Below are positions 1 to 64,000 of a stretch of DNA of 64,000 bases, one piece after another. A program made the position numbers and the translations under genes. Source of the stretch: Pseudodesulfovibrio sp. Its GTDB lineage: Bacteria > Desulfobacterota > Desulfovibrionia > Desulfovibrionales > Desulfovibrionaceae. Every line of letters begins with the position of its first letter. Positions within the stretch are counted from its first letter, which is position 1. The notes beneath the pieces were generated by a model. The model was not told where the DNA came from and did no database searches. It worked only from the letters and a program-made list of their open reading frames with translations. Location: the NCBI GenBank assembly GCA_016342345.1, contig JAEINO010000003.1, forward strand, positions 62,001 through 126,000. Reading direction: 5' to 3'.

Positions 1-417
1 ACGAATGTCACGGTTGGTAATGATACCGACCAGAAGATCACCCTTGACCACGGGCAGGCCGGAAATCCTGTACTCGGCCATGATTGACTTGACCTTGCCC
101 AGATCATCATCAGGATGAACAATGATGGGGTCCGAAATCATGCCGGACTCGGATTTCTTGACCCGGTCGATTTCACGAGACTGCTCGCGAACGGACATGT
201 TCTTGTGAATGACACCCGTACCGCCGTGACGAGCCATCGAAATGGCCATGCGCGATTCGGTGACGGTATCCATGGCTGCGGCAATCAGCGGAATGTTCAA
301 TTTGATTTCCGGAGTCAGATACGTGGATACGTCCACAGCATCGGGCAATACATTTGAATAGCCCGGTAGCAACAGGACATCGTCAAAGGTCAGGGCCTTA
401 TCAAGTATTTTGCTCAT
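1..417 (-). CDS. guaB: IMP dehydrogenase, N-terminal part (runs off the left edge)
   Basis: Inosine-5'-monophosphate dehydrogenase oxidises IMP to XMP with NAD+, the committed step of GMP synthesis in the cytoplasm. About 139 N-terminal residues are present: the start MSKILDKALTFDDVLLLPG, the start of the barrel (IAAAMDTVTESRMAISMARHGG, in pieces) and the entry into the CBS module (MISDPIIVHPDD, then the GLPVV/ITNRDIR stretch). The catalytic loop lies outside the window. The start at 417 is supported by GGAGGAA 6-7 nt upstream. It lies 74 bp downstream of livF on the same strand with only a weak hairpin between, so read-through from the transporter operon is possible. Confidence 0.96.
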   Translation of the reverse strand, partial: MSKILDKALTFDDVLLLPGYSNVLPDAVDVSTYLTPEIKLNIPLIAAAMDTVTESRMAISMARHGGTGVIHKNMSVREQSREIDRVKKSESGMISDPIIVHPDDDLGKVKSIMAEYRISGLPVVKGDLLVGIITNRDIR

Positions 418-454
418 GTCATTCCTCCAGAGCGTTGTTATGCTATATATGCTT

Positions 455-479
455 GAGGCCGAATGTTACACCCGGCCTC
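455..479 (-). terminator. Weak hairpin between livF and guaB
   Basis: GAGGCCG pairs with CGGCCTC around an 11-nt loop. On the minus strand the stem is followed by AAGCATATAT and not by a U tract, so it is an imperfect intrinsic terminator at best, or an mRNA 3'-end stabiliser. guaB may still be partly cotranscribed with the liv operon. Confidence 0.35.
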
Positions 480-491
480 ACTGTTTATCCA

Positions 492-1208
492 TTATAGACC
501 CAAGTAGGCCTTTTTAACCTGTTCGTCTGCAAGGAGTTTATCACAAGTGCCGGTGAGCACGATCCTCCCGTTCTCCATGACATATCCCCGATCACCTATC
601 TTGAGAGCCAGATTCGCATTTTGTTCCACAAGAAAAATGGTTGTGTTATTTTCAGCGTTGACTTTCTTGATGATTTCAAAAATCTGCTTCACGACCAGAG
701 GAGCCAGCCCCATTGAAGGCTCATCCAGAAGCAAAAGCTTCGGTCTGGACATCAAGGCGCGACCAATGGCCAGCATCTGCTGCTCGCCACCAGAAAGAGT
801 ACCACCCTGCTGTGTACGTCGCTGGGCCAGGATGGGAAACAAATCATAACAGTATTCCATGTCCCGCTTGATGCCGTCCTTGTCCTTGCGCAAGAACGCG
901 CCCATGTCCAGATTTTCCTGCACAGTCAGTTCAGGAAAGATCAATCGCCCTTCCGGAACCTGGCAGATGCCTTGGGCCACGATCTTGTTGGGACTCATTC
1001 TGGTAATGGGTTCATCCCGATACAGCACATCGCCATCACGGGCCTGAACCACACCGCACACGGTCATGAGCGTAGTGGATTTGCCCGCACCATTGGCACC
1101 GATAAGAGTGATTATCTCGCCCTGATCAATGTAGAGATTAACATCATACAGGGCCTGGATATTCCCGTAAAAACTATTGACGCTCTTGAGTTCCATTATT
1201 CTAGGCAT
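492..1208 (-). CDS. livF: LivF, branched-chain amino acid ABC transporter ATPase
   Basis: One of the two ATPases that power branched-chain amino acid import (HAAT family), bound to the cytoplasmic face of LivH/LivM. The 238-residue protein has the Walker A motif GANGAGKST, the signature LSGGEQQMLAIGRAL and Walker B LLLLDEPSMGL. Three consecutive ATG codons occur; the third (1208) is chosen because GGGGAGG lies 6 nt upstream. This start overlaps the livG stop codon by 8 nt, which suggests translational coupling. It is the last gene of livKHMGF. The substrate class is inferred from the complete five-gene set; the exact amino acid cannot be read from sequence. Confidence 0.95.
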   Translation of the reverse strand: MPRIMELKSVNSFYGNIQALYDVNLYIDQGEIITLIGANGAGKSTTLMTVCGVVQARDGDVLYRDEPITRMSPNKIVAQGICQVPEGRLIFPELTVQENLDMGAFLRKDKDGIKRDMEYCYDLFPILAQRRTQQGGTLSGGEQQMLAIGRALMSRPKLLLLDEPSMGLAPLVVKQIFEIIKKVNAENNTTIFLVEQNANLALKIGDRGYVMENGRIVLTGTCDKLLADEQVKKAYLGL

Positions 1209-1995
1209 CATCATCCTCCCCAAGGTAGGCCTTGATGACGGCCGGATTGTTGGCAATTTCCTGCGGCGTGCCTTCCGCGATCATCCGTCCGTATTCAAGG
1301 ACGTAGATACGATCAGACATGGACATGACCATCTTCATGTCGTGCTCAATGAGCATGATGGAAATCTGGAACAGCTCCCGAATTTGATTGATCAGTTCCT
1401 CCAGTTCAAGCGTCTCCTGCGGGTTCATGCCCGCTGCTGGCTCATCCAGCAAAAGAAGAAACGGATCAGTGGCCAGAGCCCTGGCAATTTCCAGCCTGCG
1501 CTGCTTGCCGTAGGGCATATTGGAAGACAATTCGTTGACGAATTCATCCAGACCAACGAGCTTGAGAAGCTCATAGCTCCGCTCCACGACAGCCCGCTCT
1601 TCCGCACGGGTCGCCTTGTTGCGGGAAATGGCTCCCCATACGGCTGACTTGGTGCGGCAATGCATACCTATCATGACATTCTCGAGAGCGGTCATGGATG
1701 GAAACAACCGAATATTCTGAAATGTACGAGCCATTCCCAATTCGGTAACAATGTTGGGCTTCTTGCCATTGATGCGAAGAGCGTCGCCTTTTGCTCCGGG
1801 GTCAATGAGCACATCGCCGCTGGTGGGTGTGTATATACCGGTAATGCAGTTGAAAAACGTCGTCTTTCCTGCACCGTTTGGCCCGATCAGGGCCACTATT
1901 TCCTTGTCATTGACCACGAGGTCGGCTTCGTCCAGGGCACGAATGCCCCCGAAGTCCTTGCTCACGCTCTTGACGTTCAAAACTGGATTATTCAT
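1201..1995 (-). CDS. livG: LivG, branched-chain amino acid ABC transporter ATPase
   Basis: Second ATPase of the LivFGHM importer, 264 residues. It has Walker A GPNGAGKTT, the LivG-type signature MPYGKQRRLEIARAL and Walker B LLLLDEPAAGMNP, with the long insertion after Walker A typical of LivG. An upstream in-frame start exists, but MNNPVLNVK at 1995 matches family N-termini and overlaps the livM stop codon by 8 nt, the same coupled arrangement as at livG/livF. Confidence 0.95.
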   Translation of the reverse strand: MNNPVLNVKSVSKDFGGIRALDEADLVVNDKEIVALIGPNGAGKTTFFNCITGIYTPTSGDVLIDPGAKGDALRINGKKPNIVTELGMARTFQNIRLFPSMTALENVMIGMHCRTKSAVWGAISRNKATRAEERAVVERSYELLKLVGLDEFVNELSSNMPYGKQRRLEIARALATDPFLLLLDEPAAGMNPQETLELEELINQIRELFQISIMLIEHDMKMVMSMSDRIYVLEYGRMIAEGTPQEIANNPAVIKAYLGEDDDA

Positions 1996-3280
1996 TGCCC
2001 GCACTCGCAGTGTTGGAAGCTTCGTATTTGTAGATCTTGCGTTTGGCACTAATCAATCCCTGGGGCCTGAAAACCATGACCAGAACCATAATGGCTCCGA
2101 ACAGGAGCATCCTGAACTCGGCGAAATCACGCAGATATTCCGGCAGCAGAACAAGAATGATCGCTCCGGCGATGACACCACGAATCGAGCCCATGCCACC
2201 GATGACAACAATGGACAGGATGATGGCCGATTCCCAGAAGGTGAATGAAGCCGGATTGATGAAGGATGTCTTGGCTGCAAAGACCACACCGGCCATACCG
2301 GCCCAGGTCGCCCCAAGGGCAAAGGCAAGCAGTTTGGTCTTCATCTTGTCAATACCCATGGCCTGACAGGCAATTTCATCCTCGCGCAAGGCCAACCATG
2401 CCCGTCCGATGCGGGAGTTCTGCAATCGATTGACAAAGAATATGGTAAATATAACCAAGCCAATCATGATATAATACATATACGTGGTGGAATCGACGAT
2501 GGACATCTTCATATTGAAGAATTCGGGTCGGTCAATCCTGGAAATGCCGGAAGGTCCCATGGTGACTTCACCCCAATTTTCCAGCACCAGACGGATAATC
2601 TCACCAAAACCAAGTGTGACAATGGCCAGATAATCGCCGCGCAAGCGCAGGACAGGAAAGCCGAGAAGCACACCAAGGAGGGTTCCAAGTACGGCTCCCA
2701 GTGGCAATGCGTACCAGAAGCCCAGCCCCCAATGCATGTTGCACAGGGCATAGGCATAGGCACCAACGGCATAGAAAGCAACATAGCCGAGATCAAGCAG
2801 ACCGGCTAATCCGACAACGATGTTCAGGCCAAGGCCAAGCACCACATAGACAAGACATGAGACCATTATGTTGGTTTGATACAGATCAACCACTTGCGGG
2901 AAGGCAATCGCAATCAACGCAATAACACCCAGTGCAGCATATTTGAGAACCGGCTTGGTCTGCACCTGAGTCAGCAGACCCTCAAACCTGGTTTCTTCCT
3001 TGCTCTCATCCTTTTTGATTTCCTTGCGGGCCAGAAGCCACCGCCAAATATACGAACCAAAGAAAATGGATATTGCGATATATGCCATGTTCTCCCAACG
3101 CCACACCACCGTGTTCTCGATGGTATTGACCCGGATGACCATGATCGGGAAAGTCAGGAAAACAAACCAGATCGCCGCCAAAAACGACTTTCGCAGGGCA
3201 TGGGCGACACTGTCGCAACCAGCCGTCAGAAAGGCGCTCAGAAAGCTTTGCTGACTCGATTCTTGTGTTAGAATGCTCAC
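1988..3280 (-). CDS. livM: LivM, branched-chain amino acid permease
   Basis: Inner-membrane permease subunit pairing with LivH. At 430 residues it has an N-terminal extension of about 120 residues with extra membrane segments, then the conserved core (NIVVGLAGLLDLGYVAFYAVGA, in part; RGDYLAIVTLGFGEIIRL; GGMGSIRGVIAGA). The start codon is GTG with AAGGAAT upstream. It ends inside the start of livG. The longer N-terminus is common in the LivM/HMP type. Confidence 0.94.
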   Translation of the reverse strand: MSILTQESSQQSFLSAFLTAGCDSVAHALRKSFLAAIWFVFLTFPIMVIRVNTIENTVVWRWENMAYIAISIFFGSYIWRWLLARKEIKKDESKEETRFEGLLTQVQTKPVLKYAALGVIALIAIAFPQVVDLYQTNIMVSCLVYVVLGLGLNIVVGLAGLLDLGYVAFYAVGAYAYALCNMHWGLGFWYALPLGAVLGTLLGVLLGFPVLRLRGDYLAIVTLGFGEIIRLVLENWGEVTMGPSGISRIDRPEFFNMKMSIVDSTTYMYYIMIGLVIFTIFFVNRLQNSRIGRAWLALREDEIACQAMGIDKMKTKLLAFALGATWAGMAGVVFAAKTSFINPASFTFWESAIILSIVVIGGMGSIRGVIAGAIILVLLPEYLRDFAEFRMLLFGAIMVLVMVFRPQGLISAKRKIYKYEASNTASAGNE

Positions 3281-3338
3281 GATATATTCCTTATCAGATC
3301 ACTGTCTGTGTAAATCACTTTTCAAGTACTCTGGTACA

Positions 3339-4241
3339 CTATACCTTCTGGGTCTTTTCCTTGCCCATAATACCCGCTGGCCTGAATATCAGGATGAGTA
3401 CAAGCAGGCAGAACGCAAACACGTCCTCGTAATCCGAAGAGACATACCCGGTGGCAAAGGCCTCGGTCAGACCGAGAACCAGGGCACCAAGCATGGCACC
3501 GGGGATGGACCCGATACCGCCAAGCACTGCAGCGGTAAACGCCTTGATGCCTGCGATGAAGCCGATGTAATAGTTGATCTGCCCGACATGCGAAGCAATG
3601 AGCACACCACCGACAGCAGCCAGACTGGACCCGATGATAAAGGTTGCCGAAATAACCATGTCGACATTGATGCCGACCAGCATGGCCATCGTGCGATTCT
3701 GAGCCGTGGCACGCATGGCCTTGCCCAGCTTGGTGAACTTGATGAACAGCGACAAGCCGACACAAGAAAGGATCGTGACAATCACAATTACCAGTTCGGA
3801 CGAACTCATGATGGAGTTGTTGGCCTTCAGAAATTCGAACTCGGGGATGAGCTCCGGGAATGGCAGGAAGTCCGAGGTCTGGGAGAGCATGACGTAATTC
3901 TGAAGAAAAATGGACATGCCGATAGCGGAAATCAGAGGAGAAAGACGAGGTGCACCACGGAGGGGTTTATAGGCTATTTTCTCGATGGTATAACCGTAAG
4001 CCGCAGCCCAGACAATCGCACAGACAAGAGCGATAGCCAGAATCGAAGCACCCGGAAATCCAAGCATGGTGAGTAATCCTGCCACGATCAGGCCTGTAAA
4101 AGCCCCGATCATGTATATCTCGCCATGAGCAAAGTTGATAAGCTCGATGATGCCGTAGACCATGGTGTAGCCTAGAGCTATGAGCGCATATATACTACCG
4201 CGGGTGAGACCACCCAATAGCAACTCAAGGAAATATTCCAT
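3339..4241 (-). CDS. livH: LivH, branched-chain amino acid permease
   Basis: Inner-membrane permease of 300 residues, partner of LivM. Family hallmarks are LTRGSIYALIALGYTMVYG near the N-terminus, INFAHGEIYMIGAF, and the C-terminal GGIGSIPGAMLGALVLGL. The start at 4241 (MEYFLELLLGG) fits the family; an upstream in-frame extension runs through the intergenic palindrome and is unlikely to be translated. It is separated from livK by 83 bp holding that palindrome, and from livM by 58 bp. Confidence 0.95.
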   Translation of the reverse strand: MEYFLELLLGGLTRGSIYALIALGYTMVYGIIELINFAHGEIYMIGAFTGLIVAGLLTMLGFPGASILAIALVCAIVWAAAYGYTIEKIAYKPLRGAPRLSPLISAIGMSIFLQNYVMLSQTSDFLPFPELIPEFEFLKANNSIMSSSELVIVIVTILSCVGLSLFIKFTKLGKAMRATAQNRTMAMLVGINVDMVISATFIIGSSLAAVGGVLIASHVGQINYYIGFIAGIKAFTAAVLGGIGSIPGAMLGALVLGLTEAFATGYVSSDYEDVFAFCLLVLILIFRPAGIMGKEKTQKV

Positions 4242-4270
4242 TGCGTATGGTTCCTGTTCATTAAATAAAT

Positions 4271-4300
4271 CCAGGGGACAGGTATATACCTGTCCCCTGG
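4271..4300 (-). promoter_or_regulatory. 30-nt perfect palindrome between livK and livH
   Basis: CCAGGGGACAGGTAT is followed directly by its own reverse complement. In RNA this forms a very stable stem with a minimal loop. No U tract follows in the direction of transcription. Such hairpins after the binding-protein gene of an ABC operon usually stabilise the upstream mRNA or cause partial termination, giving more binding protein than permease. That role is inferred here. Confidence 0.7.
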
Positions 4301-4324
4301 TCAAATGCGATTATAGTTCAACTA

Positions 4325-5479
4325 CTACTTAATTTCCACGTACTTGCCATCTTGTACCTGATAGATGGCGAAGCCAACGCCTTCGGCATCACCCTTGGCA
4401 TCGAACTTGATCTTGCCGACTGCGGTATCAACGTAGTTGTTATGCAGAGCTTCGATAACCTTGGCGTAGTCTGTGCTGCCCGCATTCTGAACGGCAGTCA
4501 GCAGAGCAATAGCTGCGGAATAGGCTTCCGGGAAGAAGGGACCGGGGTCAGTGCCAAACTCTTTCTTGTGAGCGGCAAGAGCTTCCTGGAAAAGCGGATT
4601 GCCGGAAAAGTCCATGGGACCAGTGGCGTAAACGCCTTCGGCGTACTTACCTGCAACTTTGATGAAGGTTTCATCCTTCACGCCATCATCAGACATGAAA
4701 GGAATATCGATATCCTTTTTGCGCATGCTGGAAACGATTTTGGAGGCTTCGGGATGATAACCGCCAAAAATGACGCCATCAGCACCGGAACTCTTGATTT
4801 TCTGGACAACGGCAGAATAATCGACAGCACCGGGGGTCACGCCTTCAAACAGGGCAACTTCCATTCCGGCTTCATTTTCGACAAACAGCTTGCAGAAAGA
4901 GGCAAAGCCCTTTCCGTAATCGCCCTTGTCGTGGATGACAGCGATATTCTTGAGGCCAAGGCCCTTGGCAAAAGCGACTTCAAGAGCAGCCTGGGCATCA
5001 TCAGGAGCGATGGTGCGGAAAAAATTCACATAATCGCCGGACTGGGTCAAAGGCGGGTTGGTGGCGGAAGGAGATATGACAACAATCTCGGAATCAAGAT
5101 AAATCGGCAAGGCTGCCTTGGTGGCACCGGAGCAAATATGACCGAGAACGATCTTCACATTGTCGGAAACCATCTTGGTCGCTGCATTGGTAGCCAACTC
5201 CGGTTTGCACTGGTCATCCTGCGCAACAACTTCAATCTGGCGTCCATTAATACCACCAGCAGCGTTGAACTTGGCAACAACCAGCTTGGCAGCATTGACC
5301 GTTGGCAGGCCATAGGAAGCCAGGTCGCCGGAATGGGCACCCGCGACACCGAGAACGATTGTACCTGCCGGTTCCGGAGCTTCAGCTTTTTTCTCAGCTT
5401 TGTCGGCTTCTCCGCCGCACGCAGCCAGCATGGCCACCATGGCAAGACACAGAACGATCAGACTCAATTTGATTCTCAT
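4325..5479 (-). CDS. livK: LivK-type branched-chain amino acid binding lipoprotein
   Basis: Periplasmic solute-binding component (type I periplasmic binding protein fold, Leu/Ile/Val-binding family), 384 residues. The N-terminus MRIKLSLIVLCLAMVAMLAAC is a lipoprotein signal with its lipobox cysteine at residue 21, so the mature protein should be membrane-anchored. Family motifs include the GIAGAHSGDLA-like start of the mature domain, NAAGGINGRQIEVVAQDDQC and VVISPSATNPPLTQ. The start has AGGAGAGG about 5 nt upstream. It is first in the livKHMGF operon, behind the sigma-70 promoter at 5589-5616. A 383-codon reading frame on the opposite strand is a codon-usage shadow. Confidence 0.95.
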   Translation of the reverse strand: MRIKLSLIVLCLAMVAMLAACGGEADKAEKKAEAPEPAGTIVLGVAGAHSGDLASYGLPTVNAAKLVVAKFNAAGGINGRQIEVVAQDDQCKPELATNAATKMVSDNVKIVLGHICSGATKAALPIYLDSEIVVISPSATNPPLTQSGDYVNFFRTIAPDDAQAALEVAFAKGLGLKNIAVIHDKGDYGKGFASFCKLFVENEAGMEVALFEGVTPGAVDYSAVVQKIKSSGADGVIFGGYHPEASKIVSSMRKKDIDIPFMSDDGVKDETFIKVAGKYAEGVYATGPMDFSGNPLFQEALAAHKKEFGTDPGPFFPEAYSAAIALLTAVQNAGSTDYAKVIEALHNNYVDTAVGKIKFDAKGDAEGVGFAIYQVQDGKYVEIK

Positions 5480-5588
5480 ACTTCCTCTCCTAAAAATGTA
5501 TAAGGTTCCAACAGTAACACACTGTTATGTACATAAATCAACACATCCGCACAGCCCATCTCCCCATGGAATCCGACACGGATGGTGC

Positions 5589-5616
5589 ATTGTATGTATT
5601 TTCCAAATATTGTCAA
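5589..5616 (-). promoter_or_regulatory. Sigma-70-type promoter of the liv operon
   Basis: On the minus strand TTGACA (perfect -35) is followed after 16 nt by TACAAT (5 of 6 matches to the -10 box). It lies about 110 nt upstream of the livK start, leaving a moderately long leader. Confidence 0.6.
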
Positions 5617-5667
5617 TAGGATACGGGCAGATCAACCCATATCTAACATGTTGTTTTTCCAGTTTTT

Positions 5668-6270
5668 TTAGTTTTCCAATTCCTGCCTAGCGAGCTTTCG
5701 CATTTCCGTGTCTTCCTTTTCAAGTACCAGAATCTTTTCAAAGTAAACCCTGGCTTGATCGGGCTTCTTGAAATAATGCTTATAAATCACGCCCAGATTG
5801 AAAAGAGCCAATGTGTCGTTGGGATCAATTTCAAGAATTTCATCATACGCTACCGTGGCTTTGACGAAATCCTCCTTGTTGAAATATGCAATGCCGATTG
5901 CCTTGAGCACCTCGGTATTCCCCTGCTTGAGCTCATTGGCCTTTTCCAACGGTGGCAAGGCACGATCCCAGGCACGCATCATGAGGAACGAATTACCTAG
6001 GTTGATCAGGGCCTCAACATCATCGGGATTAGTCTCGACACGAGCCATGAATTCCTTGACCTGTGCCATGTTTCCGCCCATTCCTGCCCCCATGCCCGGA
6101 GGTGGCGTGGCACCCTGTTCAGCGGATTGCTGTCGGGTCTGCTTCACTTTGACAAACAGATTAGGATGATTCATCCGATAGACGAAACTGGCAACAAACA
6201 TGACAACAACGGCCCCGACAACGGACAGGATGACAGCCTTGCGCCCAAAATTCACGGAATTAACCGTCAT
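5668..6270 (-). CDS. Membrane-anchored TPR protein at the end of the ccm operon
   Basis: A 200-residue protein with one N-terminal membrane segment (about residues 10-31), a Gly/Pro/Met-rich linker and about three tetratricopeptide repeats (for example ALINLGNSFLMMRAWDRAL and TLALFNLGVIYKHYFKKP). The start MTVNSVNFG at 6270 has GGGAGAA upstream and overlaps the 3' end of ccmD. The position suggests a role like the TPR domain of CcmI/CcmH, which presents apocytochromes to the heme ligation complex. No CcmH CxxC domain is present; the role is inferred from context. Confidence 0.8.
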   Translation of the reverse strand: MTVNSVNFGRKAVILSVVGAVVVMFVASFVYRMNHPNLFVKVKQTRQQSAEQGATPPPGMGAGMGGNMAQVKEFMARVETNPDDVEALINLGNSFLMMRAWDRALPPLEKANELKQGNTEVLKAIGIAYFNKEDFVKATVAYDEILEIDPNDTLALFNLGVIYKHYFKKPDQARVYFEKILVLEKEDTEMRKLARQELEN

Positions 6271-6406
6271 TGTCTTCTCCCAGGAGTTCAAGCTGTTGAA
6301 CACGTTTTTCCAAACCCGAAGACTTGGCCGCCAGAAAGACGAGATATCCGGCTACACCGAGCCAGACAGCACCGTTTGCAATGAAAAGATATGTGGCTGT
6401 AGACAT
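6260..6406 (-). CDS. ccmD: CcmD-like small membrane protein
   Basis: A 48-residue protein beginning MSTATYLFIANGAVWLGVAG with one membrane segment followed by a charged helix (KSSGLEKRVQQLELL). This is the size and layout of CcmD, the small subunit that stabilises the CcmABC-CcmE heme-handling complex and helps release holo-CcmE. It lies directly after ccmC (29 bp gap), overlaps the TPR gene by 11 nt, and is too short for usual ORF cut-offs. The identification rests on size, topology and position, since CcmD sequences are poorly conserved. Confidence 0.8.
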   Translation of the reverse strand: MSTATYLFIANGAVWLGVAGYLVFLAAKSSGLEKRVQQLELLGEDNDG

Positions 6407-6435
6407 TATATACCCTCGACTTCTTTATTTTATTC

Positions 6436-7098
6436 TTACTCTTCGTCCCAAATGAGCAGAGCTTCAAGCCTGGCCTGATGTGCAAGCTGCCTTACTCTGA
6501 CCAGGAGCATGGCGCACCACATGAAACCGAAGGAAACAAGCCCGGCAAAGACTGTGTACCACATTCTGGCCGCCATACCCGAGCCCTGACGCGCCAATCC
6601 ATCAGGGTGAGCACTGCCCCACAGTTTTGCGGCAAAGAACACCAGCGGAACATCAAGAAATGCGACAATGCCGAGTACGGCGCAGACAAGTGCCTTGCGA
6701 TCCCGCCCCATGGGCGTGGAGCGAAGCACCAGATACCCCGCATAGACGTACCACATGATCAAGGCAGTGGTCAGTTTCGGGTCCCACACCCACCAATGTC
6801 CCCACTCGGCACGCGCCCAGACCGAACCGGTCACCAAAGCCAGCGTGGCAAACAGGACACCCAGTTCGGCCGCAGCACCGGCAACCCGATCAAATACGGG
6901 ATTGCGATTGAAAATATAGAGAATAGAAAACACGAAAACCACGAAAAAGCTGACCAGTGCCCACCAGGAATTGGGCAGATGCAGGTAGAATATCTTCTGC
7001 ACCGGACCGGACTGGGCCACAGGTGCATAGAACCAGATCATATACTGCTGCACCAGAAGAGCAATTCCGGCCAAAGCAGCCAACACTTTCACTTTCAT
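6436..7098 (-). CDS. ccmC: CcmC, heme lyase/exporter membrane subunit
   Basis: Inner-membrane protein of 220 residues that holds heme at the periplasmic face and passes it to CcmE. It has six predicted membrane segments, the tryptophan-rich signature WGHWWVWDPKLT at about residues 99-110 and a flanking conserved His (FYLHLP, residue 40), a likely axial heme ligand. The start at 7098 has GGAGG upstream; an upstream in-frame extension is rejected. It lies 80 bp after ccmB. Confidence 0.95.
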   Translation of the reverse strand: MKVKVLAALAGIALLVQQYMIWFYAPVAQSGPVQKIFYLHLPNSWWALVSFFVVFVFSILYIFNRNPVFDRVAGAAAELGVLFATLALVTGSVWARAEWGHWWVWDPKLTTALIMWYVYAGYLVLRSTPMGRDRKALVCAVLGIVAFLDVPLVFFAAKLWGSAHPDGLARQGSGMAARMWYTVFAGLVSFGFMWCAMLLVRVRQLAHQARLEALLIWDEE

Positions 7099-7178
7099 AT
7101 TTTTTTGCCTCCGGCGATTCAGGGGATTATCCTGATCTCCATACAAAACTTCTATTGCGATCACACCGCAAAAAGGAC

Positions 7179-7856
7179 TTACTCTTCTCCGCTATAGACA
7201 AACGGAAACAGAAACAGTCCGGCTCCTGCAAACAGAGCATCAAACGCGAAAATCAACCCCAGCCAACTATCATATCCATCCGCGACTTCGGGGAAAAAGC
7301 ACATGCCGAACAACGTTATACCCGACAAAAGAACAGGCAGCAGGAGTGGAAACACGATCACGGACAAAAGCGACTCACGCGCTGCCTGGCCTTGCGACAA
7401 TGCACCCAGCAATGCGCCAATGACCACCAATCCGATATCGGCCCCAAGCAAAGTCGTCCACAAAAGCCACCACGGGCCATAAACAGTCTGCCCGAGAAAA
7501 GCGATGGTGGCCGGAAGAAAAACCAATTGGGAAACAAGAAGCAGGCACAATCCGGCAACGCCCTTACCGATCCATACACAATGAATGGGAGCGGGCGACG
7601 ACAAAATCCCTATGCGTGATCCATTGGCCTCTTCTATGGCAAAAAGATCGTTGAAAACGAGCACCAAACCGAATGCGGACGCCAGCCAGAAAATGGCTCC
7701 GGCAGCCTGGGCGGTAATCTGACCGCCAAGAGGTTTGGACAAACTGAAAAGGAATATAAGCAACAGGCCCAGAAGCACGGCCTGAACCAACCCCTGCCCG
7801 CCGGATACGGACAATTTCAGATCCTTGCAGGTAATGGTCGCAGCGCGTCTCAACAT
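7179..7856 (-). CDS. ccmB: CcmB, heme exporter membrane protein
   Basis: Membrane subunit of the CcmABC complex, 225 residues with about six hydrophobic segments. The family is recognised by the N-terminal stretch (ITCKDLKLSVSGGQGLVQAV), the ANGSRIGILSSPAP-type loop and its position between ccmA and ccmC. Its ATG overlaps the ccmA stop codon by 7 nt. Confidence 0.93.
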   Translation of the reverse strand: MLRRAATITCKDLKLSVSGGQGLVQAVLLGLLLIFLFSLSKPLGGQITAQAAGAIFWLASAFGLVLVFNDLFAIEEANGSRIGILSSPAPIHCVWIGKGVAGLCLLLVSQLVFLPATIAFLGQTVYGPWWLLWTTLLGADIGLVVIGALLGALSQGQAARESLLSVIVFPLLLPVLLSGITLFGMCFFPEVADGYDSWLGLIFAFDALFAGAGLFLFPFVYSGEE

Positions 7857-8521
7857 GCTTCCACCTCCAGCACGTATTCCGATGCAGGACCAAAATATTC
7901 AACCCTGCGGCCACTCAGGGCAAGCACCTTGTCAGCCAGGGCCACATCTTCGGAGACATGGTGACTGATCCAGACAACACTGGTCCCCTTGCTGCGAAAA
8001 CTCGTGATCTCGCGCCTGAGCAGTGCAAGGGAACGGGGATCAAGGCCGGTGCCGGGTTCATCGAGAAAGATGAGTTTCGGCTCCACGAGATAAACACGGG
8101 CAAGGTTGAGCCGTTGGGCCATTCCTCGCGAGAATGATCCGGCCTTTTCCTCGGCCACACGTTCCAGCCCAACCCTTTTGAGCAACACCGAAAGTTCGTC
8201 GCGGGACGGCTTGAGTCCGTACATGGAACCCCAGAATCTGAGGTTGTCCAGAGCGGACAGACCGGGATAGATAAAGGTCGCATGACCGAGATACACAACA
8301 TCCTCTGGCTCGACATCAAGTCTGACATCACCGGCAGAAGCCCGTGAAAGACCAACCATGATATTCATGAGTGTGGACTTGCCCGCGCCGTTGGGACCGG
8401 CCATCAACAGGATCTCCCCGGGACCGACGTCACAGGAAACTTCCTTGAAGACGAGCTTGCTGCCATAGAACTTGGCAACCCGCTTCACGACCATGATCGA
8501 CTTGCTCACACCGTCAGTCAC
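7850..8521 (-). CDS. ccmA: CcmA, heme exporter ATPase
   Basis: ABC ATPase of 223 residues that drives release of holo-CcmE from CcmC. Walker A is GPNGAGKST, the signature is FSRGMAQRLNLARV and Walker B is LIFLDEPGTGLD. Translation begins at a GTG placed immediately after the ccmF stop codon (TAGGTG), with GAGG in the end of ccmF serving as ribosome binding site, so coupling to ccmF is expected. Confidence 0.94.
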   Translation of the reverse strand: MTDGVSKSIMVVKRVAKFYGSKLVFKEVSCDVGPGEILLMAGPNGAGKSTLMNIMVGLSRASAGDVRLDVEPEDVVYLGHATFIYPGLSALDNLRFWGSMYGLKPSRDELSVLLKRVGLERVAEEKAGSFSRGMAQRLNLARVYLVEPKLIFLDEPGTGLDPRSLALLRREITSFRSKGTSVVWISHHVSEDVALADKVLALSGRRVEYFGPASEYVLEVEAC

Positions 8522-10420
8522 CTACTTTTCCTCACCGGGACCGGGCATGCGCCGCAGAAGCAGGAAAGCGAGCAGGGACATGAGTGTCCCCCCGATCCAT
8601 ATCCAGTTGACCAGAGGATTCACGCTTATCTTGAAGCTGGCCTTTTCGTCCTCGGTAAAGCCGAGCAAGGTGGAATACAGTTCATCGCCCAAACTCGGAA
8701 TGGTCGAGACCTCGGCAAACTGCTGCTGTTCGAAGTTCTTGTAGATACGCTTGTCAGGATTCATGATCCCGACAATCCTGCCATCCTTCGAGACTTCGAG
8801 AATGGTGGTGGCCCTGGCCCGAATGTCCGCGCCGTCACTATCTTCCTTCATGCCGGTATACTTGACCATATACTCGCCGACCATGGCGGTCTGACCCTCG
8901 GCCAGAACCACTTCCTCCTCAATTTGGTAGGGACCGGAAAAAGCGATGCCCAAAGCCATGAGAGCCAAACCCAGATGGATGCCGTAGGCACCCCAGGACT
9001 GTCGCATGGAACGCATGGCCGGATAAAAAACAAACAGCAGGACAATGCCAAATATGGCAGCCACGGAAGCAGCGGCAGTCAGGGTAGCCAGTGGCATGGT
9101 TATGCCCATGGCATAAAAGCCCACAAAACTGACCACCAGAACCACGGTGACAGCGATGAAGCCCTTCATGTTGCGAATGCCACCCTTCCACCCCATCCAC
9201 GGACAGTAGCAGAACAGAAGCACCAGCAAAGACAGAAACGGCAGGCAGACGCGATTGTAAAAATGAGCATCCAGTCCAATGGCCTGGGTCGTCCATATCT
9301 GACTGATGACCGGCCAGAGAGTGCCCAGTGCGACGACCATGCCGAGAGCCAACAGGAACCACGCCGCAATGACCAGCATACCCTGACGGCTCACGAAATC
9401 AGACAGGGAGCGATGGGTCATCCGTTCGCTCATGAATGTTACCATCAGGGTGATGACCAACCAGACCACCATGGACCAGAACAACGGGATGGCAACAGGG
9501 GATTCACCAAACGTATGCAGGGAATCAATGACACCTGAACGGGTCAAGTAAGTGGAAAAAATGCAGAGCAGAAACGTCAGGGACATCAGGAATACATTGG
9601 TACGCTGCAATGCGTTACGCCGGGCCTCAATAATGGATGTATGCAAAACGGCAGTTCCCGCGAACCAGGGAATCAGAGACGCATTTTCCACAGGGTCCCA
9701 TGCCCAGTACCCACCCCAGCCAAGTTCCATGTAGGACCACCAACCGCCAAGCACGATGCCTGCGGTCAGGAAAACCCAGGACAGAATATTCCAGTTGCGG
9801 GTAACCCTGATCCAGGATTTCTGCTCGCTCGCAAGTGATGCTGCCAAGGCGCAGGCCGCGGGAATGGTGTACAGAGCGAATCCCAGAAACAGCAACGGCG
9901 GATGAAAGATCATGCCGGGATTTCTGAGCAACGGGTTGAGACCGCGACCATCAGCCGGAGCCGGAATAATCTCGATAAACGGGTTGCTCCAGCCGGTCAG
10001 CAACAACAAGAAAAAGCCCTGAATGGTCAGGAAAAACATCCAGAAATACAATTTGGTCTGCGAACCAAGCGATTTGTAGCCCGGTGTATAGACAAATATC
10101 ATACCCGAAACAGCGATGATCACTTCCCAGAAAAGCAATGAACCTTCACGCCCGCCCCAAAGTCCGGTCAGGGTGTAGATGAAGGACAGGGCATTATCCA
10201 CGTTGTCGTAAACGTATTGGAAGGAATAGTCGCGGCTGGACAATGCGATGAGCAGGATGACCGTGGAAAAGATCACACCTCCCGAGGCAACCACCTGACC
10301 GCGCTCAATGGCCGCCAGTGCGTTGTCTTTGTCGTTCCAGGCCGCAACCCCGGCCCAGCAGGCAAGGAACAACATGGCAAGCAGGGAAAAAAGCAGGCCG
10401 ATATACCCGGTCAAATGCAT
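8522..10420 (-). CDS. ccmF: CcmF, cytochrome c heme ligation subunit
   Basis: Large polytopic membrane protein of 632 residues that attaches heme to CxxCH motifs of apocytochromes. It contains the WWD domain (WGGYWAWDPVENA at about residues 235-247), the LLTGWSNPF loop and LLRNPGMIFHPPLLFLG. The C-terminal part holds a periplasmic soluble domain before the last membrane segment. It heads the tight ccmFABCD block; ccmE is 343 bp upstream, separated by a fold-back repeat. Confidence 0.96.
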   Translation of the reverse strand: MHLTGYIGLLFSLLAMLFLACWAGVAAWNDKDNALAAIERGQVVASGGVIFSTVILLIALSSRDYSFQYVYDNVDNALSFIYTLTGLWGGREGSLLFWEVIIAVSGMIFVYTPGYKSLGSQTKLYFWMFFLTIQGFFLLLLTGWSNPFIEIIPAPADGRGLNPLLRNPGMIFHPPLLFLGFALYTIPAACALAASLASEQKSWIRVTRNWNILSWVFLTAGIVLGGWWSYMELGWGGYWAWDPVENASLIPWFAGTAVLHTSIIEARRNALQRTNVFLMSLTFLLCIFSTYLTRSGVIDSLHTFGESPVAIPLFWSMVVWLVITLMVTFMSERMTHRSLSDFVSRQGMLVIAAWFLLALGMVVALGTLWPVISQIWTTQAIGLDAHFYNRVCLPFLSLLVLLFCYCPWMGWKGGIRNMKGFIAVTVVLVVSFVGFYAMGITMPLATLTAAASVAAIFGIVLLFVFYPAMRSMRQSWGAYGIHLGLALMALGIAFSGPYQIEEEVVLAEGQTAMVGEYMVKYTGMKEDSDGADIRARATTILEVSKDGRIVGIMNPDKRIYKNFEQQQFAEVSTIPSLGDELYSTLLGFTEDEKASFKISVNPLVNWIWIGGTLMSLLAFLLLRRMPGPGEEK

Positions 10421-10440
10421 ACGTGCTCCTTGGCAAACTG

Positions 10441-10615
10441 ATGGAAAGGACTCGACTGCAGTTCCAAACGAACCGCGAACGAGACTTCCGGGCTACCGGA
10501 AACCGTGCGCCTCTTGCGTGCCTCAAGAAAATCATTCCCTTGCGTACCGGAGGTACACTTTGGTTTTGATCCTTTTTCGCACCGCGCACTCGAACCACCC
10601 TGAATAGTCTGCATA
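10441..10615 (-). repeat. Fold-back intergenic repeat, copy C (fills the ccmE-ccmF gap)
   Basis: This accounts for most of the 343 bp without a gene between ccmF and ccmE. Read on the minus strand it has the same order of blocks as copies at 13423-13582 and 22252-22425: a GGTGCGAAAA-type left block, a central GTACC-GGAGGTAC hairpin (10544-10556), a TTTTCTTGAGG-type right block, and an AGTCTG terminus (10606-10611). I see no coding potential. Confidence 0.6.
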
Positions 10616-10763
10616 ATAAATATTTCAGCGAGGTTGATTATTTTGCTTCAATTGAATTGCCATACCGCAATTCGCAACAAGAATTCAATGGCGAAAGTCA
10701 AAAGGCGATAGATCGGAAAAAGCCCAGTTGCAAGCATGTGAACATTTTTTCACTACTCCACAC

Positions 10764-11195
10764 TTACCCCTTGCTCTTATCCATTTCCTTGCTTTGCTCT
10801 TCATACTTGGAAGGACACTTGGTCACCAGGGTTCTGGCCTTGAATATCCTGCCGTCATTGATGAATGTTCCTTCGACAATAACCTCGGCATCGTCCTTGA
10901 ACGTATCGGGAAGCGCGCCCTTGAATTCCACACGCAAGCTCTTGCCGGACTCGATTTTGTCAAGAAGATCGAAATTCGCACCAATCTTGCCATCAATTAT
11001 TTCCAGATTCCGCGGTGAAACCTTGCCAAACAGACGGGCCTGCTTCAATTCGGCATGATCCATTGACAGCGCCTCGGAAACATTGAGAAAATAGACACTA
11101 TCCTCAGTCAAACCGGAAAAAATGAGATACCCGAGGCCTCCCAGAAAAAGAAAGAGAGCCACGGCATAAACTGCCTTGCTGGATTTTTTCGCCAT
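10764..11195 (-). CDS. ccmE: CcmE, heme chaperone of the CxxxY type
   Basis: Periplasmic, membrane-anchored heme chaperone of 143 residues that carries heme from CcmC to CcmF. It has an N-terminal membrane anchor (about residues 8-28) and the OB-fold body. The usual heme-binding HxxxY is replaced by Cys127-Pro-Ser-Lys-Tyr131. A Cys127 CcmE is known from Desulfovibrio desulfuricans, where a Ccm system without CcmG and CcmH works with this variant; the same combination is seen here. The start ATG lies 2 nt after the stop of the CNNM gene, with GAGGAAT upstream. Confidence 0.94.
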   Translation of the reverse strand: MAKKSSKAVYAVALFLFLGGLGYLIFSGLTEDSVYFLNVSEALSMDHAELKQARLFGKVSPRNLEIIDGKIGANFDLLDKIESGKSLRVEFKGALPDTFKDDAEVIVEGTFINDGRIFKARTLVTKCPSKYEEQSKEMDKSKG

Positions 11196-11197
11196 CA

Positions 11198-12280
11198 CTA
11201 TTCCTCACGCTCGGGGGGCGTTTTCAGTTCTTCCTTACCGTCAGCACCTTCACGACTGCCGGTCAATTCGTCTCTCTGCGTACGGGCCAGTTGCCGCATG
11301 TCCACCACCTGATCGGTCTCGTCAACAATTTCACTTCCGAGAATTTCCTCCAGCACATCCTCAAGGGTGACAACACCGGCCACACCTCCATATTCATCAA
11401 GAACGACACAGAGATGCAATCTGCTGCCAAGAAACTTCACCAAAAGCTTATCTAATGTAATGGACTCCAGAACAAATCGGACCGGTCTCATGATATCGGC
11501 CAGCTTCAGATCGTCCCGATCATCTGCCAGGGCCTCAAGAACGAGCCTGCGATACACCACGCCAACAATATCCTCGGGATCATCATCATAAACCGGAATA
11601 CGACTGTGCGGCCAGTCGGGATGCAACTCGCGCGCCTCTGCCACGGTCATCTCCGACGAAAGTGAAAAAACCACGGTACGAGGCGTCATGATCTGCTCCA
11701 CCGTCTTCATATCAAGGGTGAGGATGTTGCGGATCGACTTCTCCTCATAGGGCTTGATCGACCCGGACCGTCTGGTCAGGCTGACAATGGCCCTGATGTC
11801 ATCTTCCGTATGATCCGGCCCCGTATCCTCTTTCCTCACGGCCTGGGACAAAAAGCCCATGACCGCAATTACCGGCTTGAACAACCAGATCAGCCCATTG
11901 AGTGGTCGAGCCAGAGGCGGCGCAATGCGACTACTGTATACCACGCCGAGAGTCTTGGGCAGAATCTCGGTAAAAATGAGAATAATTACTGTAAAGACCA
12001 CTGTAAAGAGCCACAGGGTCTCTTTCCCGTAAACATTTGCCCAAGCCCAGCCTGCCACGGCTGCTCCGGCAGTATGCGCGCAGGTGTTCAGGGTCAGAAT
12101 AGCGGTGATGGGTTCGTCAACGTTGGAGCGCAGCTTATTCAGCAATGCAGCAGACTTGCTACCACTTACCCGGAGCTTTTCAATATCGGCCCAGCTCATG
12201 GAATAAAGAGCGGCCTCTGCCACGGAACAGAACATGGAAACAAAGACAGCCACGCCAACAGCGAGAATAAGTTCAAACAT
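11198..12280 (-). CDS. CNNM (DUF21) / CBS-domain membrane protein
   Basis: A 360-residue protein with an N-terminal CNNM/DUF21 transmembrane domain (about residues 1-180; SMFCSVAEAALYSMSWADIEKL, FTEILPKTLGV in pieces) and a CBS pair (VMTPR-like IMTPRTVVFSLS, and DEYGGVAGVVTLEDVLEEILG). The family includes CorC/HlyC-type proteins and Mg2+/Na+ handling transporters. The usual C-terminal transporter-associated domain is missing and is replaced by a short charged tail. The start MFELILAVG at 12280 is chosen over a 76-codon upstream extension that overlaps the divergent gene. It is probably cotranscribed with ccmE (2-nt gap); a functional link to cytochrome assembly is not evident. Confidence 0.88.
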   Translation of the reverse strand: MFELILAVGVAVFVSMFCSVAEAALYSMSWADIEKLRVSGSKSAALLNKLRSNVDEPITAILTLNTCAHTAGAAVAGWAWANVYGKETLWLFTVVFTVIILIFTEILPKTLGVVYSSRIAPPLARPLNGLIWLFKPVIAVMGFLSQAVRKEDTGPDHTEDDIRAIVSLTRRSGSIKPYEEKSIRNILTLDMKTVEQIMTPRTVVFSLSSEMTVAEARELHPDWPHSRIPVYDDDPEDIVGVVYRRLVLEALADDRDDLKLADIMRPVRFVLESITLDKLLVKFLGSRLHLCVVLDEYGGVAGVVTLEDVLEEILGSEIVDETDQVVDMRQLARTQRDELTGSREGADGKEELKTPPEREE

Positions 12281-12412
12281 AGATTTTTGATCGCTTCCTG
12301 AAAACGGTCCGCTAGCCACGGAGTTTGAGAGGTTGAATATAGCAGATGAGAACCAACGGCGCAATACGCAAGGCACTTGACTTCCAAGACGATTGAGGCG
12401 AACTGAACGGAC

Positions 12413-13426
12413 ATGACAAAGCTCGGCAAAACAAATCCGAAAGTCGTCTTCCGCCTCGGGCATCTGGGTGACGTGGTGCTGACCACCGGAGTTCTCTCCT
12501 ACTGGCACGAAAAAAGTGATGACACCTTCATTTTCATCACTCGGGCCGGAAACGCTTCCCTACTCGACAATCACCCGGCCATCAAGCACATCGTTGGCTT
12601 GGACGACGATATGCTCAAAGGTGCAGCATGGCTCAAGGAAAGCAGGCGTCTGGCCGGTAAATACAAAGATCACAGCCTTCTCGATCTGCACTGTACCCTG
12701 CGCTCCCGGCTGCTGTCACTCTGCTGGAAGGGACCGGTTCACCGCTATCCGAAATTCGGTCTGGCACGCAGACTTTATGACAAGACGCACGCCCAACGAT
12801 ACCGCACCATGCTCGAAGCGTCCAACGTGCCGCAGCGATATGCCATGGCCACTGGCACCAAGCCACCCCGTGCCGATGCCCTGCTGCCGCGCATCTTTCT
12901 TTCCAACGAGGAACGGACCAAGGCACAGGCCATGCTCTCCAAGATGTCCAACGGCAAGCCGCTCATTGCCCTGCATCCCTATGCCACCCATCCGGCAAAG
13001 ACATGGCCACGCGAACATTGGCAGAATCTGACAGGATTGCTGGCTGGTGCAAACATGGACTGGTTCATAGTGGGCCGCAACGAAAAACCCATCTTTGCCA
13101 ACCACGACCGCGATCTGACCAACAAGACCAGCCTGCGTGAGACATGTGCACTCATGGAAAAAGCCGATCTGCTGATAACCGGAGACTCCGGCCCCATGCA
13201 TCTGGGTTGCGGTGTGGACACACCAGTGCTGGCCTTTTTCGGCCCGACCTCCAAAGCCTGGGGATTCTACCCTGCCGGGCCTGATGATCGCGTGCTCGAA
13301 CTCCCGATGGACTGCCGTCCCTGCTCACTGCACGGAGCCAAAAACTGCACAAAAGGGTATGAATGCATGCTCGCCATCACGCCTGAAAACGTCATGAAGA
13401 CCGTTCACGACATGGTTCCCTGCTAG
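12413..13426 (+). CDS. Family 9 glycosyltransferase (heptosyltransferase-like)
   Basis: A 337-residue cytoplasmic glycosyltransferase of the ADP-heptose:LPS heptosyltransferase family. Signatures are the N-terminal VVFRLGHLGDVVLTTGVL, the phosphate-binding LIALHPYATHPAKTWP and the donor-site LLITGDSGPMHLGCGVDTPVLAFFGPT (in pieces). It probably adds heptose to the lipopolysaccharide core. It diverges from the CNNM gene with 132 bp between, and its TAG stop lies in the left edge of a fold-back repeat. WaaC versus WaaF assignment cannot be made from sequence alone. Confidence 0.9.
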   Translation: MTKLGKTNPKVVFRLGHLGDVVLTTGVLSYWHEKSDDTFIFITRAGNASLLDNHPAIKHIVGLDDDMLKGAAWLKESRRLAGKYKDHSLLDLHCTLRSRLLSLCWKGPVHRYPKFGLARRLYDKTHAQRYRTMLEASNVPQRYAMATGTKPPRADALLPRIFLSNEERTKAQAMLSKMSNGKPLIALHPYATHPAKTWPREHWQNLTGLLAGANMDWFIVGRNEKPIFANHDRDLTNKTSLRETCALMEKADLLITGDSGPMHLGCGVDTPVLAFFGPTSKAWGFYPAGPDDRVLELPMDCRPCSLHGAKNCTKGYECMLAITPENVMKTVHDMVPC

Positions 13427-13582
13427 GGAAGTACTGATTAATTCATTTTTCAGGAAGTGCTGTAGAATTATTCGTTGGCAAGGCGCAAGAAAACATCAAG
13501 GCCGACGCGTACTTCCTGTACGCTAGGATTTGAGGTTTTTAAAGCAACGAAGCCAGCGGACAATTATGCAGTGCTTCCCTAG
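13423..13582 (+). repeat. Fold-back intergenic repeat, copy A
   Basis: The 160-bp interval between the glycosyltransferase and nadD is one large inverted repeat. The ends CTAGGGAAGTACTG (13423-13436) and CAGTGCTTCCCTAG (13569-13582) pair with one mismatch. The centre is a perfect GCGTAC-TTCCT-GTACGC hairpin (13507-13523), and the arms carry CAAGGCGCAAGAAAA and TTTTTAAAGCAACG blocks shared with other copies. It contains the stop codon of the upstream gene and may act as its 3'-end structure. Confidence 0.75.
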
Positions 13583-13602
13583 AGTCTTCCCGCAACAGCC
13601 CT

Positions 13603-14259
13603 TTACTTCCGCTTTCCCCAATACTGTTCGATTTCAGCAGCCTTCTCTTCCAGCAGACTTTCCACGCCAGATGGCACAAGCAGACTCAGGCTCCGGCGTT
13701 CCAGCCAGCGGCGGCGAATATGCCCGCCCTTGATATCCAGCCGGGGAATGTCAACAAGCCGGATGGTGTGGCCGTCCGGGAACAACCACAGCCCTGCCTC
13801 CTGCTGCTTTGCGCTCGGCCATCGATCCTTGATGAACCCGGCGACCTTGTCTGCGGCCTTCCATCGATTGACCACCACCAGCGAGGCCATGTCCGGGATT
13901 TCCAAACCACGTCGCCAACTTTGAAGTTCCAGAAAAGTCGATGCGCCCACAATGAAATGAATCTCTGAATCAGGCTGTTCGATACGGTAACAGTTGAGGG
14001 TATCGCAGGTGAATGACGGGCCGGGCCGGTCGCCTTCCAATGGGTTGGAGGCAAGTCCGGGCATCCCCTCGATGGCCCGATTGACGAGTTCGAGACGAAG
14101 TTCAAAGGGGAGAATGTCAGCCCCATCTTTATGCGGAGGCTTCTTGGCAGGGACGAGTTCGACCCGATCGAGCGAAAGTCGTTCGAGGGTTTCGATGGCC
14201 ATACGGACATGGCCGGAATGGATGGGGTTGAAGCTGCCGCCGAGGATGCCTATTTTCAC
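13603..14259 (-). CDS. nadD: Nicotinate-nucleotide adenylyltransferase
   Basis: Transfers AMP from ATP to nicotinate mononucleotide in NAD+ synthesis; 218 residues, cytoplasmic. The N-terminal nucleotidyltransferase signature GGSFNPIHSGHVRMA is clear, followed by VELVPAKKPPHKDG. The second family motif, usually ISSTxIR near the C-terminus, is diverged here (DIKGGHIRRRWLERRSLSLL), although the following LVPSGVESLL matches the family end. Translation starts at a GTG with AAGGAG 8 nt upstream. The upstream flank (above 14260) is the repeat array. Confidence 0.9.
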   Translation of the reverse strand: MKIGILGGSFNPIHSGHVRMAIETLERLSLDRVELVPAKKPPHKDGADILPFELRLELVNRAIEGMPGLASNPLEGDRPGPSFTCDTLNCYRIEQPDSEIHFIVGASTFLELQSWRRGLEIPDMASLVVVNRWKAADKVAGFIKDRWPSAKQQEAGLWLFPDGHTIRLVDIPRLDIKGGHIRRRWLERRSLSLLVPSGVESLLEEKAAEIEQYWGKRK

Positions 14260-14360
14260 TGAGGTTTCTCCTTGATTGGAAGGAAGATAATCTGGTTGAG
14301 GGGAGGAAGCAAGGGGAAGTGGTGGTGGAGAAAGGAAGGTATGGGAAAGAAAAACAGGAA

Positions 14361-14655
14361 GAGAGAGCCAGCAACGCCTGCGGCGTGGCTTCCAAAGTTC
14401 GTAATTGCCCTTCCGGCGGAGTTCGTTTCTTTTTCCAAAGCAAAAAAGAAAGAACCAAAGAAAAGTGCTTTTTTCTAGCTTGGCCGCAGGCCGTTCAAGC
14501 CGAGAATCTGATCAAAGCGGGTCGGCTCCATCCCACGAAAGGTCTAGGCTATTGCTCCCCGTACCATGCCCGTTCAAAAAAACATATCGGGCCACCTCAC
14601 CGGAGCCACCTCCTCCGCTTTGTCAGCTTCTAAGCCTTGAAAGGCTTAACGCTAG
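14361..14655 (+). repeat. Structured repeat type A, left copy 1
   Basis: First of four tandem, same-orientation copies. Order of elements: a short hairpin ACGCC-TGC-GGCGT, the conserved CCTTCCGGCGGAG block, a long Y/R hairpin (GTTC-TTTCTTTTT pairing with AAAAAGAAAGAAC), the AGCTTGGCCGC-AGGCC hairpin, AATCTGATCAAAGCGGGTCG, and the terminal TAAGCCTTGAAAGGCTTA palindrome followed by ACGCT. The first two hairpins differ in sequence from copies 2-4 but keep their pairing. The short reading frame across it is also read across every other copy and is regarded as non-coding. Confidence 0.85.
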
Positions 14656-14733
14656 GGGGAGGGTGGTAAATTTTTGGATGAGATGTTGGAAAGCAGTAAG
14701 AAAGAAAAGGGGAGATAAAAAAGGGAAAAGAAT

Positions 14734-15020
14734 GAGCCGGTCGAACCTGCGGTTCTTACTCCATGTTTTGAAATGCCCTTCCGGCGGAGGTACTTTCTTT
14801 TAGAGGCCGAAAAGAAAGTACCCAAAGAAACTGCCTTTACTAGCTTGACCGCATGCCGTTCAAGCCGAGAATCTGATCAAAGCGGGTCGGCTCCAACTCA
14901 TGAAAGGTCTAGGCTATTCCTCCCCGTACAATGCCGGTTTATCAAAACTTATCGGGCCGCCCCACCGGAGCCACCTCCTCCGCTTTGTCAGCTTCTAAGC
15001 CTTGAAAGGCTTAACGCTAG
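14734..15020 (+). repeat. Structured repeat type A, left copy 2
   Basis: The first hairpin is GAACC-TGC-GGTTC, and the second is TACTTTCTTTT pairing perfectly with AAAAGAAAGTA. The body matches copy 1. Copies 2 and 3 are exactly 365 bp apart start to start, including the purine-rich spacer (about 80 bp) between copies. Confidence 0.87.
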
Positions 15021-15098
15021 GGGGGAGGGTGGTGGATTTTTGGATGAGATGTTGGAAAGCAGTAAGAAAAAAAAGGGGAGATAAAAAAGAGAAAAAAA

Positions 15099-15386
15099 GA
15101 GCCGGTCGAACCTGCGGTTCTTACTCCATGTTTTAAAATGCCCTTCCGGCGGAGGTACTTTCTTTTAGAGGCCGAAAAGAAAGTACCCAAAGAAACTGCC
15201 TTTTCTAGCTTGGCCGCAGGCCGTTCAAGCCGAGAATCTGATCAAAGCGGGTCGGTTCCATCCCATGAAAGGTCCAGGCTATTCCTCCCCGCACAATGCC
15301 AGTTCAAAAAAACATATCGGGCCACCTCACCGGAGCCACCTCCTCCGCTTTGTCAGCTTCTAAGCCTTGAAAGGCTTAACGCTAGG
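15099..15386 (+). repeat. Structured repeat type A, left copy 3
   Basis: Same head and body as copy 2, with scattered substitutions in the loop regions and intact stems. The spacer to copy 4 is almost identical to the spacer between copies 1 and 2, which indicates recent tandem duplication of a roughly 365-bp unit. Confidence 0.87.
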
Positions 15387-15463
15387 GGGAGGGTGGTAAA
15401 TTTTTGGATGAGATGTTGGAAAGCAGTAAGAAAGAAAAGGGGAGATAAAAAAGGGAAAAGAAT

Positions 15464-15751
15464 GAGCCGGTCGAACCTGCGGTTCTTACTCCATGTTTTG
15501 AAATGCCCTTCCGGCGGAGGTACTTTCTTTTAGAGGCCGAAAAGAAAGTACCCAAAGAAACTGCCTTTTCTAGCTTGGCCGCATGCCGTTCAAGCCGAGA
15601 ATCTGATCAAAGCGGGTCGGTTCCATCCCATGAAAGGTCCAGGCTATTCCTCCCCGCACAATGCCAGTTCATCAAAATTTATCGGGCCACTCCACCGGAG
15701 TCGCCTCCTCCGCTTTGTCAGCTTCTAAGCCTTGAAAGGCTTAACGCTGGG
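15464..15751 (+). repeat. Structured repeat type A, left copy 4
   Basis: Last of the tandem array. It carries the TACTTTCTTTT/AAAAGAAAGTA hairpin and ends at the AAGCCTT-GA-AAGGCTT palindrome followed by ACGCTGGGGAGG. About 105 bp of unique sequence follows before the small membrane protein gene. Confidence 0.87.
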
Positions 15752-15855
15752 GAGGGGGAACAACTGACTGCAAACACTCTGACTTATCCGCTCGAAACTA
15801 TCAAAAGCGGAGTTCTATAAAATTTGCTATGCCTCTTCAAAAAAGGAGACACCTC

Positions 15856-16212
15856 ATGGAAAAGATTTTGCTTATTGTTCTTGGTGCGTTTATTGGCGCA
15901 GTCCCAACCCTCATTATGGGGTGGATGAATCTTAAAGCCACAAAAGAAAGGCATATGAGGGAGCTTGGTTTGAAAATGGCCCTTGCGGAATACAAAGTAC
16001 ATACCGACCTTGTTGTTGCAAAAGGGAAGGGCAAGTTCTCTCCGCCTAGTGCCTATCTCGCACCGGCATATCAAAGTGTTCTTAAGCTCATGGATACTAA
16101 TTTGAGCACAACTGATTTCGACAAAGTATATACGGACTTGGCCGAAATTGCGCGCGAGAACAGCAAGGCCGCTGAGGAAAGTCTCCCTAAAGCGAAAGGA
16201 AAAGACAACTAA
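15856..16212 (+). CDS. Small membrane-anchored protein of unknown function
   Basis: A 118-residue protein with a single N-terminal hydrophobic segment (MEKILLIVLGAFIGAVPTLI) and a charged, mostly helical remainder ending in a lysine-rich tail. AAAAGGAG 9 nt before the ATG at 15856 is a strong ribosome binding site and decides the start over an in-frame upstream ATG. I do not recognise a family. It is enclosed by repeat cluster A on the left and type B repeats on the right, and has lower GC than the surrounding housekeeping genes, which suggests accessory origin. Confidence 0.7.
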   Translation: MEKILLIVLGAFIGAVPTLIMGWMNLKATKERHMRELGLKMALAEYKVHTDLVVAKGKGKFSPPSAYLAPAYQSVLKLMDTNLSTTDFDKVYTDLAEIARENSKAAEESLPKAKGKDN

Positions 16213-16339
16213 CAACTGCATTTCGTCCCTACTAATTTTGAAAACGTTATGTCTGTGCTGCTTTCTTGTTAACTCAACCCTATGGAGGGTTCCGCACCTG
16301 TGCCCTTGGCACACATTCTTAAAAAAACAAGGAGCCTTT

Positions 16340-16411
16340 ATGGCCCACCTCCACGCCCTTGCGGTGATTTTACAATCATTGCTTTTGATCGTTGAGATAG
16401 CTCGCGACTAA
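16340..16411 (+). CDS. 23-residue hydrophobic peptide ORF
   Basis: A short frame MAHLHALAVILQSLLLIVEI plus three residues (ARD) with a strong AAGGAG ribosome binding site 6 nt from the ATG. Almost the whole peptide is one hydrophobic helix. Two small hairpins (AACCCT-ATGG-AGGGTT and GTGCC-CTT-GGCAC) lie in the 75 bp upstream. The layout resembles small membrane peptides such as type I toxins, but no family match can be claimed. It sits between repeat types A and B, as does the peptide at 28579-28668. Confidence 0.5.
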   Translation: MAHLHALAVILQSLLLIVEIARD

Positions 16412-16606
16412 AGCGGGCAATAGTGTGAACCTCAATGGGCACAAGCGGGCCTGCGGAACCTTCCTTCTTTCTTTCTTTTCACATCAACTGCTTATCAATC
16501 AGTAGAAAAAAACCTCACGATGCCATTCCGTGTTCAAAGGCATTACTTCGGCATTCTGAAGAACCAATTTCTTCAAAACACTCTTTCGCTAAAAAGTCCC
16601 TCCCAA

Positions 16607-16812
16607 GCATTAACCGCTCAGTCGGTTTAGAAGCTGACCAAGAGGGCGAACAGCCCGATTGGATCAGATTCTTATACCAGTGAGCGCAGCGGCCAAGCTA
16701 GAAAGCCGAGTTTTTTTGGTTCTTTTTTGGGGCGGCTCAGCCAAAAAAGAACCCCGCCGGGAGGGCAATTTCAAAACGGGAGCAAGAACCGCAGGTTCGA
16801 CCGGATCTCTCT
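16607..16812 (-). repeat. Structured repeat type B, left copy 1
   Basis: Read on the minus strand it has the same architecture as type A but a different terminal stem: AACCG-ACTGAG-CGGTT in place of AAGCCTT-GA-AAGGCTT. The Y/R hairpin is GGTTCTTTTTTGG pairing with CCAAAAAAGAAC. The interval 16412-16606 before it holds no recognisable feature. Confidence 0.8.
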
Positions 16813-16910
16813 TCCTCTTCTCTCTTTTCCCACGAACCCATCAATCACAGATAATTTTCAACTTAACCCTCACCCCTCTTCCAACCTCACCATCAAAGAC
16901 ACCTCCCAAG

Positions 16911-17115
16911 CATTAACCGCTCAGTCGGTTTAGAAGCTGACCAAGAGGGCGAACAGCCCGATTGGATCAGATTCTTATGCCAGTGAGCGCAGCGGCCAAG
17001 CTAGAAAGCCGAGTTTTTTTGGTTCTTTTTTGGGGCGGCTCAGCCAAAAAAGAACTCCGCCGGAAGGGCAATTTCAAAACGGGAGCGAGAACCACAGGTT
17101 CGACCGGCTCTCTCT
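16911..17115 (-). repeat. Structured repeat type B, left copy 2
   Basis: Nearly identical to the copy about 300 bp to its left, including the unusual duplicated context CCTCCCAAGCATTAACCGC at its edge. Together the two copies form a tandem pair in the orientation opposite to the type A array. No coding capacity is believed. Confidence 0.8.
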
Positions 17116-17241
17116 TCCTCTTTTCCTCATCTTCTCCCATTCCCCCGTCCCCGTCCCCGTCCCCCAACAAAAAAAGGCCGACACCCCATCCGGGCTGCCG
17201 ACCATATTCTTCCCCAAAAAAACAAAAAATCTAAATCAAAC

Positions 17242-17451
17242 TTACGCCTTCTTCAAAAAGCAGGTCTTCAAAACCACCACCGACTTACCGACCTTGCATT
17301 CCACGGCATCCGGCTTTGAAGTCAGACGAATATTCTTGACCGCCGTACCCCGTTTCAAGGTCTTGGACATACCCTTGATCTTCAAATCCTTGATGACCGT
17401 GACATCATCGCCGTCATTCAACTCAGTGCCGTTGCTATCCTTAACATCCAT
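17242..17451 (-). CDS. Short YjdM/PhnA C-terminal domain protein
   Basis: A 69-residue cytoplasmic protein matching the C-terminal domain of the YjdM (formerly PhnA) family: DSNGTELNDGDDVTVIKDLK, then KGMSKTLKRGTAVKNIRL and a closing KTCFLKK. The N-terminal zinc ribbon of full-length members is absent; stand-alone versions of this domain occur in many bacteria. Despite the old name, no phosphonate role is established. An SD-like GGAGAAGC precedes the ATG. It lies just upstream of proA on its other side, and 60 bp separates its start from the proA stop. Confidence 0.85.
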   Translation of the reverse strand: MDVKDSNGTELNDGDDVTVIKDLKIKGMSKTLKRGTAVKNIRLTSKPDAVECKVGKSVVVLKTCFLKKA

Positions 17452-17512
17452 TATGCTTCTCCATAATCAATTAAATATACATCAAATACTCAACCGCTAA
17501 ATCTCACCCCGA

Positions 17513-18772
17513 TCATTCCCTGATCTGCCCTTCACCCATCAGGACAAACTTCGCACTCGTCAACTCCTTGATCCCCATGGGACCATACGCATGAAGCTTG
17601 GACGTGGAAATTCCGATCTCGGCACCAAGCCCGAGCTGCCCGCCATCATTGAACCGGGTGCTGGCATTGGCAACCACCAGTGAGGCATCGACCTCGCGAA
17701 TAAACCGCATGCAATGCCTGTATTCTTCGCTCAGAATCGATTCTGTATGGTTGGAACCATGCTCGGCGATATGATCCACGGCTTCATCCATGTCATCCAC
17801 GACCTTCACGGCCAGAATCAAATCAAGAAATTCATATCCCCAATCCTGCGGCTTGGCTGCTTCTGCGTATTCACCCAACAAGGGCAACGATTCGGGGCAC
17901 GCCTTGAACGTAACACCCTTGGGACCGAGTGCCTGGGCGACCTTTGGCAGCAGCACCCCGGCAACGTCCTTGTGGACAAGCAGACATTCGAGCGCATTGC
18001 ACCCGCTGGGGTATTGCATCTTGGAATTCTCGATAATGGGAACGCCCTTGGTTATGTCGCAGGATGCATCGGCAAATATATGGCAGACGCCCTTGTAATG
18101 TTTGAGAACCGGCATGGTGGCCTGTTCGGTAACGGCACGAATGAGGCCTTCGCCGCCACGCGGGATGACCACATCAATATAATCGGCCAGCTTGAGCATT
18201 TCGGTCACAGCCTCGCGGTCCGCAGTGGGCGGAACCTGAACAGCAGCAACGGGCAGACCGGCCTTTTCCAATGCCTTGTGCATCAGGTCAGCAAGACAGG
18301 CGTTGGAATGAAAAGCCTCTGAACCGCCGCGCAGAATAACGGCATTACCAGCCTTGAGACAGAGAATGCCAGCATCCACAGTGGCGTTGGGCCGGGATTC
18401 GTAAATCATGGCGACAACTCCGAGTGGAACACGCATTCGACCGACCAGCATGCCATTTGGCCGCTTGGTCATGGATTCGATTTCACCGACAGGATCAGCC
18501 ATGGCCGCGACCTCGCGGCAGCCCTGAATCATGGAATTCAGCACCTTTTCGCTGATGGTCAGTCGCTGAACGCGAGCCTTGTCCAACCCTCGTTCGGCAG
18601 CAGCAGCCAGGTCCTTGCCGTTGGCAATACCAATGGCCTCGCTTTCCGACTCCAACAAATCCGCCAGAATCAGCAGAGCGTCCTGCTTGGCTTTGCCGGA
18701 TGCCTTTGCCAGCCCTCGAGCCGCAACCTTGGCACGCTTGCCCATTTCCACCATTTGTTCACGAATATCCAT
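17513..18772 (-). CDS. proA: Gamma-glutamyl phosphate reductase
   Basis: Second enzyme of proline biosynthesis: reduces gamma-glutamyl phosphate to glutamate semialdehyde with NADPH. The 419-residue protein has the aldehyde-dehydrogenase fold, with RVPLGVVAMIYESRPNATVD, LKAGNAVILRGGSEAFHSN (in part) and the catalytic-cysteine region MQYPSGCNALECLLVH. The C-terminal GLGAEIGISTSKLHAYGPMG is the ProA family hallmark. The start at 18772 has AAGGAGCAGAC upstream. No proB is adjacent. Confidence 0.96.
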   Translation of the reverse strand: MDIREQMVEMGKRAKVAARGLAKASGKAKQDALLILADLLESESEAIGIANGKDLAAAAERGLDKARVQRLTISEKVLNSMIQGCREVAAMADPVGEIESMTKRPNGMLVGRMRVPLGVVAMIYESRPNATVDAGILCLKAGNAVILRGGSEAFHSNACLADLMHKALEKAGLPVAAVQVPPTADREAVTEMLKLADYIDVVIPRGGEGLIRAVTEQATMPVLKHYKGVCHIFADASCDITKGVPIIENSKMQYPSGCNALECLLVHKDVAGVLLPKVAQALGPKGVTFKACPESLPLLGEYAEAAKPQDWGYEFLDLILAVKVVDDMDEAVDHIAEHGSNHTESILSEEYRHCMRFIREVDASLVVANASTRFNDGGQLGLGAEIGISTSKLHAYGPMGIKELTSAKFVLMGEGQIRE

Positions 18773-18999
18773 GTCTGCTCCTTGAAACTGTCGAAAATTC
18801 GCCAGACCGAACAATATTCATGCCTGACCGGTTCATTTGCTAACCTTGAGCACAGGGAAAAGTCAAACCGCACACGGTTTTTCCCCGCACACAACAGAGC
18901 CAGAATTCCATCAATTTGATCTTTTTGTAAATTCAGAACGCGGTTCTTGAACAAAATAGTTGATTTTGTCCACTTTGCCTCTGCTTTTCAAAATAGGAT

Positions 19000-19028
19000 T
19001 TGACCTTTTTTACAATTTTGCTTATCAA
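19000..19028 (+). promoter_or_regulatory. Candidate sigma-70 promoter for the TPR-iorAB genes
   Basis: TTGACC, a 17-nt spacer and TATCAA. The predicted transcript starts near 19035, immediately before the hairpin at 19036-19066. The remainder of the 332-bp divergent region between proA and the TPR gene shows no other clear feature. Confidence 0.45.
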
Positions 19029-19035
19029 GCGCATT

Positions 19036-19078
19036 GCGTTGGAGAGCCTCATTTCTCCGACAACGCACCCCTTTTTTT
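19036..19078 (+). terminator. Terminator-like hairpin in the 5' leader
   Basis: GCGTTG-GGAGA pairs with TCTCC-GA-CAACGC, followed by ACCCC and seven T residues. This has the shape of an intrinsic terminator but lies in the leader, ending 26 nt before the start codon of the TPR gene, and just after a predicted transcription start. It could be an attenuator, a 5'-protective stem, or a terminator for upstream antisense transcription. Confidence 0.5.
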
Positions 19079-19104
19079 CACCTTCATGGAGGAACTCGAA
19101 ACCA

Positions 19105-19758
19105 ATGGCTGAAAACAATACCCCCCAACAGGCTGTCCTTGAAGAAGTAGAGGCACAAGCTCCGCAGAGCATGCACCCCATTCTCGAAGCCGCTTTCAAA
19201 TACCAAAAGCAGCTCATCATCACAGTCGTAGCCATTATCACCGCAGCCGCTATTTATGCGGGTATCAACGCCTACAATACAAAAGCGGAAGTCACGGCTC
19301 AGGCCAATCTCGGCACCATTCTCATCGAGGCCACCGGCCAGGAAAAGATCAAGAGACTGGAAGAACTGCTTGGCATGGTTCCGTCTTCAGTCACCCCCGC
19401 AGTGCAGCTTGAGCTTGCCCAATCGTGCATGACCCTTGGCGAATACGACAAGGCCGCCGACTACTGGAACCAGCTTGTGGGCAACACTGACAATGACATG
19501 CAGATTGTCGCACGTCTGGGCAAGGCCAAAAGCCTCTTGCTCGGCGGAAAGACAACGGAAGCCTTCACGGAACTCAAAGATCTTGCAGGCATTGCCCCGG
19601 AATCATTCATTATCCCGGTCTATCGTCAACTGGCACTGACCGCAGAACTCACAGGCAATACAGACGAAGCACTGAATGCATATCGCACGCTCAGCGAAAA
19701 ACAGATCAGTGACAAGCCTTTCATCGATTACAAAATATCTCAACTGGAAGCCAAGTAA
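19105..19758 (+). CDS. YfgM-like membrane-anchored TPR protein
   Basis: A 217-residue protein with a cytoplasmic N-terminus, one membrane segment (about residues 37-57) and a periplasmic tetratricopeptide region (for example AQSCMTLGEYDKAADYWNQL and NTDEALNAYRTLSEKQ). This topology matches YfgM/YfgM-like proteins that act as periplasmic chaperone partners of the SecYEG translocon, but sequence identity to those was not tested. The start MAENNTPQQ is preceded by GGAGGAAC. It lies 32 bp upstream of iorA and may be cotranscribed with it. Confidence 0.8.
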   Translation: MAENNTPQQAVLEEVEAQAPQSMHPILEAAFKYQKQLIITVVAIITAAAIYAGINAYNTKAEVTAQANLGTILIEATGQEKIKRLEELLGMVPSSVTPAVQLELAQSCMTLGEYDKAADYWNQLVGNTDNDMQIVARLGKAKSLLLGGKTTEAFTELKDLAGIAPESFIIPVYRQLALTAELTGNTDEALNAYRTLSEKQISDKPFIDYKISQLEAK

Positions 19759-19790
19759 CCGCGTTTCACGCATTTATATGGAGATGTAAT

Positions 19791-21626
19791 ATGGCACATC
19801 CGCTCCTGGCCGACACACCCGGCGAAACCCACCTCCTCCTCGGCAACGAAGCTATTGTCCGGGGAGCCATTGAGGCAGGCGTGCAGGTCGTCACCTGCTA
19901 TCCCGGTACACCGTCGTCCGAAGTACCCGATACATTATTTCGAATTTCCCCTGAGGGAAAATACTACTTTGAATACTCCGTCAATGAAAAGGTCGCCCTT
20001 GAAGTTGCCGGAGGAGCCACCCTGGCCGGAGCCATGACGCTGTGCACCATGAAGCACGTAGGCGTCAACGTTGCCGCCGATCCGTTGATGACCTTGTGCT
20101 ACACCGGCACACCCGGCGGTCTTGTACTGCTGTCATCCGACGATCCGGGCTGTCATTCCAGCCAGAACGAACAGGACAACCGCTACTACGCCCGCATCGC
20201 AGGCATGCCTGTGCTGGAGCCTGCAACGGCTCAGGAAGCCAAGGACATGACCCGTGACGGTCTCACTCTGTCCAAAAAACACGGCGCACCGTTCATGCTG
20301 CGCACCACCACCCGCGTCAATCACCTTCGCGGTTCCGTGGTCTATGGGCCAGCTCCTGATCCGGGCAAAGCCGAAGGTTTCAAACGCAATCCTTCCAAAT
20401 TCGTTCCCATCCCGGCTTTTTCCCGGCCCATGCACGTGGCCCTGCTGGAACGCCTGGAAGCCCTACGTGAAGAAGCAGAAAATTCACCTTACAACACTGT
20501 TTCCGGCTCCGGCGAGTTCGGCATCGCATGCAGTGGCATCAGCCGCGCCTACGTAGCAGACGCTCTGGAAATTTCCGGTCTCAAGGACAAATGCAAGGTC
20601 CTTGAACTCGGATTCAACAACCCGCTGCCGGAAAGAATGTGCCTTGATTTCCTGAAATCCATTTCCACTCTCGTTGTCGTTGAAGAACTTGAGCCTATCC
20701 TGGAAAACGAACTGCGGGTTCTGGCCCAGAAAAACAATCTCGACATCACGATCATCGGAAAGGGCGCACTGCCTCGCAACGGCGAATTCAGCGTCACCAT
20801 GGTCGAGAACGTCATCCGCGAAATGCTCGGCGAACCTGCCAAGGCCCAGGACCTCTGTGCCGCAGCCCAACTGCCCATGCGTCCGCCGAACCTTTGTGCC
20901 GGTTGCCCGCATCGCGGAACCTATTTTGCGGCCAAGAAAGTCTTTGGCGAGGATGCCGTCTATTCGTCCGATATCGGCTGTTACACACTGGGCATTCTGC
21001 CTCCGCTCCAGGCTGCCGATTTCCTTATCTGCATGGGGTCATCGATCTCCGCAGGTGGCGGTGTTGCCAAGGCATCCGGCCAGACCGTGGTCGCCTTCAT
21101 CGGCGATTCCACTTTCTTCCATTCCGGCCTGAGCGGTGTGGCAAACGCTGTTTTCAACAGCCATGATGTCCTGCTCGTTGTACTCGACAACCGCACCACG
21201 GCAATGACAGGCCACCAGCCGAACCCCGGCGTGGACAAGACAGTCATCGGCGATAACGACCATCCCCTGAGCATCGAAAGTGCTGTCCGCGGCCTGGGTG
21301 TCACGGAAGTACGCACGGTCAACCCCTTCAACCAGAAGAAAACCGTAGCCGCTCTTGAGGAACTCAAGGCAATGACGGGAGTGCGCGTGCTCATCGCCAA
21401 GGAGCCCTGTCCGCTCTTTACCCGCCGGGTCTACAAGAAGGTCGCACCACAGGTCGCCTACGTGGCCGAATCCTGCACAGGCCGATTTGACTGTCTGGAA
21501 AAGCTGGCCTGTCCTGCCATGTACAAAGATGGCAACAAGGCTGCTGTCAATCCAATCCTGTGTAACGGCTGCATGCTCTGCTTGCAGATTTGTGGACACA
21601 TCAAAGCGAAGAAAAGGGGCAGCTAA
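19791..21626 (+). CDS. iorA: Indolepyruvate:ferredoxin oxidoreductase, alpha subunit
   Basis: Catalytic subunit (611 residues) that oxidatively decarboxylates aryl pyruvates from aromatic amino acids to aryl-CoA, reducing ferredoxin. It has the N-terminal pyrimidine-binding domain (LLGNEAIVRGAIEAGVQVVT...), the TPP-binding region (CAGCPHRGTYFA; GDSTFFHSGLSG; NRTTAMTGHQPNPG) and a C-terminal ferredoxin-like domain. The last cluster motif CNGCMLCLQIC is intact, whereas the first is irregular (CTGRFDCLEKLACP, spaced CX5CX5C). SD GGAGATG precedes the ATG. It is expressed with iorB, whose ATG follows directly after the stop codon. Confidence 0.95.
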   Translation: MAHPLLADTPGETHLLLGNEAIVRGAIEAGVQVVTCYPGTPSSEVPDTLFRISPEGKYYFEYSVNEKVALEVAGGATLAGAMTLCTMKHVGVNVAADPLMTLCYTGTPGGLVLLSSDDPGCHSSQNEQDNRYYARIAGMPVLEPATAQEAKDMTRDGLTLSKKHGAPFMLRTTTRVNHLRGSVVYGPAPDPGKAEGFKRNPSKFVPIPAFSRPMHVALLERLEALREEAENSPYNTVSGSGEFGIACSGISRAYVADALEISGLKDKCKVLELGFNNPLPERMCLDFLKSISTLVVVEELEPILENELRVLAQKNNLDITIIGKGALPRNGEFSVTMVENVIREMLGEPAKAQDLCAAAQLPMRPPNLCAGCPHRGTYFAAKKVFGEDAVYSSDIGCYTLGILPPLQAADFLICMGSSISAGGGVAKASGQTVVAFIGDSTFFHSGLSGVANAVFNSHDVLLVVLDNRTTAMTGHQPNPGVDKTVIGDNDHPLSIESAVRGLGVTEVRTVNPFNQKKTVAALEELKAMTGVRVLIAKEPCPLFTRRVYKKVAPQVAYVAESCTGRFDCLEKLACPAMYKDGNKAAVNPILCNGCMLCLQICGHIKAKKRGS

Positions 21627-22226
21627 ATGAATGATATCAAGCCCATCCGTATATTCATGACCGGTGTCGGAGGTCAGGGAACCCTGACCGCAACCACCCT
21701 GCTCGCCAAGACCGTGCTGAGCCAGGGATTGCCCGTCACATCCGGCGAGATTCATGGCATGGCCCAGCGTGGCGGCGTTGTGGAATCAACTGTGCTCATC
21801 GGATGCAAATCTCCGAAGATAGACCACGGCGAAGCCGACCTTCTCCTGGGATTCGAACCCATTGAGACGCTTCGTGCACTGCCGTATCTCAAGCCCGGCG
21901 GACTGGTGCTTTCCAGTACCGAATTCATGCCCCCCATGTCTGTTGCCATGGGCAAGCAGGAATGCCCGGACATCGAGGATATCAAAAAACAGATCGCGGC
22001 CTGCACCGACGATGCCTATTACATGGCCAACCAGACAATAGGTATCGAAGCAGGAGCCATGCAGAGCGGCAATGTTGCCATGCTCGCCGCATTGTGTGCA
22101 TCAGGCAAACTGCCCTTTGGCCCGGAAGCTCTGGAAGCAACCATCAAGGCAAATTTGCCGGAAAAACTTCAAGCCATCAACCTCAAGGCACTTGAGCTTG
22201 GTGTTGCCGCCGTGCAAAACGCATAG
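21627..22226 (+). CDS. iorB: Indolepyruvate:ferredoxin oxidoreductase, beta subunit
   Basis: The 199-residue gamma-type domain subunit of IorAB. Family features are IFMTGVGGQGTLTATTLLAK, SGEIHGMAQRGGVVESTVLIG (in part) and the NQTIGIEAG segment. Its start codon abuts the iorA stop codon. Together the two subunits let the cell ferment or assimilate aromatic amino acids with ferredoxin as the electron acceptor. Confidence 0.95.
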   Translation: MNDIKPIRIFMTGVGGQGTLTATTLLAKTVLSQGLPVTSGEIHGMAQRGGVVESTVLIGCKSPKIDHGEADLLLGFEPIETLRALPYLKPGGLVLSSTEFMPPMSVAMGKQECPDIEDIKKQIAACTDDAYYMANQTIGIEAGAMQSGNVAMLAALCASGKLPFGPEALEATIKANLPEKLQAINLKALELGVAAVQNA

Positions 22227-22251
22227 CGAACTCTTGGGAAAGCAGCTTCCG

Positions 22252-22425
22252 CAGACTGTTCATGGTATCTGAGCACAAGGCGCGATAAAAACTCAAACCC
22301 GACGTACACTTCAAGGTACCAAAAGGTTTGAGCTTTCTGAAGCACAACCAAGGCGCAGGATCACACGTTCGAGGATTTGCCCACAGTTAACTGGACGCAC
22401 CAATCGAACCTTTTTCAATAGTCTG
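22252..22425 (+). repeat. Fold-back intergenic repeat, copy B
   Basis: Occupies the 213-bp gap between iorB and the activator gene. It is bounded by CAGACT (22252-22257) and AGTCTG (22420-22425). Inside, CTCAAACC (22292-22299) pairs with GGTTTGAG (22325-22332) around GACGTACACTTCAAGGTACC. The AAGGCGCGATAAAA and GAAGCACAACC blocks correspond to those in the other copies. If transcribed, it could separate the ior mRNA from the regulator mRNA. Confidence 0.7.
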
Positions 22426-22439
22426 TATAGGAAGGAACA

Positions 22440-24032
22440 ATGGCAAACACGACACAGGACCCCTCTGATCTCAGCTATCTGGTCACACTCAAGACCATTC
22501 AGGAAACGCTGAAGCGCGATACGCCACTTGAGGAGTCACTGAACGCCCTGTTGAAAACACTGGCTCGAGACATGGAGTATGTCAGGGCGTTCATGGTCAT
22601 CATGGACCCCAAGACCGAGAATCTCAAACTCTCGCTCACATACAGCCCTGCCCAGATCGACGATGTCACGTACTCGCCCGGTCGCGGCATCATCGGACGT
22701 GTCTTCGATTCCGGCCAGTCCATCACTGTTTCACGCATGTCCGACGACCACGAGTTCCTGAACAAGGCCTTTGGCCGTAGCGAAGAAGAACTCAAAAAAC
22801 TCGGTTTCATCTGCGTGCCAGTGATCAACCGTCGTGCCGATGTCGAAGAAGTCATTGGCGCACTTTCCGTAGACGTCCCGCTCATTCCGGCCGAGGACAT
22901 GGCCGCCCACTGCCAATTTCTGGAAGTTGTCGCCGGTATCATCGCCGGTCACGTTGCCCAGTTGCAGGAAGAAATGGCCACCCATACCCACATGCTCAGT
23001 CAGGGCATGATGTCCAACGCAGCAGACTCTGCTCCTCCCAAAAACTTCGTGGCCGCCAGCAAGGCCATGCGCATTGTCCTCAGACAGATCCGCCAGGTTG
23101 CACCCAGTCGGGCCACAGCTCTGTTGCGCGGTGAATCCGGTACAGGCAAGGAACTGTTGGCAGACGCCATCCATTCCGCCAGCCCCCGGGCCAGCAAGCC
23201 TCTCATCAAACTCAACTGCGCGGCCCTGCCCTCCGAACTCATCGAGTCTGAACTTTTCGGCCACCAGAAAGGGTCATTCACCGGGGCCTTCCAGAACAAA
23301 CGAGGGTTGTTCGAGATCGCGGATCAGGGAACCCTGTTCCTTGACGAAATTGGCGAACTCTCCATGGATGCCCAAGCCAAAGTGCTTCGAGCCATACAGG
23401 AAAAGGAAATTTCGCGCGTTGGCTCCGAACAAACCATCACAGTGGATGTCCGCCTTATATGCGCCACCCATCAGCCCCTTGAAGAACTGCTCGAAAAAGG
23501 GTTGTTCCGCGAAGATCTGTATTACCGTATCAACGTTTTCCCGATCTTCATCCCGCCACTCACGGAACGGCGAGAAGACATCCTGCCATTGGCAGAACAT
23601 TTCCTGGCAGACTTTACCGCCGAATACGGAAAAGAGGTCAAACGCATATCCACACCAGCCATCGAACTGCTGGTCATGTACCACTGGCCCGGCAATGTGC
23701 GCGAACTCAAGAACTGCGTTGAACGTGCCGTACTGCTCTGCGAAGAACAGGTCATCCGCACATATCACCTCCCGCCGACACTCCAGTCCGCCGAGAGTTC
23801 CGCCACAGGAACGAACCTCTCCTTTGGTGAAGCGGTTGCCGAATTTGAACAGGAACTGCTGGTCGATTCCCTCAAAAAGACTGGTGGCAACATGTTGCAA
23901 TCAGCACGAGATCTCCGCGTCTCGTACCGAATCGTCAACTACAAGGTGAAGAAGTACAATATTGACGTAAGGAAATTCTCGCAGACCAAAAAGAAATCAC
24001 GGAAAAAACTGGAAAACCAGTTTCCCGCCTGA
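22440..24032 (+). CDS. Sigma-54-dependent transcriptional activator (NifA-type)
   Basis: A 530-residue bacterial enhancer-binding protein. Residues about 20-180 form a GAF sensor domain. The AAA+ domain (about 205-430) has Walker A GESGTGKE, a GSFTGAF loop that contacts sigma-54 (GAFTGA variant with Ser at position 2) and Walker B GTLFLDEIGELS. A Fis-type helix-turn-helix (DLRVSYRIVNYKVKKYNI) ends the protein, followed by a Lys-rich tail. No receiver domain is present, so the signal is probably a ligand or partner at the GAF domain. It lies downstream of iorAB, but no sigma-54 promoter was spotted before iorA, so its target is unknown. Confidence 0.92.
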   Translation: MANTTQDPSDLSYLVTLKTIQETLKRDTPLEESLNALLKTLARDMEYVRAFMVIMDPKTENLKLSLTYSPAQIDDVTYSPGRGIIGRVFDSGQSITVSRMSDDHEFLNKAFGRSEEELKKLGFICVPVINRRADVEEVIGALSVDVPLIPAEDMAAHCQFLEVVAGIIAGHVAQLQEEMATHTHMLSQGMMSNAADSAPPKNFVAASKAMRIVLRQIRQVAPSRATALLRGESGTGKELLADAIHSASPRASKPLIKLNCAALPSELIESELFGHQKGSFTGAFQNKRGLFEIADQGTLFLDEIGELSMDAQAKVLRAIQEKEISRVGSEQTITVDVRLICATHQPLEELLEKGLFREDLYYRINVFPIFIPPLTERREDILPLAEHFLADFTAEYGKEVKRISTPAIELLVMYHWPGNVRELKNCVERAVLLCEEQVIRTYHLPPTLQSAESSATGTNLSFGEAVAEFEQELLVDSLKKTGGNMLQSARDLRVSYRIVNYKVKKYNIDVRKFSQTKKKSRKKLENQFPA

Positions 24033-24045
24033 GACAATCAGAACC

Positions 24046-24080
24046 AGCCCCCTGCCGAATCCACGGTCGGGGGCTTTTCA
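24046..24080 (+). terminator. Intrinsic terminator after the sigma-54 activator
   Basis: AGCCCCC (24046-24052) pairs with GGGGGCT (24069-24075), followed by TTTCATT. Confidence 0.7.
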
Positions 24081-24169
24081 TTACAGACGATCTCCCAAGG
24101 ACACGCAACGGACACGGCTCGACCAGACACTTCCGGGGGAAATCGGAATATTGAAAGTCTGTTTTCCAT

Positions 24170-24203
24170 AAAAAAAGACGACCGGGTTTCCCTGGCCGTC
24201 TTG
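24170..24203 (-). terminator. Intrinsic terminator for the SLOG-like gene
   Basis: On the minus strand GACGGCCAGGG pairs with CCCGGTCGTC around a short A-rich loop and is followed by seven T residues. Confidence 0.8.
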
Positions 24204-24225
24204 AATTATCAAACAGATATCAGTC

Positions 24226-24777
24226 TTACTTGAAAGATCGGACAAACAGCTCCTCAAGAGCTTTCTTGCCATTCTCTTCCAGAAAACGGGTACCGGTTCC
24301 AGTGACATGCCTGTCGGTAATGACCGGATTCTCGACAGTGATCCACTCGCCCTTTTCCCACTTGAACCAGCCATTTTTCTTCTGGCCGAAAACATACAGG
24401 GCCTTGTTGCAAATCTTGGCAAACTCTGCGCCCCAGCCAGTGCCGCCCTTGACCGTGCCGTCTTCCTGAATGGTGCCGACAACAAAGACTTCGTGACCTG
24501 ATTCAACCTGATACATGATAGTCTGGAGAACCTTGCGCATCTTCTCCGCATTGGTGAACTTGCGGCCCAGCAATTTGGAAACGTAGGTGAGGCTGACATC
24601 TTTTCTGGCCAACTCCTCGTTGGTCAGAAACCGGACGCCACGAGTACGGGAAATCTTATGGCCTTCAAATGTGTAATTGACTTCAGCCAGTCCGTACTGT
24701 TCAGCCAAACGGCCAAATTCAGACTCGGCACCCTGGGCACCACCGCTGAAAAGAGTGTAGGATTCAAACTTGGACAT
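24226..24777 (-). CDS. SLOG/Rossmann-like protein of unknown function
   Basis: A 183-residue soluble protein. The N-terminal YTLFSGGAQGAESEFGRLAE and the central VESGHEVFVVGTIQ and GGTGWGAEFAKICNKALYVF segments have the glycine-rich layout of SLOG (Smf/DprA-LOG) nucleotide-binding folds, with a TGTGTRFLEENGKKAL motif near the end. The start MSKFESYTL at 24777 has AAGGAGA upstream. It is a single gene with its own terminator. Members of the superfamily bind or cleave nucleotides; the ligand here is unknown. Confidence 0.65.
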   Translation of the reverse strand: MSKFESYTLFSGGAQGAESEFGRLAEQYGLAEVNYTFEGHKISRTRGVRFLTNEELARKDVSLTYVSKLLGRKFTNAEKMRKVLQTIMYQVESGHEVFVVGTIQEDGTVKGGTGWGAEFAKICNKALYVFGQKKNGWFKWEKGEWITVENPVITDRHVTGTGTRFLEENGKKALEELFVRSFK

Positions 24778-24909
24778 GCATTCTCCTTGGATATGGTGTC
24801 GAAATACCGTTGCCATTTATAGAATTATTTTTGGGTACTATGCACTGGCAGGCGCACCGTAGCAATGGCATCTGCTATTTTTTTTTGGGAAAATCCACCT
24901 TTTTTTCCG

Positions 24910-24970
24910 ATTATACTGTAATGACATATTTACATTGTCAATATAAGTAAACAAATTATACAGTAATAAC
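24910..24970 (+). promoter_or_regulatory. Operator-like repeats upstream of the thiaminase-like gene
   Basis: Two 16-nt direct repeats, ATTATACTGTAATGAC (24910-24925) and ATTATACAGTAATAAC (24955-24970), differ at two positions and are 45 bp apart. Between them lies the inverted pair TGACA/TGTCA (24922-24940). TTGTCA (24935-24940), 16 nt and TATACA form a possible promoter overlapping the second repeat. The coding start is at 24993 with GGAGAAA upstream. This layout suggests control by a dimeric repressor or activator. Confidence 0.5.
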
Positions 24971-24992
24971 AGCAAGTTCAAATGGAGAAAAC

Positions 24993-26342
24993 ATGCTATC
25001 AAAAAAATCATTCCCACTGATCATTGCCCTCATTTTCACCTTTCTTTTCATCACAACGGCCTGCGCAAAGCAGACATTGACTGTCGGGCTATATCCTGAC
25101 GTACCACGCATTGAGCAATTCAAATCAGTCATTGAAGCCGAATGGAAGAAAATCGAACCGGATGTTGCCATCACATGGGACGAAAAATGGGGCGGTGGCT
25201 ATGAAGCCGATCCTGCAGACACTCTTGATGTCTATGTATTTGATACACTGTACCTGACCTATTTCAACGCACAAGGATTGCTTTACAACATACCCAAAAA
25301 TCAGGTGAACAACTACGAAGACTTCCTGAGCTACGCCAAAGCAGGGGTCAGTAGCGGAGACAATGTTCTCGGAATTCCACAACTCGGTTGCACCACGGTT
25401 CTTTTCTATCGCTCAGACGACAAGGCCATGGCAGCGGCCACAACTCTCGAAGATGTAGCCAAGGCATTGGGAACCTGCACTTATTATCCACAAGTTCCAC
25501 CCGCCAGTGTGGGGCTTATGGCCGATTTCTCCAACGAATCCGCAAATGCCGGATATTACATCCAAAGCCTTCAATGCGACAAAAACCAATGGCCAGTCTC
25601 CCTCCCTTATGACGAATCCGAAATTGACACCAAAATCATTAATTACATCAAACAGGTCATCGGCATGTCCAGCTTTCAAGATGCACTTACCGAGGCCCCG
25701 ATATCCTACCAACGCGGTACATGGTTCGGCCAGGGACATGGTCGTGCCTACATAGGCTACTCGGAGTCCGTGTCCACCATTCCCGAAAACCAATACGACA
25801 CCATCTCGGTCAAGGTTATGCCCTGGGCCAACAACACGGAAGGCATCGCCGCGCCACTTTTCTACTCCGACGTCATCGGCGTCAACACGTCCACACAGAA
25901 ACGGGGCACCACCGAACTTGCCATTAAACTGGCCAACCTCATGGCGTCTGCCGATATTCTTGTCCAGTGCCTCGGCCCCTACGAAGGCAAAGGCCCGCAA
26001 TATCTCATCCCCGCACGCAACTCTGCCTTTCAGGCCTTGAGTGCTGACCACCCGATGTACCAAAAGATATACGACATGGTCGACTCCACAAGCCCCATCA
26101 TGTTCGACGCTGGGCCAGATGCACGCAACTGGTTCAACATCATGCAGAAACCGCTTACAATCGACTACAAGGCCGACCCGACATGCTATACCGATATCCC
26201 GGCCAAAGGGGGATTTATCCCGGACAACGCAGCGGCACAGACCATCTGCCCTGACACATGCCAAAACTACAACGGCTGGAGCGGGCAATGGACAAACATC
26301 GTGACTCCGTCCGTTTGCGGATGCAACACCCCCCGTCAATAG
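24993..26342 (+). CDS. Secreted thiaminase-I-like / periplasmic binding protein-fold protein
   Basis: A 449-residue exported protein with a signal peptide (cleavage near TTACA; Cys24 could be a lipidation site, though the -3 residue is atypical). The mature part has the type II solute-binding fold (QTLTVGLYPDVPRIEQF...). GIPQLGCTTVLFYRSDD puts Cys133 where bacterial thiaminase I has its nucleophile, and RAYIGYSESVS puts Glu258 125 residues later; in Paenibacillus thiaminase I the Cys113-Glu241 spacing is 128. This supports a thiamine pyridinylase or relative over a plain transport protein. No transporter genes are adjacent, unlike for a true ABC binding protein. The C-terminus is Cys-rich (TICPDTC, SVCGCN). 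Transport or thiamine-binding without catalysis remains possible. Confidence 0.6.
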   Translation: MLSKKSFPLIIALIFTFLFITTACAKQTLTVGLYPDVPRIEQFKSVIEAEWKKIEPDVAITWDEKWGGGYEADPADTLDVYVFDTLYLTYFNAQGLLYNIPKNQVNNYEDFLSYAKAGVSSGDNVLGIPQLGCTTVLFYRSDDKAMAAATTLEDVAKALGTCTYYPQVPPASVGLMADFSNESANAGYYIQSLQCDKNQWPVSLPYDESEIDTKIINYIKQVIGMSSFQDALTEAPISYQRGTWFGQGHGRAYIGYSESVSTIPENQYDTISVKVMPWANNTEGIAAPLFYSDVIGVNTSTQKRGTTELAIKLANLMASADILVQCLGPYEGKGPQYLIPARNSAFQALSADHPMYQKIYDMVDSTSPIMFDAGPDARNWFNIMQKPLTIDYKADPTCYTDIPAKGGFIPDNAAAQTICPDTCQNYNGWSGQWTNIVTPSVCGCNTPRQ

Positions 26343-26365
26343 AAGACCGCAGACCTGTCCCACTC

Positions 26366-26396
26366 AAAGGCCGCATCAAGCGGCCTTTCTTATTTT
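26366..26396 (+). terminator. Intrinsic terminator after the thiaminase-like gene
   Basis: AAAGGCCG and CGGCCTTT form an 8-bp stem around CATCAAG, followed by CTTATTTT. Confidence 0.75.
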
Positions 26397-26408
26397 GACA
26401 CGCTCATA

Positions 26409-26464
26409 TTGACACGCACTGTCCTCATGCATATTTAATATAAATGATAATAATATCTATTCTC
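26409..26464 (+). promoter_or_regulatory. Promoter and Fur/PerR-like box upstream of msrAB
   Basis: TTGACA (26409-26414) is followed after 17 nt by TATTTA. At 26446-26464 the sequence GATAATAATATCTATTCTC, read on the minus strand, matches 13 of 19 positions of the Fur box consensus GATAATGATAATCATTATC; an oxidative-stress regulator of the Fur family (PerR) would fit the target. It ends 7 nt before the ribosome binding site GGAGG. Confidence 0.4.
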
Positions 26465-26483
26465 ATATTTGGAGGCGGTTATC

Positions 26484-27590
26484 ATGACAAAAAAAAACTT
26501 CTTAATGACTCTGGCAGGTATTCTGACGCTGATTGTCGGACTTACAATGATCGGAAATACGGCACCCGAGGAGAAGATAATGACTGACACTAAAACGATT
26601 GAGATAGCCACGATTGCTGGCGGCTGTTTCTGGTGCGTGGAGTCTGACATGGAAAAGCTGCCGGGCGTGATCAAGGCCGTGTCCGGGTATGCTGGCGGCC
26701 AGGAGGAAAACCCTTCTTATGACCAGGTTTCAAGCGGAGCAACCAGCCATAGGGAAGCTGTACAGGTCCATTTCGACCCTGCACAAATTTCCTTTGCTCA
26801 GGTGCTTGACCATTTCTGGAAGCATTTCGACCCCACGGACGAAGGCGGTTCCTTTGGTGACAGAGGATCTCAATACACTTCCGGTATATTCTATCACGAT
26901 GAAAATCAGCGCGAAATAGCCGAGGCATCACGGAAGTCACTTGACGAATCAGGCCGATTCACCAGGCCCATGATCACCCCCATCATCGAATTCACCAGCT
27001 TCTACGAGGCCGAAGGCTATCATCAAGACTACTACAAAAAGAATCCGGTCAGGTACAAGACCTACCGCTATTTATCAGGCCGCGACAGCTTTGTGGAAAA
27101 GATCTGGGGAGACGAGTTAACGCCCACGACCAAGTCGAGTTCCAATATGCAAGAGTTCGTCAAGCCGGACGATGAGACACTCAAGGAGATGCTCACGCCA
27201 CTGCAATACAAGGTCACGCAGGAAGAAGGCACCGAGCAGCCCTTCAGCAACAAGTACTGGGACAACAAGCAGGATGGAATCTATGTGGATATCGTTTCAG
27301 GCGAACCTCTGTTCTCCTCCGCAGACAAGTTCAAATCCGGCACCGGCTGGCCGAGCTTCACCCGACCACTGGTTTCAGAAAATATTGTAGAGAAGAAAGA
27401 CAAAGGTCTTTTCATGGTTCGAACGGAAATCAGAAGCAAAAAGGGAGACTCGCACCTGGGACATGTCTTTGACGATGGCCCGCAACCGACCGGACTCAGA
27501 TATTGCATAAATTCCGCTTCACTCAGGTTCATAGCCAAGGAAAATCTGAAAAAGGAAGGATACGGTAATTTCCTAGTCCCCTCTAACTAG
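26484..27590 (+). CDS. msrAB: Exported methionine sulfoxide reductase MsrA-MsrB fusion
   Basis: A 368-residue bifunctional enzyme that reduces both the S and R epimers of methionine sulfoxide. Residues 1-28 form a signal peptide or membrane anchor, so it should act in the periplasm. The MsrA domain has GGCFWC (catalytic Cys48), KAVSGYAGG and EGYHQDYY. The MsrB domain, from about residue 225, has [19 protein letters not shown] and the catalytic [11 protein letters not shown]; zinc-binding CxxC pairs are absent. The start at 26484 has GGAGG 8 nt upstream. For an anaerobe this points to repair of oxidised envelope proteins during oxygen exposure. Confidence 0.95.
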
Positions 27591-27615
27591 TCGAAAACAT
27601 GACCATATAAATACG

Positions 27616-27641
27616 GAGAGCCACTCTAAAGAGCGGCTCTC
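27616..27641 (+). terminator. Hairpin after msrAB
   Basis: GAGAGCCACTC pairs with GAGCGGCTCTC (one mismatch) around TAAA. An A-rich run, rather than a T run, follows on the plus strand, so termination efficiency is uncertain. Confidence 0.5.
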
Positions 27642-27691
27642 AATATTAAATAAAAAAAATAAAATAAATTTGATTTTATGCAAAAAACCTC

Positions 27692-27887
27692 TTGACAAGT
27701 CACAAATATTGGCAGATTAAATCTTTTAAATACACCAGTGGCACCCGTGGAGGCGCAGTCAGAATGTGGCCGGCGCTGGTTAAAAGGAAACAAAGTATAT
27801 TGAGGAGCAGCGTGCATCTTGTACACTGTTCCTTTTTTATTGACGCACGGGCGTCATATTTTAATCACTGATTTTAGGAGAAATTGA
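27692..27887 (+). promoter_or_regulatory. Promoter and long structured leader of the RRM gene
   Basis: A perfect TTGACA (27692-27697) and GATTAA 17 nt later form a candidate promoter. The predicted leader of about 165 nt contains GC-rich stretches and a TGACGC-ACGG-GCGTCA hairpin (27840-27855) followed by ATATTTT, 30 nt before the ATG. Long leaders that fold differently in the cold are typical of cold-induced RNA-binding protein genes; that behaviour is inferred here. Confidence 0.45.
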
Positions 27888-28151
27888 ATGTCCAAAAAAT
27901 TGTATGTCGGTAACCTGTCCTGGTCCTCTACTGAAGATGAAGTTCGCGCAGCTTTCGAAGCTTATGGCGAAGTCACCTCTGTCAAACTGATCGAAGATCG
28001 TGAGACAGGCCGCCCCCGCGGTTTCGGTTTCGTGGAAATGGATGATGCCGGTGCTCGCGAAGCAATCGACAACATGGATGGCAAGGATTTCGGCGGCCGC
28101 AACATTAAGGTCAACGAAGCCAAGCCCCGCGAAGAACGCCCTCGGTGGTAG
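27888..28151 (+). CDS. Small RRM-type RNA-binding protein
   Basis: An 87-residue single RNA recognition motif. RNP2 is LYVGNLSW and RNP1 is RGFGFVEM, with the conserved aromatic residues that stack on RNA bases. A short Arg/Glu-rich tail (KPREERPRW) follows. It is like the cyanobacterial and proteobacterial Rbp proteins, which act as cold-induced RNA chaperones. AGGAGAAATTG precedes the ATG, and a clear terminator follows, so the gene is monocistronic. Confidence 0.95.
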   Translation: MSKKLYVGNLSWSSTEDEVRAAFEAYGEVTSVKLIEDRETGRPRGFGFVEMDDAGAREAIDNMDGKDFGGRNIKVNEAKPREERPRW

Positions 28152-28184
28152 GTTCTGTTTTTAAGCCATAATACGGCTTTTCGT

Positions 28185-28220
28185 GCCCGTCTTGCTCTCG
28201 CAAGGCGGGCACTTTTTTTT
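28185..28220 (+). terminator. Intrinsic terminator of the RRM gene
   Basis: GCCCGTCTTGC and GCAAGGCGGGC form an 11-bp stem (one mismatch) with a TCTC loop, followed by a run of eight T residues after AC. Confidence 0.9.
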
Positions 28221-28252
28221 GGGCTTTCTGAGGAAAGAGAAAGAAGAAGAAA

Positions 28253-28456
28253 GAGCCGGTCGAGCCTTCGGTTCTTGCTCCAAGTTTGGAAATGCCCTTC
28301 CGGCGGAGGCACTTTCTTTTAAAGGCCGAAAAAAAAGTGCCCAAAGAAACGGCCTTGCACAAACTTGGCCGCTGCGCTCACTGGCATAAGAATCTGATCC
28401 AATCGGCCTACTCGTCCTCTTGGTCAGCTTCTAAACCGACTGAGCGGTTAATGCTG
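28253..28456 (+). repeat. Structured repeat type B, right copy
   Basis: Inverted relative to the two type B copies at 16.6-17.1 kb. First hairpin GAGCC-TTC-GGTTC (one G-U pair). The second is CACTTTCTTTT with AAAAAAAAGTG, where the closing pair is C-G instead of the T-A of type A. The terminal stem is AACCG-ACTGAG-CGGTT followed by AATGCT. The segment 28457-28578 downstream contains no gene that I can support. Confidence 0.82.
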
Positions 28457-28578
28457 GGAAGGATATTTTAGCAAAAATATTTTGAAGAATTAAGTTCTTC
28501 AACGTGCCGGACCACTGTCCCTTTAACAAGGAAGGGATGATTTAAGCTGCATTTCTATTAATAAATAGTGCATTTGAA

Positions 28579-28668
28579 TTATTTGTTACGGCGATTTATC
28601 CACGCCCGAAACTCTTTTGAAATTGCAACGACAAGACGAAGAAACACTACAAAATCGGGTAAGTCCAT
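28579..28668 (-). CDS. 29-residue hydrophobic peptide, type I toxin-like
   Basis: The peptide begins MDLPDFVVFLRLVVAISKEF and ends RAWINRRNK: a hydrophobic helix followed by a Trp and a basic tail. An AAGGAG ribosome binding site lies 8 nt before the ATG. Length, helix and the W..RRNK end resemble type I toxin peptides (Fst/Ldr/TisB-like layout), but this is pattern similarity only. A possible promoter TTGAAG-N17-TACTGT lies about 75 nt upstream. The AT-rich stretch 28669-28867 holds this leader and nothing else that I recognise. No antitoxin RNA was identified. Confidence 0.5.
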   Translation of the reverse strand: MDLPDFVVFLRLVVAISKEFRAWINRRNK

Positions 28669-28867
28669 GATCGGTCTCCTTAAGAATTTTTACGTTTCAA
28701 AGGAAAACGCGATCACTGACGCTTTACAGTAGCGACAGCATGCCCCTGCTTCAACACTTGTTTCAATTCAAGATTATGTCATTGAAAATACAGATTAAAT
28801 TTAATCGAGTACAAAATGAACAACATTTTCAAAATCAATTAACCTTCCGCCTAAAACACCCCCCCCC

Positions 28868-29152
28868 CAGCGTTAAGCCTTTCAAGGCTTAGAAGCTGAC
28901 AAAGCGGAGGAGGTGGCTCCGGTGAGGTGGCCCGATATGTTTTTTTGAACGGGCATGGTACGGGGAGCAATAGCCTAGACCTTTCGTGGGATGGAGCCGA
29001 CCCGCTTTGATCAGATTCTCGGCTTGAACGGCCTGCGGCCAAGCTAGAAAAGGCAGTTTCTTTGGGTACTTTCTTTTCGGCCTCTAAAAGAAAGTACCTC
29101 CGCCGGAAGGGCATTTCCAAACTTGGAGCAAGAACCGCAGGTTCGACCGGCT
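28868..29152 (-). repeat. Structured repeat type A, right copy 1
   Basis: Minus-strand copy with the GAACC-TGC-GGTTC head and the TACTTTCTTTT/AAAAGAAAGTA hairpin. It is preceded on the plus strand by a run of nine C residues. The body is nearly identical to left copies 1 and 3, but in inverted orientation across 14 kb. Confidence 0.87.
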
Positions 29153-29249
29153 TTTCTTCCTCTTTTTCCTATCAATCTTCATCGCGGGCAAAAGAATAAA
29201 GACAATATGGGATGCAGCCTGCGCTGCTATAAAAAATAAACAAAGAGTT

Positions 29250-29511
29250 TGATTCACCCCGTCCTGGGGTTCACCCCTTCGGGGCGTTGGCAGGAACCAA
29301 CGTCCAAATCCGCTGTCCTGCGGATTTGTCGCACCTCCGGCACGACTTACTTTTGGGCCAAAGCGACCAAAAGTAAGCAAAAGTCGCTTTTTTTGCGCTG
29401 TGATCCTGTCCGCGATGGCTAAGAGCCGCTAACACGCTTCTCTGCCCTCCAAGATATCCGGGACCCGAACGCTTTCCGGGCTACACTCCGCGTGTCAACC
29501 GGCTCTAAGCC
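29250..29511 (+). repeat. Hairpin-rich element, type C
   Basis: Successive hairpins: CCCC-GTCCT-GGGG, CCCC-TT-CGGGG, CGTTGG-CAGGAA-CCAACG (29285-29302), CAAATCCGC-TGTCCT-GCGGATTTG (29305-29328), and CTTACTTTTGG with CCAAAAGTAAG (29346-29377) followed by CAAAAG. It ends in a 22-nt imperfect inverted repeat (29417-29437 with 29490-29511). The Y/R hairpin plus repeated CAAAA tail mirrors the second hairpin of types A and B, so it may be a distant relative. No coding capacity. Confidence 0.7.
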
Positions 29512-29643
29512 CCTGCTCTCATTGGTCGTCTTTGTAAGAAATGTTGAATATGGTGTGCTTGGATTAGATATGAAAACATTGGAAGAACGCTTGTTTTTTC
29601 CAGCCTTTTGGATTTCGAAATATCAATGCCGTTTCGTTTCCCT

Positions 29644-29929
29644 CAGCGTTAAGCCTTTCAAGGCTTAGAAGCTGACAAAACGGAGGAGGTGGCTCCGGTG
29701 GGGTGGGCCGATATGTTTTTTTGAACGGGCATGGTACGGGGAGCAATAGCCTAGACCTTTCGTGGGATGGAGCCGACCCGCTTTGATCAGATTCTCGGCT
29801 TGAACGGCCTGCGGCCAAGCTAGAAAAGGCAGTTTCTTTGGGTACTTTCTTTTCGGCCTCTAAAAGAAAGTACCTCCGCCGGAAGGGCATTTCAAAACAT
29901 GGAGTAAGAACCGCAGGTTCGACCGGCTC
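29644..29929 (-). repeat. Structured repeat type A, right copy 2
   Basis: Has the TACTTTCTTTT/AAAAGAAAGTA head, like left copies 2-4. The outer flank towards right copy 3 carries the same roughly 80-bp spacer (reverse complement of the purine-rich GGGGAGATAAAAAAGGG stretch) as between the left copies. Confidence 0.87.
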
Positions 29930-30009
29930 ATTCTTTTCCCTTTTTTATCTCCCCTTTTCTTTCTTACTGCTTTCCAACATCTCATCCAAAAATTTACCAC
30001 CCTCCCCCC

Positions 30010-30300
30010 AGCGTTAAGCCTTTCAAGGCTTAGAAGTTGACAAAGCGGAGGAGGCGGCTCCGGTGGGGTGGGCCGATATGTTTTTTTGAACGGGCATGGT
30101 ACGGGGAGCAATAGCCTAGACCTTTCGTGGGATGGAGCCGACCCGCTTTGATCAGATTCTCGGCTTGAACGGCCTGCGGCCAAGCTAGAAAAAAGCACTT
30201 TTCTTTGGTTCTTTCTTTTTTGCTTTGGAAAAAGAAACGAACTCCGCCGGAAGGGCAATTACAAACTTTGGAAGCCACGCCGCAGGCGTTGCTGGCTCTC
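30010..30300 (-). repeat. Structured repeat type A, right copy 3
   Basis: Carries the alternative head seen in left copy 1 (ACGCC-TGC-GGCGT and the GTTC...GAAC Y/R hairpin) joined to the standard type A body. This shows that heads and bodies are exchanged between copies. Confidence 0.87.
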
Positions 30301-30370
30301 TCTTCCTTCTTACATCTTCCATCCCATCTTTTCCTTCTTACTCCTTCCCAACCTTCCGCCTACCCCCCCC

Positions 30371-30663
30371 CAGCGTTAAGCCTTTCAAGGCTTAGAAGCT
30401 GACAAAGCGGAGGAGGTGGCTCCGGTGAGGTGGCCCGATATGTTTTTTTGAACGGGCATGGTACGGGGAGCAATAGCCTAGACCTTTCGTGGGATGGAGC
30501 CGACCCGCTTTGATCAGATTCTCGGCTTGAACGGCCTGCGGCCAAGCTAGAAAAAAGCACTTTTCTTTGGTTCTTTCTTTTTTGCTTTGGAAAAAGAAAC
30601 GAACTCCGCCGGAAGGGCAATTACGAACTTTGGAAGCCACGCCGCAGGCGTTGCTGGCTCTCT
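30371..30663 (-). repeat. Structured repeat type A, right copy 4
   Basis: Same head as left copy 1 and right copy 3. The head-to-body sequence is almost identical to left copy 1 (14361-14655) over about 290 bp, in opposite orientation, making the pair a long inverted repeat about 16 kb apart. Confidence 0.87.
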
Positions 30664-30683
30664 CTTCCATCCCCAAAAGCTCA

Positions 30684-30712
30684 TAAAAAAGCCACCTCTT
30701 CAGGTGGCTTTC
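30684..30712 (-). terminator. Intrinsic terminator of the cysK-cysS-like gene
   Basis: On the minus strand AAAGCCACCT pairs with AGGTGGCTTT around GAAG and runs into TTTTTTATG. Confidence 0.9.
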
Positions 30713-30752
30713 CTTATCTCTTAACTTCTTCTTTCTCTTACTCAGCCAAAGG

Positions 30753-33035
30753 CTAAACCTTGAAAACCCTCGGCACACCACCCGTATCATCCAATCTGAA
30801 CCCGACTTCAAAAATCCTATCCCTCAACCCATCCGAAGCCGCAAAATCCTTCGCTTCCCTGGCTTTCTGTCGATCCGCCAACATCCCCTGCACATGGACG
30901 GGAAGCTCTGACAACGGTACCGGCATATGCGCATGATCAAGAATACCGAGAACACCATCCACGACCATGAGTTCATCAAAACACACACTGGCAGCAGCCC
31001 GATTCAAAACCCCATCAGCAGCCCAACCATTGATCTGCTTTGTAAATTTAAACAACACCGGCCAGAAATGATGCAGAGCAAGGTCTTCGTCCATGGCGGT
31101 CTTGAACCCGGCCTTGAGATCAAACACGGCCTGATCCACTTCGCTGGAAACATCATCTCCGCCGGACCCGTCAAGAGCCAGGGTCAGCACGGCAGCCCCT
31201 TCCTGCACCTTGCGCCAATTGCGCGCCCACATGGAAAGATTTTCATCGCTGGCACAAAGCGGTTTGCGACAGGCCACGGACAACAGCCAGAAACGGGCAG
31301 CGCGATATCCGCCAAGCTTTTCGGCAACCGTGGTAAGATTTTCGTCCACACAGTCGGTGGCATGCTGGCTGACTATCCACGCCTGAAGTTCACGCCCCGT
31401 GGCAGACCAGATGGCACGCAGATTCTCAAGATGCGGGAAACGATGTGTTTCACTGCCGATCATCAGATCGGTTCCCTGCATGGCATCCAGTGCAGTGGCG
31501 GCATGTTGCAGAAACCAGGACGGACGCACATTGCCCCATTCCGTCTCAAGCACATCGCCGCGTTTGAGATCAAGCAACGAGGCCCGCTTGAGCAACGTAA
31601 AATCAAGCGGATTATCCTTGACGTAAGCGTCCAGATCAACTGTCCGGCCACCGGAAACCTTGTCCATATCCATGGCCCCGATCTCGCCGTACCGCTTGTC
31701 ACGGAAAATATCGAAATAAACGGAACGCAATTTTTCATAGGCAAGACCCTTGCCAAGCAGCTTGCGACACAGCTTCAAGGCGGTCTCCTCGCTGTCCGAG
31801 GAAAGTGGAAAATTCACGGCGTTTGATATGCCCATGTCCTGCGCCCGACTGACAATTGCCTTGTGCCATTCAACGGCAAACGCCTCACGAGTCATCCCGG
31901 CATCACGGGCAGCAGCCAATGTACGGTCGTCCATGTCGGCAAGTCCGGCAGCAACGTTGACCTCCACCCCACGCAAGGCAAGATGACGGGTAAGAACATC
32001 GAGCAGTACCAATCTGCGCCATGAATCAAGGCCATCGGAATTATCCAGGCTTGGCCCCATTGTATAGGCATTCAACCCATTTGAAATATTCAGGACTTTA
32101 TCGGAAGCGGAAGCCATGTCAAAAACAGTGATTCCGCTCCCGGCCTGCTGCCGGTAAAGATGCGTACTGAGATATCGCTCGCCGCTGTCAGGGAAAATGA
32201 CAACAATGAGACCTTCATCAAGTCGTTCGGCAAGTTGCAGCGCACCGTTCAGGGCCGCACCGGAACTCATGCCTGCGAAAATGCCTTCCTCGCGTGCAAG
32301 CCTGCGGCACGTCTCGAAAGCGGACTCGTCAGCCACATGCAGAATCTCATCCAGCGAGTTCTTGTTGTAGATGCCCGGCGGATAGGATTCGAGCATGTTC
32401 TTGAGTCCCTGAATCTTGTGACCTGCGTAAGGCTCCACAGCTGCCACATGCACGTTGCCCATTTCGTGCAGACGCTTGGCAATGCCCATGGCCGTGCCAG
32501 AAGTGCCAAGAGTCATGACGCAATGAGTGACCGCACCGTTCGTCTGTTCCCATATTTCCAACCCGGTGCCATTGTAATGGGCGTCGATGGAGGCAAGGTT
32601 GTTGTACTGATCCATGAGCACGTACTTTTCCGGCTCTTCGCGGGCATAACGATAAGCTTGCTCGATGGCTCCATCAGTAGCCAGATGGCCGGGAGTGAGT
32701 TCCAGTTCCGCACCATAGGCGGCCATGATCATCTTGCGTTCCTCGCTGGCCGTTTCGGGCATAAGCAACTTGATGCGATATCCCCTGATGGCCGCAACCA
32801 TGGCCAGCCCGACACCGGTATTACCCGAGGTGGCCTCAATGATGATCTTGTCCGGTGTCAATTCGCCGGATTCCTCGGCAGCCCGAATCATGGCCGCAGC
32901 CACTCGATCCTTGACGGAACCGCCGGGATTCTGAGCCTCCAGTTTCGCCAAAATCTTGACATTGGGATTCGAGTTGAGATGACGAATCTCCACCAAGGGG
33001 GTGTTGCCGACAAGCGCAAGCAAATCTCTATTCAT
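30753..33035 (-). CDS. Cysteine synthase fused to a degenerate cysteinyl-tRNA synthetase-like domain
   Basis: A 760-residue fusion. Residues about 1-305 are O-acetylserine sulfhydrylase (CysK/CysM type): NPGGSVKDRVA with PLP-binding Lys42, SGNTGVG, and GTSGTAMGI for the phosphate. Residues about 320-760 align by eye with CysRS, but its catalytic and zinc residues are lost: the CGPT start is TMGPS, the HIGH position reads GLDS, WxxECS is WFLQHAA, FPHHENE is FPHLENL, and no KMSKS loop is seen. The C-terminal helical segment (RQKAREAKDFAASDGLRDRI) is well conserved. It should make cysteine from O-acetylserine and sulfide; the second half probably binds RNA, substrate or a partner without aminoacylating. 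Similar fusions are known in Desulfovibrio genomes; function of the C-terminal half is open. Confidence 0.88.
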   Translation of the reverse strand: MNRDLLALVGNTPLVEIRHLNSNPNVKILAKLEAQNPGGSVKDRVAAAMIRAAEESGELTPDKIIIEATSGNTGVGLAMVAAIRGYRIKLLMPETASEERKMIMAAYGAELELTPGHLATDGAIEQAYRYAREEPEKYVLMDQYNNLASIDAHYNGTGLEIWEQTNGAVTHCVMTLGTSGTAMGIAKRLHEMGNVHVAAVEPYAGHKIQGLKNMLESYPPGIYNKNSLDEILHVADESAFETCRRLAREEGIFAGMSSGAALNGALQLAERLDEGLIVVIFPDSGERYLSTHLYRQQAGSGITVFDMASASDKVLNISNGLNAYTMGPSLDNSDGLDSWRRLVLLDVLTRHLALRGVEVNVAAGLADMDDRTLAAARDAGMTREAFAVEWHKAIVSRAQDMGISNAVNFPLSSDSEETALKLCRKLLGKGLAYEKLRSVYFDIFRDKRYGEIGAMDMDKVSGGRTVDLDAYVKDNPLDFTLLKRASLLDLKRGDVLETEWGNVRPSWFLQHAATALDAMQGTDLMIGSETHRFPHLENLRAIWSATGRELQAWIVSQHATDCVDENLTTVAEKLGGYRAARFWLLSVACRKPLCASDENLSMWARNWRKVQEGAAVLTLALDGSGGDDVSSEVDQAVFDLKAGFKTAMDEDLALHHFWPVLFKFTKQINGWAADGVLNRAAASVCFDELMVVDGVLGILDHAHMPVPLSELPVHVQGMLADRQKAREAKDFAASDGLRDRIFEVGFRLDDTGGVPRVFKV

Positions 33036-33076
33036 GATATTATTCCTGAGATCATTGGAAACCAGCAGCCTTTTTC

Positions 33077-33173
33077 AGACTATTAAAAAAATATTCAATA
33101 TCGACGAGTGCTTCCATTACGCCAAGATTCGTTTTTTTAAAACAACGCACTCGACAGGCACTCTAGCAGTCTG
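33077..33173 (+). repeat. Fold-back intergenic repeat, copy D
   Basis: A 97-bp element bounded by CAGACT (33077-33082) and AGTCTG (33168-33173). CGAGTG (33105-33110) pairs with CACTCG (33148-33153). TCAATATCGACGAGTGCT is shared word for word with copy E at about 35.15 kb. It lies in the intergenic region upstream of both the cysK fusion and the Maf gene. Confidence 0.65.
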
Positions 33174-33227
33174 CGAAAATGAGCAATCAATGCACGCAAG
33201 GTAGGGCAAAATCAAATGGGGCGCAAC

Positions 33228-33243
33228 TGGCACACATCATGCA
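33228..33243 (+). promoter_or_regulatory. Sigma-54 promoter of the Maf gene
   Basis: TGGCAC-ACATC-ATGCA: the -24 GG and -12 GC are exactly 12 nt apart, and only one position differs from TGGCAC-N5-TTGCA. The predicted transcription start is near 33254, 35 nt before the ATG of the Maf gene. Sigma-54 control of flagellar and flagellin-modification genes is common in this group. Confidence 0.75.
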
Positions 33244-33288
33244 TTTCCTTGCTGACACCGTCCATATACCAACACAAAAGGATCAGGC

Positions 33289-35058
33289 ATGAACGCGTAT
33301 CCGTTCTTGAAAGACAACATCGAGTACCTGCAAAACACAGGAAACCCGGCTTTCCAGTGGCTTTCCACCCAAAATTTCAGGGAAGACCTGCTGCTCAAGA
33401 ACATCTTCATCAATCAGTTTGGCCTTCACGACTGGCGCATGGACGACGGCAAGGGAATGTTTGAGAGTTTGCCGCCAGAAGGGTTATATGGCAACTGGCT
33501 TCACAAGGAAAAAGCCAAGACATCGGCAACCTTCGTGGTGGGTGCAAATCTCGGATACGGCGTCAACCACCTGCTTCAGGGGACACCGGACACTCACAAA
33601 GTCATGCTGCTGGAGCCGCGTCCTGAAATGCTGCTGGCCTGTTTGAGCCAAACCGACTACCGCCCTTTCTTTCAAGCCAAGAAATTTCACATTATGGTTC
33701 CCGATGAAAACTTCGTATACGAAGTCATACGGAACCTCGATCTTCAATTCATATACGGTCAGATCCACCTCAAGGGTGACATCCCCAGTCAGCAGCTTGG
33801 ACCAGAATACGCCCAATGGTCAAAGCTGGTCAAAAACAAACTGGAAAACTTTTCATTGGAGCTGTCCACTCTGCGCCACCGCCAGGACATGATGGTTGGC
33901 AACGAACTCAACAACTTTCGAAAGGCCATGAACGACGGCAGCCTCAAACCACTGGAAGGAACCGCCCAAGGCGTTGGTGCGGTCATTCTGGGAGCAGGAC
34001 CAAGCCTGGAACAGATGGCTCCGGAACTCATGAAAAACCCCGGTCACGTACTGTACACATGTGCGCTCCAGACCGTTCCCGTACTTCAGAAACTCGGCCT
34101 CAAGCCACACCTGTGCGCGGCTATCGACTACGACCCGAGCATGCTTCAGATATTCGACAAGCTCGATCCCGACTTCGTTCAAGACATCCCGCTCATCTAT
34201 TCCACCAAGATCAACCCGGAAGTGGTCAAACGATATCCAGGTCCGACACTCCCCCTGTGGACCATAGGCGGCATCGGCACATATACACTGAAAGAACGCG
34301 ATCTGGTCCTTGATGCCGGCGGCAATGTCTCGGTAACACTTTCCCGATTCCTGCGCTGGTGCGGCGTGAGCCATCTGCTGCTGGCAGGACAGGACTATGC
34401 CTGGATAAACGACAAATCACACGCCTCCGGGCATCACAGCACGTCCACAAAGATAGTAAGAAGAAAATTTCACCAGCCAACCAAGAACATGGACGGCGAG
34501 GAAATCCTCTCCACGGTCCAATACATGGCTGCCAAACGCGAACTTGAAGACGATCTCAAGAATGCCCCCTTCCCGATCTTCAACCTTTACGGAGGCGGCG
34601 TTCCCATTGCAGGGACCAAGGTTGTTGACAGTACAGAGATGCACACAAAAGGAATTCTGGCCTCGGCTCCAGGGAGCGTGGACCGTTTTCTGACCGGCCT
34701 CAGGGCCTGCCAGGGAACCACGCCTGCCATCAGGCTGGAACCACGCAGTCCCATGTGGTCAACGTCCATGCGCAATGCCGAAAAAAGACTCGGGAAATTG
34801 TTCAAGAATATCAAAAACAATCAGGGCGATATCCACCAGGCCCTGGAAAACATCGAACTGTTCATAAAGCAGGACCCGCTTTACATGCCTTATCTGTTCA
34901 ACGAGGTCATTGACCTCGCCGGCCTGACACGGGCAAAGGACATCTATGAAATCAGGGATTTCCCGGAATTCAAACGAATCGCAAAAAGCATCCTCAAGAA
35001 AGTCAGAAAAGTTGACCGCATGGTCTGCGTCCCCAAAAGGAAAGAAGCTGCAGCCTGA
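33289..35058 (+). CDS. Maf-family motility accessory / flagellin glycosylation protein
   Basis: A 589-residue cytoplasmic protein of the DUF115 / 6-hydroxymethylpterin pyrophosphokinase MptE-like family. The central Rossmann-like segment GAVILGAGPSLEQMAPELMK and LLAGQDYAW (after VSVTLSRFLRWCGVSHL) are diagnostic. Maf proteins transfer nonulosonic acid sugars such as pseudaminic acid onto flagellin. AGGATCAGG precedes the ATG, a near-perfect sigma-54 promoter lies upstream and a terminator follows, so it is a monocistronic flagellar-regulon gene. No flagellin gene is in the window. The donor sugar cannot be told from sequence. Confidence 0.88.
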   Translation: MNAYPFLKDNIEYLQNTGNPAFQWLSTQNFREDLLLKNIFINQFGLHDWRMDDGKGMFESLPPEGLYGNWLHKEKAKTSATFVVGANLGYGVNHLLQGTPDTHKVMLLEPRPEMLLACLSQTDYRPFFQAKKFHIMVPDENFVYEVIRNLDLQFIYGQIHLKGDIPSQQLGPEYAQWSKLVKNKLENFSLELSTLRHRQDMMVGNELNNFRKAMNDGSLKPLEGTAQGVGAVILGAGPSLEQMAPELMKNPGHVLYTCALQTVPVLQKLGLKPHLCAAIDYDPSMLQIFDKLDPDFVQDIPLIYSTKINPEVVKRYPGPTLPLWTIGGIGTYTLKERDLVLDAGGNVSVTLSRFLRWCGVSHLLLAGQDYAWINDKSHASGHHSTSTKIVRRKFHQPTKNMDGEEILSTVQYMAAKRELEDDLKNAPFPIFNLYGGGVPIAGTKVVDSTEMHTKGILASAPGSVDRFLTGLRACQGTTPAIRLEPRSPMWSTSMRNAEKRLGKLFKNIKNNQGDIHQALENIELFIKQDPLYMPYLFNEVIDLAGLTRAKDIYEIRDFPEFKRIAKSILKKVRKVDRMVCVPKRKEAAA

Positions 35059-35095
35059 TCGTCAAACTCTGAACCATCACAAACCACACATAAAA

Positions 35096-35225
35096 CCGCT
35101 CTGGCAAACTGTGGGAAACAATTCGGATGCAAGACACAAGAAAAGCTCAATATCGACGAGTGCTCCTTGCCTCCTAGGATTTGAACTTTTGCAGCAACGC
35201 CACAATCTGACCTTAATCAACAGCC
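35096..35225 (+). repeat. Fold-back intergenic repeat, copy E
   Basis: Has AAGACACAAGAAAAGCTCAA, then TATCGACGAGTGCTCC, CCTAGGATTTGAACTTTT and GCAACGCC. These blocks match copy A (CTAGGATTTGAGGTTTTT, GCAACG) and copy D (TCAATATCGACGAGTGCT). It is more decayed than the others and I found no clear terminal inverted repeat. Confidence 0.6.
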
Positions 35226-35227
35226 TA

Positions 35228-35260
35228 AAAATCCCCGGCCGCGGCTGGGGATTTTCTCTC
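35228..35260 (+). terminator. Intrinsic terminator after the Maf gene
   Basis: AAAATCCCC pairs with GGGGATTTT around a GGCCGCGGCT self-complementary loop, followed by CTCTC and then TTG. It can work in both directions because of the flanking A and T runs. Confidence 0.75.
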
Positions 35261-35297
35261 TTGAACTTCCAGATGATACGTGAAATAGTGCCACGCC

Positions 35298-35504
35298 ATG
35301 GATGATAAAAAACCCTACTTAGCCGAAGACGGAACCCTGATCATTCCCTTTGAATGTTCGGACCACACGTACAAATACTGGAAACAGGAAGGCAACTCCA
35401 TAGCCGACATTCTCACGGAACTCGATGTCAGCGAAGAAGTCTGGTCCCACTACACCCACATACCATATCCCAACGGCGACAACGACTCCAGCCCAGAGAA
35501 ATAA
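35298..35504 (+). CDS. Small acidic protein of unknown function
   Basis: A 68-residue soluble, acidic protein beginning MDDKKPYLAEDGTLIIPFEC. The segment from YKYWKQEGNSIADILTELD onwards looks globular. I recognise no family. There is no good ribosome binding site before the ATG, which lowers confidence, but codon use is like that of the neighbours and the frame fills the gap between the terminator and the PAP2 gene. Confidence 0.6.
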   Translation: MDDKKPYLAEDGTLIIPFECSDHTYKYWKQEGNSIADILTELDVSEEVWSHYTHIPYPNGDNDSSPEK

Positions 35505-35628
35505 CGGGCCATTCAGACATGCCATTGACCTGAGGCGCAAGAAAATTCTCAACCACCACAAAATCCCACTCATGCGCCCGTTCTCCTTCGAGCTTGCCCC
35601 TACGGCCCGTATGTCTTAATAAAACCGC

Positions 35629-36252
35629 ATGCGCATTTCATCCCTGACACATTGGGCGATCTTTTCCGCCCCTCTTCTGATCATGCTTGCCATCATCTGG
35701 TTCTGCTTTGCCTCCGAATCCGCCGTGGCCATCTATTTTCTGGATCACCGGACCACCCACCCTGCCCTGAGCGGATTCATGAAATTCCTGACCGACTGGA
35801 GCAATCCGCTTTTCTACGGAATATTCGGCGTCATGCTCTTCAATGCCTACAGATCAGGCAACAGGGAAAAGCAGCGTTTCATCCTGATCCTGCTGGCCGT
35901 CCAACTCCTGATTGCGGGACTGACCGTCCATTTCATAAAAGCAACCATAGGTCGCCCGAGGCCAGGCCAGGGTCAATGGTTCGATCCTCTGACAACCAAG
36001 GGGGCACAGCACTCTCTGCCATCAGGACACACCACCGAGATCGTCGGCTCGTCCCTTCCGTTCGCACTACGGTACAGATTGCCCTGGCTGACCGTGCTCC
36101 TCAGCGTGTTCATCGGATTGGTGTCATTCTCCAGAATCTATCTCGGATGGCATCATCCTAGCGATGTCTTCTTTGCCTGGATACTCGGCAGTTTCAGCGG
36201 TTTTACCACCACTGTCATCGCGTCCTCCTCGCTCTTTACCAAGAGGAAATAA
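35629..36252 (+). CDS. PAP2-family membrane phosphatase
   Basis: A 207-residue inner-membrane phosphatase with about six membrane segments. All three PAP2 motifs are present: KATIGRPRPGQ, LPSGHTTE and SRIYLGWHHPSDV, including the catalytic His residues and Arg. Likely substrates are lipid phosphates such as undecaprenyl pyrophosphate or phosphatidylglycerol phosphate, or lipid A 1-phosphate. The next gene begins 1 nt after its stop codon, so it acts with the ArnT-like transferase in one operon, probably in polyprenyl-phosphate or lipid A decoration. Confidence 0.9.
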   Translation: MRISSLTHWAIFSAPLLIMLAIIWFCFASESAVAIYFLDHRTTHPALSGFMKFLTDWSNPLFYGIFGVMLFNAYRSGNREKQRFILILLAVQLLIAGLTVHFIKATIGRPRPGQGQWFDPLTTKGAQHSLPSGHTTEIVGSSLPFALRYRLPWLTVLLSVFIGLVSFSRIYLGWHHPSDVFFAWILGSFSGFTTTVIASSSLFTKRK

Positions 36253-36253
36253 C

Positions 36254-37876
36254 ATGGCCCGAATCATCTCTCGCATATGGAACAGACTTGAAAACCACCC
36301 ATGGCTGACCATGATCGTGGCCGTGTCTGCCCAGACGTGGTTCACCCTGAACAACCGTGCCCTGTGGTTCTCCGACGAAGTTCGCTACGCCAACGCCTAT
36401 CAGAATCTCGTTCAACACGGGAAATGGATGGTCTTGTCCCTCAACGGCCAACCATACCCCGACAAACCGCCGGTCTATTTCTGGTTTCTGTGGCTGATCG
36501 ACACTGTCACCCCGGCAGACATGCCCACAGTATTCTTTCTGGGGGCAGCACTGTCCGGCCTGTTCTTTCTGGGGGCAGCCTATTTTCTGGCCCGAACGCT
36601 CGGCTTTAACAAGACCGTCAGCCTCGCATCCGTTCTGATCCTGCTTTCCACTTTTTTCCTGACGGCACTGTTTCACTATTCGCGCATGGATTTGATGTTC
36701 ACGGCCCTGATCATCCTGAGTCACGCATGCCTGTTCAAGGCCTTCAATGACGAGCAACAGGGTCACTGGCCGCTATATGCCTTCCTGCTGGCCGGTATCG
36801 CCACTCTGGTCAAAGGACCGCTGGGCTTCATTTTCCCGCTAATCACCTCCGGCGTCTATCTGTTGTGGAAGAGCGAACTAAAAAAGCTCTTCACCCGCCA
36901 AATGCTGCTGGGATTCATGTCCATGATTGCCCTGCTCACAGCCTGGGTTGCCGGAGTCATGGCAGTTGAAGGACCTTCATTTCTCGTTAATACGGTCGTG
37001 GGCAAGCACGTCATCCAACGGGCCACCCAAACCTTTCACCATCGCGAATCCATCTATTACTACTTTGCAGCCTTCCCATTGGCGTGGCTGCCATGGACGC
37101 TCTTCATCGCTGTGACACCAGTCAGAAAGATCCTGTCCCCAGAATATTTGAAGGAATTGTGGACAAACAGGCGCATGGCCGGACCCCGAACGTTCCTATG
37201 GATCATGTTCATAACCATATTTGCTTTTTTATCGAGCCTGAGCGGCAAAGTGCTCATCTACATCCTGCCCATGTTCCCGCCCCTGGCAATCCTCATCGGC
37301 GACACCATGCAGACCATGAATGAAAAGCGTACCACACGACTATGGACGCTCATTGCCGGGTTGTGGGGAGTCTTCGGACTGGGCCTCATCCTCGCGGGCG
37401 ACCTGCTGCCGTTCCCGGTTCCGGTCAGAGGTCTTGGAATCGCGGCCTGCCTACTCATTATCGGAGGCGCAGTAATCTTTACCGCCCGCAAACACGGGAA
37501 CAAGGCCGGACTTCTCTGTTCTGTGCTGGCCCTGATCCTCTGGCTCCATCCCATCGGCCTGATGGTTGCTCCATCCCTGGACAACGCCATGAGCCCAAAA
37601 CAACAGTCCCTCAAGATCGGACAGTACATCAAGGACGGCTACACGCCTCTAGCCTACAAGATATACTCAGGCATATTCACATATTATGCCCAGCATGACC
37701 TCAACGAGACCGGTAACATCGATGAAATCGTCCGCACAATGGATGCCCACGACAAAGTCGTGCTCGTCATCCGCGAAAAACACTGGAAAACATGGCCAGA
37801 TCATCCGGCAGACCTCAAGGTCACGGATCGTCAGGACATCGCCGGAATGATCTACCTGCTCGTTGTCAAGGACTGA
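36254..37876 (+). CDS. ArnT/PMT-family membrane glycosyltransferase
   Basis: A 540-residue polytopic membrane enzyme of the GT-C fold that takes a sugar from a polyprenyl-phosphate carrier and adds it to lipid A or another periplasmic acceptor. The first periplasmic loop has the conserved acidic WFSDEVRYANAYQNL, and the KPPVYFWF motif follows. Eleven or more hydrophobic segments precede a C-terminal periplasmic domain. AAGAGGAAATAAC precedes the ATG at 36254, directly after the PAP2 stop; a 30-codon upstream extension is rejected. Sugar and acceptor are unknown. Confidence 0.88.
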   Translation: MARIISRIWNRLENHPWLTMIVAVSAQTWFTLNNRALWFSDEVRYANAYQNLVQHGKWMVLSLNGQPYPDKPPVYFWFLWLIDTVTPADMPTVFFLGAALSGLFFLGAAYFLARTLGFNKTVSLASVLILLSTFFLTALFHYSRMDLMFTALIILSHACLFKAFNDEQQGHWPLYAFLLAGIATLVKGPLGFIFPLITSGVYLLWKSELKKLFTRQMLLGFMSMIALLTAWVAGVMAVEGPSFLVNTVVGKHVIQRATQTFHHRESIYYYFAAFPLAWLPWTLFIAVTPVRKILSPEYLKELWTNRRMAGPRTFLWIMFITIFAFLSSLSGKVLIYILPMFPPLAILIGDTMQTMNEKRTTRLWTLIAGLWGVFGLGLILAGDLLPFPVPVRGLGIAACLLIIGGAVIFTARKHGNKAGLLCSVLALILWLHPIGLMVAPSLDNAMSPKQQSLKIGQYIKDGYTPLAYKIYSGIFTYYAQHDLNETGNIDEIVRTMDAHDKVVLVIREKHWKTWPDHPADLKVTDRQDIAGMIYLLVVKD

Positions 37877-37952
37877 CCAAAGCCGCAAACAGCCCTGGGC
37901 AAATGAGAGAATAGACAATATCTAGACATTCAACTATACTCCATGGTCAGTC

Positions 37953-38597
37953 ATGAAAAATATACAGCCTCATACCCTTTTCACCATCCTGACAATTCTG
38001 GCCCTTTCCGGGTGCGCGCTCTATCCGGCTGTCCAGATGGCTGGCGGGGCCATGTCAGGCTACGATGCAGTGGTCATTGCCGATGATTTTCTGCCACGGG
38101 GTCATGTGGCAGGCGGCGCACGCAGCCTCAACTCCGACAAAATGCTGGAACGCAGACTTCGCGAAAGACTGCGGATGCAAGGCATGATCGTGTCCGCACA
38201 TGTCATAGATGCCAATGCCTATCTGGTGGGCCAATTCCCTGACCGTGCCTTTGCCGACACAGCCGTTGACACAGCCCGGACCGTTCAAGGTCTCAAAACC
38301 ATCACCTGCAAATTCTATCCTGCCACCACCGCACGTCAGGCAGGAACCGATGCCCACCTTCTCAATCTGCTCGTCGTGCGACTTGGTGAAACAAAACGAC
38401 TAAGAAATGCCGACCTGCGAGTGGAAGTCATCCAATGCAACGCCATCCTCATCGGAGAAACTGCTGATTATGAACAGAAAACAGCAGCCGTTGCCATCGC
38501 CTCGGAGGTCGGAGGAATCGAGGACGTAGTGGACTATATCTCCGTGACTCCAAAAGAATCGCCCGCAGCCACAGGCGATAAAATCGCCCGTAAATAA
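37953..38597 (+). CDS. Outer-membrane lipoprotein with BON domains
   Basis: A 214-residue lipoprotein: signal peptide with LALSGC lipobox, then two BON-like modules (LERRLRERLRMQGMIVSAHV...ANAYLVGQFPD, and LRNADLRVEVIQCNAILIGE). The layout is that of the DolP/YraP and OsmY families, which bind phospholipids and support outer-membrane integrity. Monocistronic, followed by a strong bidirectional terminator. Confidence 0.88.
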   Translation: MKNIQPHTLFTILTILALSGCALYPAVQMAGGAMSGYDAVVIADDFLPRGHVAGGARSLNSDKMLERRLRERLRMQGMIVSAHVIDANAYLVGQFPDRAFADTAVDTARTVQGLKTITCKFYPATTARQAGTDAHLLNLLVVRLGETKRLRNADLRVEVIQCNAILIGETADYEQKTAAVAIASEVGGIEDVVDYISVTPKESPAATGDKIARK

Positions 38598-38610
38598 ATT
38601 TACGCCACAC

Positions 38611-38657
38611 AATAAAAAGCGGCCCGGTTTCTTTTCGAAACCGGGCCGCTTTTTATT
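38611..38657 (+). terminator. Bidirectional intrinsic terminator
   Basis: AATAAAAAGCGGCCCGGTTT pairs perfectly with its reverse complement around a CTTTTCG loop. A T run follows the stem on the plus strand (and an equivalent one on the minus strand). Confidence 0.93.
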
Positions 38658-38845
38658 GTTTACAAGTAGTTCACTTGTATGACTGATAACTTATCTGGCT
38701 CAAAACCCTGTCAAGCGCCTTTTATATGCCATTATCACCCGTTATCATCTCTCTGACGCCCGTTTTCGTCCGAGCCTGAAAACCCGTGTTATCGTTTCTC
38801 GCAATATAAACAAGCTGCCTAAAAGTCAGCAAAAGGAGAAACAAC

Positions 38846-39409
38846 ATGGTTAAAAGAACGTTCCAACACACTGGGAATGACCAATTGGTTTATGGTCTTC
38901 CCAAGCACATGGTGGGATCATCAACAAATGAGTCTTTGAAGAAAAGCAAAACACGGAAAGAGAATGACAATTCAACCACTCCGGAGAACGTGGTATTCTG
39001 GACTGTTCACCCCAAGGCAAAGGCATGTGACAAGTGTCAGGCCATGGAAGGGATCAAATTCAAGGAGAAACCAGACAGGCCGCATCCTAATTGTAAGTGT
39101 GAAATAAGAAAACATGAATACAAGCCGGGCAAGAGAACTATTGTCGGAACCGTGAGTGGCAGTAGAAATGTAAGCTTTGCAGGGCTCGGACATGTTGATA
39201 TAGAGTTGTCGAATATTGGTGTGGCGCCATTGCCTGGAGTTCGCATTACAAGCAATCTGGCCGGGATGCAGGAGAGGCTTGTTCCACTAGGAATCCCGCA
39301 GCTATTTGATTTCAACATACTTACAGATACACATGTCAACTGGGACTTTTGGTTTGAAGTATTCGCAGAGAACACCACAATCCGGTATGTCATTAATTAT
39401 GAGATGTGA
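38846..39409 (+). CDS. Protein with a phage-type C..C/HPNCKC motif, unknown function
   Basis: A 187-residue protein without a signal peptide. Residues 61-85 contain Cys61-x2-Cys64 and PHPNCKC (His80, Cys83, Cys85), a zinc-ribbon-like arrangement seen at the C-terminus of phage head-morphogenesis (SPP1 gp7/MuF-like) proteins. The rest, about 95 residues of beta-rich sequence, is not recognised. AAAAGGAG precedes the ATG. Base composition is clearly lower in GC than in neighbours, and it is paired with a secreted protein gene 18 bp downstream, suggesting a transferred two-gene cassette. An effector/partner pair is one possible reading; a phage remnant is another. Confidence 0.65.
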   Translation: MVKRTFQHTGNDQLVYGLPKHMVGSSTNESLKKSKTRKENDNSTTPENVVFWTVHPKAKACDKCQAMEGIKFKEKPDRPHPNCKCEIRKHEYKPGKRTIVGTVSGSRNVSFAGLGHVDIELSNIGVAPLPGVRITSNLAGMQERLVPLGIPQLFDFNILTDTHVNWDFWFEVFAENTTIRYVINYEM

Positions 39410-39427
39410 TATTTATCGCGAGAGAAA

Positions 39428-39868
39428 ATGAACAATAGTAAGTCATTGTGGATAGTCCTTCTGATGGTATTCGTAGCTGTCTCAACTAGCCCGTCGTTGG
39501 CAGGGGAGCCTGCGCCATTTTACATTTCATGCAACTCAGTTAAGTCGATGTTTATTGAGGTTGTGTCTGATCCTTATGACAGAAACCCTCACACTCGGAG
39601 AAATATTATTCTATGCCAAGTGGAGCTGACAGATGATGCCGGTATCGAATTCGAACAGCATAGGCTCAAGTATTATGGCGACATCTTCCCGATCAATGCT
39701 GGAGATATGACGGTTTCAACACATGACACCAATGTCCGATCCATTCCACCATACTTCATCATTTTTGGTGAGACCTGGGAAAAGATCAAGCCAAAAGTGA
39801 TGGCAATCTGTCCAGACAAAATTTCTGAGATTCCACAGCGTGTATTGGATCATCGTCCAACAAACTAA
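39428..39868 (+). CDS. Secreted protein of unknown function, second gene of the cassette
   Basis: A 146-residue protein with a signal peptide (MNNSKSLWIVLLMVFVAVST, cleavage after SLA) and a mature domain of about 120 residues with three cysteines. No family is recognised. It follows the HPNCKC protein by 18 bp with GAGAAA near the start, shares its low GC, and ends at a strong terminator. Its periplasmic location would suit a role as partner, immunity or inhibitor protein, but this is conjecture. Confidence 0.65.
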   Translation: MNNSKSLWIVLLMVFVAVSTSPSLAGEPAPFYISCNSVKSMFIEVVSDPYDRNPHTRRNIILCQVELTDDAGIEFEQHRLKYYGDIFPINAGDMTVSTHDTNVRSIPPYFIIFGETWEKIKPKVMAICPDKISEIPQRVLDHRPTN

Positions 39869-39871
39869 CTG

Positions 39872-39907
39872 GAGCCGCTCTGTCAAAAGAGCGGTTCATC
39901 TTTTTTT
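39872..39907 (+). terminator. Intrinsic terminator of the low-GC cassette
   Basis: GAGCCGCTCT pairs with AGAGCGGTTC around GTCAAA, followed by ATC and a run of seven T residues. Confidence 0.9.
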
Positions 39908-40032
39908 GTTTCAATATACAAAAAGTATACAAACACCCCCGCTTATGGCTTTTTCGTATATTCTTGCATCATAAAATCAAATCATCTGTAATCGTTACAG
40001 TCAGGCCAATTAAATTGTATGAATCTGATCCG

Positions 40033-40953
40033 CTAATTAGCGCAATCAAAAATGCGCTCAAAAGTCTTGAGCACTTCCAAACCATCTTCGCCGGTAATGG
40101 GAACCGGTGTACCATTTCGCAGCGCGGTCACGAACTGCTTCAGCTCCTCCTTGACCGGCTCACGGAACATGAGAGGCCATTCGCGCACGGAATAACTCTT
40201 GTCGTATGTCGAAAAAGCCGAATATTCTTTGACTTCCTGAGTTATCAGGTTGGCCGAGATGTATTTTGATTCGCAGGCCACGTTGATCTTGCGCCCCTTG
40301 TACGGTGTCACCCAGTTGGTGGAAATATTGGCGAGCACGCCGTTTTCCATTTCTGCGGTAATAAGGGCTGAATCTTCGTGCTTGCCCAGCGTGGTGGAGG
40401 ACACCGCGTAAACCGACTTGTATTCGGAACCAGTCAGATACCGGATGAGATCGATGTCATGGGAACCAAGATCCTTGATGACGCCGACATCCTGAATGCG
40501 CGGCGGATACGGGCCGACACGCTCGATCTGGATGGAGATGACATCGTCACCGATCAATTCCTTGACGCGCTCGACTGCCGGATTGAAACGTTCCACATGT
40601 CCGACCATCAGGGCAACACCCATGTCAGCGGCTTTCTTGACAAGCTCTTCCCCTTCGGCAGCAGTGGCAGCCAGGGGTTTCTCGATGATCAGGTTGATTT
40701 TCTTTTCAATTATCTTGAGGCCGGTTTCATGATGCAGGCTGGTGGGAACACAGACGCTCATTGCGTCCAGATCGTGTTCCAGCAGTTCTTCCAACGTGGC
40801 GTAGGTTGCCACGCCGAACTGTGCGGCAACTTCTTCACGAGCCTTGGGGTCAACGTCCACGACGCCGACAACTTCAACGTCAGCCATTTCAGTATAGTTG
40901 CGCAAATGGACACGCCCCATCCATCCCAAACCGACAACTCCGACTTTCGTCAT
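40033..40953 (-). CDS. Gfo/Idh/MocA-family sugar dehydrogenase (possibly UDP-GlcNAc 3-dehydrogenase)
   Basis: A 306-residue NAD(P)-dependent oxidoreductase: Rossmann motif GVVGLGWMGRVHLRNY, EKPLAATAAEGEELV with the catalytic Lys, and the GHVERFNPAVERVKELI segment. In related bacteria a close homologue next to lipid A genes (GnnA) oxidises UDP-GlcNAc at C3 on the way to lipid A built on 2,3-diaminoglucose. Here the gene is divergent from lpxB with 143 bp between, so that role is plausible, but no GnnB transaminase is visible. Confidence 0.85.
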   Translation of the reverse strand: MTKVGVVGLGWMGRVHLRNYTEMADVEVVGVVDVDPKAREEVAAQFGVATYATLEELLEHDLDAMSVCVPTSLHHETGLKIIEKKINLIIEKPLAATAAEGEELVKKAADMGVALMVGHVERFNPAVERVKELIGDDVISIQIERVGPYPPRIQDVGVIKDLGSHDIDLIRYLTGSEYKSVYAVSSTTLGKHEDSALITAEMENGVLANISTNWVTPYKGRKINVACESKYISANLITQEVKEYSAFSTYDKSYSVREWPLMFREPVKEELKQFVTALRNGTPVPITGEDGLEVLKTFERIFDCAN

Positions 40954-41096
40954 GATATATCCACCTCGTTGAATGTTCTTGGTTGCGACCGATTTCTACG
41001 CGTTCAAAGGAAGCTTTGCAACCCCGGCACCCGACCGGAATACAAATTGTCGTTCCCTATCTTGCAGAGATATCCCGCATGCGCTACTAACCACCC

Positions 41097-42236
41097 ATGC
41101 AAACAGGAAATCCACACGGCCCCTTATGGTTGAATGTAGGTGAAGCTTCCGGCGACCTGCACGGCGCGGAACTCATCAAGCGACTCAAGCAAGTCCACCC
41201 CACAGTCGAATGCACCGGCATGGGGGGTTCTGCCATGAAAGCCGAGGGCATGGACATCAGATATTCCATGAAACTCATCTCGCTGGTGGGCCTCACCGAA
41301 ATCCTGAGTGGACTCCCTCGCATCCTGAAACTGCTCGGCAGAATCAAACATGATCTCAAGGAAATACGACCACGGGCAATCATCCTTATCGACTGCCCGG
41401 AGTTCAATTTCCGCATCGCAAAAATCGCAAAAAAACTCGGTATTCCAGTCTATTACTATATCAGTCCGCAGATATGGGCATGGCGATCAGGCCGCGCCAA
41501 TTTCCTGCGTGAACACGTCCGCAAGATCATCTGTATCCTGCCATTTGAAAAACCGTTCTACAAAAGATACGGCATGAATGTGGACTACGTGGGCCACCCG
41601 CTCATGGATGTCCTGCCCCTTGAAAAGCTGGACAGGATCGAGGTTGACCACAACCTCATCGGACTTCTGCCGGGTAGTCGCAAAAAGGAAGTTTCCTCCC
41701 TGCTGCCCGAATTTGCCGAAGTCGCCCAGATATTGCAACAGGACCACCCGAACCTCAAATATGTCATCGTACGCGCTCCGGGCATGGAAAAGGAACGACT
41801 GCTTTCCCTGTGGCCTGCCGACATCCCCATGGAAATCGTCGAGCCGGGCCAACGATACGAGACGTTCCGTTCCTGCAAGTTCCTCATGGCCGCGTCCGGC
41901 ACGGTCACGCTTGAAACCTCGCTCATCGGCACCCCGGCCATCATCGCCTACAAGATATCAGCCCTCAGTGCCTTCATCGGCAGGATGCTCATCCATGTGG
42001 ATTTCGCAAGCCTGCCCAACCTGATCTTGGGCAGGGAAGTCTACCCGGAATTCATTCAGGAACTCGCTAAGGCCGAACATCTGGTGCAAACCGCCAGGAA
42101 ATGGCTGGACGATGAAACCGCCTATGCCGGAGTGAAACGGGAACTGGTAGAACTTCGATCCATGGTGGGTAATCCGGGAGCGGCCCTGAGAGCAGCAAAA
42201 ATCATCATCGAAGACCTTGCGGAGCTCGGACTGTAG
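41097..42236 (+). CDS. lpxB: Lipid-A-disaccharide synthase
   Basis: A 379-residue peripheral inner-membrane glycosyltransferase (GT19) that joins UDP-diacylglucosamine and lipid X into the lipid A disaccharide. Signatures: VGEASGDLHGAELIKRL, GMGGSAMKAEGM, IDCPEFNFRIAK, YYISPQIWAWRSGR, VGHPLMD, GLLPGSRKKEV and SGTVTLETSLIGTPAIIAYK. No clear ribosome binding site precedes the ATG. It converges on the glycosyltransferase gene downstream with only 7 bp between stop codons. Confidence 0.96.
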   Translation: MQTGNPHGPLWLNVGEASGDLHGAELIKRLKQVHPTVECTGMGGSAMKAEGMDIRYSMKLISLVGLTEILSGLPRILKLLGRIKHDLKEIRPRAIILIDCPEFNFRIAKIAKKLGIPVYYYISPQIWAWRSGRANFLREHVRKIICILPFEKPFYKRYGMNVDYVGHPLMDVLPLEKLDRIEVDHNLIGLLPGSRKKEVSSLLPEFAEVAQILQQDHPNLKYVIVRAPGMEKERLLSLWPADIPMEIVEPGQRYETFRSCKFLMAASGTVTLETSLIGTPAIIAYKISALSAFIGRMLIHVDFASLPNLILGREVYPEFIQELAKAEHLVQTARKWLDDETAYAGVKRELVELRSMVGNPGAALRAAKIIIEDLAELGL

Positions 42237-42243
42237 CCAAAAG

Positions 42244-43857
42244 CTACGAACACAAACCCTGTATCTTTTCCATCAGATCGGCCAACAGAATCGCATCCAT
42301 ATTCGATGCCATGGTCTCGAATTCATCAGGCAAATACGTGGTCATCAACTTGTGCATGTTTGCCGAAGCATTGGCAGACTCGGGCCGCCCGACGTCACTC
42401 ATGGCACCGGACTTGCGTTTGTGCGGGATAGCCAAAAAGCCCTGGTACACTGCATACCCACCGGACTTGACCATGCGCAAATCGCGTTCCAGATCGTCGT
42501 ATTGCGTTGGTGAAAAACAAAGATCAAACGAACCATTTTCAAGCAGTCTTTCAGTCCGAAAGAGATGGACGCACCCTGTCACCGAAGCGCACGGGCGGAT
42601 ATAGTCGGCCTGCCCGAAATCGCCCTCCTGGAGCATGATGGTAGACATAAGCGTGTCCTGCCGCTCTTCAGGAGAAGGCGTCAAGTTGTGCTCACCGCAC
42701 TGAACACGGGCCGGGCCGTCATAATCCACGACCTTGCACCCCCAGACACCTGCATCAGGGTAGCGTTTGACCGCCGCCCCAAGACGAAGCAGCCAATCCT
42801 TTGGAAGGGCAATATCGTCGTCAATGTAGGCCGCAAAAGGACTCTCCCGAACCTCGGACAGATTCATGAGCCAATTTCGTGCGGCAGGAGCACCTATATT
42901 GACAGGCATGGAGACCATGGTCGCATGGTCAGACCCGAACTTGTCCACAAACCGGCGAATGACATCAGCAGTATTGTCCGAACTGCCGTTGTCCAAAATA
43001 CGGACATGCACATCATCCAGATTCGAATTGATGAGGCTCTCAAGAGTTTCAGCCAGATCATTACCCTTGTTGTAACTGTAGCCGAGCACCATGGTCCGAC
43101 CAGGTACGGGTCTGGCATCAGTCATGCCTTGTGCTGCCAACTCGAAAAGCCGCAGCCACAACCCCACGTTCCATGGCCGTTTTTCAACACATTGACGCAA
43201 CAGCTCAAAACTCTTCTCGATCTTCCCGGAACGCAGCCAAGCCGTTGCCAGCCGCTCTTGCACGCATGGAACGGGAAAGGATTCCAGACAAGCACGATAG
43301 TTCCCGGCCCCGGCCAGATGATCGCCGGAGGCAAGCAAGGCGTTGGCAAATGCCCACTGAAAAAGTCCGGCCAATCCTTCGGGAGGTCTTGCCGTGGCAA
43401 GGGCTCTTGATAAAACGGACCAATCGCCGTGAATACGGGAAAATTCGTAGAGATGGTGCCACCAGAACAGGCTTCGTGGTTCATGAAGCAACCGTTCCGT
43501 CAAAAAAACCAGTTGCTCGTTTTTGTCGCCCGCCATGGCTTGTCTGGCCTCGGGTGTGGCATCGGGTTGCCAGTGGGCCATAACCGACTTGAGCACGGGC
43601 AGCAGCGGTGAAGCCAGAGGTGGCAGGCTTGACACATTGGCAGCCAGAACAGCGGCACAATGCCCGTCAAAGGGGTTTTCAGCCCATGCTGCCAGAAACA
43701 GGTCTCCGGCAATGACAGAATACAGATCACCCGGCTTGCGCATATGACCAAGAGCGATACTTGCCATGGCATGCAAATGAATCCGTCCCGAACACCCAAG
43801 CAGAAGGGAGCGGAGAAGATCGGCTGGCATCGCGAGAAAATCAAAAGAATGACTCAT
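42244..43857 (-). CDS. Family 2 glycosyltransferase with TPR-like N-terminal half (paralogue 1)
   Basis: A 537-residue protein. The N-terminal 260 residues are helical and repeat-like (SWLxxG-type segments), and the C-terminal part is a GT-A domain: GYSYNKGNDLAETLESLINS, ILDNGSSDNTADVI, NIGAPAARNWLMNLSEVR and the DxD-type YIDDDIALPKDWL. It is clearly homologous to the divergent gene at 43965-45659. A role in O-antigen, capsule or protein glycosylation is likely; the acceptor is unknown. The start MSHSFDFLAMP at 43857 is preferred over a 27-codon extension into the shared promoter region. Confidence 0.85.
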   Translation of the reverse strand: MSHSFDFLAMPADLLRSLLLGCSGRIHLHAMASIALGHMRKPGDLYSVIAGDLFLAAWAENPFDGHCAAVLAANVSSLPPLASPLLPVLKSVMAHWQPDATPEARQAMAGDKNEQLVFLTERLLHEPRSLFWWHHLYEFSRIHGDWSVLSRALATARPPEGLAGLFQWAFANALLASGDHLAGAGNYRACLESFPVPCVQERLATAWLRSGKIEKSFELLRQCVEKRPWNVGLWLRLFELAAQGMTDARPVPGRTMVLGYSYNKGNDLAETLESLINSNLDDVHVRILDNGSSDNTADVIRRFVDKFGSDHATMVSMPVNIGAPAARNWLMNLSEVRESPFAAYIDDDIALPKDWLLRLGAAVKRYPDAGVWGCKVVDYDGPARVQCGEHNLTPSPEERQDTLMSTIMLQEGDFGQADYIRPCASVTGCVHLFRTERLLENGSFDLCFSPTQYDDLERDLRMVKSGGYAVYQGFLAIPHKRKSGAMSDVGRPESANASANMHKLMTTYLPDEFETMASNMDAILLADLMEKIQGLCS

Positions 43858-43964
43858 GCTTCCGAGGTATGCGGCGTTGCTGAAAATGTCAACGCGAAGA
43901 GAGTCTAAATCACACCCTGTCCCCTCTTTCGGCAACACGACTTTTCTGGTAGGTATCTGACAAC

Positions 43965-45659
43965 ATGAACCAATTCACGTTCCCTGACACACTCCCGCCC
44001 TGCTCCGGCATCCAGCCCGCCTTCATGCGGCATTTTTCCGGCTGGCATCTCGGCATGGGACTGGCCAGCAACATAACCGGCCTGCTCCATGGCCTTCATA
44101 TTTTAAGCAATGAGCAGCCCGGCTGCAAAGCCGCAGCCATGGGGATGAGCCTGTGGGGCATCCAGTCCCATCCCCTTGCTCCGGGCATGGGGCAATGGGC
44201 ACTGAAAGCCAAATCAATGGGCCTTCAGACAGAGAACGCACTCACCCGAATCATGACCGGACTGGCAACACTGCCCGAACTGAGCGAAGCCGACAATGAA
44301 TTGATGGATACATGGTACGCTCTGGCCCGACAGGATGACCGCTCCCTGATACTGCGCTTTCTGGCCGTGGTCCTTGCCGACCCGAACAAGGCTCTTGCAT
44401 GGCTGCACCACTGCTGGCAGGACCTCATCTATCTGGGCAAACCGGAAATTCCCCGTGCCGCTCTGGACATGATCCCATGGAACGCGGCAATGCTCCCGCT
44501 CAAGGCACGCATGGAAGCCGACTGGGCCTTCCACTGCCAACCGCCTGAAAAGGCCCTTGAACACATCGAGGAACTGGCCCCTGACACATGGGGATTGTGG
44601 CGTGCATATGCCGGAGGAGAACTACTTCTGCGCATGGGCCAAAAGAACAAGGGCAAAGCCGCGCTGGCAGGGTTGTGGAAAGCCATCCCCTGGCACGTCA
44701 ACCTGACCCTGAAGCTGTACGACCTTTTCAACCCGATCCCACTTGCCACAGAAACTGACACGGAAGATGTCGCCATTCTCGCATATTCATGGAACAAGGC
44801 AGACCTTCTGGCCGACACTCTGGACAGTCTGGCGAAAAGCTCTGTGGGTACGGCACGAATATTTGCCCTGAATAACGGCTCCACCGATCACACTGCCGAT
44901 GTACTGAAAAAAGCCCGCGAACGGTTCGGGCCGGACCGCTTCCATATTGAAACCCTGCCCATAAACGTGGGGGCACCCGCTGCCCGCAACTGGCTGCTCT
45001 CCCTGCCTCAGGTCCGGGCTTCGAAATGGACAGCATTTCTGGACGACGATATTGTTCTGCCGAAAAACTGGCTGCTTCATCTGCTCGGAGCGGCACAGGG
45101 ACACCAGAACATCGGAGCCGTGGGCTGCCGGATCACCGCGGCCACGCCGCCCTTCGGACTCCAGTCCGCCGACTACAATCTTTTCCCGGCTCCTCCTGCA
45201 CCAACAGAACCGGGCTCACTGCCCAACAGGGTGCTCGTCTTCGACAACTGCGCCGGTTCCACGGACACCGGCATGTTCACTTACACCCGTCCCTGCCTGT
45301 CCGTATCAGGCTGCTGCCACATGATACGCATGCAGGCCGTGGAAAAGGCAGGCGGCTTCGACCTGCGCTACACTCCTTCCCAGTTCGACGACCTGGACCG
45401 CGACCTGCGCTCGGCACTCGCCAGCATGCCAGCCATCTACGCTGGCGACCTTGCCATCCGGCACGTGCAGCATTCAAGCCTTGCCAAATCGCAAACACCC
45501 CGGCAGATCGGCCATGTCATGGGCAACAAGCTCAAGCTCGACACCAAATACACGGACGACGAGTTGACCGCACTTGGCCGCGACAACATGCAACGCCTCT
45601 GGAGCGATCTCGAAACCAAGCATGCCTTTCTGGTTGACCGTCTCGGTTCCCGTGCTTAG
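43965..45659 (+). CDS. Family 2 glycosyltransferase with TPR-like N-terminal half (paralogue 2)
   Basis: A 564-residue paralogue of the preceding gene with the same arrangement: helical N-terminal half, then a GT-A domain with AYSWNKADLLADTLDSLAKS, ALNNGSTDHTADVLKK, NVGAPAARNWLLSLPQVR and FLDDDIVLPKNWLL. The two share near-identical domain order and diverge from a 107-bp shared control region, which indicates an inverted duplication followed by specialisation. Base composition is a little higher in GC than elsewhere. Confidence 0.85.
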   Translation: MNQFTFPDTLPPCSGIQPAFMRHFSGWHLGMGLASNITGLLHGLHILSNEQPGCKAAAMGMSLWGIQSHPLAPGMGQWALKAKSMGLQTENALTRIMTGLATLPELSEADNELMDTWYALARQDDRSLILRFLAVVLADPNKALAWLHHCWQDLIYLGKPEIPRAALDMIPWNAAMLPLKARMEADWAFHCQPPEKALEHIEELAPDTWGLWRAYAGGELLLRMGQKNKGKAALAGLWKAIPWHVNLTLKLYDLFNPIPLATETDTEDVAILAYSWNKADLLADTLDSLAKSSVGTARIFALNNGSTDHTADVLKKARERFGPDRFHIETLPINVGAPAARNWLLSLPQVRASKWTAFLDDDIVLPKNWLLHLLGAAQGHQNIGAVGCRITAATPPFGLQSADYNLFPAPPAPTEPGSLPNRVLVFDNCAGSTDTGMFTYTRPCLSVSGCCHMIRMQAVEKAGGFDLRYTPSQFDDLDRDLRSALASMPAIYAGDLAIRHVQHSSLAKSQTPRQIGHVMGNKLKLDTKYTDDELTALGRDNMQRLWSDLETKHAFLVDRLGSRA

Positions 45660-45701
45660 TTCTTCCTGCCCGCCCTTGTGCGGAATAAAAAGGGAACACA
45701 T

Positions 45702-46025
45702 ATGGAATACGTAAGAATCTACGGTGATTTTCACCGCATCAGCCCGGAAATATACGAACAACTGAAAGACTCAATCCCCTTTGACCAGATTGAATACGAT
45801 GGGGATGTCTTGCGCGTGGACCACGAAGGCGAGTACATACTGATCGACGACTTCATAGAAAAAGTCAGGGATCTGCTGCCGGAAAACGGCTACGGGCACA
45901 TGGAATACATCGACCATCTGGACTGGGTGGTCACACGCTACACCATCAAACCCGGCAAGATTGAGGAAAAGAGAATCCCGGTAGACAACGTCCTCGATGC
46001 CCACATGAGAGACCTCGGCATGTGA
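45702..46025 (+). CDS. Conserved-type small acidic protein of unknown function
   Basis: A 107-residue soluble protein (MEYVRIYGDFHRISPEIYEQ...), acidic and rich in aromatic residues, without membrane segments or recognised domain. AAGGGAACA lies near the ATG at 45702. An eight-codon upstream extension is possible but lacks a ribosome binding site. It follows the glycosyltransferase by 42 bp and may be cotranscribed with it. Confidence 0.7.
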   Translation: MEYVRIYGDFHRISPEIYEQLKDSIPFDQIEYDGDVLRVDHEGEYILIDDFIEKVRDLLPENGYGHMEYIDHLDWVVTRYTIKPGKIEEKRIPVDNVLDAHMRDLGM

Positions 46026-46080
46026 GAGAATTGCCGATTTTGCCAAATCTGCGGCGTTCCAAGGGGCTTGCAGCAGGAGA

Positions 46081-46311
46081 CTACTGCGGCGCAGCCTGTG
46101 AGTTGTCCTTTATCAGTCGAACATCCATGGCCTTGGGACCGACATCCTCATCAGACACGGTATAGGTCACCCGCTCGCCGGGTTCCAGGGTCTGAAAACC
46201 ATCACGGACAACTTCGACATAGTGGACAAAAACATCCACCCCGTCATCTCCGGTGATGAAACCAAACCCTTTCTGATCGTTGAACCACGTCACTTCGCCT
46301 TCGCGTCGCAC
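46081..46311 (-). CDS. Cold-shock-domain protein
   Basis: A 76-residue CSD protein that binds single-stranded nucleic acid. RNP1 is KGFGFI and RNP2 is VFVHY; the central VEVVRDGFQTLEPGERVTY matches the family. The start codon is GTG with a perfect GGAGG 5 nt upstream. Between RNP1 and RNP2 the loop is acidic (TGDDGVD). It converges with the 107-residue gene. Confidence 0.92.
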   Translation of the reverse strand: MRREGEVTWFNDQKGFGFITGDDGVDVFVHYVEVVRDGFQTLEPGERVTYTVSDEDVGPKAMDVRLIKDNSQAAPQ

Positions 46312-46395
46312 GGCAACCTCCGATTACAATAAGAAATATGCGGCCATGATACCCGCAGTCGGCCACCTTTGCAACGGGTGCAACCCCTTTCCCGG

Positions 46396-47901
46396 TCATT
46401 CCCTGCCAATAGAACGGTCATATTCTTCATTGGTCCCGCAAAAAACCTGTTGTCCCTTGTCAAGCACAAGCACTCTGTTCATGGCCGGTATACGGTCCTC
46501 GGCGTGATGCGTCACCAGAATCAACGGGGTACCGGCTCTGGCCAAGTTCTCCAGGATATCGAGCACCCTGCCGCGAGACACCGTATCCAAACCGACCAGA
46601 GGTTCGTCTAGCAAAAGCAGTTTGGGACCATGAGCCATGGCCCGTGCAAGAAACACGCGCCGCTGCTGACCGTAGGACATGCGTCGCAAAAGTCGATCCC
46701 CCAAACCCGCCAGACCAACACGCTCCAGCCATTCACCGGCTCCCATGAGTTCTTCGCTGGTAGGTTCATCCAACATGCCGACACTGCCCCGATAGCCCGA
46801 CAGTATGGTCTCCAGGGCCGTCACTTCCCAGCCGAGTTCGCGGCCATAACGAGCCTGAAGTGCCGGCGACACCACACCTATGTGAGGACGCGCCGCATCC
46901 ATGGTCATTCCGCCCAGCCGCCTGATGACTCCCGCACCGTGCTCATCGTCCGCATAGGGGGCCATCTCGCTCGTGATCAGCTTGAGGAGAGTGGACTTCC
47001 CAGCCCCGTTCTCGCCGACAACCACCCAATTCTCACCGGGCAACACGTGCCAGTTGATGGAGTGCAGGATTCGCGTCCCATCGCACACCACCGAAATATT
47101 TTCCATGCAAAGGAGATACTCGAAATCAGACTGACTGCTAACGACCGGCATGCCGCAAGCGACCGAGGTCGGAGCTGCCTCCCCAAGCTCTCTCAGGGCA
47201 TCTTCCCACCCGGCCTCGGCCTTCATGCGACCCTTTTCCAGAATCAGAGCCTGCGTGATGCAATCGGGCACATCCCCTATGCGATGGGCAGCACAAACCA
47301 GAGTGGATCGCTCTCCCGCCTTTTCCAGCAATGCCAAGACCTCGATACGGGAAGCCTTGTCCAACCCCTCAAGACACTCATCAAGCAAAAGCACAGCCGG
47401 CCCCGAAACCAGGGCGCGGGCAATGAGCAGTTTGCGCACTTGTCCGGTAGACAACGTTCCCATTGCGCGTGCAGCCAGGTCTTCGATGCCGAAATGGGCA
47501 ATGATCTCGTCAGCCGCATCTTCCTGAACAGTCGTGGTTTCCTCATACAGGAGCGGGGTATCGAAAAAACCGGACAGGACAACGGATCTACCCAACGTCC
47601 TTGCGGCGTGAAGAAAATAAAAATCCTGCATGTCGGCTGAGACAAGGCCTATCTGCTGACGCAAACCGAGCACCGTGTGCTGTGGCCCCTCACCAAAGTC
47701 ATAAACCCGCTGACCACCGGAATCAGGCAATATCTCGCCACGCAAAAGCCTGAGCAATGTGGTCTTGCCCGATCCGTTGGAACCGACCACGGCCACATGT
47801 CCGCCGCGCACAAGCTGCCATGTCAACGGACCGACCAGCCGGGTGCTGCCGCGCGTTACCGCAACGCCTGAAAGTTTGATAAGTGAATGCATCAGGAGCA
47901 T
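46396..47901 (-). CDS. ModF-like protein with two ABC ATPase domains
   Basis: A 501-residue soluble protein with two tandem ABC domains and no membrane part. Domain 1: Walker A GSNGSGKTT, signature LSTGQVRKLLIARAL, Walker B LLLDECLEGLD (Cys instead of Pro after the catalytic Glu). Domain 2: GENGAGKST, MSYGQQRRVFLARAM, LLLDEPLVGLD. The layout is that of ModF/PhrA, proteins of unclear function related to molybdate transport operons. No molybdate genes are adjacent. Two ATG codons (47901 and 47892) could start it. Confidence 0.85.
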   Translation of the reverse strand: MLLMHSLIKLSGVAVTRGSTRLVGPLTWQLVRGGHVAVVGSNGSGKTTLLRLLRGEILPDSGGQRVYDFGEGPQHTVLGLRQQIGLVSADMQDFYFLHAARTLGRSVVLSGFFDTPLLYEETTTVQEDAADEIIAHFGIEDLAARAMGTLSTGQVRKLLIARALVSGPAVLLLDECLEGLDKASRIEVLALLEKAGERSTLVCAAHRIGDVPDCITQALILEKGRMKAEAGWEDALRELGEAAPTSVACGMPVVSSQSDFEYLLCMENISVVCDGTRILHSINWHVLPGENWVVVGENGAGKSTLLKLITSEMAPYADDEHGAGVIRRLGGMTMDAARPHIGVVSPALQARYGRELGWEVTALETILSGYRGSVGMLDEPTSEELMGAGEWLERVGLAGLGDRLLRRMSYGQQRRVFLARAMAHGPKLLLLDEPLVGLDTVSRGRVLDILENLARAGTPLILVTHHAEDRIPAMNRVLVLDKGQQVFCGTNEEYDRSIGRE

Positions 47902-47963
47902 TCTCTACCCTGATCGGTTCATTTGCAACCCTTTCACCTTGAAAAATCACCCTGTTCCAGCCT

Positions 47964-48893
47964 ATGCTTGCCAACATGAATGAACGTGTCGCCATTGCCA
48001 GAATACTCGAATACGAATCCACCCTGCTCGAATCAGCCACAGCCCTGCTGCTTGAAGAAATCGGACTAAATCCGACCAGAGGACAACGCGTTCTCGTCAA
48101 GCCCAATCTGGTCAATTCCCGAAACGGACGCCATTGCTGCACCAACCCGCTCGTGATCCGTGCGGCATGCGTCTACCTGCTCGACCACGGGGCCGATGTC
48201 GTGGTTGCCGATTCTCCGGCCTTTGGAACGGCTGCGCATGTGGCCCGAGCCTCGGGACTGGCAAAGACCCTGAAAACACTGGGCCTCAAGGTACAGGGTC
48301 TCAAACGGGCCACTCCCCTCACATTGTCGAACGGCGGCACCATCGGCATTTCGCAGGACGCACTGGATGCAGACATCATTCTCAACGTGCCAAAACTCAA
48401 GGTTCACTGCCAGATGACCATGTCAGGCGCAGTCAAAAACCTGTTCGGGTGCGTGGTGGGATTCCGCAAGGCCATGGCCCACAATCAACTGGGGCACAGT
48501 CACGATCTGTTCAGATCCATGATCATGGATGTATATCAGGCCCTGCCCACAACCGTGCACCTCATGGATGCCATCCACCCCATGCACAAAGACGGTCCCA
48601 TCAAGGGCGAACCTTTCAAGCTGGGCTGGCTTGCCGCATCGAACAACGGCATTGCCATGGATACTGCGGCCTACTCGGTCCTCGGCCTGATGCCCGATCA
48701 GATCCCGCTGTGGGGCGAAGCCCTGAAACGACACTTGGCTGGCAGCGATCCTTCCGAAATCGACTACCCGCTGGAAAAACCTTCTCTTTTCAACGCCACC
48801 GGCTTTGAATTATCACCAATCCGGGAGCTTCAATTCAACCCCATGCGCGTGATCACAGGTCGCATCCGCAGCCTGTTGAAACAGTTAACATAA
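47964..48893 (+). CDS. DUF362 family protein
   Basis: A 309-residue protein of the DUF362 family: VLVKPNLVNSRNG near residue 44, VVVADSPAFGTAAHVARASG, DADIILNVPKLKVHCQMTMSG (in part) and AVKNLFGCVVG. The biochemical activity of the family is unknown; many members carry a ferredoxin domain, which is lacking here. A second ATG at 47976 (MNERVAIARI) may be the true start; neither has a good ribosome binding site. It is 46 bp upstream of hypF. Confidence 0.85.
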   Translation: MLANMNERVAIARILEYESTLLESATALLLEEIGLNPTRGQRVLVKPNLVNSRNGRHCCTNPLVIRAACVYLLDHGADVVVADSPAFGTAAHVARASGLAKTLKTLGLKVQGLKRATPLTLSNGGTIGISQDALDADIILNVPKLKVHCQMTMSGAVKNLFGCVVGFRKAMAHNQLGHSHDLFRSMIMDVYQALPTTVHLMDAIHPMHKDGPIKGEPFKLGWLAASNNGIAMDTAAYSVLGLMPDQIPLWGEALKRHLAGSDPSEIDYPLEKPSLFNATGFELSPIRELQFNPMRVITGRIRSLLKQLT

Positions 48894-48939
48894 TTCAAAT
48901 TACCCTTGCGAATATTTCGGGCTGACGGTATGAGACACC

Positions 48940-51267
48940 ATGGCATTTATCATTCGCCAGCACTTCACGATCACCGGACAGGTGCAAGGGGTGGGGTTCC
49001 GCCCATTCATCTATCGTATTGCCCTTGACAACATGGTCACCGGTACGGTCAAGAACTCATCTGAAGGCGTGATCATCGAGATTCAGGGAAACCCTGACCA
49101 AATCAACACCTTCAGCGAAGACCTGATCGGGAAGCTTCCACCTCTGGCGCAAATCATCACCATGGATTTCAAGGATATTCCCCCCATCGAAGAGGAGGAA
49201 GGATTCGCCATTCTCAAGTCCACAGCCAGCGCAGGGCATTCCGTTCTCATCAGCACGGACGTGGCAACCTGCCCGGACTGCATGAACGACATCGCGGACG
49301 CGAACAACCGCCGCTATCGCTACCCATTCACCAACTGCACCAACTGCGGGCCGCGCTATACCATCACCAAGTCGATTCCCTATGACCGCCCCCAGACTTC
49401 CATGGCCTGTTTCACCCAATGCCCGGAATGTCAGGCCGAATATGATGATCCGCTTGATCGTCGATTCCACGCCCAACCCAATGCCTGCCCTCGTTGCGGA
49501 CCCAAGATATGGCTGACCGACTCCGAAAACAAAATGATCGCCCAAGGTGACGAGTCACTGCGCAGACTGGCCGCTGAACTGGCCGATGGCAAGATTGCGG
49601 CAGTCAAGGGTCTTGGTGGATATCATCTGGTCTGCAATGGAGCGTCCGACCAGGCTGTTGCCGAACTTCGCAAGCGCAAACACCGCCCGGACAAACCACT
49701 GGCCATCATGGTCCCCGACATACAGGCCGCCCGGCAACTGGCCGACATCCAGCCTGCCGAAGAAGAATGGCTGACCGGCATCAGGCGTCCCATTGTGCTG
49801 TCTGCAAAAAACGATGTGTTCCCTCTTTCCAGACTGGTTGCGCCAGACACTGATTTCATCGGAATCATGCTGCCCTACACACCCCTGCATCACGTGCTTT
49901 TGTCCGACTTCGGCAAAGCTGTCGGGGATGCTGTCCCGGCTCTGGTCATGACCTCCGGCAACATGAGTTCAGAACCAATATCACTGGGCAACCGTGAAGC
50001 CCTTGAACGACTGGCCGACCTGGTGGACCTGTTCCTGTTCCACAACCGCGACATCCTGATCCGCACCGATGATTCGGTCGTTCGGGTCAATCCCGTGACC
50101 AACGACCCCATCCTGATGCGCCGGGCGCGTGGCTTTGCTCCGTCCCCCATATTTCTTCCGCAATCCGGCCCCACAGTGCTCGGCACAGGCCCGGAGCTCA
50201 AATGCACCCTGACCCTGACCAAAGGCGATCAGGCATTCCCCAGTCAACACATCGGCAACATGTCCAACCTGGAAACCATGAATTTCTACAAGGAAATCTC
50301 GGCCCACATGCAGGACATCCTCCAGGTCAGACCGGAAATGATCGTGCGAGACCTGCACCCGGACTACATGACCAGCGTGATGGCCGACGAAATAGGCAGA
50401 GAATTGGACATTCCCGTGGCAACGCTCCAGCACCACTACGCGCACATCCATGCCGTGCTGGCTGACAACAAATTTACCGCCCCTGTCATCGGCCTTGCAC
50501 TGGACGGAACAGGCCTTGGCGATGACGGCACCATATGGGGTGGCGAATGCCTCCTGGTCATGCCCGAGGAACTGGAACACCAGAGGTTGGCCCATTTCGC
50601 CCACCTCAGGCTGCCCGGCGGCGAGGCCGCAGTCAGGCAACCGTGGCGCATTGCTCAGGCCGCGCTATGGGATATCGGCATCACCGAACCCGGCGCGTAC
50701 CAATGGCCATGGCTTGAAGAATTTGCACAGGAAAGCAGATTCCTGCCGCAAATTCTGGAAAAGGATATCAACACGCCCAGAACGAGCAGTTGCGGTCGCC
50801 TGTTCGACTGTGTGGCCGGGCTGTGCGGTCTGGCAAACACCATTTCCTATGAAGGCCAAGCCGCCATCAGGCTGGAAAAAGCGCAGGACATGAACGAAAC
50901 CGGTGCCTATGTCTGTCCGCTCAAATCAGATGACCCTGTGTCTCTGGACACTCATATATTGATCGCCGCCATACTCGACGACCTGAACAAGAACGTTCCG
51001 ACCCCGGTTATCGCACGCCGCTTCCATTTGGGGCTGATCAACGGACTGGTGGAAATGGCCTTTGCCTTTTCCACACTGCTGGACATCCATCACATCGCCC
51101 TGTCAGGAGGCGTGATGCAGAACCTGACCCTGGCCACAGAACTGCCCATGGCCCTTCAGCAAACAGGGCTGGTCCCACTCGTCCACCGCAACGTATCTCC
51201 CAATGATGGCTGCATCTCGCTGGGACAGGCTGCCTGGGGACAAAGAAAGTTGCTGCTCGAACAATAA
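48940..51267 (+). CDS. hypF: HypF, carbamoyltransferase for [NiFe] hydrogenase maturation
   Basis: A 775-residue enzyme that converts carbamoyl phosphate into the carbamoyl-adenylate/HypE-thiocarbamate route supplying the cyanide ligands of [NiFe] hydrogenase. Domains in order: acylphosphatase (GQVQGVGFRPFIYRIA), two zinc-finger units (CPDCMNDI...CTNCGPRYTI; CPECQAEY...CPRCGPKIW), a YrdC-like domain (KGLGGYHLVCNGASD; KRKHRPDKPLAIM), and a Kae1-like domain with HHYAHIHAV, GLALDGTGLGDDGTIWGGE (in part) and ALSGGVMQNL. All other hyp genes lie outside the window. This implies that the organism makes at least one [NiFe] hydrogenase. Confidence 0.97.
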   Translation: MAFIIRQHFTITGQVQGVGFRPFIYRIALDNMVTGTVKNSSEGVIIEIQGNPDQINTFSEDLIGKLPPLAQIITMDFKDIPPIEEEEGFAILKSTASAGHSVLISTDVATCPDCMNDIADANNRRYRYPFTNCTNCGPRYTITKSIPYDRPQTSMACFTQCPECQAEYDDPLDRRFHAQPNACPRCGPKIWLTDSENKMIAQGDESLRRLAAELADGKIAAVKGLGGYHLVCNGASDQAVAELRKRKHRPDKPLAIMVPDIQAARQLADIQPAEEEWLTGIRRPIVLSAKNDVFPLSRLVAPDTDFIGIMLPYTPLHHVLLSDFGKAVGDAVPALVMTSGNMSSEPISLGNREALERLADLVDLFLFHNRDILIRTDDSVVRVNPVTNDPILMRRARGFAPSPIFLPQSGPTVLGTGPELKCTLTLTKGDQAFPSQHIGNMSNLETMNFYKEISAHMQDILQVRPEMIVRDLHPDYMTSVMADEIGRELDIPVATLQHHYAHIHAVLADNKFTAPVIGLALDGTGLGDDGTIWGGECLLVMPEELEHQRLAHFAHLRLPGGEAAVRQPWRIAQAALWDIGITEPGAYQWPWLEEFAQESRFLPQILEKDINTPRTSSCGRLFDCVAGLCGLANTISYEGQAAIRLEKAQDMNETGAYVCPLKSDDPVSLDTHILIAAILDDLNKNVPTPVIARRFHLGLINGLVEMAFAFSTLLDIHHIALSGGVMQNLTLATELPMALQQTGLVPLVHRNVSPNDGCISLGQAAWGQRKLLLEQ

Positions 51268-51351
51268 TGTTCAGGTGCTGGCAAATACCATATCCATGAA
51301 TTGTTCAAAAAGAATTTGATTTTCCCGAAATACACCTGACAGGGAGGCCTC

Positions 51352-52104
51352 ATGCGCTTTACCTCCATCTGCATCATCCTTCTTCTCATTTCCGCCTGCA
51401 CCCCGAAGCAGGTACAGGATATTCCATCAGAACCGATTCATGCCAGCTCGCCAACCGAATCGGCTGCCCAGACATGTTCACCAGCAATGATGTCATCCAT
51501 ACGCATTGCAGAAGAAACCACCGGATACGATATTGACATCGAATACCCGGTCCTGTGCTCACCAAAAGCCACCCAGGCCATCCGCGATCACGTGACCCGG
51601 AGCCTGTCTGATTTCAAGATGGAATTCCCCGAACACGACCTTTCCGACTATCCGCACAAACATCAGATGATAACTGAATACGCGATCTGGCTGGCCGGAC
51701 ACGGCAGGCTGGCATCAGTCAAGCTTCAGGAGATGGTCTATACCGGCGGAGCGCACCCGAACAACTGGCCTGTCACATGGGTCTTTGATCTGACAGACGG
51801 ACACGTGCTGACCCTGAATGACATCTTTGTCGACAGACAGGATGCCCTCATTGAAATTGCGGGAATGGTCCGCGACATGCTGGGCAAAAGCCTTGGCGAC
51901 ATGCACGTCGAATCCATGCTTCAGGACGGCAGCACACCAACAACACAAAATTATGCGGACTTCATCCTGAACGACGAAGGGATTGCCTTTTTTTTCGCAC
52001 CATATCAGGTGGCTCCATACGCGTCAGGACAACAGGTCGTGACCATCCCGTATGAACGGCTCGACAAGCATCTCACTCCAGAAATCAAGACGATCCTGCA
52101 CTGA
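51352..52104 (+). CDS. Lipoprotein with DUF4163/DUF3298 (RsiV-like) domain
   Basis: A 250-residue lipoprotein: signal peptide with the LISAC lipobox, a Ser/Pro-rich linker and a periplasmic domain in which the YDIDIEYPVL start, MVYTGGAHPNNWPVTWVFDL (in part) and the FFFAPYQVAPYASGQQVVTI end (in part) match DUF4163 plus DUF3298. The family includes the sensor part of RsiV anti-sigma factors; stand-alone versions are of unknown function. CAGGGAGGC precedes the ATG. Confidence 0.85.
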   Translation: MRFTSICIILLLISACTPKQVQDIPSEPIHASSPTESAAQTCSPAMMSSIRIAEETTGYDIDIEYPVLCSPKATQAIRDHVTRSLSDFKMEFPEHDLSDYPHKHQMITEYAIWLAGHGRLASVKLQEMVYTGGAHPNNWPVTWVFDLTDGHVLTLNDIFVDRQDALIEIAGMVRDMLGKSLGDMHVESMLQDGSTPTTQNYADFILNDEGIAFFFAPYQVAPYASGQQVVTIPYERLDKHLTPEIKTILH

Positions 52105-52123
52105 AAAAAACAGGATTGAAAAC

Positions 52124-53263
52124 CTAGATTTTTTTCAATTCATTTTCGAGCTGAACAAGATATTCGGACAACATGTCAGGCATGATATCGCCCATATGAC
52201 CTATGCGAAAGACCTGCCGACGGCCTGCTTTTTCCATGGCCAGATTGAGTTTCACGTATCCCGGGTCCATGAGATAACCCTTGGCGCGCAGGGCTTCTTT
52301 CACGCCCACCTTGAGCTGCGTCAGGGTCACGCCTTCGGGACAGACCACCGTGGACATGGTTGGCGAACGAAAGCCCTTGGGGGCAAACATCTCAAAACCA
52401 TCCAGGCCTGCAACCCATTTCTCGACCATAGTCCGCATCTCAATATGACGATCGAAACGGTTCTGAATGCCTTCTTCGTTCACGATGCGATCGAGTTGCA
52501 CGTACATCTGATTGGCAAGGGTGCAGTTGGGCGTGGTCAGCGTCTGGTTCTTGCGAGCGCGTTCAAGTTGCCTGATAATATCACTGGAAAAACCCTTGTT
52601 GGTGACCTTCCCGGCTTTTTCCTCGGCCTCTCTGGAAACAAAACCGATACCGAAACCAGCGGGCAGGGCAAGAGATTTCTGGGTGGCCGTGACGTACATG
52701 GCCGCGCCGGAATTAGCGAGATCAAGGTCTGCGCCGCCAAAAATGGAAACACCGTCCACAAGAGGCATGGCTCCGTGCCTGCGGATCAGGGCACAGACCG
52801 CCTTCATGTCGTTGGTAACACCAGTGGACGTCTCGTTGTGCGTAAAGGAAACAACATCCGGCTTGAGGTCAACCAGCTTTCTCTCCAGCACATCCAGATC
52901 AATGGCCTGGCCATAATCGAACTTCAGGTTTTCGGTTTTTTTGCCATTGGCAATCGCTATGTTGTAATACTGATCGCCAAAAGCACCGACAGATACATTC
53001 AGGAGCGTCTCGTCCTCGGCCACCAGAGACCGGATGGACCCTTCCATGGCAGTGGAACCGGACCCCAGAAACAGCACGGACTCATACTTGTCACCCGCAC
53101 CGGCCAACGTGTGAAGATGCTCGCGAATAGGCCCGAAACGAAGTTCGTTCTCGGCATCACGATGCCCGAACTCGGGCAAGAGGGCCGCTTCCTTCACGTC
53201 GTCCCGAATATATGTGGGGCCAGTAATAAAAAGCTTCAAGGGTGCAAAATTCGGCTTGCTCAT
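52124..53263 (-). CDS. Class V aminotransferase (alanine-glyoxylate / serine-pyruvate type)
   Basis: A 379-residue PLP enzyme: N-terminal FITGPTYIRDDV, GSGSTAMEG, HNETSTGVTND and the Schiff-base lysine in TATQKSLALPAG. The C-terminal half ends in RQVFRIGHMGDIMPDML, the family hallmark. It likely moves an amino group between alanine or serine and glyoxylate or pyruvate. Its start faces away from the divergent FAD/Fe-S dehydrogenase, so joint control of glyoxylate/lactate-type metabolism is plausible but unproven. A 457-codon frame on the opposite strand is a shadow. Confidence 0.92.
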   Translation of the reverse strand: MSKPNFAPLKLFITGPTYIRDDVKEAALLPEFGHRDAENELRFGPIREHLHTLAGAGDKYESVLFLGSGSTAMEGSIRSLVAEDETLLNVSVGAFGDQYYNIAIANGKKTENLKFDYGQAIDLDVLERKLVDLKPDVVSFTHNETSTGVTNDMKAVCALIRRHGAMPLVDGVSIFGGADLDLANSGAAMYVTATQKSLALPAGFGIGFVSREAEEKAGKVTNKGFSSDIIRQLERARKNQTLTTPNCTLANQMYVQLDRIVNEEGIQNRFDRHIEMRTMVEKWVAGLDGFEMFAPKGFRSPTMSTVVCPEGVTLTQLKVGVKEALRAKGYLMDPGYVKLNLAMEKAGRRQVFRIGHMGDIMPDMLSEYLVQLENELKKI

Positions 53264-53536
53264 GGCATGTACCTTTCAATGAATGTATCTAAAAAAACAA
53301 TTTCAACCACAATTTCAGGATGCGTCCCCGGTCATATAATGGGATGTTTGCAATGTCCAGACGGACCGGGGTCTCAAAAACCATTTGTCCTTGCCGGCTT
53401 CATCTCGGCCAAAATTCCGATCTGAGAAAGATTCTCACACGCACCTTGCCAACCTCTCTCGAGATTCCTATACTTGATGTTCGCGAGGAAAGCGCATACT
53501 GACTTCCTCTTCGCAACTAATCTGGAGTATAATGAC

Positions 53537-56500
53537 ATGGCCCAACTCGGTCCCCATATTTCCATATCCGACGAACAGCTCATCACCCGTGCCCTGGGCG
53601 TGGTGGACATGGAGCAGTTGGAATACTGGCCTGACGACGTAAGAAAACTCGCATCAAACCTGGCAGCCGAACTCTTTCTGGTGCGCTACAATCCATTCAT
53701 CGACCCTGATCTGGTTCGCAAATCCGTGGAACGGCGACTGAACATGTCCAAGCCGCTGCTCTCCAGGGAATTCGCAAAAATCCTTTCCAACGGAATTGAC
53801 CTCTTCTGGGAAAGTTTTGACGCGGATCAGAAATTCCGGGACAGACTCATCAGCCGACTGCGCCCCGTCATGTCTGCGGAAACCATTGGCGACATGCCCA
53901 ACTGCCGCATAGAATCTGCCACTGACGCTACCGATCTGCGCATGGAACTGCCCATGCTCGTGCTCTTTCCCGAGACCGAAGAGCAAGTTCGCCACATAGT
54001 GCGACTGGGCAACGAAATGGGATTCGGCATCATCCCGCGTGGCGGCGGCACAGGCCTGACAGGCGGGGCTATCCCCGCAGTGGGCCGCTGCGTCATTCTT
54101 TCGCTCTCACGCTTCAAGAAAATCATCGACATCAATCCCGAGAACATGTCCCTGACAGCCCAATCCGGTGTCATCACCCTTGATGCCATCAAGGCCGCAG
54201 CCGAGCAGAACATGCTCTTCACCGTGGACCCGGCTTCCAAGAGTGCCTCATCTCTGGGCGGCAACATTTCCGAAAACTCCGGCGGCCCCTTTGCCTTTGA
54301 ATACGGCACCACCATCGATTGCATCCTGAGCTACCGCATGGTCATGCCCGATGGAAACCTCATCGAGGTTCGCCGCAAGGATCACCCGCGCCACAAGATA
54401 TACACCGATGAAATCGCATCCTTTGAAGTATTCGACGAGAACGGCAAGCACATCGACACAGTGAATCTGGACGGCGGAGAGATACGCGGTGCAGGACTGG
54501 GCAAAGACGTCTCCAACAAGTATCTGGGCGGACTGCCCGGCGTGCAGAAGGAAGGCGTTGACGGCATCATCACCGAAACAAGCTTCATCTGCCATCCCAC
54601 CCCTTCGCATTCCCGGACCCTGTGCCTGGAGTTCTATGGCCGGTCCATGAAAAACGCCATGTACGTCATCAAGGACGTGGTCGGATTGCGCGACAAGATC
54701 CGGGATGAAGGCGATCTGGTCAAGATTTCCGCACTTGAGGAGTTCGGCCCAAAATACGTGCAGGCCATTGAATATCAGGCCAAGTCCACCCAGTATGAAG
54801 GCGATCCCATTTCCGTGCTCATCCTTCAGCTCGACTCCGACAATCAGGACGCTCTGGACGCGGCGAGCCAAACCATCGTTGCCCTGGCCCAGCCCTACGA
54901 GGGCGTGGACATATTCACTGCCCGCGACGACAAGGAAGCCGAACTGTTCTGGGAGGATCGCCACAAGCTGTCCGCCATATCCAAACGCACCTCAGGCTTC
55001 AAGATCAATGAGGACGTGGTCATCCCGCTGGAGATCATTCCGGATTTCTCCGACTTTCTCGAAGACCTGAATCTCATCTATCTCGCAAAAATATACCGCA
55101 AGACCCTGCACAAGGTCCGCGACATGGATATCGTCAATTATGACGACCCGGACATAACCGAAGCTCTCTCACGCGCCCGTTCACTCATCAACGGTGAAAT
55201 AACGGCACGAGACATGTCCGACCAGGAACAGGAAGCCCAATGCCGGTTCCTGTTCGTCAAGCTGCGCGAGTCCTATCCCAAACTCGACCGCGAGATCAAA
55301 GCCTTGTGGAACGAAATGCAGGCCAAGCGCATCGTCATTGCCAACCACATGCATGCGGGCGATGGCAACTGCCACGTCAACCTGCCGGTCAACTCCAACG
55401 ACCCGGAGATGCTTGCCTCAGCCCACGAAGCCGCCGAAGTGGTCATGAAAAAGGTGCTCGAATTCAAAGGTGAAGTCTCTGGCGAACACGGCATCGGCAT
55501 CACCAAGATCGCCTTTCTGGGCAAAGAAAAAATCGAGGCACTGGCCACTTACAAGAAGAAAGTGGACCCGAACAACATCCTCAATCCAGGCAAGCTGGTG
55601 CAACGCGATCTGCCAAGCATCCCGTTCACCTTCTCGTTCAACCGGCTCATACAGGACCTCGAAAAAACAGCTCTCAGGGACAAGGAAGCCCTCATGGGCC
55701 TGCTGCGCAACATCCAGACCTGCACCCGCTGCGGCAAATGCAAACAGGTCTGCCCCATGTATCATCCGGCCAAGGGGTTGATGTACCATCCGCGCAACAA
55801 AAACATCAGCCTGGGCGCACTCATCGAGGGTCTCTACTACTCGCAAATCCAGACTGGCGAACCAGCACCAGACCTCCTGCGGCAGCTTCAGGAACTCATC
55901 GATCACTGCACGGCCTGCGGCAAATGCACTGCCATCTGCCCCGTGAAAATCGATTCGGCAGGAGCCGCACTCTCAATGCGTTCCTTCCTGGATTCCAAAG
56001 GGAAATCCGGCCATCCGATCAAACAGATCATTCTGAAAAATCTTGCCAAAAAACCGGCGAGCAGCCTCCCCATCACGGCCAAGATTCTCTCCGTAGGACA
56101 GACCGTGCAGGCCAAAACGCTCGGCATGATTCCGGCCCGATGGATATCGCGCATTGAAACTCCGATGGTCAAAAGCCGCACCCCGCATATTGATTTCAAG
56201 AACCTGTCCGAAGAACTGGAACTCGATTCAGGCTCAATCTTCAAGAGCCACACGGCCAAACGCAACGACACAGTGCTCTACTTCCCGGGTTGCGGTGCAT
56301 CGCTGTTTTCGCGCTCCATAGGCATGGCCACGATCTATCTACTGCTCAAATCGGACGTGAACATAGTCATGCCAGACCACCACATGTGCTGCGGTTATCC
56401 GCTGCTTTCCAGTGGCTGCGAGGAATCCTACAAAACCAACCGCCACCGTAACATTCAAGAATTCCTGGACCTGCTGGTCAAGACAGGAAAGGCAGGCCTC

Positions 56501-57064
56501 AAGGCCACCACCCTGCTCACTGCCTGCGGAACCTGCCGCGAATCCCTGGAAACCTACGATTTCTCGGACGAACCCGTTGAACCGCTCAAGCATATGGATG
56601 TGGTCCAATTTCTCATGGACCGCCTGCCAGCCACTCATCAGGCAGAGGATGTGCTCTATCATGCCGCCTGCCACGCCGAATGGGTGGACGCCCCGAAAAT
56701 CAAGGCCGCCGAGATATATCGCTCCGGGCTTGAGAAACTGACCAACGCAAACATCGCCCTCTCCCCTGGCTGCTGTGGCGAGTCCGGCCTCGGCGCATTG
56801 ACCAGCCCGGCCATCTACAACCGTCTGCGTGATCACAAGCAGGATCAGTTGACCTCCGATCTCGGCACGGACAAGCACAAACCCATCGTGGTCGGGTGCC
56901 CGTCCTGCAAGGTCGGCATTAAAAGATCCATGCTTCAGATGAAACGATCCAACCGCGTCATCCACACCGTCGAATACCTGGCTGAGTGCATAGGCGGAAA
57001 AAAATGGCGAAAAGAATTGAAGGAACTGCTGAAGGCAGTTGAAAGGAAGGGAGCCGATAACTAG
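53537..57064 (+). CDS. Large FAD/Fe-S D-lactate or glycolate-type dehydrogenase
   Basis: A 1175-residue fusion of GlcD-type and GlcF-type units. N-terminal FAD_binding_4 domain (PRGGGTGLTGGAIPA; NISENSGGPFAFEYGTT), C-terminal FAD-oxidase domain (NHMHAGDGNCHVN; GEVSGEHGIGITK), then two [4Fe-4S] motifs (CTRCGKCKQVCP and CTACGKCTAICP) and two CCG modules (CCGYPLLSSGC, with TACGTCRESLE; HAACHAEW, with SPGCCGESG). It oxidises a 2-hydroxy acid, most likely D-lactate given the energy metabolism of these bacteria, and passes electrons through the clusters to a membrane or soluble carrier. The start MAQLGPHISISD at 53537 is chosen over a 21-codon extension. Terminator follows. Confidence 0.92.
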   Translation: MAQLGPHISISDEQLITRALGVVDMEQLEYWPDDVRKLASNLAAELFLVRYNPFIDPDLVRKSVERRLNMSKPLLSREFAKILSNGIDLFWESFDADQKFRDRLISRLRPVMSAETIGDMPNCRIESATDATDLRMELPMLVLFPETEEQVRHIVRLGNEMGFGIIPRGGGTGLTGGAIPAVGRCVILSLSRFKKIIDINPENMSLTAQSGVITLDAIKAAAEQNMLFTVDPASKSASSLGGNISENSGGPFAFEYGTTIDCILSYRMVMPDGNLIEVRRKDHPRHKIYTDEIASFEVFDENGKHIDTVNLDGGEIRGAGLGKDVSNKYLGGLPGVQKEGVDGIITETSFICHPTPSHSRTLCLEFYGRSMKNAMYVIKDVVGLRDKIRDEGDLVKISALEEFGPKYVQAIEYQAKSTQYEGDPISVLILQLDSDNQDALDAASQTIVALAQPYEGVDIFTARDDKEAELFWEDRHKLSAISKRTSGFKINEDVVIPLEIIPDFSDFLEDLNLIYLAKIYRKTLHKVRDMDIVNYDDPDITEALSRARSLINGEITARDMSDQEQEAQCRFLFVKLRESYPKLDREIKALWNEMQAKRIVIANHMHAGDGNCHVNLPVNSNDPEMLASAHEAAEVVMKKVLEFKGEVSGEHGIGITKIAFLGKEKIEALATYKKKVDPNNILNPGKLVQRDLPSIPFTFSFNRLIQDLEKTALRDKEALMGLLRNIQTCTRCGKCKQVCPMYHPAKGLMYHPRNKNISLGALIEGLYYSQIQTGEPAPDLLRQLQELIDHCTACGKCTAICPVKIDSAGAALSMRSFLDSKGKSGHPIKQIILKNLAKKPASSLPITAKILSVGQTVQAKTLGMIPARWISRIETPMVKSRTPHIDFKNLSEELELDSGSIFKSHTAKRNDTVLYFPGCGASLFSRSIGMATIYLLLKSDVNIVMPDHHMCCGYPLLSSGCEESYKTNRHRNIQEFLDLLVKTGKAGLKATTLLTACGTCRESLETYDFSDEPVEPLKHMDVVQFLMDRLPATHQAEDVLYHAACHAEWVDAPKIKAAEIYRSGLEKLTNANIALSPGCCGESGLGALTSPAIYNRLRDHKQDQLTSDLGTDKHKPIVVGCPSCKVGIKRSMLQMKRSNRVIHTVEYLAECIGGKKWRKELKELLKAVERKGADN

Positions 57065-57078
57065 GCTCAATTTACCTA

Positions 57079-57122
57079 TAAATCAGAAAAGCCGCCTACA
57101 AAGGCGGCTTTTCTGATTTATA
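57079..57122 (+). terminator. Bidirectional terminator after the FAD/Fe-S dehydrogenase
   Basis: ATAAATCAGAAAAGCCGCC pairs perfectly with GGCGGCTTTTCTGATTTAT around a TACAAA loop. It has a T run in the lower stem on either strand. Confidence 0.92.
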
Positions 57123-57204
57123 ATACTCCCACCTCCCGTCAAGTGAGAATATTTCCCAAATAGAGGATCAAGGAAACCCATACAGAATACGTTTGAGGTA
57201 CACC

Positions 57205-58110
57205 ATGTCGCCCAACTCCGTGCAACTTTATGATCTGGTCAATCCAAAGGACAATGACAAGATCCTGACTGAACTTCTGGAAATTGCGGACCTCTGCAAA
57301 TTCAAGAACAAGGCAATAAAAGCCATCACCGAGACACATAACGATATCGTCAATCTCTTTAACGGCAAGTACAAGGGATACAGGGCGTCCAACGCCAAAT
57401 ATCACAACCTGGAACACACCTGCTCGGTCGTAATGTCCACCGCCAGATTGCTGCACGGCTGCATCGTCAACAAATTTGCGATCATCAATGAAACCAACTT
57501 CACCCTTGGCATCATCTCCGCCTATTTCCACGATACAGGCATGATACAAGAGGAAGGGGACACTGTCGGGACAGGGGCCAAATACACCATCGGACATGAA
57601 CAACGAAGCATCAATTTCATGACCAAATATATGCTATCAAAGGGTTATTCCGACACTGACATTCGATTGTGCTCCGAGGCCATCCAAAGCACCAAACTGA
57701 ACACACCTCCGTCCAAAATCAAATTTTCAAACATGTATTCGGAAATGATCGGCAGAATCGTTGGCAGTGCCGATCTCATAGCCCAAATCGCGGACAGGAC
57801 CTATCTGGAAAAACTGAACCTGCTTTTTGCCGAATTCCACGAAGCCAGACTACCCGGCTTTAACACGGAACTGGACTTGCTCAAACAGACCGAGGATTTC
57901 TATACCAAAATCGCAAGAAAACGGCTGAACGAGGATTTCGGCGGAATTCATCGCCACCTAAAAGCCCATTTCAACCACAAATGGAATATTGACAAGGATT
58001 TGTACACCCAGGCCATAGAGGCAAATGTCAGCTATATCCGCAATCTCGTTGAGACCTGCAAAGACGACTATGACTGCTACATGGAAAACCTGCGCCGAAC
58101 CCTGGACTGA
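57205..58110 (+). CDS. HD-domain phosphohydrolase-like protein
   Basis: A 301-residue soluble protein. YHNLEHTCSVVMSTARLLHG and AYFHDTGMI supply the H...HD residues of a metal-dependent HD phosphohydrolase, and a later SADLIAQIADRTYLE segment fits the distal Asp. Not an HD-GYP (no GYP motif). Likely hydrolyses a nucleotide or cyclic nucleotide; the substrate is unknown. GAGGTACACC precedes the ATG at 57205. Confidence 0.85.
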   Translation: MSPNSVQLYDLVNPKDNDKILTELLEIADLCKFKNKAIKAITETHNDIVNLFNGKYKGYRASNAKYHNLEHTCSVVMSTARLLHGCIVNKFAIINETNFTLGIISAYFHDTGMIQEEGDTVGTGAKYTIGHEQRSINFMTKYMLSKGYSDTDIRLCSEAIQSTKLNTPPSKIKFSNMYSEMIGRIVGSADLIAQIADRTYLEKLNLLFAEFHEARLPGFNTELDLLKQTEDFYTKIARKRLNEDFGGIHRHLKAHFNHKWNIDKDLYTQAIEANVSYIRNLVETCKDDYDCYMENLRRTLD

Positions 58111-58180
58111 TTTTCACCGATTCAGAAGAATTGAGCTGACATATAAAAACAGCAAACCGCTTTTCACAATAAACAACACG

Positions 58181-58208
58181 AAAAAACCGCCAGAAGAGGC
58201 GGTTTTTC
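58181..58208 (+). terminator. Bidirectional terminator between convergent genes
   Basis: AAAAAACCGCC and GGCGGTTTTT pair around AGAAGA, with T runs on both strands. It serves the HD gene on the plus strand and the DUF2235 gene on the minus strand. Confidence 0.9.
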
Positions 58209-58231
58209 CATATCAATCATGTATCAGTCTT

Positions 58232-59257
58232 TTATTTTGGACCCAAGACATCCTTCAAATTAGACGGTTTGTAACTCGGATCATTCTCGTATTTATCTTT
58301 CAGGGACGGGTGAATGAATTCATTGGTATTCTCACCCTTCATGACCGGACGATGATAGGCGGGTATAACCTTGAAAAAGCCCTTCCACGACTCCTGGGGC
58401 TTCTCCATGGGATCAGCCTTGAGAGCCGGTTTGAATGACGAAAAGGCAAGACCGCACTGTTTGGCTTTCTCAACCATCCACTTCAGGGCAGCATTTGACA
58501 GACCGGTTACGGGATATCCTCCGCCAATATTGGAATGAACGCCTGCAAACCAGGCTTGTTCCAAAGTCTGTGTCTTGAGAGCCGATTTCCCCTGAACCCA
58601 GAGGCATTCCTTGAAATTTCTTCGTTTTTCATCAACAGAAACAGCGTGAAAGGCATTTTCAATCGTCGAACTCAACCCTGTATCGTGAAATGTGTTCAGC
58701 AGACTCAAAGGACTTTTGCCCCAAATGGGATTTCCCAGCGCGCCAACAGTATCCCATACGCCTATGAATTTGACAGACACAATGTCGGCCACTGCATATG
58801 TCCTGCGGAATAATGTCGCCTCCAACTCCCTGGGAGTTGCTCCCTTCCTCCTCGAACGATACAGCTTGTATGCCTTGCCCACCTGATCAATGGCTTCGGG
58901 CCTGAGAAGTCCGGAATTACGAATCAGTCCTGCCAAGCTGCGAACCGTGAATGCTCCTCGACTGAAACCGAATAAAAAAAGCTCATCCCCGGGCTCATAT
59001 GTGCGAATAAGATACCGATAAGCATCAAGGATATTTCTGGAAAGACCAGTGCCAGTTACCCCTTCCCAAACACGCTGTCCCGGTCCCCCGCTTGAGCCGA
59101 CACCCGGATCATAGAACATTACCTGCTCCACGCCCTTGGTATCAGCAGCCTTGACCGCCTGAGCCACCTTGACCACATTGGTGGCACACGGCACACCATC
59201 AACTGTCTCGTCCGGCGAGTTCCAGGTACCGTCACAACAAATCACGATTTTTTTCAT
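58232..59257 (-). CDS. DUF2235 alpha/beta-hydrolase (Tle1-like)
   Basis: A 341-residue protein: KKIVICCDGTWNSPDE at the N-terminus, FLFGFSRGAFTVRSLAG with the GxSxG nucleophile (GFSRG), and IGVWDTVGALG for the acid. DUF2235 proteins are lipase-like hydrolases, and the type VI secretion phospholipase effectors Tle1 belong to this fold. There is no signal peptide and no VgrG, PAAR or immunity gene next to it, so an effector role is not supported; a housekeeping hydrolase is equally likely. The start at 59257 has GGGGAG upstream. Confidence 0.85.
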   Translation of the reverse strand: MKKIVICCDGTWNSPDETVDGVPCATNVVKVAQAVKAADTKGVEQVMFYDPGVGSSGGPGQRVWEGVTGTGLSRNILDAYRYLIRTYEPGDELFLFGFSRGAFTVRSLAGLIRNSGLLRPEAIDQVGKAYKLYRSRRKGATPRELEATLFRRTYAVADIVSVKFIGVWDTVGALGNPIWGKSPLSLLNTFHDTGLSSTIENAFHAVSVDEKRRNFKECLWVQGKSALKTQTLEQAWFAGVHSNIGGGYPVTGLSNAALKWMVEKAKQCGLAFSSFKPALKADPMEKPQESWKGFFKVIPAYHRPVMKGENTNEFIHPSLKDKYENDPSYKPSNLKDVLGPK

Positions 59258-59306
59258 GTCACCACTCCCCTTTTCCGGCATTGCATACAAAGAACAAGTA
59301 TTAAAT

Positions 59307-59337
59307 TCTATACACGATATTTTGACATTTCGTCAAA
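59307..59337 (-). promoter_or_regulatory. Promoter with palindromic operator for the DUF2235 gene
   Basis: On the minus strand TTGACG, 18 nt and TATAGA form a candidate promoter. The -35 region is part of TTTGAC-ATTTC-GTCAAA (59321-59337), a perfect 6-bp palindrome. A repressor bound there would block the promoter. Confidence 0.4.
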
Positions 59338-59437
59338 CAATGCAAAAATAACGAACAAATACTTTTCCTCGCCATGATTGCGATACGCCAATTGCCAAGA
59401 ATCTGCGGCCATGGCATAACTCTATCAAGGAGTGTGC

Positions 59438-60505
59438 ATGGAAAAAATAGTCGAAACCATCCTCACCAACCTGCCTGTGGGGCTGTTCATTCTTGACTCC
59501 AAAGGGACCATAATTGAAGCCAACCCCTCGGCATGCCGAATTCTAGGCTGCCCAATCGAAGGATTTGTGGGCAACAATTGGGGCGATATCTTCCTGTCCC
59601 AGGAACAGAACTCGGAATTCAACGGAGTGGTTCTGGATGCCATCCAGAAGGAAACACCAACGATCAAGCGAATCACGCCCTATCAGGCTCCAGATGGTAC
59701 AAAAAGATACCTCTCGGTCATTTCATCGGCCGAGCGGGAAAACGGAAAAATCAAGGCCATAGTTGTGCTCATTGAAGATTTGACAGATCTGTACCGCATG
59801 CATGACCGCGAAAAAACCATCCTGGAACAAAACCACAAGCTTGCCGATCAGCGAGCCAACAGCCTGATTGCATTTGCCCGTTCCGTGGCCCACCAGATCA
59901 GAAATCCGATCATGTCCATTGCCGGATTCGCCCGCCTGCTCGAACGCAAGGCAAATATCATCGCACGCGAGCCGCTTGAGGCCATCACCGAAGAAACCAG
60001 AAAACTCGAAACCATCGTCCGGGCCGTATCCGAATACAGCCAGATCACCCAGGGAAAAGTCTCGTCAATAAATCTGTGGGTACTTATCGAAGAAGCCAAA
60101 AAACGAATAGGCAACCATCCCTTAATCAAGGATCAACAGATCAAATGGAAGACCGAATGTCCAGATATGAACATCAAGGCTGACCGGGATCTCATGGCGC
60201 AGGCTCTCTCCGAACTGTTCCTGAATAGCGTGGAATTCACCGACTCAGAAATCAGCATCAGAATATGCGCCAGAGAAGAAAATCAAGACATACATATTTC
60301 AGTCACCGACTCCGGCTCGGGCTTCACTCCTGATGGCCTCAAGATGGCCTTTGATCCATTTTTTACCACAAAAACCGTAGGGGCCGGCATGGGACTGACG
60401 CGAACCAAGCGCATCGTGAACGAACATCAGGGAAACGTCAGCATCGAAAACACCCCAAACAACGGCGCACGGGTGACGATATCGCTACCTATCAATTCTT
60501 TCTGA
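59438..60505 (+). CDS. PAS-domain sensor histidine kinase
   Basis: A 355-residue soluble kinase with no membrane segment. N-terminal PAS domain (about residues 5-115; LPVGLFILDSKGTIIEANPS), then the dimerisation/phosphoacceptor helix with ARSVAHQIRNPIMSIAGFAR (His in HQIRNP), and the ATPase domain: N box LSELFLNSVEF, G1 DSGSGFTPDG, and GAGMGLTRTKRIV. AAGGAGTGTGC precedes the ATG at 59438. No response regulator is adjacent, so it is an orphan. Confidence 0.92.
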   Translation: MEKIVETILTNLPVGLFILDSKGTIIEANPSACRILGCPIEGFVGNNWGDIFLSQEQNSEFNGVVLDAIQKETPTIKRITPYQAPDGTKRYLSVISSAERENGKIKAIVVLIEDLTDLYRMHDREKTILEQNHKLADQRANSLIAFARSVAHQIRNPIMSIAGFARLLERKANIIAREPLEAITEETRKLETIVRAVSEYSQITQGKVSSINLWVLIEEAKKRIGNHPLIKDQQIKWKTECPDMNIKADRDLMAQALSELFLNSVEFTDSEISIRICAREENQDIHISVTDSGSGFTPDGLKMAFDPFFTTKTVGAGMGLTRTKRIVNEHQGNVSIENTPNNGARVTISLPINSF

Positions 60506-60585
60506 CACAAATTCACCTACTTTTATATTGACCCGGAAGCGTTCACGTGCTTTTTTCCCAACATGGAATTCAAGCGGAGACAGAC

Positions 60586-60621
60586 ATGATCATTTCACAC
60601 CCTGACAGAGACTTCTGCTAG
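60586..60621 (+). CDS. 11-codon leader ORF ending in the ruvX start
   Basis: MIISHPDRDFC followed by TAG and then at once by the ruvX ATG, all in one frame. GCGGAG lies 6 nt before its ATG, while ruvX has no ribosome binding site of its own. Translation of ruvX probably depends on ribosomes that stop at this TAG and restart. Confidence 0.4.
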   Translation: MIISHPDRDFC

Positions 60622-61035
60622 ATGCGGGCTCTGGGCATCGATTTCGGCCTCAAGCGGGTGGGCCTGTCCGTAAGCGACCGTACCGGCACGCTGGTGTCAC
60701 CGTACAAAACGATTGAACGCACCAGTCGCAACGCCCTCTTCGAGGAACTCACCGAAATCATACAAACAGAAACTATCGAAGCCATCGTGGTCGGACTACC
60801 TCTGGCCCTGAGCGGCGAGGACACCCTGACCACCCGCCAGGCGCGGAATTTTGCCGAAAGCCTGGGGCGAAGGACCGACCTTCCCATCCACATGATGGAC
60901 GAACGACTGACCTCGGCAGAAGCCGAAGAAGAATTGAATGCCGCCGGTCTTCGCGGCAAAAAACGCAAGATGGCCCTGGATAGCCAGGCCGCCGTCATTA
61001 TTTTACGCTCATGGCTCGAAAGCAAACAATCCTAA
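60622..61035 (+). CDS. ruvX: RuvX/YqgF, pre-16S rRNA nuclease
   Basis: A 137-residue RNase H-fold nuclease that trims the 5' end of 16S rRNA (formerly assigned as Holliday junction resolvase). Signature residues: ALGIDFGLKRVGLSVSD, VVGLPLALSGED, and DERLTSAEAEE with the catalytic Asp. The end overlaps the next gene by 25 nt, so the two are translationally coupled. Confidence 0.94.
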   Translation: MRALGIDFGLKRVGLSVSDRTGTLVSPYKTIERTSRNALFEELTEIIQTETIEAIVVGLPLALSGEDTLTTRQARNFAESLGRRTDLPIHMMDERLTSAEAEEELNAAGLRGKKRKMALDSQAAVIILRSWLESKQS

Positions 61036-62075
61036 TAATCCTTGCCGCACTGGTTCTTCTGACAGGACTCGGCGCAGGTGGCTACCATAGCTACAAGATG
61101 TGGCAGGAACACAAATTCCTGACAGTACCGCCCGAAACTCCCGGACGCGATCTCATCTTTCGTGTCGAACCGGGCCAACCATTCATGACCATATCCGCAA
61201 ATCTCAAGAAAACCGGCCTGATAACAGACACGAGACGCTTCCTGAACCTGGCGCGCAAATCTGGTGCAACAGCATCCATCCGAGCCGGACAATTCAGACT
61301 CAGCACAGGCTGGACTCCCTCCCGGATACTGCTTGAACTGACCTCCTCTGCCGGAATCATGAAGAAGGTGTCGATTCGAGAAGGCCTGACATGGTGGCAG
61401 ACAGCAGACAAAATCCAGGAAGCCGGACTCGGCATGCATGAGACCTTTGCCAAGGCCGTATCCGACCCGGTACTGCTTGCGAAATATGACATTCAAGCTA
61501 ACAATGCCGAAGGATATCTGTTCCCGGAGACCTACATGATCACCCCTCCCACAGGGGATCAATCCGCATACATGGCCAAGACCATGCTCAAGGAATTTTT
61601 CAGGAACGCCCAAAAAGTCTGGCCCGATGGCCTGCCTGAATGGAAAGAATTACACAAAGCCGTAATCCTCGCTTCACTGGTGGAAAAGGAAACCGGCAAC
61701 ACATCCGAACGCAAACGCATCTCCGGCGTCTTTCATAACCGCCTGAGAAAAAGAATGCTGATCCAGGCCGACCCGACCATCATCTACGGTCTCGGTCCTT
61801 CCTTTGACGGCAATATCCGAAGAAGCCACCTGCGGGACAGGAGCAACCCTTACAATACCTATGTCATTCGAGGACTCCCCCCAGGCCCCATCTGCTCCCC
61901 GGGGCTGGACGCACTCATGGCTGCCGTGCACCCTGAAAAACACAACTATCTGTATTTCGTGGCAAAAGGCGAAGGATCTCATTATTTCAGCACATCCCTG
62001 TCCGAGCACAACGCAGCAGTCCAAAAATACCAACTCCAACGCAATCGAGAAACATACCGCTCCACCAGTCAGTGA
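61011..62075 (+). CDS. mltG: MltG, endolytic murein transglycosylase
   Basis: A 354-residue inner-membrane enzyme that cuts nascent glycan strands and sets their length. One N-terminal membrane segment, then a LysM-like region (VEPGQPFMTISANLKKTGLI), EGYLFPETYMI, the catalytic glutamate in ASLVEKETGN, LIQADPTIIYGLG and GLPPGPICSPGLDALMAA. Starts within ruvX; the pair ruvX-mltG is common in this group. Confidence 0.95.
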   Translation: MARKQTILIILAALVLLTGLGAGGYHSYKMWQEHKFLTVPPETPGRDLIFRVEPGQPFMTISANLKKTGLITDTRRFLNLARKSGATASIRAGQFRLSTGWTPSRILLELTSSAGIMKKVSIREGLTWWQTADKIQEAGLGMHETFAKAVSDPVLLAKYDIQANNAEGYLFPETYMITPPTGDQSAYMAKTMLKEFFRNAQKVWPDGLPEWKELHKAVILASLVEKETGNTSERKRISGVFHNRLRKRMLIQADPTIIYGLGPSFDGNIRRSHLRDRSNPYNTYVIRGLPPGPICSPGLDALMAAVHPEKHNYLYFVAKGEGSHYFSTSLSEHNAAVQKYQLQRNRETYRSTSQ

Positions 62076-62157
62076 TCCCATCGCTCATTTCCATTGCGCA
62101 TCACCGACTAATCCTATACTTTATAGCTTGCAAACAGACACTTTCCTGGGGGGAAGA

Positions 62158-63183
62158 ATGAGTCATATTCGTTGCCTGCCAATTCTTGCAGGCCTACTCT
62201 TCAGTTTTCTATTTCCCGCCAATGTCCTTGCTCAGGACACTGTTCTCGTTCGACGGGCAGCCTTTGATATCGGTTCAGCCGCCATCAAATGCACCATCGC
62301 GGACGTAGACATTGCTACAGGCCGCACAATGAAAACTTTCGAGGAACTCTCCCAAAAAATTGATTTTGCCGAAGACCTCGCCAGATCCTATGACGGAAAT
62401 TTCAGCAAGAAAATCATGAACAAAGGCATCGAAATCATCAAAAAAATGAAACTCGCTGCCACTAAACACCGCGTTGTCGAATACTCTGGAGTGGGGGGGA
62501 CTGCCTTCCGATCTGCCAGAAACGGGCGCGCCTATTTCGTCCGCATAAAGGACGAAACCGGCATCCAATGTCGCATCATATCAGAACAACAGGCCGCATT
62601 GCTAAGTTACCATGCAGCCCGCCAACGACTCGATATTTCAAAGGATATCCTGGTCTGGGACATCGGCGGTAGCGGCATGCAGATAACATCCCGAGACATG
62701 AACGGGGGCCTGACCTTCTACGTTGACGCCATGGCATCAGTGTCGTTCAAGAACGTGGTCATCGATTTCATTCAGAAAAAAGACCTAACCACCACCACGA
62801 CTCCCAACCCAATGAGCCGGGACGAAGTGAAGCAGGCTCTGAATTATGTCAAATCCTACGCAGAAATAAACATCCCCCCAGCACTTATAAGCCAGATCAG
62901 GAATTCCAACGTCCGTGTGGCAGGCATCGGCGGAGTACACTACTTCTCCATCCCGGAGACTCTGGGACAACGCAATGAATCCTACACCAGCGCAGAAGTG
63001 AAACAGGCATTGGAAGAATGGACCGACAAACCTGACAACGCCTTTGAAAGCGAATATGCAAACACCCGACTCACCAATCTCATTCTGGTGCTCGGCTACA
63101 TGAAAGCCCTGAATATCGATGCCGTATTCCCGCTCAAGATCAACGAAGCGAACGGACTTCTGGCCGCTCCCGAATTCTGGTAA
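62158..63183 (+). CDS. Exported Ppx/GppA-like phosphatase
   Basis: A 341-residue protein with a signal peptide (MSHIRCLPILAGLLFSFLFP, cleavage after ANVLA) followed by an ASKHA fold: phosphate-1 loop AFDIGSAAIKCTIAD, YSGVGGTAFRSARNG, and phosphate-2 VWDIGGSGMQIT. Ppx/GppA enzymes split polyphosphate or pppGpp in the cytoplasm; here the signal predicts a periplasmic location, where neither is expected. GGGGAAG precedes the ATG at 62158; a much longer frame exists upstream but overlaps mltG and has no support. Substrate unknown. Confidence 0.82.
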   Translation: MSHIRCLPILAGLLFSFLFPANVLAQDTVLVRRAAFDIGSAAIKCTIADVDIATGRTMKTFEELSQKIDFAEDLARSYDGNFSKKIMNKGIEIIKKMKLAATKHRVVEYSGVGGTAFRSARNGRAYFVRIKDETGIQCRIISEQQAALLSYHAARQRLDISKDILVWDIGGSGMQITSRDMNGGLTFYVDAMASVSFKNVVIDFIQKKDLTTTTTPNPMSRDEVKQALNYVKSYAEINIPPALISQIRNSNVRVAGIGGVHYFSIPETLGQRNESYTSAEVKQALEEWTDKPDNAFESEYANTRLTNLILVLGYMKALNIDAVFPLKINEANGLLAAPEFW

Positions 63184-63313
63184 GCCACAACAGATTCACG
63201 ATAACCGTGTCATGATCGAATCTTTCGATCACCAAACGCCCCCGCAAAATGCTGAACACCGTCATTGCGAACCAATTCAATTCGCACCTGTTACATGCAT
63301 TCGGCTGCAAAGA

Positions 63314-64000
63314 CTAGGCAACCGGCAAATAATCCCGTCCAAGAATATACCCTTGCCCTTTCAGAAACAGGGCTATCTCCTCACGCGCACCGCGACTGGC
63401 AACATAGGGCAGACAAAAAGCCTCGCCGGGAGCCGGGATATCTTTTCTGTCAACAACCATCACACCGTTGACCACATGGCCGATCTTGCGCGGATCAATA
63501 TCGTAATAGGCCGCAAACTCGATACCATGATCAAGGAGAAGATCGGCACGTTTCCGAGTAGTACGCCCCGAACCGAGGATATGAACCGTGGGGTGATGCG
63601 GATTGTTTTCAGCCAGCCAACGAGCCAGGTACTCTGTCTTGATACGATAAAAGGCATCCACATCATAGCGGGGATGAGTACGCGACAAGCGCATGGGCGG
63701 ATCATTCCAGATCATCAACTCCTCATCCACCTTGGCCATGCGAACACCCGCTTCCAGCCAGCGTAACAGCAACTCATAATCTTCCGGGAAATCACCATCC
63801 AGATACGGCCCGTACTCGTCAATGCATTCGCGGCGGTACATGATGGACGGATTAGGTACTGGAAACTCGACAAACCGGTTAAGGCTGATGTCGTCAGCGG
63901 TAAGAATCGTATTGGTCCAATCCACGTAATGCGCATACCCGGCGCAACTGGCCCGACACCCTCCGAAACGGACCCGACACCCGACCAGACCGATGGACTG
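63314..64000 (-). CDS. Glycosyltransferase, family 2-like, C-terminal part (5' end beyond the right edge)
   Basis: The open frame continues to the right edge without a start codon, giving about 228 residues of the C-terminal part. PSIMYRRECIDEYGPYLDGD and PEDYELLLRWLEAGVRMAKV are typical of GT2 acceptor-side regions. The final 110 residues (TVHILGSGRTTRKRADLLLD onwards, with a GxGxxT-like nucleotide-binding start and a KIGHVVNGVMVVDRKDI segment) form a separate Rossmann-like domain. This second domain is unusual for GT2 enzymes. The likely role is in polysaccharide synthesis. Confidence 0.85.
   Translation of the reverse strand, partial: QSIGLVGCRVRFGGCRASCAGYAHYVDWTNTILTADDISLNRFVEFPVPNPSIMYRRECIDEYGPYLDGDFPEDYELLLRWLEAGVRMAKVDEELMIWNDPPMRLSRTHPRYDVDAFYRIKTEYLARWLAENNPHHPTVHILGSGRTTRKRADLLLDHGIEFAAYYDIDPRKIGHVVNGVMVVDRKDIPAPGEAFCLPYVASRGAREEIALFLKGQGYILGRDYLPVA

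Follow-up and report, generated by a model that had tools for sequence, protein, structure and literature searches.

Paired structured repeats in Pseudodesulfovibrio as probable ends of exchangeable gene cassettes

Pairs of folded repeats in the chromosomes of Pseudodesulfovibrio seem to let small foreign genes be inserted and exchanged in the manner of cassettes, and the repeats themselves are most likely the termini of such exchangeable units, acted on in trans. That they constitute a genus-wide, non-autonomous family, with cargo placed and replaced between the tails of two elements, is in our estimation rather probable. The repeats were noticed in a 64,000-nucleotide stretch of contig JAEINO010000003.1 of a Pseudodesulfovibrio species (here, the window), where a first-pass annotation had listed eleven copies. 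All eleven stand, eight of type A and three of type B, and a twelfth, divergent copy of a second type (type 2) had been overlooked (Table 1). The type A copies form tandems with a spacing of 362-365 bp, and an alignment of all eight from hairpin P1 to tail spans 229-232 nt with 40 variable sites. The type 2 element carries a candidate pseudoknot, picked out by eye (AAAGCGAC/GTCGCTTT).

Table 1. Elements and enclosed reading frames in the window, in window coordinates
Feature	Position	Strand	Basis and remarks
Type A element, variant head (ACGCC/GGCGT)	14363..14655	+	P1 14408, tail 14622; ends by eye
Type A element	14733..15020	+	P1 14776, tail 14987
Type A element	15099..15385	+	P1 15141, tail 15352; folded
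Type A element, innermost left end of first cassette	15463..15756	+	P1 15506, tail 15717
First-cassette cargo gene, 127 aa	15829..16212	+	Reading frame; homologue elsewhere
Type B element, inner right end of first cassette	16599..16822	-	Motif match (16752), fold
Type B element, second right end	16902..17125	-	Motif match (17055)
Type B element, faces A copy at 28860-29159	28233..28450	+	Motif match (28295), genome match
Putative 29-aa ORF between the B and A elements; left out of cargo	28579..28668	-	By eye
Type A element	28860..29159	-	Motif match (P1 29098)
Type 2 element, faces A copy at 29636-29935	about 29255..29512	+	Motifs 29363, 29493; limits by eye
Type A element	29636..29935	-	Motif match (P1 29874)
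Type A element, variant head	30001..30300	-	Motif match (P1 30242)
Type A element, variant head, outermost	30363..30662	-	Motif match (P1 30604)

Central to the proposal is the arrangement of the elements. Within the window's own genome they are ends that stand opposite each other with the tails pointing inward and a spacer or a gene between them, and loci read from three relatives show arrays of the form [1>]m [<2]n. All eight pairs in genome G001 for which both tails were read face inward, with the tails 156-172 bp apart, and in the five loci examined for it the inverted arms around the cargo measure 45-192 nt and are 73-96% complementary. Identity between the left and right ends of one cassette in genome G019 (mean 0.75, 13 cassettes) is hardly higher than that between cassettes (0.72). 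No target duplication was noticed, nor was an empty counterpart of a complete pair found at strain level. The earlier annotation had remarked neither on the inverted pairs nor on the genes that they enclose, and it had missed type 2.

The content of the pairs points to foreign origin and, in part, to phage defence. Across Pseudodesulfovibrio, 27 facing pairs with a gene were collected, 18 of them from a single incomplete MAG (G019) from which only pairs already looking inward-facing were fetched. This count omits the window pair with the 29-aa frame; L039 and the SNase gene of L034 were left out because they lie between same-direction tails, and L186 and L188-L195 because further elements intervene between the outer ends or the partner is ambiguous (three L188 proteins are without Pfam or PADLOC match). 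Payload GC is lower than flank GC in 15 of 15 pairs, in a further 12 of 12 (one being the 29-aa window pair) and in a case from G163. Known or candidate anti-phage families (PADLOC E < 1e-10) occur in nine of the 27 pairs, namely OLD twice, TIR, a kinase, AbiU, dCTP deaminase, dGTPase, PrrC-like and DUF2971, and four further pairs hold HEPN or Mrr domains above the Pfam cut-off. Set against one of 14 flank proteins, the excess of defence matches (9/27) is moderate. The 127-aa protein of the first cassette is 43% identical over 120 aa to its homologue in cassette L214, and has a weak PADLOC match to PD-Lambda-6 (2e-4). No transposition gene was found among the cargo proteins scanned against Pfam.

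A swap of cargo is seen at L080/L265, one site in two near-identical genomes, where the flanks and both ends are 98% identical while the cargo is either an OLD nuclease (591 aa) or a dGTPase (487 aa, PADLOC 3.5e-63). The breakpoints lie at the tails, and over the final 50 nt beside the cargo identity is down to 44/50 and 45/50, as if a crossover had taken place inside the ends. Ordinary homologous recombination could be the source of this swap, which is no proof of a site-specific step. Occupancy of sites also varies: the gap behind proA measures 112-207 bp in nine of the 30 loci read, and the window's genome has an array there; the window's site is empty in several relatives. At L269/L276, one genome is without a type 1 and a type 2 copy, and the flanks are 99.4% identical.

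The folds of the elements covary. As the first-pass annotation had proposed, the hairpins vary and keep pairing, which supports selection on the fold rather than on a protein; the compensated changes exceed those of shuffles and slid partners and span species. The stems named there are present as sequence, but the best covariation lies in other helices, a pseudoknot, whose partners are the loop of the Y/R hairpin and a stretch following an A-rich linker, and the long imperfect hairpin P3 (AGAATCTGATC.../...GTCAGCTTCTA). For 22 chosen sequences, the covariation score of the whole structure was 0.229, against 0.069 when shuffled and at most 0.073 with slid partners; the observed number of pair types was reached by 22 of 500 shuffles. 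Both sides of the pseudoknot had changed in all four counted pairs, and its score was 11.9 with its own loop against 6.6 with swapped partners (32 combinations). The first variable pair of P3, x1-y1, takes all four Watson-Crick forms, C-G (49) and A-T (40) among them, and is paired in 109 of 109 cores with no G.U (shuffles: mean 38.6, maximum 51). Further along P3, x4-y4 is paired in just 60 of the 109 cores, covariation at x5-y5 stays within the shuffle range, a T.C mismatch is present in 90 cores and the apex varies in length. The bulged T of P3 was left uncounted since the search pattern required it, as was the lower Y/R stem since the alignment shifts at that part; covariation of type 2 was set aside, its pattern having caught 10 cores only. 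Folding energy alone is weak evidence, with z values of -2.9 for one A copy and -1.9 for one B copy and, in the window's own genome, -1.4 for a D copy and -1.1 for a type 2 copy.

The short reading frames across the elements, dismissed earlier as by-products, do look like by-products: in 64 elements they end after 9 to 90 codons, and, the frames not being conserved, protein-coding repeats were rejected. Among the eight A copies, variable sites fall 13, 9 and 18 times on codon positions 1, 2 and 3, a mild excess at position 3 that runs counter to the by-product reading.

The leading alternative, which we nevertheless regard as unlikely, is that the elements act in pairs as structured non-coding RNAs, insulating, terminating or regulating the enclosed genes, and that the cargo stays beside its regulators without being moved by them. 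A pseudoknot with an A-rich linker, such as the elements have, is characteristic of folded RNA; RNAalifold recovers the pseudoknot helix unaided, the leaders are purine-rich, and x6-x7 show G.U of a single polarity (28 G.T and 0 T.G of 218). However, G.U is nearly absent where covariation is best (1 of 327 cells in x1-x3), a near-absence equally compatible with DNA or a strict helix, and x1-x5, with 5 G.T against 9 A.C, give no sign of this strand. Gene-free pairs, moreover, are common. No known RNA family was recognised: no match at the Rfam gathering score was found in the window or in loci of five relatives; the relatives' loci gave five matches, all far below gathering, one of which, BLi_r0872 (28 of 61 bits), overlaps an element.

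The chromosomal distribution bears on a second alternative, that the elements are BIME- or REP-like chromosome repeats, serving as sites for gyrase or another protein or as terminators, commoner near the origin and flanking cargo by chance. They are indeed mosaic intergenic units of alternating orientation, and 60 of 73 loci in eight genomes fall within the half centred on the second dnaA, identified as the origin by GC skew in the one genome checked. Yet G004 and G005 have no origin bias (means 0.49 and 0.50), the elements are far larger than REPs, and 27 pairs hold foreign-like cargo between their tails, all of which makes this explanation improbable. The idea that elements always follow a terminator was rejected, a strict script finding terminator-like sites ahead of just 3 of 31 heads, which also speaks against BIME-like repeats. 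An orientation bias by replichore was dropped after the positions in G001 and G002 had been read by hand. Finally, functionless hairpins, perfected by template switching (quasi-palindrome correction) and propagated by gene conversion so as to mimic compensated change, would suit the x1-y1 forms free of G.U and the frequent local recombination, as at L269/L276, but are very improbable indeed, given that imperfections such as the T.C mismatch persist uncorrected and that hairpin correction does not make a pseudoknot.

If the elements are cassette ends, each would be a folded module made up of a purine-rich leader, head hairpins, P1, the Y/R hairpin with its pseudoknot, and P3, and two such ends, tails inward, would enclose either a short spacer or foreign genes, one to three in number and frequently of anti-phage type. 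The folded ends might act as single-stranded DNA hairpins whose conserved irregularities (the T.C mismatch, the bulged T and a purine.A mismatch) could be what a putative trans-acting recombinase or host factor recognises. The many similar ends would also undergo homologous recombination with one another, which would help to swap cargo and create tandem copies. More tentatively, this might be cassette exchange of an undescribed kind, by which the genus, with paired pseudoknot-bearing ends and a putative trans recombinase, gathers and exchanges small genes for phage defence at many places in the chromosome. Should this hold, any gene between two tails becomes a defence-gene candidate, many cargos being without a known family, and repeats passed over as intergenic clutter may give order to the exchange of immune genes. 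It also poses a directly testable question, namely what enzyme, or what process of the host, recognises an end that carries a pseudoknot.

Several known systems invite comparison. The attC sites of integrons are described as imperfect hairpins beside small genes, with extrahelical bases important for recognition (PMC3053210), and the elements too are folded sites adjoining small genes, with an imperfect hairpin and conserved unpaired bases. The likeness is one of design only (T.C mismatch, variable P3 apex), drawn from the hairpin and not from attC core sequences; unlike the direct array of gene and attC units beside attI, with a single site per cassette, the elements are inverted pairs dispersed over the chromosome, and unlike attC they measure 200-300 bp and contain a pseudoknot. 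An integron reading was ruled out, as the integrase model TIGR02249 has no match above cut-off in the 36 genus genomes (weaker matches occur in all 36 and in 14 of 14 control genomes). REPINs are presented as inverted pairs of hairpin-forming repeats, extragenic and non-autonomous (PMC3116915), a doublet organisation that the elements share, although their ends are much larger and sometimes enclose genes. A Y1 (RAYT) transposase as the needed mover was ruled out: PF01797 has matches in the window's own genome, G006, G009, G010 and others and none in the element-bearing G001-G005 and G015. MITEs, for which terminal repeats without transposase and foldable transcripts are described and integrons flanked by MITEs are figured (PMC10969869), likewise have terminal inverted repeats without a transposase, whereas the ends seen here make up a mosaic pool in which the pseudoknot and P3 are conserved, and neither target duplication nor parent transposon was seen. 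Tn7-like transposons carry varied defence genes (PMC8649781), as the cassettes do; the comparison concerns cargo, not ends, and the cassettes differ in holding one to three genes and, in the cargo scanned, no transposition gene.

The family appears to be centred on the genus. An A query matches the window's genome 48 times and a B query 51 times, in overlapping sets. Of 36 genomes of the genus, 24 contain a 16-base P1 pattern and none its reversed form, a control for chance. A type 2 head pattern matched nine of 149 genomes of the class, all in the genus, and a D-type DNA query matched none of 16 genomes from other genera of the order. Among 395 genomes of the phylum, which include no other member of the genus, the tail pattern matched the window's genome and two single sites elsewhere, taken as chance because the reversed pattern gives more. 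Similar Y/R hairpins may also occur in other Proteobacteria, which is a lead only. A description of the elements was not found in the open-access papers searched, a collection that excludes bioRxiv. The pattern search matched no plasmid; among viral contigs, one pattern gave no match and another two loci.

The repeated, folded elements of the window work like a mobile gene cassette, in which elements are oriented toward each other, their tails inward, around a spacer or cargo. The first-pass annotation listed eight copies of sequence type A and three of type B, all of which are present where it placed them. A twelfth element, of type 2, which it did not list, faces an A copy. The first group in the window comprises four A copies, a 127-aa gene and then two B copies in reverse, and the second comprises a B copy, a gap holding no frame longer than 29 aa and a reversed A copy. 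Arrays at three relatives' loci, read by eye, likewise run from at least one type-1 element through a spacer to at least one reversed type-2 element. In the stretches read from the relative G001, 8/8 pairs in which the script or reader could place the two tails are compact, with tails 156-172 bp apart and without a gene; the left tail of a ninth pair is not recognised. Moreover, heads and tails are swapped among types, as in L035, where by eye a type-2-like head stands on a type-1 tail. Beyond the window, its own genome (4.15 Mb in 149 contigs) carries many further copies, including another sequence type, D, whose members are 90-96% identical to the query D element; D and type 2 stand together at nine loci distributed over seven contigs, where tandem arrangement at a spacing of about 660-730 bp is frequent.

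The fold of the elements is under selection. Their common plan, read from 64 distinct type-1 elements, starts with a purine-rich leader and the head hairpins, followed by P1 and then the Y/R hairpin P2; an A-rich linker leads on to a strand pairing with the P2 loop (the pseudoknot) and to the long imperfect hairpin P3. The stem-preserving, compensated change proposed at first reading is borne out by covariation. The single variable pair of P1 is T-A in 16 and C-G in 47 elements, with 0 mismatches (n=63). The pseudoknot sequences vary (GGCC/GGCC, GCGC/GCGC, GGGG/CCCC, GGAG/CTCC, AAGGCCG/CGGCCTT, AAAGCA/TGCTTT), and in 32 combinations own partners score a mean of 11.9 vs 6.6 when swapped, with scores of at least 11 in 28/32 and 31%, respectively; the script put P2 elsewhere in 2 of those 28, and two combinations gave no helix. 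When 22 chosen elements are aligned with MAFFT and compared with a structure drawn from these same elements, 92.2% of cells pair vs 82.7% after shuffling and at most 53.7% with partners slid; both sides have changed in 4/4 pseudoknot pairs and 8/15 P3 pairs, and the observed number of pair types was matched in 22/500 shuffles. Unguided RNAalifold recovers P3 and the pseudoknot helix, the latter instead of P2, and folding energies of single copies are unremarkable (z -2.9, -1.9, -1.4, -1.1).

Among 109 distinct P3 cores, which are related, non-independent sequences whose counts do not read as probabilities, the numbered pair x1-y1 is Watson-Crick in 109/109, with all four pair types (shuffles at most 51), x2-y2 in 106 (at most 77) and x3-y3 in 100 (at most 66). 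Pair x4-y4 is weaker, at 56 (about 56-60; shuffles at most 44), and x5-y5 gives no signal (68 vs at most 69). Because the search pattern itself required a bulged T and a purine facing the TCTA adenine, neither feature enters these counts. A T.C mismatch is kept in 90/109 cores, which disfavours plain palindrome correction. Since G.U is nearly absent at x1-x3 (1/327 cells) yet of a single polarity at x6-x7 (28/218), the folding molecule may be either RNA or DNA. The short MPFRR frames, previously taken as by-products, fit that description: across 64 elements they run into a stop after 9 to 90 codons, and variable sites in the eight A copies fall 13/9/18 on codon positions 1/2/3, a slight position-3 excess that counts slightly against a non-coding reading.

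The 30 nt before own-genome heads (window and L009-L024) average 83% purine vs 50% in random window 30-mers, and 22/31 leaders are at least 80% purine. The purine linker next to P2 is, for example at L042 and L048, a mirror image of the P2 purine strand (AAAAGAAA...AAAGAAAA); it could therefore conceivably form a triple helix with the Y/R stem.

An inward pair was counted as a cargo pair if no other tail intervened and it enclosed an ORF of 80 aa or longer; such pairs number 27, L080 and L265 being one locus in two genomes. The cargo is foreign-like, with GC lower in the payload than in the flank in 15/15 and 12/12 comparisons. In a PADLOC scan covering at least one protein from every pair, 9/27 pairs matched at E < 1e-10, although the models for kinases and AAA proteins match widely and the candidate families are unproven as defences; as 1/14 flank proteins (mad2, 1.4e-14) also qualifies at this level, the defence excess is modest in number. 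The window cargo is homologous to that of L214 (43% identity, 120 aa), and neither matched a Pfam family. Between same-direction tails, and so excluded from the cargo count, lies a small SNase-like nuclease gene (PF00565); a 299-aa protein so placed matches NF053583, a putative phage structural family, below cut-off.

Cargo pairs, matches of cargo proteins and coordinates of individual features
Feature	Locus or position	Genome	Source of match
2 cargo pairs	window, L018	own genome	
3 cargo pairs	L033, L034, L035	G167	
18 cargo pairs (sampled only from tail matches already inward on one contig, out of 70)	L036, L037, L038, L204-L218	G019	
1 cargo pair	L080	G024	
1 cargo pair	L265	G163	
1 cargo pair	L184	G004	
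1 cargo pair	L187	G103	
OLD	L035, L080		PADLOC
TIR candidate PDC-S35	L037		PADLOC
Kinase	L038		PADLOC
AbiU	L184		PADLOC
dCTP deaminase	L210		PADLOC
PDC-S06 (PrrC too, weaker)	L212		PADLOC
PDC-S31	L213		PADLOC; Pfam DUF2971
dGTPase	L265		PADLOC
HEPN	L033, L207, L208		Pfam over cut-off
Mrr_cat	L209		Pfam over cut-off
SNase-like nuclease gene	L034:3389-3808		
299-aa protein	L039:6297-7196		
IS110-family element	L184, ~480-1650	G004	
Twelfth element, type 2	window, ~29255-29512	own genome	
433-aa gene called proA	window, 17513-18814	own genome	

The same ends can hold different cargo. At one locus G024 and G163 are near-identical, sharing 98.2% and 98.4% identity over flanks of 2.0 and 6.7 kb that include both ends, and between the tails stands an OLD gene (about 1.8 kb) in G024 and a dGTPase gene (about 1.6 kb) in G163, with no common stretch of more than 20 bases. 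BLAST similarity stops 24 nt past the left-hand TCTA and 34 nt from the right-hand one, and identity in the last 50 nt next to the cargo is 44/50 and 45/50 vs 94-98% farther out in the ends, as if a crossover had taken place within the ends. At a second locus with 99.4% identical flanks, G024 lacks a type-1 copy and an additional type-2 copy that are present in G163; the other five of six loci compared with G024 stretches (L270-L275) show small gaps or none. In G019, the paired ends within a cassette are barely more similar (mean 0.75, 13 cassettes) than ends taken from separate cassettes (0.72). The window's site is itself accessory between species. There the array and a small gene occupy the place between proA and nadD, names assigned from motifs; nadD follows proA after 112-207 bp in 9/30 loci and after 389-1338 bp in 8/30, and is not seen within the sequence examined at the 12 other loci or in the own genome.

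We suggest that a trans-acting enzyme would recognise the end in its folded state, which may be single-stranded DNA, and that homologous recombination may help amplify the elements and swap cargo. No mobilising enzyme was found among the two kinds tested, Y1 transposase and integron integrase, neither of which fits. The elements are kept apart from integron cassettes, REPINs and known RNAs because they lack a defining feature of each that was tested here; they could be MITEs. The open-access literature searched, which included few preprints, yielded no prior description of them. In G004, an IS110-family element (355 aa, PF02371/PF01548) sits inside an end element directly after the Y/R hairpin, and IS110 may target these repeats.

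The P1 pattern occurs in 24/36 genomes of the genus, Pseudodesulfovibrio, and its reversed form in 0; by sequence no elements were found in other genera, two lone tail matches being taken as chance. The loci show a bias towards the replication origin: in eight complete genomes, 60/73 fall in the half around the second dnaA copy and 1 lies beyond 0.7 of the half-length, the origin being placed there by GC skew in G024 (20 stretches) and assumed from the second dnaA in the other seven. Loci in G004 and G005 are without origin bias. Each of 12 complete or near-complete genus genomes has two dnaA genes; in G024 the origin-side second copy (about 2.54 Mb) falls below the family cut-off, and the record starts at the other. 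Further, two IMG/VR viral contigs (L102, L103) match the P1 and purine-linker pattern.
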